From positions 1 to 21,078 of IMG/VR virus record IMGVR_UViG_3300032278_000145: 21,078 nt of DNA. One strand, given 5' to 3'. Made by a program: the position numbers and the translations under genes. Position 1 is the stretch's first letter, and every line of letters starts with the position of its first letter. Below the pieces are notes generated by a model. The model saw nothing but the letters and a program-made list of their open reading frames with translations. It made no database searches and was not told the DNA's origin. Shown here piece by piece: positions 1 to 21,078 of this stretch. This stretch comes from a virus.

Positions 1-82
1 CCAGGGACCGCCGACGACCCCCCACAGTCGGAGCGGCCCCGATGGGCGGAGGCCTTACAGCCCTCGCCCTGGCCCTGCCCCC

Positions 83-113
83 GCTTACCAGGAGTTCCTC
101 CTCACTGGTAGGC
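83..113. other. hairpin with about nine paired bases
   Basis: Bases 83-91 (GCTTACCAG) pair with 105-113 (CTGGTAGGC), with one T-G wobble. Bases 92-94 (GAG) can extend the stem by pairing with 101-103 (CTC) across a one-base bulge, leaving a short pyrimidine loop. No T-run follows on either strand, so it is not a standard intrinsic terminator. It may be a leader RNA structure or a protein-binding inverted repeat. Confidence 0.4.
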
Positions 114-146
114 CGGGGCGGGGCCTTCTTCACGTCCCCACACGAC

Positions 147-164
147 TTGACACCGGCCTGTCAA
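147..164. promoter_or_regulatory. operator-like palindrome, site 1 (exact)
   Basis: TTGACA-CCGGCC-TGTCAA matches the consensus at all 12 defined bases. It lies in the non-coding leader about 90 bases before the endolysin ATG. No -10-like hexamer sits at the right distance on either strand, so it does not look like a plain -35 element. Confidence 0.7.
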
Positions 165-188
165 ATCCCCACGTTCCCAGCCTCAGCC

Positions 189-213
189 AAGAGTGGGGTA
201 GCCTCCCGCTCTT
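189..213 (+). other. nine-pair hairpin in the endolysin leader
   Basis: Bases 189-197 (AAGAGTGGG) pair with 205-213 (CCCGCTCTT), with one T-G wobble, around the 7-base loop GTAGCCT. The stem is followed by TGTGCG rather than a T-run, so terminator activity is doubtful. The inner stem and loop recur at 224-240, but there the outer stem is lost. Confidence 0.45.
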
Positions 214-240
214 GTGCGTGGTCTGGGGTAGCCTCCCGCT
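194..240. repeat. 17-bp direct repeat, two copies 30 bp apart
   Basis: TGGGGTAGCCTCCCGCT occurs exactly at 194-210 and 224-240, separated by 13 bases. Only the first copy is embedded in a full hairpin. Read on the minus strand each copy contains GGGAGG. The second copy ends 11 bases before the endolysin ATG, where no ordinary ribosome-binding sequence is present, so the repeats may matter for expression of that gene. The function is unknown. Confidence 0.6.
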
Positions 241-251
241 GATACGAAGCA

Positions 252-1001
252 ATGGAGAAAGAGGGCATTCCGGTCAGCAGCAAGTGGGTCCAGGTGGACC
301 TCCTGCACAACACGCTCAAACATCGGCTGGTGGCGTTATTCCGACACCCGGAGATCCGGGGGCGGATGGTTGTTTGCAGCGGTGTCCGGTCCTACGCAGA
401 GCAGAAGAGGCTCTTCGACGGTTACCGGGCGGGCAAGAGAGGCTTCAACCTCGCCGCCAATCCCGATTGGAAGCGACCCGACGGGTACTTCTACGGGTCG
501 TACCATCAGGTCCAGGCCGATGGGTACGGCTACGCCGTCGATTTCCGCATCGTTGACAGGAGGCTGTCAACCGTGCGGGCAAGCGAACTGGCACAGTCCT
601 TCGGGTTGATGCCAACAGTGAAGGGTGAGTGGTGGCACCATCAGCCCAGGGATGCCGACGGCTGGTTCCACGCCCCAGCGTTCGACGCACCTCCCACACC
701 TAAGATCGACTTCAAGGCCATCATCCTGTTCATCCTGGGTCTCCGGGAAGAGGTCTCCCGGAAGCCTCTCCGGCTCCGGTCCAGGGGCAAGGTGGTAGAG
801 GTGGCCCAGCGCCAGTTGGGGGCCAAGGGTCACGACGCCGGGGTACCGGACGGCAGGTTCGGGTGGCGAACACGCCGGGCGGCAATCAGATTCCAGCGTG
901 TGGCGGGCCTGGTGCCGGACGGGGCTATCGGGGTCCTAACCTGGGACGCCCTGATGACCCCGGGTGTAGGCAAGGACGATTCCCAAGGGTCGTTGTTCTA
1001 G
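252..1001 (+). CDS. endolysin: M15 peptidase plus peptidoglycan-binding domain
   Basis: This 249-residue protein probably cuts the peptide part of host peptidoglycan at lysis. The N-terminal half is an M15 (VanY/D-Ala-D-Ala carboxypeptidase-like) domain. It has the family block SGVRSYAEQKRLFDGY at residues 43-58, and likely zinc ligands H85 and D97 (in GYGYAVDF) and H129 (in GEWWHH), with E126 as the probable catalytic acid. Residues about 178-235 resemble a PG_binding_1 repeat (VAQRQLG...DGRFGWRTRRAAIRFQ...DGAIGVLTWDAL). There is no signal peptide, so a holin should be needed for export. The ATG is the first start after an in-frame TGA at 240-242; no clear Shine-Dalgarno sequence precedes it. 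The gene sits far from the holins, which are on the other strand. An operator-like palindrome lies inside it at 553-570. The peptidase class is well supported; the exact bond cleaved is not. Confidence 0.88.
   Translation: MEKEGIPVSSKWVQVDLLHNTLKHRLVALFRHPEIRGRMVVCSGVRSYAEQKRLFDGYRAGKRGFNLAANPDWKRPDGYFYGSYHQVQADGYGYAVDFRIVDRRLSTVRASELAQSFGLMPTVKGEWWHHQPRDADGWFHAPAFDAPPTPKIDFKAIILFILGLREEVSRKPLRLRSRGKVVEVAQRQLGAKGHDAGVPDGRFGWRTRRAAIRFQRVAGLVPDGAIGVLTWDALMTPGVGKDDSQGSLF
553..570. promoter_or_regulatory. operator-like palindrome, site 2 (exact)
   Basis: TTGACA-GGAGGC-TGTCAA matches at all 12 defined bases and lies inside the endolysin gene. The right half and the bases after it (CTGTCAACCGTG) are identical to site 4. 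Confidence 0.65.
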
Positions 1002-1025
1002 GGTCCACCACTTCCTGAAAACTGC

Positions 1026-1034
1026 TGGTATACT
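1026..1034 (+). promoter_or_regulatory. putative extended -10 promoter of the replication operon
   Basis: TGGTATACT is an extended -10 element (TGN plus TATACT, five of six to TATAAT). It lies in the only sizeable gap of the plus arm (1002-1101), between the endolysin stop and the regulator. No good -35 hexamer is placed 16-18 bases upstream, which is tolerated by extended -10 promoters. The transcript would start near 1041, just inside the back-to-back half-sites at 1039-1049. Confidence 0.55.
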
Positions 1035-1060
1035 GAACTGTCACTGACCAGCCACCAGGA

Positions 1061-1081
1061 GGGCTCGCCTAGAGCGAGCCC
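1061..1081 (+). other. perfect 8-bp hairpin in the operon 5' leader
   Basis: GGGCTCGC (1061-1068), loop CTAGA, GCGAGCCC (1074-1081). It lies between the putative promoter and the AGGAGG of the first operon gene. There is no T-run, so it is probably a transcript-stabilising or regulatory leader hairpin rather than a terminator. Confidence 0.55.
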
Positions 1082-1090
1082 GCCAGGACC

Positions 1091-1096
1091 AGGAGG
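1091..1096 (+). promoter_or_regulatory. strong ribosome-binding site that fixes a TTG start
   Basis: AGGAGG lies five bases before TTG at 1102. No in-frame ATG or GTG is as well placed, so this site decides the start of the regulator gene. Confidence 0.75.
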
Positions 1097-1101
1097 ACTC
1101 C

Positions 1102-1713
1102 TTGCAAGTACCGTCAATAGCCGAAGCCATCGACAGGCCCGACCCTGAATGGGTCGCTGTGTTGCTACGAGATTACTGCACTGACCAGGGAGAACCCTCT
1201 GCCAGTCCTGTGAGCATCCAGTTGAATCGGTTCGGACTCAACGCCCCGAAGATCCAGAAGGTCTGTGAGTACGCCCGGGTGGCCGGGTACTACGGCCAGG
1301 AAGTCTCAGACGGTGTTCGGCACCTGTGGGCCTTCGGATTGACCACGCAGGACATCGCCCGGGTCCTGTCAGTGACACCTGAAACAGTACGCCAGGTGCA
1401 TCAGGAGGCCCGCTGGAGCCAGGAGGAAGCCTGCTCCATCCTCCTCCACATCCAGGGATTCACCCCCCAAGAGATCAGCATGGCCCTGGGCAAGACCCGT
1501 GGCTGGGTCTACTACATCTTCGACATCCACGGTGTCACACCCAACCGCAAGAATAGGCGTGCAACCGACCGGGGACAGAAACGAGAGATCATCCGGCGGT
1601 ACGACATGGGCGACAACGCAAAGGACATCGCCTCCGACCTCAACCTGGAAGCACACCAGGTCTACTGGGCCGTAGCCAAGGCCCGCATGGACGGACAGAG
1701 AGTACGCACATGA
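1102..1713 (+). CDS. DNA-binding regulator with three helix-turn-helix units
   Basis: This 203-residue protein shows three consecutive HTH-like segments: about 79-100 (GLTTQDIARVLSVTPETVRQV), 119-140 (GFTPQEISMALGKTRGWVYYI) and 169-192 (GDNAKDIASDLNLEAHQVYWAV). Each has the sigma-70 region 4/LuxR-like pattern of a DI or EI turn followed by a recognition helix. The N-terminal 70 residues are not recognised. It is the first gene of the replication operon, has a TTG start with a strong AGGAGG, and ends in an ATGA overlap with the next gene, so it is probably a transcriptional regulator made early. I infer, without proof, that it may bind the dispersed TTGAC-N8-GTCAA palindromes. An anti-repressor or sigma-like role is also possible. 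I cannot name a known homologue. Confidence 0.72.
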   Translation: MQVPSIAEAIDRPDPEWVAVLLRDYCTDQGEPSASPVSIQLNRFGLNAPKIQKVCEYARVAGYYGQEVSDGVRHLWAFGLTTQDIARVLSVTPETVRQVHQEARWSQEEACSILLHIQGFTPQEISMALGKTRGWVYYIFDIHGVTPNRKNRRATDRGQKREIIRRYDMGDNAKDIASDLNLEAHQVYWAVAKARMDGQRVRT

Positions 1714-2621
1714 CCCCCAAGACCGCTCCCGGCCTGTTGGATCCCTGGGACCTGAACCAGCACCGCCCACGGACCCTCCACCAGTCCGACATCAACACCG
1801 CTGAGATATGCCACCTGAGGCTGTCCTACTCCAAGGACCCCGACCGGGTCTACTCGTCGGACATCAACAGGGCCATGGGTACCGCCTACCACGCCGGGCT
1901 CGCCTTCTACTACACCCACCGGATGGAGAACAACCTGGCCGACAAGGCCGACTGCATCTCCGAAGCCCTGGGTGCGCTCCACAAGGAGATCGCACTAGCC
2001 GACGAGAACACCTTCCACTGGACGTTCCAGCAGGAGACCGCCCGTGAGCAGCGCATGGACCTGGACCTCAAAGAGGCAGAGAACATGGTGTCGGCACTGA
2101 TAGTCGCCTACTTCGACCAGGGCCGGGTCTGGCCGGAGGAATACAAGGTCAAGATGGTGGAGCAGTCGTTCCTGCTGCCCCTGACCCTGTCCAACGACGA
2201 AGGCCACGAAGGCATGTGGGCCCGGAAGGGAACCGTCGACCTGGTCCTCCAAGGACCGGACGGCTGGTACCGCATCGTGGACCACAAGACCGCCAAGAAG
2301 AAGTGGCAGAAGAACAAGGAAAGCCACCGCAACACTCCTCAGCCAGGGTTCTACACCGGTGCCCTGCGAGAACTCCTCCAGACCAATATGGTGACGTTCA
2401 CCTACGATATTGCGTCCTGGAAGGGAGACTTCCAGCGGATAGAAGCGCCACGCACCGTGGCACAGATTGACGCTGTGAGGTCAAAGGCCCGGCTGACCGC
2501 CGGGCTGCTTGAAGGAACCACCTTCATGCCGAACACAACCTCGTTCCTCTGCACCGAAAGGTTCTGCGACCACTGGTTGCAGTGCCCTTACGGTGAGGCC
2601 CTGGAACGAGCCGACTCCTAA
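1710..2621 (+). CDS. RecB/Cas4-like PD-(D/E)XK exonuclease with iron-sulphur cysteines
   Basis: This 303-residue protein carries the motifs of the RecB/Cas4 branch of PD-(D/E)XK nucleases: SDI with a following cysteine (residues 26-34), histidine H61 in GTAYHAGL, D177 in GTVDLVL, D191 and K193 in IVDHKTAKK, and Q211...Y215 in QPGFY. Four cysteines are placed as in Cas4/AddB 4Fe-4S nucleases: C34 near the N-terminus and C281, C286 and C292 near the C-terminus. It likely trims DNA ends during phage replication or recombination. No cas1/cas2 genes or CRISPR arrays are nearby, so a CRISPR adaptation role is unlikely here. Start ATG 1710 overlaps the previous stop (ATGA), indicating translational coupling. 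An operator-like site lies near its 3' end (2467-2484). Confidence 0.85.
   Translation: MTPKTAPGLLDPWDLNQHRPRTLHQSDINTAEICHLRLSYSKDPDRVYSSDINRAMGTAYHAGLAFYYTHRMENNLADKADCISEALGALHKEIALADENTFHWTFQQETAREQRMDLDLKEAENMVSALIVAYFDQGRVWPEEYKVKMVEQSFLLPLTLSNDEGHEGMWARKGTVDLVLQGPDGWYRIVDHKTAKKKWQKNKESHRNTPQPGFYTGALRELLQTNMVTFTYDIASWKGDFQRIEAPRTVAQIDAVRSKARLTAGLLEGTTFMPNTTSFLCTERFCDHWLQCPYGEALERADS
2467..2484. promoter_or_regulatory. operator-like palindrome, site 3 (exact core)
   Basis: TTGACG-CTGTGA-GGTCAA has a perfect TTGAC-N8-GTCAA core. The two inner consensus bases are changed as a complementary-looking G/G pair, as in site 15. It lies near the 3' end of the Cas4-like gene. Confidence 0.55.
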
Positions 2622-2634
2622 GGAGGAGAAGCAC

Positions 2635-3180
2635 ATGGCGTACAGCCCCCAAGAGAAGGCCGAAATCGTGGCCCAGGTTGCAGCGAAGGTGGCAGGTTCA
2701 ATCTGCTGCGGAAGCGGCGATCTTGACAAGTACCTGTCAACCGTGGAAACAGTCCACAACGATCTCATTGAGAGGATCGCCACGGCGGTCGCTGCGGCGG
2801 GTGCAACCGTCGTGACCCAGGTCTTCCCTGGGGCAACGACCACCGCCGCCCCTGGGCTGGTAGCACCACCGGCAGCACCAGCACCGGCACCAGTACCAGC
2901 ACCGGCACCCCAGGGCCTCGTTGGCCCCATCACCAGTACCTCCAACGAGGACGACAAGTGGCGTGACGCCCTGGTCAACAGCCCAAACAACTGGTTCAAC
3001 AACATCAACGACAAGCGGAGCCCCGACGGTCCCGACTTCCGGCACAAGACCCTCAAGGACAAGGATGGAAAATACAACCTTGGTCTCTGGATCAAGTCAG
3101 ACAAGTTCCAGACACGGGCCCCCGACTGGGTGTTTCAGCAGTTGGGCCTGGACATCCCCGCCGGTTACAACGCCTCCTAG
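2635..3180 (+). CDS. putative ssDNA-binding protein with a PDF-type C-terminal motif
   Basis: This 181-residue protein has three parts: an N-terminal helical region (1-65), a Pro/Ala-rich linker (about 72-98, PAAPAPAPVPAPAP) and a conserved C-terminal block (about 108-172). That block contains KWRDALVNSPNNW, NNINDKRSPDGPDFRHK, LGLWI and APDWV. It resembles, from memory, the PDF motif of plant organellar ssDNA-binding proteins (W...DNR..KR....PDFKHK...LWL...P.W). No OB fold is visible, which is unusual for that family. A place between a nuclease and a helicase fits an ssDNA-handling role. The ATG at 2635 has AGGAGG at 2621-2626, eight bases upstream; a longer in-frame reading from 2509 lacks this and would overlap the previous gene. 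The ssDNA-binding function is inferred from the motif and context. Confidence 0.68.
   Translation: MAYSPQEKAEIVAQVAAKVAGSICCGSGDLDKYLSTVETVHNDLIERIATAVAAAGATVVTQVFPGATTTAAPGLVAPPAAPAPAPVPAPAPQGLVGPITSTSNEDDKWRDALVNSPNNWFNNINDKRSPDGPDFRHKTLKDKDGKYNLGLWIKSDKFQTRAPDWVFQQLGLDIPAGYNAS
2723..2740. promoter_or_regulatory. operator-like palindrome, site 4 (exact)
   Basis: TTGACA-AGTACC-TGTCAA matches at all 12 defined bases. It lies about 90 bases into the PDF-motif gene and shares CTGTCAACCGTG with site 2. Confidence 0.65.
2878..2909. repeat. 14-bp tandem-like repeat encoding the Pro/Ala linker
   Basis: CCAGCACCGGCACC occurs exactly at 2878-2891 and 2896-2909 (period 18). It encodes the flexible Pro/Ala linker of the PDF-motif protein and may change length by slippage. 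Confidence 0.6.
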
Positions 3181-3185
3181 CCGCC

Positions 3186-4061
3186 ATGGTGGTACGCCGA
3201 CTAGAGGAGGTTGGCGAGGAGTTGAGTCGGTGGGCGACATCCGGGTTGACCCGGGTCCCCACCGGCTACCCCCTCTTTGACTCCCGAACGAACGGGGGCA
3301 TAGCCCCCGGAGAAGTGTTCCTGTTCCTGGCCCGCACCAGTGTCGGCAAGACCTGGTGGGCTCTCAACATGATCGCCAACCAGGACGAGACCACACCGAT
3401 GGTGTTCTTCTCCCTGGAGATGCACGCCCGGTACATACTCCAACGCCTGGCCGGGATCACCAGCAACACACCGACGATTGACATTGAACGGTCATTATCA
3501 GAGACAGGTGCAGCAGCGGGAGTCGCAATGACAGAGGAACGGTACCCACTGCTGGCCATAGAGGATGAGCCCGGCCTGTCAGTGCGCTCCATGGGTGCCG
3601 CCCTGGAGGAGTACGCCGCCACCTTCGGCCAACCAGCCAGGCTTGCTGTCGTGGACTACATGGAACTCGTCAAGTCCCCCGGCATGTCTCAGGTAGAGAA
3701 CGTGGACAAACTGGGGTGGGCTCTCAAAGACTTCGCCCGCAAGGAGGACATAGCCCTAGTGGTTCTGCACCAGGTCAAACGAGGAGACAACAACCAGGGC
3801 CACCGACCCCTGTCCATGACCGACGCCAGGTTCGGTGGGGAGATGTCCGCCGACTATGTGGCAGGGGCCTTCCGGCCCTGCCTGAACCCCAGCCTGGACC
3901 CGGGCATGAGGGAGGCCCTGGACGACGACTTCCGGCTCCAGTTCCTCAAGACCCGCTCGTCTGGTGGGATCTACCCCGACGGTGTCCGGCACCACTTCGA
4001 CACGCAGACCGGGGCAATCGTTCCGATGCCATCCGACCTACCCTCCACCCAACTGTTCTGA
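3186..4061 (+). CDS. DnaB-type replicative helicase, C-terminal RecA-like domain only
   Basis: This 291-residue protein corresponds to the ATPase domain of DnaB-family helicases. Visible motifs are Walker A ARTSVGKT (49-56; DnaB proteins commonly have ARPSMGKT), FFSLEM with catalytic E78, Walker B LAVVDYM with D157, LVVLHQVKR with H195/Q196, and FLKTRSS (253-259), which matches the region of the basic finger residues. The usual N-terminal primase-interaction domain is absent; family members are usually about 450 residues. It would unwind DNA with the primase encoded at 4465-5358. Start choice is uncertain: ATG 3186 has no good ribosome site, whereas TTG 3222 follows AGGAGG (3205-3210) and GAGGAG (3216-3221). 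I kept the ATG. The stop overlaps the next ATG (TGATG). Confidence 0.85.
   Translation: MVVRRLEEVGEELSRWATSGLTRVPTGYPLFDSRTNGGIAPGEVFLFLARTSVGKTWWALNMIANQDETTPMVFFSLEMHARYILQRLAGITSNTPTIDIERSLSETGAAAGVAMTEERYPLLAIEDEPGLSVRSMGAALEEYAATFGQPARLAVVDYMELVKSPGMSQVENVDKLGWALKDFARKEDIALVVLHQVKRGDNNQGHRPLSMTDARFGGEMSADYVAGAFRPCLNPSLDPGMREALDDDFRLQFLKTRSSGGIYPDGVRHHFDTQTGAIVPMPSDLPSTQLF
3478..3495. promoter_or_regulatory. operator-like palindrome, site 5 (one core mismatch)
   Basis: TTGACA-TTGAAC-GGTCAT: the left half is perfect and the last base of the right core differs. It lies inside the helicase gene. On its own it is weak; it is listed because it has the same geometry as the others. Confidence 0.35.
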
Positions 4062-4231
4062 TGGGTGTCAACATGGAGAAGCAGACGGTGTACCTGGGGT
4101 CGGGCCTGTTCAGTATCGCCTGGCGGATCTGCGACGACGATGTGATGGTCGACTACGCCTTCTCCAGGGAGGAAGCAGAGATCAAGGTCATGAACCTCAC
4201 GGAACAGAAGGAGCATCGGGATGGGGCGTAA
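4061..4231 (+). CDS. small hypothetical protein
   Basis: A 56-residue product, overlapping the helicase stop (TGATG at 4059-4063) and running 11 bases into the next gene. An in-frame ATG at 4073 is an alternative start. It contains YLGSGLFSIAWRICDDDVMVDYAF followed by a charged helix (SREEAEIKVMNLTEQKEHR). I do not recognise the family. Support comes from its exact fit between two coupled genes and from normal composition. Confidence 0.6.
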   Translation: MGVNMEKQTVYLGSGLFSIAWRICDDDVMVDYAFSREEAEIKVMNLTEQKEHRDGA

Positions 4232-4472
4232 TAGTAAGAGCAACGAGGACCGGTTCCTGGCCTGGCTCCAGTTGGGTATGCGTAACAACTGGATTGGTCC
4301 CCCCGTGTGCGACACCCATGACGGGACCCCAACCTCTGAGGAGGAGGACGAAAGCGACTTCGACTGCTGCATCCATGTGGTGCGCCTATACACCGACGCC
4401 GACCACAAGACAGCGGTGGAGGAGAACCACATGATGACACAGGAGAGAAAGAGGGAGTTCGGCGGTGCATGA
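4221..4472 (+). CDS. small conserved phage protein with paired CxxH motifs
   Basis: This 83-residue acidic protein contains PPVCDTHDGTPTSEEEDE followed by DCCIHVVRLY. I recall a protein of unknown function common in actinobacteriophages with the same layout (PVC.THDG...EEE...C.H..RL). The CxxH pairs at residues 30-33 and 49-52 could bind a metal. The ATG has AAGGAG seven bases upstream (4208-4213). It overlaps both neighbours, so it is part of the translationally coupled operon. The function is unknown. Confidence 0.72.
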   Translation: MGRNSKSNEDRFLAWLQLGMRNNWIGPPVCDTHDGTPTSEEEDESDFDCCIHVVRLYTDADHKTAVEENHMMTQERKREFGGA

Positions 4473-5358
4473 CACTGCGGAAGAGATGAAGGAGATCGCC
4501 AGAGAGGTCCGCATGGAGACCGTCCTGGACCTGCTGGCCCTGGACCCACCAGACAGCAGCCACAAGATCCGGTCAGTTCACAACCCCAACGAGAACGTGC
4601 CCAGCCTCCACATCTACGAGTACGACTTCTATGACTTCTCCACAGGCCAGGGCGGAGACCAGATTGAGTTCGTGAAGATGGTGTTGGAGTGCAACTTCTG
4701 GCGTGCTTTGACATTCCTCTGTCAAGCAGAGGGGATGGACGGTTCCCGTGACGAGGTAGCCCCCAAGCCTCTCCCCGACCTGACCGACAGGTTCAACAGC
4801 GAGCCAGCGGGCTCTGCCATGTCCCGGCAGAATGCCAGGGACCGGGTAGCAAAGAAGTGGCCGTACCTAACCCTGGAGGATGTTGAGTCGTTCGGTGTCA
4901 AGGTTGGTTTGCACAACCTGTGGGTACCTTTCTGGCATGAGGGCAAGGTGGTGGGGATAAAGACTAGGAGTACCATCGGTGCGGATAGCAAAATGAGCAT
5001 CAAAGGGAGCCGCTTCACCACCGCCCTATACAGCGTCGTGTACCGGCCCGCAGCCACCCATGCCTGGATCTGTGAAGGGGAATCGGACACCTGGTGCCTG
5101 ACCAAGGCCCTTAGCCACGACGAACGGCACGTTGTCTACGGTCTCCCTGCGGGGGCTGGTGCGGTCCAGGCCCGCTGGTTCAACGGGTGGCCATACGAGA
5201 CCACGTTCCTCCTGCTGGACGACGACCCGGCAGGCCGCAAGGCCGCTTCCAAGATCCGAACGGCCCTAGAAGACTTCGACGTTCAGGGTATTTTCCTGCC
5301 CGGTGGACGCCTCGCAGAGGCGTTGGCCGAAGGCTGGGTACCCCCGGCAGTAGACTGA
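4465..5358 (+). CDS. DNA primase with TOPRIM domain and degenerate zinc region
   Basis: This 297-residue protein makes RNA primers for replication. The TOPRIM catalytic signature is clear: E204 and D208 in ICEGESDTWCLTKAL, and LLLDDDPAGRKAA (249-261). The N-terminal segment 33-75 aligns by pattern with the CHC2 zinc-binding domain of DnaG (H39, VPSLHIY, DFSTGQGGDQIEFV), but the zinc cysteines are missing, so metal binding there is probably lost. No helicase domain is fused; the separate DnaB-like protein from 3186-4061 would supply it. The start is GTG 4465 with AGGGAG about seven bases upstream, overlapping the previous gene by eight bases. Site 6 of the palindrome family lies at 4708-4725. 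Confidence 0.85.
   Translation: MHDTAEEMKEIAREVRMETVLDLLALDPPDSSHKIRSVHNPNENVPSLHIYEYDFYDFSTGQGGDQIEFVKMVLECNFWRALTFLCQAEGMDGSRDEVAPKPLPDLTDRFNSEPAGSAMSRQNARDRVAKKWPYLTLEDVESFGVKVGLHNLWVPFWHEGKVVGIKTRSTIGADSKMSIKGSRFTTALYSVVYRPAATHAWICEGESDTWCLTKALSHDERHVVYGLPAGAGAVQARWFNGWPYETTFLLLDDDPAGRKAASKIRTALEDFDVQGIFLPGGRLAEALAEGWVPPAVD
4708..4725. promoter_or_regulatory. operator-like palindrome, site 6 (exact)
   Basis: TTGACA-TTCCTC-TGTCAA matches at all 12 defined bases, inside the primase gene. It is read in a different codon phase (L-T-F-L-C-Q) from sites 2, 4 and 7, so a shared protein motif cannot explain it. Confidence 0.65.
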
Positions 5359-5364
5359 AATGCG

Positions 5365-5718
5365 ATGGCCAACCCTGCCAGGTCTAAAGGCACCGCCTTT
5401 GAGAATGAAGTCCTTGTTGCCCTGCAAGAGATATGGCCCGACGCCGACCGGGCCAAGGCAGGCAACAAGTCGGATGATTTCACCGGGGTACCCATCCCGG
5501 TGGAGGCCAAGCACCGGAAACAGTGGGACATACGAGAATGGGTGCGGAAGATACGGGCCGTGGCACCCGACTACCAGTGGGCCGTCGTGGTTGCGGACGG
5601 TGACAGGCGACTGTCAATGTCGCCGGGCACCATCGCCGTCGTGGACGCAGAGTTCTTATACGAACTATTGGAGGCCTGGAACTTGTTGGGGCTGCCGGAG
5701 GAACTGGCTGATGAGTGA
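5365..5718 (+). CDS. PD-(D/E)XK nuclease, Holliday-junction-resolvase-like
   Basis: This 117-residue protein shows the core of small PD-(D/E)XK nucleases: KGTAFENEVL (8-17) with E13, D38 in NKSDDFTGVP, the E47-x-K49 pair in PVEAKHRKQW, and a following helix with W55...W59. Length and layout resemble phage resolvase or VRR-NUC-like enzymes. It probably cuts branched DNA during replication or packaging. There is no clear ribosome site; ATG 5365 lies six bases after the primase stop, suggesting re-initiation. An ATG at 5360 in another frame opens a long frame whose first half is only a shadow. It overlaps the next gene by eight bases. The exact substrate cannot be read from the sequence. Confidence 0.75.
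   Translation: MANPARSKGTAFENEVLVALQEIWPDADRAKAGNKSDDFTGVPIPVEAKHRKQWDIREWVRKIRAVAPDYQWAVVVADGDRRLSMSPGTIAVVDAEFLYELLEAWNLLGLPEELADE
5600..5617. promoter_or_regulatory. operator-like palindrome, site 7 (one core mismatch)
   Basis: GTGACA-GGCGAC-TGTCAA matches 11 of 12 defined bases, inside the resolvase-like nuclease gene. Confidence 0.5.
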
Positions 5719-6250
5719 ACCGTACAAGCGCACTAGGGAACAGAAGGAACACGACTTCGCCAATGCCCGGCATTACGAGGAGTATGTAGCGACATCCATC
5801 GGGGTACCGGTTGTTACTCGTTTCGACGCCACCGATGATCTGGATATATGGGTACCGGGTTATTACGTTGAAGTCAAAGAGAAGAACCAGAACTACACCG
5901 CACGTTGGCACCTGATTGACGGGCTCCCGGAACGTAACCTGTTCGTAATAGACGAACTAACGGTAAGGCGGGCCTGTACCAAGTACCCCTATGTGTTCTT
6001 CCTGCTTAGGGACAACGTCGGTGGTGACGAACCACGGCTCTACATTGCCCCCATTTGGGAACTGATCGGGGTAGAAAGGGTCCGCAGGAACCGGAACGGT
6101 AAGGGCAAGTGGATCATCAACATCGAAAACTTCACCCGCCTGGCCGACGAGGCCGACATCCATGCCTATGCTGTCCACGCCCTCGTCAAACAACTGTGGT
6201 TGACATCCGATTGTCAAACGAGACTAGAGATACCGGAGGTATTCCAATGA
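5711..6250 (+). CDS. second PD-(D/E)XK-like nuclease
   Basis: This 179-residue protein has a likely nuclease core at residues 20-70: an ARHYEEYVA helix, D45 in TDDLDIWVPG, and the E54-x-K56 pair in YYVEVKEKNQNY. The rest has alternating strands (NLFVIDEL, YVFFLLR, LYIAPIWEL) ending in a helix. It follows another PD-(D/E)XK gene with an eight-base overlap; the two do not look like recent duplicates. ATG 5711 has GGAGGA at 5696-5701, so the longer frame from 5360 was rejected. It may be a second resolvase, a restriction-like endonuclease or a nickase. Site 8 of the palindrome family lies at its 3' end. Confidence 0.65.
   Translation: MSEPYKRTREQKEHDFANARHYEEYVATSIGVPVVTRFDATDDLDIWVPGYYVEVKEKNQNYTARWHLIDGLPERNLFVIDELTVRRACTKYPYVFFLLRDNVGGDEPRLYIAPIWELIGVERVRRNRNGKGKWIINIENFTRLADEADIHAYAVHALVKQLWLTSDCQTRLEIPEVFQ
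6200..6217. promoter_or_regulatory. operator-like palindrome, site 8 (exact)
   Basis: TTGACA-TCCGAT-TGTCAA matches at all 12 defined bases, 30 bases before the next gene's ATG. It shares the longer string ATTGTCAAACGAGAC with site 13 on the other arm. Confidence 0.65.
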
Positions 6251-6441
6251 AAAGTAAGCAGATCCGGCATGGGGTCAACGCCTACAAGCGGAAGATTTGT
6301 CGATGCGAGGAATGCACTAAGGCCAACGCCGCCTACGAGAAGATCGCTCGTAACAAGAACCGTCGGAACTACCCACGCCCCTCGTTCAACCAGGACACCA
6401 TGACCTTGGAGCAGTTCAAGAAGTTCAGGGCAGAAGCATGA
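6247..6441 (+). CDS. small HG...CRC..C protein, putative zinc-binding
   Basis: A basic 64-residue protein beginning MKSKQIRHGVNAYKRKICRCEECTKANAAYEK. The pattern HG....Y....CRC..C..A is one I know from many small actinobacterial and actinophage proteins; its function is unknown and zinc or nucleic-acid binding is likely. The start ATG 6247 overlaps the previous stop (AATGA) and has GGAGGT at 6234-6239. It ends in an ATGA overlap with the next gene. Confidence 0.7.
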   Translation: MKSKQIRHGVNAYKRKICRCEECTKANAAYEKIARNKNRRNYPRPSFNQDTMTLEQFKKFRAEA

Positions 6442-6782
6442 GGCCCTACCAGGTCCACCTGGATGATTGGACCGTTGCCATGTACGCCACCGACAATGGA
6501 CGCCTCACGTTCACGGTGACCAACAGCAGCGACCCGGGTAACTACCTGACGAAGATCATTGGCGATGTTCGTTTGCGTAGGTATTACATAGGAGAGATGT
6601 GTGCTGGTGAGTTGCACCCTTCACCGTTTCCCACCTACCGGGAAGGAACTGTTCTGCCTACTGATGGTGCCAAGATCACACCGTCAATGCTGGATTCCAA
6701 GGCAGACCTCAAAGCCCTCATTGACGATAGTGAACGATGGAAGACGAAGGAAGCGTTACTCGCAGCGGAAGGTGCTGGATAA
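6438..6782 (+). CDS. hypothetical protein
   Basis: This 114-residue protein is not recognised. The N-terminal half looks beta-rich (WTVAMYATDNGRLTFTVTNS), the middle is basic (RLRRYYIGEM) and the C-terminus helical (SKADLKALIDDSERW). ATG 6438 overlaps the previous stop (ATGA), and the next gene begins one base after its TAA, so it is firmly inside the operon. Confidence 0.6.
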   Translation: MRPYQVHLDDWTVAMYATDNGRLTFTVTNSSDPGNYLTKIIGDVRLRRYYIGEMCAGELHPSPFPTYREGTVLPTDGAKITPSMLDSKADLKALIDDSERWKTKEALLAAEGAG

Positions 6783-6783
6783 C

Positions 6784-7344
6784 GTGATTGTTGGATTCGG
6801 CCACCGGGCCCGGGTAGGCAAGGACACGGCAGGAGACTGCCTAGTAGCCCAGGGGTGGGAACGCCTGGCCTTCGCAGACCTGGTCCGGCAAGTCCTCTAC
6901 GTCCTGGACCCGGTAGTTGACCCCGTATCAACCAACTACTACTTCTGTCTCAAGAACATGGTCGACACCATGGGCTGGGAGATGACCAAGGAGAACACGG
7001 AAGTCCGGGGCCTGCTCCAGAAACTAGGCCACGGCCTACGAGAGATCCTGGACCCCGGTGTGTGGTGCCGACCAGTAGTCGACAAGGCCGAACTCCTGGA
7101 CGAGGACGGCGTCAACGTGGTCATCACCGATGTCCGGTACATAAACGAGATAGAAGCAATCTGGCAGGCCGGGGGAAGGGTCTACCGCATAGACAGGGCG
7201 GTGCCTCACCTCTCACACCCTGGCGAGGAACAGTTAGATGAGTTTCAGGGCTGGGATGGGATCATTGACAACAACGGGTCAATCGAAGACCTAGATAGTC
7301 AGGTCAGGGCTCTAGTCATGGACTACACCCTGGATGTAGATTGA
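6784..7344 (+). CDS. deoxynucleoside monophosphate kinase-like protein
   Basis: This 186-residue P-loop kinase begins MIVGFGHRARVGKDTAGD, matching the start of phage dNMP kinases (GxxxRSGKDT). Other family-like parts are FADLVRQVLY, LLQKLGHGLREILDPGVW and VVITDVRYINEIEAI (the conserved D.R..NE block). It would phosphorylate dNMPs to supply replication. The first P-loop glycine position appears to be histidine, which I recall in other phage members. The GTG at 6784 gives the typical N-terminus; GTG 6772 is an in-frame alternative. Upstream in-frame codons would overlap the previous gene deeply. An operator-like site lies near the 3' end (7265-7282). Confidence 0.82.
   Translation: MIVGFGHRARVGKDTAGDCLVAQGWERLAFADLVRQVLYVLDPVVDPVSTNYYFCLKNMVDTMGWEMTKENTEVRGLLQKLGHGLREILDPGVWCRPVVDKAELLDEDGVNVVITDVRYINEIEAIWQAGGRVYRIDRAVPHLSHPGEEQLDEFQGWDGIIDNNGSIEDLDSQVRALVMDYTLDVD
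7265..7282. promoter_or_regulatory. operator-like palindrome, site 9 (exact core)
   Basis: TTGACA-ACAACG-GGTCAA matches 11 of 12 defined bases with a perfect core, near the 3' end of the kinase gene. Confidence 0.6.
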
Positions 7345-7350
7345 GCCCCC

Positions 7351-7617
7351 ATGGGACTGGTAGCAGGTAGCGACACCTGGGCTGTCTGGACAACCCAAAC
7401 GGGATCCGAAGGACGCCCCACATCGTTCCACTACGCCCCTACTGAGATGGGGTTCATCCATGAGGTTCACCCGACAGGGGAATGCCCCTGTGGCCCCCAG
7501 CGGATAGACGTGTGGCATGAGACCCCCGACGGAGAGTTGTTCCTGCCCCACTACCGGCACCAGGCCCTAGATGGCGACTACTACGACGAGTCGGAGACCG
7601 GCATGTTCGGTGACTAA
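7351..7617 (+). CDS. small conserved phage protein, H..H...C.C.P type
   Basis: This 88-residue protein has FIHEVHPTGECPCGP (35-49) and, later, LPHYRHQALDG. The layout (H..H....C.C.P, then H..LDG) is one I recall in a protein of unknown function found widely in actinobacteriophages. It is the last gene of the plus arm; its stop is four bases from the stop of the convergent minus-strand gene. ATG 7351 lacks a clear ribosome site and lies six bases after the kinase stop. The function is unknown; the His/Cys pattern suggests a metal site. Confidence 0.68.
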   Translation: MGLVAGSDTWAVWTTQTGSEGRPTSFHYAPTEMGFIHEVHPTGECPCGPQRIDVWHETPDGELFLPHYRHQALDGDYYDESETGMFGD

Positions 7618-7621
7618 GTCG

Positions 7622-7855
7622 TCAACCCGCCAACGCCGGGTCGTAATCCAGAGCCCCAGGCTTGGCAAACACTGCCGGGTCACCAGTCTCCTTGAACTTT
7701 TCCATCTTTGGGTTGAGGCTCGCACCGCCTATAAAGCCATTCACAGAGATGGACCCAAGCGCCTCTCTCGTCTTCGCCGGGTCGTATGACTTCCCGCACA
7801 CGCCACACCAGATCCCCCCTTCGGTGTCCTTCTCACAGCGTGGGCAGTGTTTCAT
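7622..7855 (-). CDS. small zinc-ribbon protein
   Basis: A 77-residue protein beginning MKHCPRCEKDTEGGIWCGVCG, with two CxxC pairs (C4/C7 and C17/C20) that form a probable zinc ribbon. The rest includes KTREALGSISVNGFIGG and has no recognised domain. I chose ATG 7855, which overlaps the holin stop (ATGA) and has AAAGGA upstream; a GTG start at 7882 would add nine residues but overlap the holin gene more. It is the last gene of the late minus-strand arm. The function is unknown. Confidence 0.65.
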   Translation of the reverse strand: MKHCPRCEKDTEGGIWCGVCGKSYDPAKTREALGSISVNGFIGGASLNPKMEKFKETGDPAVFAKPGALDYDPALAG

Positions 7856-8082
7856 CCGCCATCCTTTGCGTCTAGGTGCCACTCTAGGTGGCGGTCGTGG
7901 GAGTCCTTGACATGGCGGACATCCTGCTTGACTTCGCTGACATCGTCACCGATAGCCTCCAGCCTGACCAGATTGGCTGCGTGCTGGGATGTGTTCTCCC
8001 TGCGTAACCGGCTGGCTATAACAGTGAAGAGCCCAGTGATGAGGGCCGCTCCCACTAAACCAAGGGGACCGACCCATTCCAT
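7852..8082 (-). CDS. holin-like protein with HLEWHL tail
   Basis: A 76-residue protein with one N-terminal membrane segment (about residues 5-24), then basic RLRREN, a coiled-coil-like stretch (LVRLEAIGDDVSEVKQDVRHV) and HDRHLEWHL. This layout matches, from memory, a small membrane protein family near actinophage lysis genes (DUF2746-like). It probably helps the endolysin reach the wall. Its ATG overlaps the stop of the other holin (TAATG), so the two are coupled. It may act as a holin or as a holin partner. Confidence 0.72.
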   Translation of the reverse strand: MEWVGPLGLVGAALITGLFTVIASRLRRENTSQHAANLVRLEAIGDDVSEVKQDVRHVKDSHDRHLEWHLDAKDGG

Positions 8083-8273
8083 TACGAAACCAAAGACGCT
8101 GAACCGTCACCCATCCGGGACGCCATCACGCCCTTGATGAGACTCAGCACAGCAGTAGCACCGGCAAGACCTGCGGCCTTGGCGTTACCGATGTCCCCAC
8201 CGATAACCCACACCGCAAGAAACGCCTGGATGAAAGTAGCGGCCACCCGCTCAAAGATGTCCTTAGTCAGCAT
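8082..8273 (-). CDS. holin, r1t-like
   Basis: A 63-residue hydrophobic protein beginning MLTKDIFERVAATFIQAFLAVWVIGGD, with a second hydrophobic stretch (AAGLAGATAVLSLIKGVMAS) and a short polar tail. Length and the two membrane segments fit the r1t-type holins of phages of Gram-positive hosts. It would form the membrane lesion that starts lysis. The start is ATG 8273, preceded by a purine-rich AGAGAG stretch; the previous stop is at 8290-8292. Confidence 0.75.
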   Translation of the reverse strand: MLTKDIFERVAATFIQAFLAVWVIGGDIGNAKAAGLAGATAVLSLIKGVMASRMGDGSASLVS

Positions 8274-8289
8274 TATTTTTTTCTCTCTT

Positions 8290-10242
8290 CTAGTCCGATT
8301 TTCTTAGCACCACGGTCGCCAATAGGCGATGACGCTTCAATGCCTGAGACCTATCGTAGACCCCCAGGGCCCGTGTTTGGACTTGGAGCACCTCATAGAC
8401 CTCAGCAGCCTTCGTGATTGGCCAGTCAATGTCCTGGTAGTTCACCCGCCTCTGTGTCAGTGCCGCCAGGGTCCTGGCCCGTAAGGTCCCAGCCCCTGGT
8501 GCGTTCTCTGGCAAGGGGTGACCGTTCACCCCTCGCACATTGTCCCCGCAATCTACAATGATTGACACCACCGTGTCACGCAAGCCGATGGCGTGGTACT
8601 TGACCTGCACAAAGTTCAAGGTCGTGGTGGCTGTGCCGCTCCCTGCGAACACGACCTTGTATTGGATGGACCGGGACGACGACGACAGTCTCGTACTCTG
8701 AGCGGTTCCACCAACCGTGTCCAACGTGGACAGCGCCGTATAGGTGGCCCCCTCGTCAATAGACACAGATGGGATGACCGAACAACTAGCGGCCATAGGG
8801 GTGGTCAAGACAACGATCTCGTCCCAGCCCTTAGCCAGGGCACTACCACCGTCGATACGGGACCCGACCAGGGTCCCAGCAGTCAGGAACGCAGTGGTCG
8901 ACTCCTTCTTGACGCCTGTCCCGGCCACCGAATAGACCAGACGGCCCTGCCATACGTCCGCCCCATAGACATCGCCAGCGGTGGCGTCGTCGGACTCAAA
9001 GAACTTTGCGTACCCACCAGTCTCCAGGTCGTAGCACCCCAGACCTGTCTTGTTCCCGGAGGTCATCTTCTTCCACCCCCAGAACACCTGGTTGTCCCTG
9101 GCCGTGAACTTCCCCACAGCGTGGACATCGGTGGTGGCCTTATCGGCCAGTTCAGTGATGAAGAACGGGGTCAGAGCCCCGGTCTGTGGGTCAGGCACGC
9201 CCCGGTAGATGTATGCAGTACCGGTGCTGCTGGCGCTTTGCCGGTAGGCCCGCACGAAGATGGAGCCCCCGGCAGCGAAGACCTCCCGGGGAGACAGGCC
9301 GGGCGGTAGATCCCAGGCCACGAACGGGTACTGGGTGTTGGCACTACTGTCCAGGCCCAGAGGCCAGGCGTAGACCATGCCCCGGTTGCCACTGTGGGCA
9401 CAAAAGTAGATGTGCCCGTTGGCCTCAGCGAAACTTTCAACAGTCCATTCCTTGCCCAGGGTCAGGTGGCCACCGGAGCGTTCCTCTGTCCCCGTATCAC
9501 CAGCCCCACCGATGGAGTAGGTGGTGAACCGGTTGGGGGTGGAAGAACTGTTGGCGATCACCCCGGCACAGATCCGGCCCGCTGCGAAGGCGACGCTATG
9601 GGCCACGGCTGCGTTCCACTGGGTGGTGATAGCAGAGGTCGTTCCCCTCAAGATCCCCTTAGTCCCACACGCCGCATACCAAAACTGACCGTCGGTTGTC
9701 AAATCTGTGATTGTTACCGCAGCGCCACCGTGTTCATGGTCGATTGCTGACCCGCCACCAGGTGTCCCCACATCGGTGAAGTGGGTGAGTTGATCGGCGG
9801 CGGTCTGCACATACAGGGTGGTCCCCACCACTACCAGCCTGGGTGTGGCAAAAGTGGTATTGAACATCTCCGGGGTAGACGGCAGCAACTTGATGGAGCC
9901 CGGCACAGAGAACGGATCCAAACCCTCGCTGGACAGGTACATCGTAGAGTCGCTGTCCTCACGATTCAGGAACGTCTGACCCTGACCCCCCACCCAGGAG
10001 TCCCCCGACCCGAACGAATACCGCTCCACCGCCTGATCGAACGGGGTGTCCCCAGTCGCCAACCGGTCAGGTATCAGGGGAATGGTGGTCTTCTCGTACC
10101 CCTCCCCACTCTCAGCGGTCTCCGCCAGGATGTACCCGGTACCGTCAATGGCAATGTCGTACACCGTTCCCACAGTGCTTAGTGCAGTGATGCTGGCCGG
10201 TTCCGTGAAGTCCGTTTCCAGGACAATGGTGTCGGCAGCCAT
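8290..10242 (-). CDS. minor tail protein, probable beta-propeller-like
   Basis: A 650-residue protein, last of the structural genes before the holins. It has many repeated strand-turn units (for example FWYAACGTKGILRGTT, GHIYFCAHSGNRGMVYAW, GSIFVRAYRQSASSTG) that suggest a beta-propeller, and near residues 90-130 the block GQGQTFLNREDSDSTMYLS. Similar proteins are annotated as minor tail proteins in actinophages. I chose ATG 10242 (MAADTIVLETD), which overlaps the previous stop (TAATG); an upstream in-frame ATG at 10353 would overlap the neighbour by 37 codons. It may form part of the tail tip or contact the host. Two operator-like sites lie inside it (8562-8579, 9685-9702). Confidence 0.65.
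   Translation of the reverse strand: MAADTIVLETDFTEPASITALSTVGTVYDIAIDGTGYILAETAESGEGYEKTTIPLIPDRLATGDTPFDQAVERYSFGSGDSWVGGQGQTFLNREDSDSTMYLSSEGLDPFSVPGSIKLLPSTPEMFNTTFATPRLVVVGTTLYVQTAADQLTHFTDVGTPGGGSAIDHEHGGAAVTITDLTTDGQFWYAACGTKGILRGTTSAITTQWNAAVAHSVAFAAGRICAGVIANSSSTPNRFTTYSIGGAGDTGTEERSGGHLTLGKEWTVESFAEANGHIYFCAHSGNRGMVYAWPLGLDSSANTQYPFVAWDLPPGLSPREVFAAGGSIFVRAYRQSASSTGTAYIYRGVPDPQTGALTPFFITELADKATTDVHAVGKFTARDNQVFWGWKKMTSGNKTGLGCYDLETGGYAKFFESDDATAGDVYGADVWQGRLVYSVAGTGVKKESTTAFLTAGTLVGSRIDGGSALAKGWDEIVVLTTPMAASCSVIPSVSIDEGATYTALSTLDTVGGTAQSTRLSSSSRSIQYKVVFAGSGTATTTLNFVQVKYHAIGLRDTVVSIIVDCGDNVRGVNGHPLPENAPGAGTLRARTLAALTQRRVNYQDIDWPITKAAEVYEVLQVQTRALGVYDRSQALKRHRLLATVVLRKSD
8562..8579. 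promoter_or_regulatory. operator-like palindrome, site 10 (one core mismatch)
   Basis: TTGACA-CCACCG-TGTCAC matches 11 of 12 defined bases, inside the 650-residue tail gene. Confidence 0.5.
9685..9702. promoter_or_regulatory. operator-like palindrome, site 11 (one core mismatch)
   Basis: CTGACC-GTCGGT-TGTCAA matches 10 of 12 defined bases, with one core mismatch, inside the 650-residue tail gene. Confidence 0.4.
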
Positions 10243-10958
10243 TACGTCGTGGGAGCCAGGTTGGCGTTCCTGGCCTGCATCGAAACCGTATACTTGAAGT
10301 CGTCCAGGAAGGCGTAGTTCAGGACGTAGGTCGTTGCGGCACTGGTAACCCACCCGGTGTCGAACAACTCAACATCGGTCTCAAACTCCAGGAGTTTCAC
10401 CCGGTACGCCTGCTGGGCCTCCCCCGTCCCCCCATGGGCGTAGGTCCAGTTCAGGGTCATGGTGCTGAGGGAGTTCATCACATACGTCGAAGAGGTCCCC
10501 TTGTTGGTCGCCCCAAACAAGACATCGCCTGGTGTCAGGGTCGGTTCCCCCAGGTTCAGCGTGTTGATGTCCTCCGTGTCCGGGGCACTGGTGTAGTAGT
10601 CGGCGTCCCCGGTACCGATAGCCGCCGGGCCACGAACAGTGACCTCAGCAGTCAGGTCCGTGTTGCCATGCAGATCCAGGGCCCCACCATAGATGGCTGC
10701 CAGATCGGTGGCGTGGGAGGTGGCAGCGCCCGCTATCCACCCGGTGTTGTCGTACTCAGTGGAACCAGCGTCGTTGGTGTACCGAACCCGGTAATACTCT
10801 TGGGAAGCCCCCTGGGCCTGCGTGTACGTCCATGCGACCGTGTGCGGGTTCGCTGTCACCGTGGTTATAGCCGTCACAACAACGGTCGGAGTGTCGTAGA
10901 GAGAACCCCCGGCGATCCCGTCGCCACCCAACTTTCCACCACCAACCGTGTGCGCCAT
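10242..10958 (-). CDS. virion protein with two fibronectin-III-like repeats
   Basis: This 238-residue protein has two related halves. Residues about 40-82 contain VAWTYTQ...YYRVRYTNDAG...DNTGWIAGAAT; residues about 167-212 contain LNWTYAH...AYRVKLLEFE...FDTGWVTSAAT. The shared W-Y, YRV and TGW(I/V)..AAT positions suggest a duplicated beta-sandwich of fibronectin III type, common in phage tail and baseplate proteins. The N-terminus is Gly-rich. Both ends overlap neighbours by one base (TAATG). It probably decorates the tail or mediates surface contact. Confidence 0.65.
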   Translation of the reverse strand: MAHTVGGGKLGGDGIAGGSLYDTPTVVVTAITTVTANPHTVAWTYTQAQGASQEYYRVRYTNDAGSTEYDNTGWIAGAATSHATDLAAIYGGALDLHGNTDLTAEVTVRGPAAIGTGDADYYTSAPDTEDINTLNLGEPTLTPGDVLFGATNKGTSSTYVMNSLSTMTLNWTYAHGGTGEAQQAYRVKLLEFETDVELFDTGWVTSAATTYVLNYAFLDDFKYTVSMQARNANLAPTT

Positions 10959-11305
10959 TACGCATAACTCAGGGCCGTCGCCGGGAACACGACCTTACGG
11001 CCACTGTCCCAGGCAGCCGCAGCGCCACCGCCCAGGTTGGAACTGGTCTCTGCCTCTGTCCCGCCCCTGGCGACTGTCAAGGTGTAAGGGTTGGAAGAAC
11101 CTGAGATAGCAGTCACCTTCACCAGTTCAGGCTGATGCTCGACCGCTTCCGGGTCGATGGCCATGACCATGTAGTCGGCCCCCGCCCATGACGTATCGTC
11201 AGGGATCGCAGAGTTGGCGGCGAAGTTCACATAGACAGTAGTGGCAGCGTCGGTTATACCGGCGTTCAGTGTCCCCTCGCAGAAGTTGATGTATTTCCTA
11301 GCCAT
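10958..11305 (-). CDS. small virion protein with phage beta-barrel motif
   Basis: A 115-residue protein. The central block (DYMVMAID...ELVKVTAISG...YTLTVARGGTEAE) resembles part of the neighbouring protein encoded at 11314-12249 (IEINQEAMLVTAV...IVTVARGYAGT). Both look like a small beta-barrel found in phage virion proteins. GAGGTGA precedes the ATG at 11305. Likely a tail or connector component; the exact role is unknown. Confidence 0.6.
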   Translation of the reverse strand: MARKYINFCEGTLNAGITDAATTVYVNFAANSAIPDDTSWAGADYMVMAIDPEAVEHQPELVKVTAISGSSNPYTLTVARGGTEAETSSNLGGGAAAAWDSGRKVVFPATALSYA

Positions 11306-11313
11306 GGTTCACC

Positions 11314-12249
11314 TCAGACTATTACTTTCGGCATCTTACGGAACGTCCTGTGACGAGGCACATTCTGGACCCGTCGGGCCTCGTCAATCCGACGGTAGAA
11401 CTCCCCCCACAACTCACGCATGATCCGTATGTTGAACCCCTGCCTCACGGCAGCGTCCTGGTTCCACTCCTCAATCTGATCCAAGTCCAGGCGGGTGATC
11501 TCATGCCCAGTGATCGCATAGGCCGCAGCCCACAGCGACGGCAAGTCCTCAGAAGCCAACGGCAGACTGATAGTGGAACTCTCCACCGGGGGCACCACCG
11601 ACCAGGCATACGGTCGCACAGAAGTCACAATCAGGGCGTCATCGTTCTCCACCGTGGACGGGACACGCAGGGCCTTGCCCGAAGTAATCAGACCAGTCGG
11701 AATGTCCTCCTCAAACTGCCATCCCCCCACATCTATGATCCGCCCTGTGACACTGATGAAGTGCCGCACGCTAAGCACCCGCTGGGTGTCGGCGTGCATC
11801 TCAACGTATTGCTTGCCTGCCGTGCGGTACAGCAGATCGGTTCCGTCGGCACCGGTAATAATGTACGGCAGGTAGACGTTCATAGGGCCAGACACGCAAC
11901 GCTGTACGAAGCGGGCGATGTCGGCCCGGAGATGCCCAGGCTGCACCAGGACCGGGTGAGTGGCTAGATGGTCAGCAGAAGCGGTTGTCCCCGCATACCC
12001 CCGGGCCACGGTCACGATGTCAGTGGCGGTGTCCACCGCAGTGACCAGCATCGCCTCCTGGTTGATTTCGATAACGTCCGTTATCGCCAACTTGGAAGCA
12101 TCACCAGTCGCCAAGTTCAGCGTCGTATCGGCAGCGTCGCTGGGCCCACCAGACATGGTGACCTGCAACGGCCGCTCAGAATGCCGGTACAGCCTTGACA
12201 GAGCCTCGTCAATCAGCGTGCCCAGGGACACGGAAACGGTGGTAGCCAC
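11314..12249 (-). CDS. virion protein, possible head-tail adaptor or tail-tube component
   Basis: This 311-residue protein starts with a helix (LGTLIDEALSRLYRHSE), then a beta-barrel-like block (about 45-100, IEINQEAMLVTAVD...TVARGYAGTTAS), and ends with a helical region (LWAAAYAITGHEITRLDLDQIEEW, IMRELWGEFYRRIDEARR). The layout of a helical gateway around a beta region would suit an adaptor or tubular tail protein of a short-tailed phage, but I cannot prove it. The start is GTG 12249, overlapping the upstream stop (TAGTG). An operator-like site lies near its 5' end (12195-12212). Confidence 0.55.
   Translation of the reverse strand: MATTVSVSLGTLIDEALSRLYRHSERPLQVTMSGGPSDAADTTLNLATGDASKLAITDVIEINQEAMLVTAVDTATDIVTVARGYAGTTASADHLATHPVLVQPGHLRADIARFVQRCVSGPMNVYLPYIITGADGTDLLYRTAGKQYVEMHADTQRVLSVRHFISVTGRIIDVGGWQFEEDIPTGLITSGKALRVPSTVENDDALIVTSVRPYAWSVVPPVESSTISLPLASEDLPSLWAAAYAITGHEITRLDLDQIEEWNQDAAVRQGFNIRIMRELWGEFYRRIDEARRVQNVPRHRTFRKMPKVIV
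12195..12212. promoter_or_regulatory. operator-like palindrome, site 12 (exact core)
   Basis: TTGACA-GAGCCT-CGTCAA matches 11 of 12 defined bases with a perfect core, about 40 bases inside the 5' end of the 311-residue virion gene. Confidence 0.6.
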
Positions 12250-13073
12250 TACCTTCTAGACCTCATTCTTCCCGGGAATCTTCCCGCCCTATTCGTCCTG
12301 TAACGCAAATCTACTCGCAAACTCAAGGGCCCGGCAACGGTACCAATCGCCCCACCCGTGTCTTCTGCCAGGTCCATCAGTTCCTCTACGCTGAGAGCCC
12401 TGTCTCCCAGCGCCTCCAGGAACGCAGAGGCCTCCTCTACCGTAATACCGATAGCGGCCAGGGCTTCGGCCCCGGCCCCGGTATCGGCCTGGGAAAGATA
12501 AATCCCTGCGGCCTCCAAGAATAGGGACGTTTCAGCGATTGACATTGCATTGTCAAACGAGACAGTGAGGTCTGTGCCAGAACCGGTATCAGCCTGGGTT
12601 TGGCTGATGCTAAGCCAGGACCCGACCCCCCGGTACTGCTTCGCTGACTGGTAGGCAACATCGGTTCGGTACCCCTGCTGGGTCCCGTACCAATAGTTGA
12701 TGCTGTCCGAACTCGTAGCGGAGATGCCGCTGATCTCAGTTTCAGACCCGGACCCGGTATCGGTACTCGCAACACCCATACTCTGGGAATCTGTGATCCC
12801 TGTAACCCACTCCAGGACCGGTCCACCGCCCTCCAAAGTTACAGAGATGGAGGGATATGTTCCCTCCGCCCCGGAGCCCGTGTCGGCCGGTGTAAGGACG
12901 GCTGAGAGCGTCTGAGAGTCAACGCCCGAACCGACATCCCCGATTGGGTCGTCTATGCCCGTTCGATACTGGGCCTTGACCTGGTACGGGTTACTATTCC
13001 GGTATGTGAGATCGAATATGCCAGGCCTGTAATGGCCTGGATTCCGGTAGAGGAGCGATGAACGGTAGGCCAC
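12249..13073 (-). CDS. repeat-containing virion protein (DTGSG repeats)
   Basis: This 274-residue protein contains about five diverged repeats that start with a DTGSG-like motif (residues 64, 105, 162, 198 and about 238), each followed by a short hydrophobic strand or helix. Basic Tyr-Arg motifs lie at both ends and in the middle (YRSSLLYRNPGHYR, GYRTDVAY, LRYRTNRAG). DTGSG-type repeats occur in other phage tail proteins. The start is GTG 13073 with AGGAG nine bases upstream. It probably forms an extended tail part. The repeats are too diverged to show as DNA repeats. Site 13 of the palindrome family lies inside. Confidence 0.6.
   Translation of the reverse strand: MAYRSSLLYRNPGHYRPGIFDLTYRNSNPYQVKAQYRTGIDDPIGDVGSGVDSQTLSAVLTPADTGSGAEGTYPSISVTLEGGGPVLEWVTGITDSQSMGVASTDTGSGSETEISGISATSSDSINYWYGTQQGYRTDVAYQSAKQYRGVGSWLSISQTQADTGSGTDLTVSFDNAMSIAETSLFLEAAGIYLSQADTGAGAEALAAIGITVEEASAFLEALGDRALSVEELMDLAEDTGGAIGTVAGPLSLRVDLRYRTNRAGRFPGRMRSRR
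12539..12556. promoter_or_regulatory. operator-like palindrome, site 13 (exact)
   Basis: TTGACA-TTGCAT-TGTCAA matches at all 12 defined bases and is also nearly symmetrical in the spacer. It shares ATTGTCAAACGAGAC with site 8. It lies inside the DTGSG-repeat gene. Confidence 0.65.
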
Positions 13074-13079
13074 CGGGTA

Positions 13080-13448
13080 CTACTCCTGGGAGTATTCAAC
13101 CCAAGAGGTTGTGTCTTCGTCCCAGTAGTAATCCTTGCCGTCGTCGGGGTACGGCGTCGGTGCCTCCCAGTCAACCGTGTCCTCGTTGATTACCCACGAT
13201 GGGAATGGAGAGGGCCTGATGAAGGCGTCCCGGCCAGCGTCGTAGATGGTGCCCTCCGTGGCGGCGTACCGAACCCGGTAGTTGTTGTTGTACGAGGTGC
13301 GTTTCCATGTCCCGCCAAGTAGGTCGTTGCAGAACGCCTCCCCGATGGAATCCACCTCGTTGCCATCGCCGTCGGCGGTGTCCTCGTCAGCAACAACGAT
13401 GACCCGCAAGACCATGTTATTGGAGTCAATCTCTACAAAGTGAGCCAT
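13080..13448 (-). CDS. conserved marine-phage virion-associated protein
   Basis: A 122-residue protein beginning MAHFVEIDSNNMVLRVIVVAD, with GEAFCNDLLGGTWKRTSYN, GRDAFIRPSPFPSW, and TPYPDDGKDYYWDEDTTSW near the end. This block order is one I recognise from small proteins of unknown function in marine cyanophages and pelagiphages, usually near tail-fibre genes. The start ATG 13448 follows a G-rich stretch. The position between the Gly-rich adhesin and the repeat protein supports a tail-fibre-associated role. Confidence 0.72.
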   Translation of the reverse strand: MAHFVEIDSNNMVLRVIVVADEDTADGDGNEVDSIGEAFCNDLLGGTWKRTSYNNNYRVRYAATEGTIYDAGRDAFIRPSPFPSWVINEDTVDWEAPTPYPDDGKDYYWDEDTTSWVEYSQE

Positions 13449-13456
13449 CAGCCCCC

Positions 13457-14653
13457 CTAGACCGCATACCGGATGACGACGATCCCGCTGCCACCGTTGC
13501 CCTTGGCGGCGATGTAGGCAGCGCCAACAGCGGTGCCCCCGCCACCCCCGCCACCGCCCGTGTTGGCGGTGGCGTTACTGGCGTCGCCGCTGGTACCGCC
13601 GTTCCATGCCGCACCGCCGCCGGTGCCACCGCCAGAGCCACCGGACCCTGCTGCGGGCTGCGGGGATGTGCCGTTACCACACCCGCCGCCGCCACCGCCA
13701 CCGCCGTAATACACCGTGCTTCCAGTTCGGTAGACGTTCCCTTCACCGGCACCGCCATTACCGCCGACACCGCTGGTGTTGCCCGCTCCACCGGCTGCAC
13801 CAGAGCCGCCGCCACCGCCAGCACCGCCCCACATGTTGCTGGTCTGTCCTACCGCCGAAGCGGCACCGTCGTTGCCGTAGGTACTGCCAGAGCCACCGGC
13901 TGCGGCCCAACCGTTTATCGCTGCGTAGTTGTACGTGCCCCCGCCACCGCCAGAGCCGCCGCCCGATGCCGCACCGCTACCAGCGCCCATGTTGCCGCCA
14001 CCGGACGCAGCGACCGTGTAATCGCCCATCACTGAGGACGCACCGCCGTACCCGCCACCACCAACGGTCACGGTATATTCCTGTACGACACCGGTCGCAG
14101 TTTCGGTGCGAACACCGCCACCGCCACCGCCACCGCCGGTGGATGTGTAGTAGCCGCTCAGGCCCCCGTGGCCGTGGTTACCACCAGCGACGATCAGAAC
14201 GTCAATGTTGTCGCTGCCGCCGTTCGCCGTGATCTCGAAGGTTCCAGAACTCGTGAATGTGTGGACCTTGTACCCACCGTAAGTGGTGATCGTGCCGCCC
14301 GTAGCGACGATGACATCCTGAGCGGTAGTCAGGGACGGTGTGTTGCCGTCAGCACCGGTACCCGCCTCGTTGATGGCAGCCACATTGAAGTTGTACGAAG
14401 TGTTGGATGTCAACCCTGTGGCCGTGTACGTCGTCCCCGTCGAACTGGTGTCGGCCACAAGAACCGACCCGTCCTTCTTGATCCGATACCCAGAGATTGT
14501 TCCGCCACCCGTATCGGATGGTGCTGACCACGACAGGTTGATCTCAGTCTGAGCGGTAGAACCTTCTGCAAGGCTGAGAGTCCCCGGCGCACCGGGAACG
14601 ACAACGCCGCCCTGACCGCCGATTGCCGCTAGGAGGAACGGGCCGATAGCCAT
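13457..14653 (-). CDS. tail adhesin: fibronectin III domain plus glycine-rich domain
   Basis: This 398-residue protein has a fibronectin III domain at about 20-112 (INLSWSAPSDTGG, GYRIKKDGS, TTYTATGLTSNTSYNFNVAAIN). A short strand region follows (YKVHTFTSSGTFEI...DVLIVAGG), then a glycine-rich domain to about residue 390 with long Gly runs, ending GNGGSGIVVIRYAV. That arrangement matches glycine-rich phage receptor-binding domains, in which polyglycine helices pack in a sandwich. It is a good candidate for host recognition. The Gly-rich part gives an Arg/His-rich false frame on the plus strand. It lies between a tail-fibre gene and the marine-phage-type protein. Confidence 0.78.
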   Translation of the reverse strand: MAIGPFLLAAIGGQGGVVVPGAPGTLSLAEGSTAQTEINLSWSAPSDTGGGTISGYRIKKDGSVLVADTSSTGTTYTATGLTSNTSYNFNVAAINEAGTGADGNTPSLTTAQDVIVATGGTITTYGGYKVHTFTSSGTFEITANGGSDNIDVLIVAGGNHGHGGLSGYYTSTGGGGGGGGVRTETATGVVQEYTVTVGGGGYGGASSVMGDYTVAASGGGNMGAGSGAASGGGSGGGGGTYNYAAINGWAAAGGSGSTYGNDGAASAVGQTSNMWGGAGGGGGSGAAGGAGNTSGVGGNGGAGEGNVYRTGSTVYYGGGGGGGGCGNGTSPQPAAGSGGSGGGTGGGAAWNGGTSGDASNATANTGGGGGGGGTAVGAAYIAAKGNGGSGIVVIRYAV

Positions 14654-14656
14654 GGC

Positions 14657-15769
14657 TTACGCCAATGCGCCGATTAGGAACCAGGTGTTAGAGCCATAGT
14701 TGATGAGAGCAGCCGAAGCGTACCTACCGTCAATGGACTTATTGTCGTCCTTGGAGTCAAGGCTGGTGGAGTTGCTCTCAGCGAACGTGACCGTGGAAGT
14801 GTTTGATGCGACGAACACCATCTGTGTGCCCACCGGCCAAGAGATACTCCCGTCGATGGTGATGGTCTGCGTGCCACCAGACTGAGAGCAGTAGAACACC
14901 TTGCCAGCGTCCCCCAAGGCCGGGGTCTTGTTACCGGAGATGTCCTCTGTCAAGCACTCGTACAACTGGGAGGTCCCATCGACGGCCAGACCAGTCATGG
15001 TCCCCACCGAAGTAATGGCCGACTGAGCAGCCCCGGTGACAGTGGCCGCAGTCCCGGAAGCGTTACCAGTGACATTCCCTGTCAAAGGCCCAGCGAAAGC
15101 GGTCGCCGTCAACGTCCCAGTACCAGCGTTGTAGGTGGCCCCGCCGTCGGTCTTCGGGGCGAGGTCCCCCGTGGCGCTCTCAAAGAGAGCCACTGAGCAA
15201 GTGGTATCCGTAGTGTCAGCAACAGTGATAGTGCCTGGGACAATGGCTGCTGTCCCATCAAATGAAACACCGCCGATATTCCGGCCTGTCGCCAGGGCAG
15301 TTGCCGTAGCGGCATTGCCCGTGGTGCTACCCGATGTCCCCGAAGTATTGCCGGTCACATTCCCGGTCAGAGGACCAGCGAACCCAGTCGCCGTCAACAC
15401 CCCAGTGGCAGCGTTATAAGTAGCCCCGGCATCCGACTTCGGAGCCAGGTCACCAGTCGCTGACTCAAACAGGGCCACCGAACAGGTCGTATCAGTCGTA
15501 TCAGCGACCGTGATCGTGGTAGGTACAGCCGTCGGGACGGCAGCCCACTCAGTGTCGCCGTCGCCCTGCTTTACAAGAACGTGATTAGTTGAAGCCCCAG
15601 CAGCCGTCGTAGATCCAATACCAAGTTTCGTTTCCAGCGCAATAAGCGCCCCCGAATGATTGGTGTGAACAACATCATGCTCATAACCAGAATCGTCCAT
15701 CTCCGTGGACGCACTGGGAGAAGGCTGTTGGGTGCTATTGTCCAGCGCCGTCGGGTAAGCGGTCGCCAT
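14657..15769 (-). CDS. tail fibre protein with internal duplication
   Basis: This 370-residue protein begins with MATAYPTALDN and an HTNHSGALIALETKLG segment common at fibre N-termini. Residues 86-145 and 181-240 are near copies (54 of 60 identical), each with TTCSVALFESATGDLAPK and GFAGPLTGNVTGN-like parts; these repeats are typical of marine phage fibres. The C-terminus (YECLTEDISGNKTPAL...ALINYGSNTWFLIGALA) is a beta-rich knob-like end. It probably binds the host surface or supports the neighbouring adhesin. Confidence 0.75.
   Translation of the reverse strand: MATAYPTALDNSTQQPSPSASTEMDDSGYEHDVVHTNHSGALIALETKLGIGSTTAAGASTNHVLVKQGDGDTEWAAVPTAVPTTITVADTTDTTCSVALFESATGDLAPKSDAGATYNAATGVLTATGFAGPLTGNVTGNTSGTSGSTTGNAATATALATGRNIGGVSFDGTAAIVPGTITVADTTDTTCSVALFESATGDLAPKTDGGATYNAGTGTLTATAFAGPLTGNVTGNASGTAATVTGAAQSAITSVGTMTGLAVDGTSQLYECLTEDISGNKTPALGDAGKVFYCSQSGGTQTITIDGSISWPVGTQMVFVASNTSTVTFAESNSTSLDSKDDNKSIDGRYASAALINYGSNTWFLIGALA
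15050..15229 (-). repeat. second copy of the fibre-gene internal repeat
   Basis: It encodes residues 181-240 of the fibre. It is paired with 15335-15514. The proteins are 90% identical, but the DNA carries many synonymous changes (roughly a quarter of bases in the stretch I compared). Confidence 0.7.
15335..15514 (-). repeat. first copy of the fibre-gene internal repeat
   Basis: It encodes residues 86-145 of the fibre. It is separated from the second copy by 35 codons, with a period of 95 residues. Confidence 0.7.
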
Positions 15770-15770
15770 G

Positions 15771-16289
15771 CTACGAAACCGTGATCGTTACCGTCAGGGT
15801 CCACTCTGAGCCCGAAGCCTTCGTACCCAGGGAGGCCACCTTACGATTCAAGGCTGTGCCAGTGTCCTCGCCGCCGACACCACTGGTGGCGCTGCGGATA
15901 CTCCATTCCTCCCAGGCGAAGTTGCCCTCAGCGGAACCCCACACCGACTTCCAAGTCATCGTCTGACCTGACCGGCTTGGGAACGTGGACTCCATCGCCT
16001 GGTAATCCCTGGCGGAAGTACCCGCCTGGAGGCCCGTCTGCCCCGCAGCAGCCGCCGTGGTGCTGGTACCCACCCCGATGTAACTACCCGTGCCATAAGC
16101 GGTAACAGAACCGATAGCACAGAGAAGATCCAACAGATTCTGGATCCCCCCGTTCAGGAGAAGATTGTCCTCAGCAGAAATCGTGTCGTCCGGGGGGAGC
16201 CCTTTGGCCCGGTCAGAAGCAACATTCCACTTCTCAACGGTGGCTACCACGCCCCATTCTTTGGAGTCGATGACATCAGGTGCGCTCAT
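15771..16289 (-). CDS. conserved phage tail protein
   Basis: A 172-residue protein with DNLLLNGGIQNLLDLLC, YIGVGTSTTAAAAGQTGLQA, TMTWKSVWGSAEGNFAWEEWSI and ALNRKVASLGTK. I recognise this block order from a small protein that sits beside tail-fibre genes in many marine and environmental phages; its exact role is unknown. GAGGA precedes ATG 16289 by four bases. It is the first gene after a 79-base gap, so it may begin a transcription unit. Confidence 0.7.
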   Translation of the reverse strand: MSAPDVIDSKEWGVVATVEKWNVASDRAKGLPPDDTISAEDNLLLNGGIQNLLDLLCAIGSVTAYGTGSYIGVGTSTTAAAAGQTGLQAGTSARDYQAMESTFPSRSGQTMTWKSVWGSAEGNFAWEEWSIRSATSGVGGEDTGTALNRKVASLGTKASGSEWTLTVTITVS

Positions 16290-16368
16290 GAGTCCTCACT
16301 ATACACCGGTCACGGGACGGCCACCAGACAGGTGACCGCCCCGCAAACGGGTTATTGGCTATGCCGGT
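16290..16368 (-). promoter_or_regulatory. 79-base gap with a possible promoter
   Basis: On the minus strand a TATAGT (16303-16298) lies shortly before the ribosome site of the 172-residue tail gene, but no good -35 is seen. The gap also holds a 7-bp inverted repeat (CGGTCAC 16307-16313 with GTGACCG 16332-16338) and a CCCG-CAAA-CGGG hairpin near 16340-16351. None is strong enough to call a terminator or promoter firmly. Confidence 0.3.
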
Positions 16369-16797
16369 TTACGGTGCAGCCGATGTGGTGTTGGTCTGGT
16401 GATCGTGCGGCTCACGCAAGGTGAGTTTCACGTTCGCCGTGTGCCCACCCGAAGTGGTGATGTCATACGTCGCCTTCATGAACTGCTTGTAGACATCCAT
16501 TCGGATGTAAAGGGTTGAACTGTCGTCGTCGTGGGCGATTGCAGGACAGGAACCGTACTCAACGGTGTTTGCACCCGCTGCGGTATCCGCACCCTCAAAT
16601 CGGATTCCACCGGCAACGAACGAAGCGTTCGCACCGATAGCGCCCAATACAATCTCCAATACGACGGGTCCGGGCTTGTCGACCTGAACCCAACCAGTGT
16701 TGCCATCCGCCGCAATAGCAGTATCTGCGAGGAGTACGCCACCAGTTGCGTCCCGGACAAGCGTGCCTGGACCGACTGTGGTTGACGATTGCGCCAT
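16369..16797 (-). CDS. capsid-associated small virion protein (possible decoration protein)
   Basis: This 142-residue, beta-rich protein lies directly after the major capsid gene (11-base gap). Parts such as GTLVRDATGGVLLADTAIAAD, GWVQVDKPGPVVLEIVLGAIG and TLYIRMDVYK fit a compact beta-sandwich. Position and size suit a capsid decoration or head-fibre protein, but I do not recognise a named family. Confidence 0.55.
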   Translation of the reverse strand: MAQSSTTVGPGTLVRDATGGVLLADTAIAADGNTGWVQVDKPGPVVLEIVLGAIGANASFVAGGIRFEGADTAAGANTVEYGSCPAIAHDDDSSTLYIRMDVYKQFMKATYDITTSGGHTANVKLTLREPHDHQTNTTSAAP

Positions 16798-16808
16798 GTC
16801 TCAGCCCC

Positions 16809-17747
16809 CTATGCTTCCGTGAGGCCGGTATGCCTCACAATGGATAGAGGGTTGTAAATGGCCAGGCCCGGGTAGACCTCTACCCGACCCATGTGCCCAG
16901 GCGCTGCCTCAGTCTCACCAAAGTCTATTACGTCGAACGACCCGCCCAGGCCCAGAAGGCCCGTCACGTTCTCGTCCTCGCCAAAGGCGATGTAATAGAT
17001 GCTTGAAGTGACACTGCTTGACCCCTGCGTTTCATCGAACGCAAGAATAGCAGAACCTGACGAGTCATCACCGATGATCCGAACGGGAATCCCGTTCCAT
17101 TGCAGAATCTGGCGACCAAACCGGTCATCCCCTACATCAAGCAGGGAGAAGTAACCAGTTGTGTTGCGACCAAGGGTCGTCAACTTGCGCCGGATAAAGC
17201 GGTTCATCAGGATGACATCAGCACTGGACTGGGCACGCAGAAGATCGTGTGCCTCGTCCATTTTCGCCAACGTGAGGGGTCCGCCATTCGTTGCCTCAGC
17301 AATCGTCTGGCCCAAACCCTCAGTGATTAGGGAGTTGATCCCCTTGAAATCCTTGGCGGTACCAGTACCGTCGAAGAAATACTTGTCATAAGTCCTGGAC
17401 ATGGCCTTTGCGAACTTGGCGTACTGCCTGGCTTTCGCAGAGACTACGTTCCCACGGACTCTGACAAGGTAGTTATCGACAAATACCTCGCCACCTAGGA
17501 TCGCCGTGCCGAAATACCGCTCCGTGTCAGTGCCGAACGACCTGGTATAGGCCTCGTTCACATCACGGAAAGCGGGAGTCGGCAGGCTGTTTTCGACCTG
17601 TACCTTGAGAGCGTTCCCGGAGATGGCGGTCTGCGGAAGCATCTCAAGAATCGGAGATTCCTGAATCAGGGTCTCAATGACCCCACGCTTCAACTGATCG
17701 TCACCATACTTCGCCGCTTCAAGGAGGGTCACGCTGCCGCTTGGCAT
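16809..17747 (-). CDS. major capsid protein, HK97 fold
   Basis: A 312-residue protein following the scaffold gene. Typical parts are an N-terminal arm (LLEAAKYGDDQLKRGVIETLIQ, SPILEMLP), an E-loop/P-domain region (ENSLPTPAFRDVNEAY, YFGTAILGGEVFVDNYLV), a long helix (SAKARQYAKFAKAMSRTYDKYFF, DFKGINSLI), DVILMNRFIRRKL, GIPVRIIGDD, and a C-terminal YIAFGEDENVTGL...VEVYPGLAIYNPLSIVR. The layout and length match capsid proteins of this class in marine phages. No protease gene is seen next to it and the N-terminus is short, so it probably uses the separate scaffold. AGGAAGG precedes ATG 17747. Confidence 0.85.
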   Translation of the reverse strand: MPSGSVTLLEAAKYGDDQLKRGVIETLIQESPILEMLPQTAISGNALKVQVENSLPTPAFRDVNEAYTRSFGTDTERYFGTAILGGEVFVDNYLVRVRGNVVSAKARQYAKFAKAMSRTYDKYFFDGTGTAKDFKGINSLITEGLGQTIAEATNGGPLTLAKMDEAHDLLRAQSSADVILMNRFIRRKLTTLGRNTTGYFSLLDVGDDRFGRQILQWNGIPVRIIGDDSSGSAILAFDETQGSSSVTSSIYYIAFGEDENVTGLLGLGGSFDVIDFGETEAAPGHMGRVEVYPGLAIYNPLSIVRHTGLTEA

Positions 17748-17790
17748 ATTGCTGGCCTTCCTGTGGTTAGTGGGTGATTATCGGGACCCT

Positions 17791-18279
17791 CTAACGACGG
17801 CGCTTGCCGGGCTTATTCTCCAACGCCCACTCAATGGCCTGTAGGCCGGTCAGTTTCTCCGGGTTGATTACCGGAGTCGGCTGGCCGGACATTACGCCCA
17901 CCTTATGAGCCCTATCGAACGCCTCAGCGTCAGCATGAGAACCAGAATCAGGTGCCGGGCCAAGAAAATCCTCAACCTGGCGGTCCAACTCGTCGCCCTC
18001 AAAGCCACGCTTTGCTAGTAGGTCCCTGGCCAACTTCTCTTGCATGCCACGACGATCCTCATGGATCTCCCTGGCCCGCTCCTCAAGTTGACCTATGTCG
18101 ACGCCGACCAGATCCGTGGGCTCCACAAGCGACAAGCCGTGCTGCTGAATAACCTCTAAGGCTCTCAGGCCGGAAAGTTCGCTGGTAAGCGATCTGTTCT
18201 GTTCTAGCGTTTCCTCCAACTTGTGTCGGAGGGTGCCTCCCGACATCGTAGAAATATCTTCTTCGTCATCGAATGGCAT
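17791..18279 (-). CDS. capsid scaffolding protein
   Basis: A 162-residue, highly charged and helical protein directly upstream of the major capsid gene, the usual place for a scaffold. It has a coiled-coil-like start (LRHKLEETLEQNRSLTSELSGLRALEVIQ), an acidic and basic middle, a Pro-rich hinge (FLGPAPDSGS) and a basic C-terminus (NKPGKRRR) that could bind the capsid inner face. AGGAGA precedes ATG 18279. Confidence 0.75.
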   Translation of the reverse strand: MPFDDEEDISTMSGGTLRHKLEETLEQNRSLTSELSGLRALEVIQQHGLSLVEPTDLVGVDIGQLEERAREIHEDRRGMQEKLARDLLAKRGFEGDELDRQVEDFLGPAPDSGSHADAEAFDRAHKVGVMSGQPTPVINPEKLTGLQAIEWALENKPGKRRR

Positions 18280-18363
18280 ATGTGTCTCCTGGTCTCTTAC
18301 GCTCCCGAACCCCAGGGGTATCCAGGAGGATGTGTGTATCTAAGTATAACTGACACTGCGCTG
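18280..18363 (-). promoter_or_regulatory. probable promoter region of the scaffold-capsid genes
   Basis: This is an 84-base gap in the otherwise packed late arm. On the minus strand it holds TATACT (18348-18343; the same hexamer as the plus-arm promoter), with palindrome site 14 directly upstream. No -35 is placed 16-18 bases before TATACT; the TTGACA of site 14 is only 13 bases away. Extra transcription here would boost scaffold and capsid protein, which are needed in large amounts. Confidence 0.45.
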
Positions 18364-18367
18364 TCAA
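18350..18367. promoter_or_regulatory. operator-like palindrome, site 14 (one core mismatch)
   Basis: CTGACA-CTGCGC-TGTCAA matches 11 of 12 defined bases. It spans the stop codon of the 560-residue virion gene and abuts TATACT on the minus strand, so a bound protein would block that promoter. It is the most promoter-like placement among the sites. Confidence 0.55.
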
Positions 18368-20046
18368 TAGCGCACGCCGCCACCTGTTCGTCCAGGCTGC
18401 GCCAGACGGGCCCCACGGGAGGTAGTAGCAAACCCCCCAGGGGCACGGCCCCTCGCCATCTCGTCCTGACGGGCCCGTGTTATGAGATCAACCTCAGGGG
18501 CCTGGCTCAAGAACACTGCGTTCTCAAAGTCCTCCTGGCCGAACCTGGCTGCGCCCTCCCCCTGGATGTTCGTTCTACTAAGCATGGATTCGATCATTGA
18601 ACCCTGGTTCACATAAGCCCCGTAACCCTTCAACGCTGTGGCCCGGGTGATACCGGCCTGCCTGAACGCCCCCACACGGGCCATAGACGGGGCCACCAGC
18701 CCCTGCTCCGCTGCTGCACCGCCGATAAGAGCAAACTGGAACGCCTCTATCAGTTCGTCCAAGTCCAACAGCGGATCCTCGTTGTCCGGGTCCCCCAAAT
18801 ACAGGGCCTCCACCAACCCCTGAGCCTGCTGATCGGTAAGAGCGTTGATCCTCGCTACCGCCCCCTCCGGCAAAGCCCCCTGCGCTTCCAGAATGCTGAG
18901 AGTTTCAGCGGTCGCCTCCAGGGCAGCCGACGTGGCGTTCGCCACCCAGTTGGAATAGTCGAAGTTCGCATTCAGCAGGTTCTCGTTGTACCGGCCAATC
19001 AAGGTTCTTGACGCTTCCGGGTCAACTACGGCCTGGTACAGGTCGTCTACAGAGACATCCATGTTGGCGTAAATCTTGAACGTCGCCCTCACATGGGCAG
19101 AGTTGTTCGTCAAGTCCCTGTAAGTGTCCAGCCTGTTCTGGAGTTCATCCGTTGAGATGCCCCGCTCCATGAGCGTCGCATAGTCCACCGGGTTCTCTGT
19201 GCGAGGGTTGAAGATCTCCCTACTACCGATGCTGCCAGCGTCAATCAGCACGTTCCGGTATTCCCTGACCTGGTCGACATACGCCTGTTCGTTCACGAAC
19301 CTCATACGCCCGTCCTCATCGGTGATGCCGGGGAACGTGGCCAGGTACTGCGGGGTGTCACGAACCTGTGCGATCAGGACATCGTCGTCTATGCCCTCCG
19401 TTACAGCCGCCTCAATCATCCGGCCCAGGTTCAAGTCCTTCGCCCAAGGGAAGTGCTGTAGCGCCCACTGCTGGGCGAGACCAGGCTGGTCGAAGAAGTC
19501 GATTGCTGCCGTGTCTGGCTGCGTTACGACGGCTGGGTCCCGGCCAAAAAGCGGCCCGGTAGGCCCGGCAGGCGTGGCGACAGTCTTCCGGGTTCCATCC
19601 ATGTTCCAATCGGGATGACCGTCTTCCACACTCCGGGCATCAGAGTTGGTGGCCAGGCGGGTTTCTTCCGTACCGTCATCGAAAGAGGTAGTTGTATGCC
19701 AGACCCCCTGGTCGTCCTGCCAGGTACGCATACCGATTGGTTCCCTGGGGGCCCGAACCCCCTGCGTCGCATACCAGGCATCCAACTCGCCCATGGGAAT
19801 AACTTCCGCATTTGCCATTGCCATGTCGAAGGCCTCGTTCTCCTCCACCCCTTCGGCAATGCGGGCATTAGTGAAGGCGGTAACAAACCTCCGGTAGGCG
19901 TCGACATCCGAAGTGGTCAGATGCGACCTGGCCCCAGGTCCACGGTCCCCGTGAATCTCAGTAGCCAGGGCGTCCAGATCGCCGCTCAGGACGTTCTCCC
20001 TAAAGCCCGTCCCGAAGCGGTCGGGATCCGGCGTTAGACGGGCCAT
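18364..20046 (-). CDS. large virion protein, possible internal or ejection protein
   Basis: A 560-residue protein, mainly helical and polar. A block around residues 205-270 (DDVLIAQVRDTPQYLATFPGI, VNEQAYVDQVREYRNVLIDAG) resembles a motif I know from phage internal virion or tail-associated proteins (T..Y...FPG...E..Y...YR). Further on are long helices and an Ala-rich region (AALEATAETLSILEAQ). It ends in a Gly/Arg-rich tail. The position upstream of the scaffold fits a head-internal or ejection protein of a short-tailed phage. ATG 20046 overlaps the previous stop (TAATG). The function is inferred. Confidence 0.5.
   Translation of the reverse strand: MARLTPDPDRFGTGFRENVLSGDLDALATEIHGDRGPGARSHLTTSDVDAYRRFVTAFTNARIAEGVEENEAFDMAMANAEVIPMGELDAWYATQGVRAPREPIGMRTWQDDQGVWHTTTSFDDGTEETRLATNSDARSVEDGHPDWNMDGTRKTVATPAGPTGPLFGRDPAVVTQPDTAAIDFFDQPGLAQQWALQHFPWAKDLNLGRMIEAAVTEGIDDDVLIAQVRDTPQYLATFPGITDEDGRMRFVNEQAYVDQVREYRNVLIDAGSIGSREIFNPRTENPVDYATLMERGISTDELQNRLDTYRDLTNNSAHVRATFKIYANMDVSVDDLYQAVVDPEASRTLIGRYNENLLNANFDYSNWVANATSAALEATAETLSILEAQGALPEGAVARINALTDQQAQGLVEALYLGDPDNEDPLLDLDELIEAFQFALIGGAAAEQGLVAPSMARVGAFRQAGITRATALKGYGAYVNQGSMIESMLSRTNIQGEGAARFGQEDFENAVFLSQAPEVDLITRARQDEMARGRAPGGFATTSRGARLAQPGRTGGGVRY
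19008..19025. promoter_or_regulatory. operator-like palindrome, site 15 (exact core)
   Basis: TTGACG-CTTCCG-GGTCAA has a perfect TTGAC-N8-GTCAA core and the same inner variant bases as site 3. It lies inside the 560-residue virion gene. Confidence 0.55.
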
Positions 20047-21078
20047 TAGACGATCCTCCCCACACCGCCACCGAACCCAAAGGTGGACTCCATGGTATTC
20101 ATTTTGTCGGCAGTGATTTCCTTAGCCCTCCTGGACCTCTTCCACTCGTCCTTCCCCCTGAGCCGTGTCCTGAACTCTGTGGGTGACTCCCCGGACATCA
20201 AAGAGGCCATAAGATCCTCGTTCCCCAATGGGTACGATGCGTCAAGCGGTGTTTCCATCTCCAGGTTATACATATTGACTTTGGGGGTCGCATACTCCGT
20301 AGTGCTGAGCAGGTCGGGTTTGCCCGGGAACTTCTCTGATGCCGTGGCCCGGATGTCGTCCATCACCTGCGTCATGGAATAGGTGTTGTCCAGGATCCCC
20401 TCAGCCTGAGTCTTGACATCCCAGGCGTACTCTCCCGGGCTTAGCCCCCACTTGGCGTAAGCCACCTCCAACTCTTGGATCTTGCTTTCAAGGTCCACCC
20501 CGTACTGTCGGCCCGCCACTTCGGTGTCAAAGACGTGGATCTTGTAAGGGTTGTTGTTCTTACCTGGCAGGTCCAACGCATACTTTTTGATTGCCGAACC
20601 GGCATCCCAGTAGGAGCGTTCCCCCTTGGCGATTGCCTCCGCCCACTTGAGCAGAGACAGATCCCCGACATTCATGCGCTGGTTGGGCTGAACGGGCTCA
20701 CCGGTGTAATACTCAAACTGCTTGTAAAGGCCGCTGGAGGTATCCTCCAGGACCCGTTGCACCATGGCTTCCCGCTCAGCGATAGTCGCCCTGTCCCAGC
20801 CCTTGGACAGTTCGGTTCTTGCCTGCCCCCACGGGGTGGCGTCAATCAGCAACTGGACGTAGTCAACCGCCTCAAACATCTTGGGGTCGGCAATAGCCTG
20901 TGCGATGATCTGCTGGATCTCACGATGCTCAATAGCATCAGTCCCAGCCAGGAACGCTTCGGTTACTAGTTGTTTGACAAGTTCGTTGATCGGCAGGTGA
21001 TCGTCGTCAGGCGTGAGGAAGAAACCTGCCTCGTTGAACGTCGGGGTAATAATCCCGCCAACACTGGGTACCCAGTCC
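20046..21078 (-). CDS. partial virion protein, 5' end beyond the window
   Basis: The frame is open from the right edge down to a TAA at 20048-20046, so this is a truncated gene of at least 343 codons. An internal ATG at 20879 is not the likely start: 66 further codons without a stop lie upstream (starting DWVPSVGGIITPTFNEAGFF). The body is helical, with WGLSPGEYAWDVKTQAEGIL and TQVMDDIRATASEKFPG, which recall a region of large virion-associated proteins in actinophages. It precedes the 560-residue protein with a one-base-style overlap. Likely an internal or portal-associated protein; not recognised with certainty. Confidence 0.55.
   Translation of the reverse strand, partial: DWVPSVGGIITPTFNEAGFFLTPDDDHLPINELVKQLVTEAFLAGTDAIEHREIQQIIAQAIADPKMFEAVDYVQLLIDATPWGQARTELSKGWDRATIAEREAMVQRVLEDTSSGLYKQFEYYTGEPVQPNQRMNVGDLSLLKWAEAIAKGERSYWDAGSAIKKYALDLPGKNNNPYKIHVFDTEVAGRQYGVDLESKIQELEVAYAKWGLSPGEYAWDVKTQAEGILDNTYSMTQVMDDIRATASEKFPGKPDLLSTTEYATPKVNMYNLEMETPLDASYPLGNEDLMASLMSGESPTEFRTRLRGKDEWKRSRRAKEITADKMNTMESTFGFGGGVGRIV

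Follow-up and report, generated by a model that had tools for sequence, protein, structure and literature searches.

Codon-level conservation of a dispersed 18-bp palindrome suggests an operator network in a group of phages

Results

The 21,078-nt window, that is, the whole stretch of viral DNA analysed here, contains 10 exact copies of the spaced palindrome TTGAC-N8-GTCAA and five more with one mismatch. These dispersed copies have been kept through evolution by codon choice, and thus a phage protein very probably reads them. We propose with moderate confidence that the palindromes are a predicted operator network for one phage DNA-binding protein, which would regulate transcription genome-wide in a phage that does not integrate. 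The binding of a protein, its phage origin, its identity with the helix-turn-helix (HTH) protein encoded at 1102-1713, and its effect on transcription are all predicted from the comparisons given below.

The plus strand of the window encodes an endolysin, the HTH protein, a PD-(D/E)XK exonuclease, a DnaB-like helicase, a primase, a RusA-like resolvase, and a dNMP kinase, and the minus strand carries structural genes, including that for a capsid protein. Three motif-bearing relatives are apparently near-complete, G001 (47,330 bp), G002 (47,344 bp, with a 99-bp terminal repeat), and G003 (46,955 bp). The motif-bearing phages form two clades, one near 60% GC (GC-60) and one near 43% GC (GC-43). 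The motif was not found in the more distant relatives G004, G005, L067, and L078, nor do G004 and G005 have a dispersed palindrome of another sequence above background. No tyrosine integrase or serine recombinase was found in the motif-bearing records; the motif-free G004 has a tyrosine integrase. A search of five records for ParA-type ATPases and ParB_N domains, in which the positive controls were detected, gave no match, and the partition system suggested in the original prediction is not supported.

All 15 site positions of that prediction proved correct, and its chance expectation is close to what dinucleotide shuffles of the window give, a mean of 0.02 exact copies (maximum 1) and of 0.51 with at most one mismatch (maximum 3). 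The full 18-mer TTGACA-N6-TGTCAA by which it named the motif is exact at only six of the 15 sites (147, 553, 2723, 4708, 6200, and 12539); arm position 6 is degenerate at genic sites. It was also right that only two sites touch noncoding DNA: site 147 is probably noncoding, site 18350 is mostly intergenic, and the other 13 are genic, in varied codon phases and on both transcribed strands. The sites are listed here, the palindromes without strand, together with the HTH gene and a promoter-like element.

147-164: palindrome, exact 18-mer; probably intergenic, upstream of the endolysin gene; kept in loci L006-L012 and L053 with the N6 drifting
553-570: palindrome, exact 18-mer; inside the endolysin gene, 252-1001; partly kept in relatives
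1102-1713, plus strand: tandem HTH protein of 203 aa, candidate binder of the palindrome; Pfam HTH_23, weak PHROG HTH/D5-like matches
2467-2484: palindrome, exact TTGAC/GTCAA core; in the PD-(D/E)XK exonuclease gene; retained by 11 GC-60 loci but not by G002
2723-2740: palindrome, exact 18-mer; in gene 2632-3180; common to L006 and the GC-43 phage G002, missing from other GC-60 relatives
3478-3495: palindrome, one mismatch; in the DnaB-like helicase gene; the imperfect form is itself conserved
4708-4725: palindrome, exact 18-mer; in the primase gene, read in frame as LTFLCQ; also in G002
5600-5617: palindrome, one mismatch; in the RusA-like resolvase gene
6200-6217: palindrome, exact 18-mer; in gene 5711-6250; arms identical across all relatives, including G002
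7265-7282: palindrome, exact core; in the dNMP kinase gene
8562-8579: palindrome, one mismatch; in late-arm gene 8290-10227 (minus strand); identical mismatch in the GC-60 and GC-43 clades
9685-9702: palindrome, one mismatch; in late-arm gene 8290-10227
12195-12212: palindrome, exact core; in late-arm gene 11314-12249; also in the GC-43 clade
12539-12556: palindrome, exact 18-mer; in late-arm gene 12249-13073
18343-18348, minus strand: -10-like TATACT adjoining the next palindrome and preceding gene 17791-18279 and the capsid gene; putative promoter element, from alignment
18350-18367: palindrome, one mismatch; overlaps the stop of gene 18364-20046 by four bases, otherwise intergenic; promoter-like, before the scaffold/capsid genes; about 30 loci
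19008-19025: palindrome, exact core; in late-arm gene 18364-20046

The spacing of the two halves is locked. All 10 exact copies in the window have N8, and every other spacing from 0 to 30 gives none; G001, G002, and G003 have 20, 19, and 15 exact copies with N8 and at most one each with any other spacing. When all spaced 5-base palindromes are counted without bias, TTGAC-N8-GTCAA (or TGACA-N6-TGTCA) ranks first in every motif-bearing genome. Together with the one-mismatch copies (18, 11, and 14, respectively), each of these relatives of ~47 kb carries some 30 copies or more of a single spaced palindrome, in genes and between them and without orientation.

Synonymous-codon shuffles within the genes of the window (2000 times) gave a mean of 0.135 exact copies, with a maximum of 2, where nine are observed, and a mean of 1.57 with at most one mismatch, with a maximum of 6, where 13 are observed. 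Codon-preserving shuffles of the relatives reached at most 4, 3, and 3 exact copies, while 16, 9, and 10 are observed in G001, G002, and G003. Conservation at synonymous positions was compared at residues shared by the window and a relative, counting as arm codons those with the third base within a palindrome arm. Against G002, at 43% GC, 29 of 37 arm codons are identical (78%), compared with 1104 of 3232 elsewhere (34%; p = 6e-8). The corresponding figures are 42/44 and 2419/3800 for the GC-60 phage G001 (p = 1.5e-6), and 36/38 and 2694/3699 for G003 (p = 0.001). At orthologous places, the arms are retained and the six central bases drift, as at site 6200, where the variants are TTGACATCCGATTGTCAA, TTGACATCAGAGTGTCAA, TTGACATCAAACTGTCAA, and TTGACATCTGAATGTCAA. 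Related phages thus keep the DNA palindromes beyond what the proteins require, and the claim that the DNA itself is selected stands on the codon shuffles, the synonymous conservation, and the retained arms. Many of the sites are inherited by related phages, as would be expected if chance, codon bias, or shared ancestry had produced them without function. However, that explanation is contradicted by the shuffles, the synonymous conservation, and the occurrence of one motif in clades of 60% and 43% GC, and its probability is negligible.

The palindrome looks phage-specific, since none of 51 Acidimicrobiaceae genomes contains the 18-mer. The family was chosen on the sole host hint, a terminase relative (70%) on one contig of an Acidimicrobiaceae MAG, which is included in the 51 with 50 other genomes; the assignment of the host to this family is weak. 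A bipartite palindrome would suit a host regulator or a type I-like enzyme, and the sites might belong to such a host factor, a regulator or a modification or restriction enzyme, and be tolerated or exploited by the phage. The absence from the host family, as far as a host assignment from one MAG contig allows, speaks against this, and a target of restriction would be depleted rather than enriched. We therefore consider a host factor very improbable, and the packaging or modification signal of the original prediction likewise found no support.

For the architecture of the site, we compiled 197 distinct copies with at most two arm mismatches, of which 157 lie outside the leaders described below. 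In these 157, positions 2-5 (TGAC) are near-invariant on both sides, and positions 1 and 6 vary mostly on one side, uncompensated. Position 7 pairs in 25% of the genic sites, which is the chance level, and no compensatory changes preserving a stem were found at genic sites, such changes being confined to the leader copies. The invariant TGAC and the uncompensated changes at positions 1 and 6 argue for a dyad in the DNA that a symmetric protein recognises, rather than an RNA stem. Two symmetric half-sites with an invariant core, spaced by about 12 bp from centre to centre, would most simply fit a dimer bound to one helical face. The imperfect sites have no orientation with respect to transcription; the better half is upstream in 34 and downstream in 30 (p = 0.71).

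Only one window site, 18350, lies beside a recognisable promoter element. The arrangement CTATTGACA-N6-TGTCAG-N-TAYACTTAGAT is common to the window, G001, and G003, and the equivalent place in G002 reads TTGACA-N5-TGTCAA-GATATACTTAGAT. Several relatives have N5 in place of N6 here, so this site tolerates a one-base change in spacing. The match of TATACT to a -10 consensus, together with its conservation, suggests that TATACT and site 18350 form a promoter. That the window has only one such site, and that its spacing is variable, counts against the operator network. Reading TTGACA generally as a -35 box was rejected, as the leader copies directly precede the ribosome-binding site and leave no space for a -10.

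In both motif-bearing clades, most small early genes, which lie to the left of the region corresponding to the window, are preceded by a leader unit. It consists of a CCCTG/CAGGG stem, a T-arm-like hairpin, GACGA, and a further hairpin, followed by AACGAGGAGGAA and the start codon. Among 43 units, double changes are seen in 12 of 18 pairs, and the covariation score exceeds those of all 500 shuffles and of all slid versions. The further hairpin is the palindrome in most units, so that within leaders it usually follows a covarying tRNA-like RNA element and precedes the ribosome-binding site, and there it forms a perfect 7-bp hairpin, with the seventh pair and a 4-nt loop in 40/40. In some units, unrelated hairpins such as TCCCAGGACCTTCCTGGGG take its slot, and in two GC-43 units, the palindrome is placed just before the tRNA-like element instead. 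Since the palindrome is sometimes swapped for an unrelated hairpin, a hairpin seems to be wanted as RNA in the leaders, where the palindrome may also serve as a DNA site. Plausibly, tRNA-like processing would leave a protective 5' hairpin on each early mRNA.

No leader RNA was found in the window, G004, or G005, and no Rfam family was found within the window. The nearest Rfam family to the leader is the DUF2693-FD RNA (RF02926), at 23.3 bits, below its gathering score of 44.5. The two are laid out similarly, with a T-loop-like hairpin inside an outer stem, but with a score so far below gathering, the leader is probably a separate family. It appears to be a structured RNA not described before.

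Does the palindrome then work in the transcript everywhere, in processing, decay, or translation, with the conservation of the DNA merely following? The leaders, with their constant seventh pair and loop and their exchangeable hairpins, fit that explanation well, but the window sites do not. In genes, position 7 pairs no more often than by chance, stem-breaking changes at positions 6 and 1 go uncompensated, and TGAC is invariant. As a general explanation, RNA hairpins are quite improbable.

The 1102-1713 product contains several HTH units according to Pfam, and its structure model is all-helical, with a pLDDT of 78. The protein occurs in motif-bearing contigs of both clades, at 77-89% and 44-46% identity; between the clades, the HTH2-HTH3 stretches are 51-58% identical and the N-terminus 25%. 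Its conservation in both clades counts for the operator network, and the presence of a diverged homologue in the motif-free G004 (33%; 29-41% in the HTH2-HTH3 stretches) counts against it. A fold search with the model yielded nothing confident (best E value 0.12 in PDB and 1.2e-3 in BFVD). Fold and sequence searches reached only HTH modules (Tc3 transposase, KorB, and the CRISPR-repeat binder 2lvs), none confidently over the whole protein. No relatives were found among INPHARED phages, and the HTH profile has no sequence relation to solved phage repressors. On this circumstantial evidence, the 1102-1713 protein is a plausible candidate for the binder of the palindromes, although another protein could be the binder.

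Discussion

The operator network is supported by the excess of sites, the locked spacing, the codon-level conservation, the retention of the arms while the N6 drifts, the density gradient, and the copy adjacent to a -10-like box; on balance, this evidence leads us to prefer it, with intermediate confidence. In the proposed mechanism, one phage-encoded, sequence-specific protein would bind the palindromes. One lies at the -10-like box of the capsid operon, many in the relatives immediately precede early genes, and the others are genic. The bound protein would occlude initiation at true and cryptic promoters, and it would impede elongation, most densely over the early genes. Control of initiation is suggested by the copies that precede early genes and by the one at the putative late promoter, and those inside genes point to a block of elongation or of cryptic promoters. 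However, conserved sites also occur in the late operon, whose genes need strong expression; a plain roadblock would therefore have to be lifted or be weak.

The main rival, because the sites are everywhere and unoriented, is a genome-organising network, in which a phage protein would bridge or coat the dyads to condense, protect, or segregate the DNA in replication or packaging, with no main role in transcription, by analogy with MatP on matS. The sites are on both arms and across the whole genome, lie within genes, and are conserved even in late genes. Their density, however, is strongly uneven. It is highest in the early block, at about one per 500-760 bp, with its peak at the early-gene leaders, falls to one per 1000-1200 bp in the replication block, and is lowest in the late arm, at one per 1900-2200 bp. 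Furthermore, one site fits a promoter, and a ParA or ParB_N domain is missing. We regard genome organisation as unlikely, though with an appreciable share of the probability.

Might the binder instead be an immunity repressor of the cluster A mycobacteriophage type, which acts through operators and stoperators to keep lysogeny or an episomal prophage? Many dispersed sites, and the adjacent gene for a protein with multiple DNA-binding units, would suit this, and TGTCAA is also the half-site of cluster A stoperators. Yet the sites are symmetric, mostly genic, and unoriented, integrases and ParA/ParB were not found in the motif-bearing records, and the HTH profile is unrelated in sequence to a solved phage repressor. 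A stoperator system that keeps lysogeny is thus improbable, even though these phages may have an episomal state. The repressor/stoperator network of the original prediction therefore holds as a likeness to a dispersed network of repressor sites, but its literal form, with true stoperators, is weakened.

More tentatively than the operator network itself, we suggest that one 18-bp sequence may do two jobs, in DNA as the operator of a network embedded in early-gene and late-gene codons, and in RNA as the 5' hairpin of a modular leader, in which a tRNA-like acceptor-plus-T-arm element is followed by the hairpin and a ribosome-binding site and which recurs ahead of most early genes. There, tRNA-processing enzymes would cleave the polycistronic transcript, so that every early mRNA would keep a protective hairpin. 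If true, this dual role would represent a novel way for a phage genome to be controlled through DNA and RNA together. The leader in the relatives adds a structured RNA, apparently undescribed, to the network. Among the papers searched, none combines the two half-site words with palindrome, phage, and repressor. The precise definition of the site, the missing stoperator features, and a named candidate protein make the question testable with one purified protein.

Comparison with known systems

The likeness to cluster A lies in more than 20 dispersed sites for one phage protein, in the half-site TGTCAA, and in a multidomain binder, which is here only a candidate. In cluster A, each stoperator is an asymmetric 13-mer that is oriented with transcription, and the sites lie in the promoters and short intergenic regions of temperate phages, whereas the present sites are symmetric 18-bp dyads with locked N6/N8 spacing, unoriented and mostly genic, in phages in which no integrase was found. 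The stoperators of L5 and TipsytheTRex, asymmetric and oriented, are recognised by a monomeric protein that has two DNA-binding domains (PMC9283540). The window has no copy of the cluster A-type sequence GGTGG-N-TGTCAAG within one mismatch; at two mismatches there is a slight excess, which is partly the palindromes themselves.

The start-associated sequences (SAS/ESAS) of the cluster K mycobacteriophages (PMC3203893) are, like the leader copies in the relatives, repeated inverted-repeat elements beside start codons. They differ in that the leader here combines a covarying tRNA-like RNA, the palindrome, and a ribosome-binding site, and in that the palindrome is also dispersed in genes. Cbp1, the CRISPR-repeat binder of the Sulfolobales (PMC10883916), resembles the proposed protein as one protein on many repeated sites that shapes transcription, and the CRISPR repeat binding protein of PDB 2lvs is a weak match to the HTH candidate in sequence and fold. 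However, Cbp1 is archaeal and acts on CRISPR repeats, and the match is to the HTH module only, a lead rather than membership.

The closest known kind is found in the cluster O mycobacteriophages (Corndog), where the 17-bp palindrome TGTTCGG-N3-CCGAACA occurs in 34 copies with no known function (PMC4351075). These phages lack integrase and parAB, and their palindromes, described in 2015 and left unexplained, are intergenic and genic, unoriented, and denser at one end (PMC4351075). Both groups thus have over 30 copies per genome of a symmetric palindrome with a spacer, lying within and between genes, unoriented and denser at one end, in phages without integrase or parAB. The present sequence, TTGACA-N6-TGTCAA, has another spacing and degenerate outer positions, most window sites are genic, the conservation is at the codon level across two GC clades, and relatives join the palindrome to a tRNA-like leader before early genes. 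The two diverged clades of different base composition provide natural evidence for DNA-level selection on such a network inside genes. By this comparison, the present palindrome appears to belong to the cluster O kind as a variant for which selection is better supported and to which, in relatives, a leader module is added.

Structured RNAs

In an Rfam search, the tmRNA family was matched above the gathering score, at 54-58 bits, in six loci of related phages:

L047 7372-7448, tmRNA match
L008 8609-8689, tmRNA match
L053 12883-12963 (-), tmRNA match
L006 5630-5720, tmRNA match
L011 5304-5384, tmRNA match
L087 12636-12716, tmRNA match

These RNAs, just left of the stretch that the window covers, are only about 77-91 nt long and consist of a tRNA-like domain and a short hairpin; neither a reading frame nor pseudoknots are present in the six loci. 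The acceptor, GGGGUAG/CUACUCC, contains a G3-U70 pair, which is the alanine identity element. The GC-60 phages, the clade near 60% GC, conserve a miniature tmRNA without an ORF, which is possibly a decoy for trans-translation.

Most small early genes of the relatives are preceded by a covarying tRNA-like leader RNA, with an acceptor-like stem and T-arm-like hairpin followed by GACGA, a hairpin, and the ribosome-binding site. This family, described by model R1, probably has not been described before.

L047 3161-6721, leader RNA units
L053 13674-17880 (-), leader RNA units
L006, L008, L011, L050, L075, L100, leader RNA units

Encoded proteins

The only recognisable function among the early genes in L047 and L050 is a SprT-like zinc metalloprotease of the early block, scoring just below the Pfam cut-off.

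L047 3642-4538, SprT-like protease
L050 3299-4303 (-), SprT-like protease

A small ferredoxin-like protein (MAKVWIDQDLCTGDGLCVEICPSLFDMHDD...) of the motif-bearing relatives G001 and G002 is a possible auxiliary metabolic gene.

G002 39112-39387 (L051), ferredoxin-like
G001 15494-15763 (L047), ferredoxin-like

The late arm encodes two adjacent proteins of about 1900-2000 residues each, with counterparts in G001, G003, and G008, and nearly devoid of known domains (one DUF7178 match).

G002 10191-15992 and 16197-22106 (L050, L051), giant genes

The motif-free relative

G004 9453-10013 (-), tyrosine integrase

Since this integrase-bearing related phage has neither the palindromes nor the leader element, the loss of integration and the gain of the palindrome network may be linked. 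G004 (L056-L058) repeats the word ACCCACAAGGAGGA, which includes a ribosome-binding site (10 copies of CCACAAGGAG) and differs from the AACGAGGAGGAA of the motif-bearing phages.
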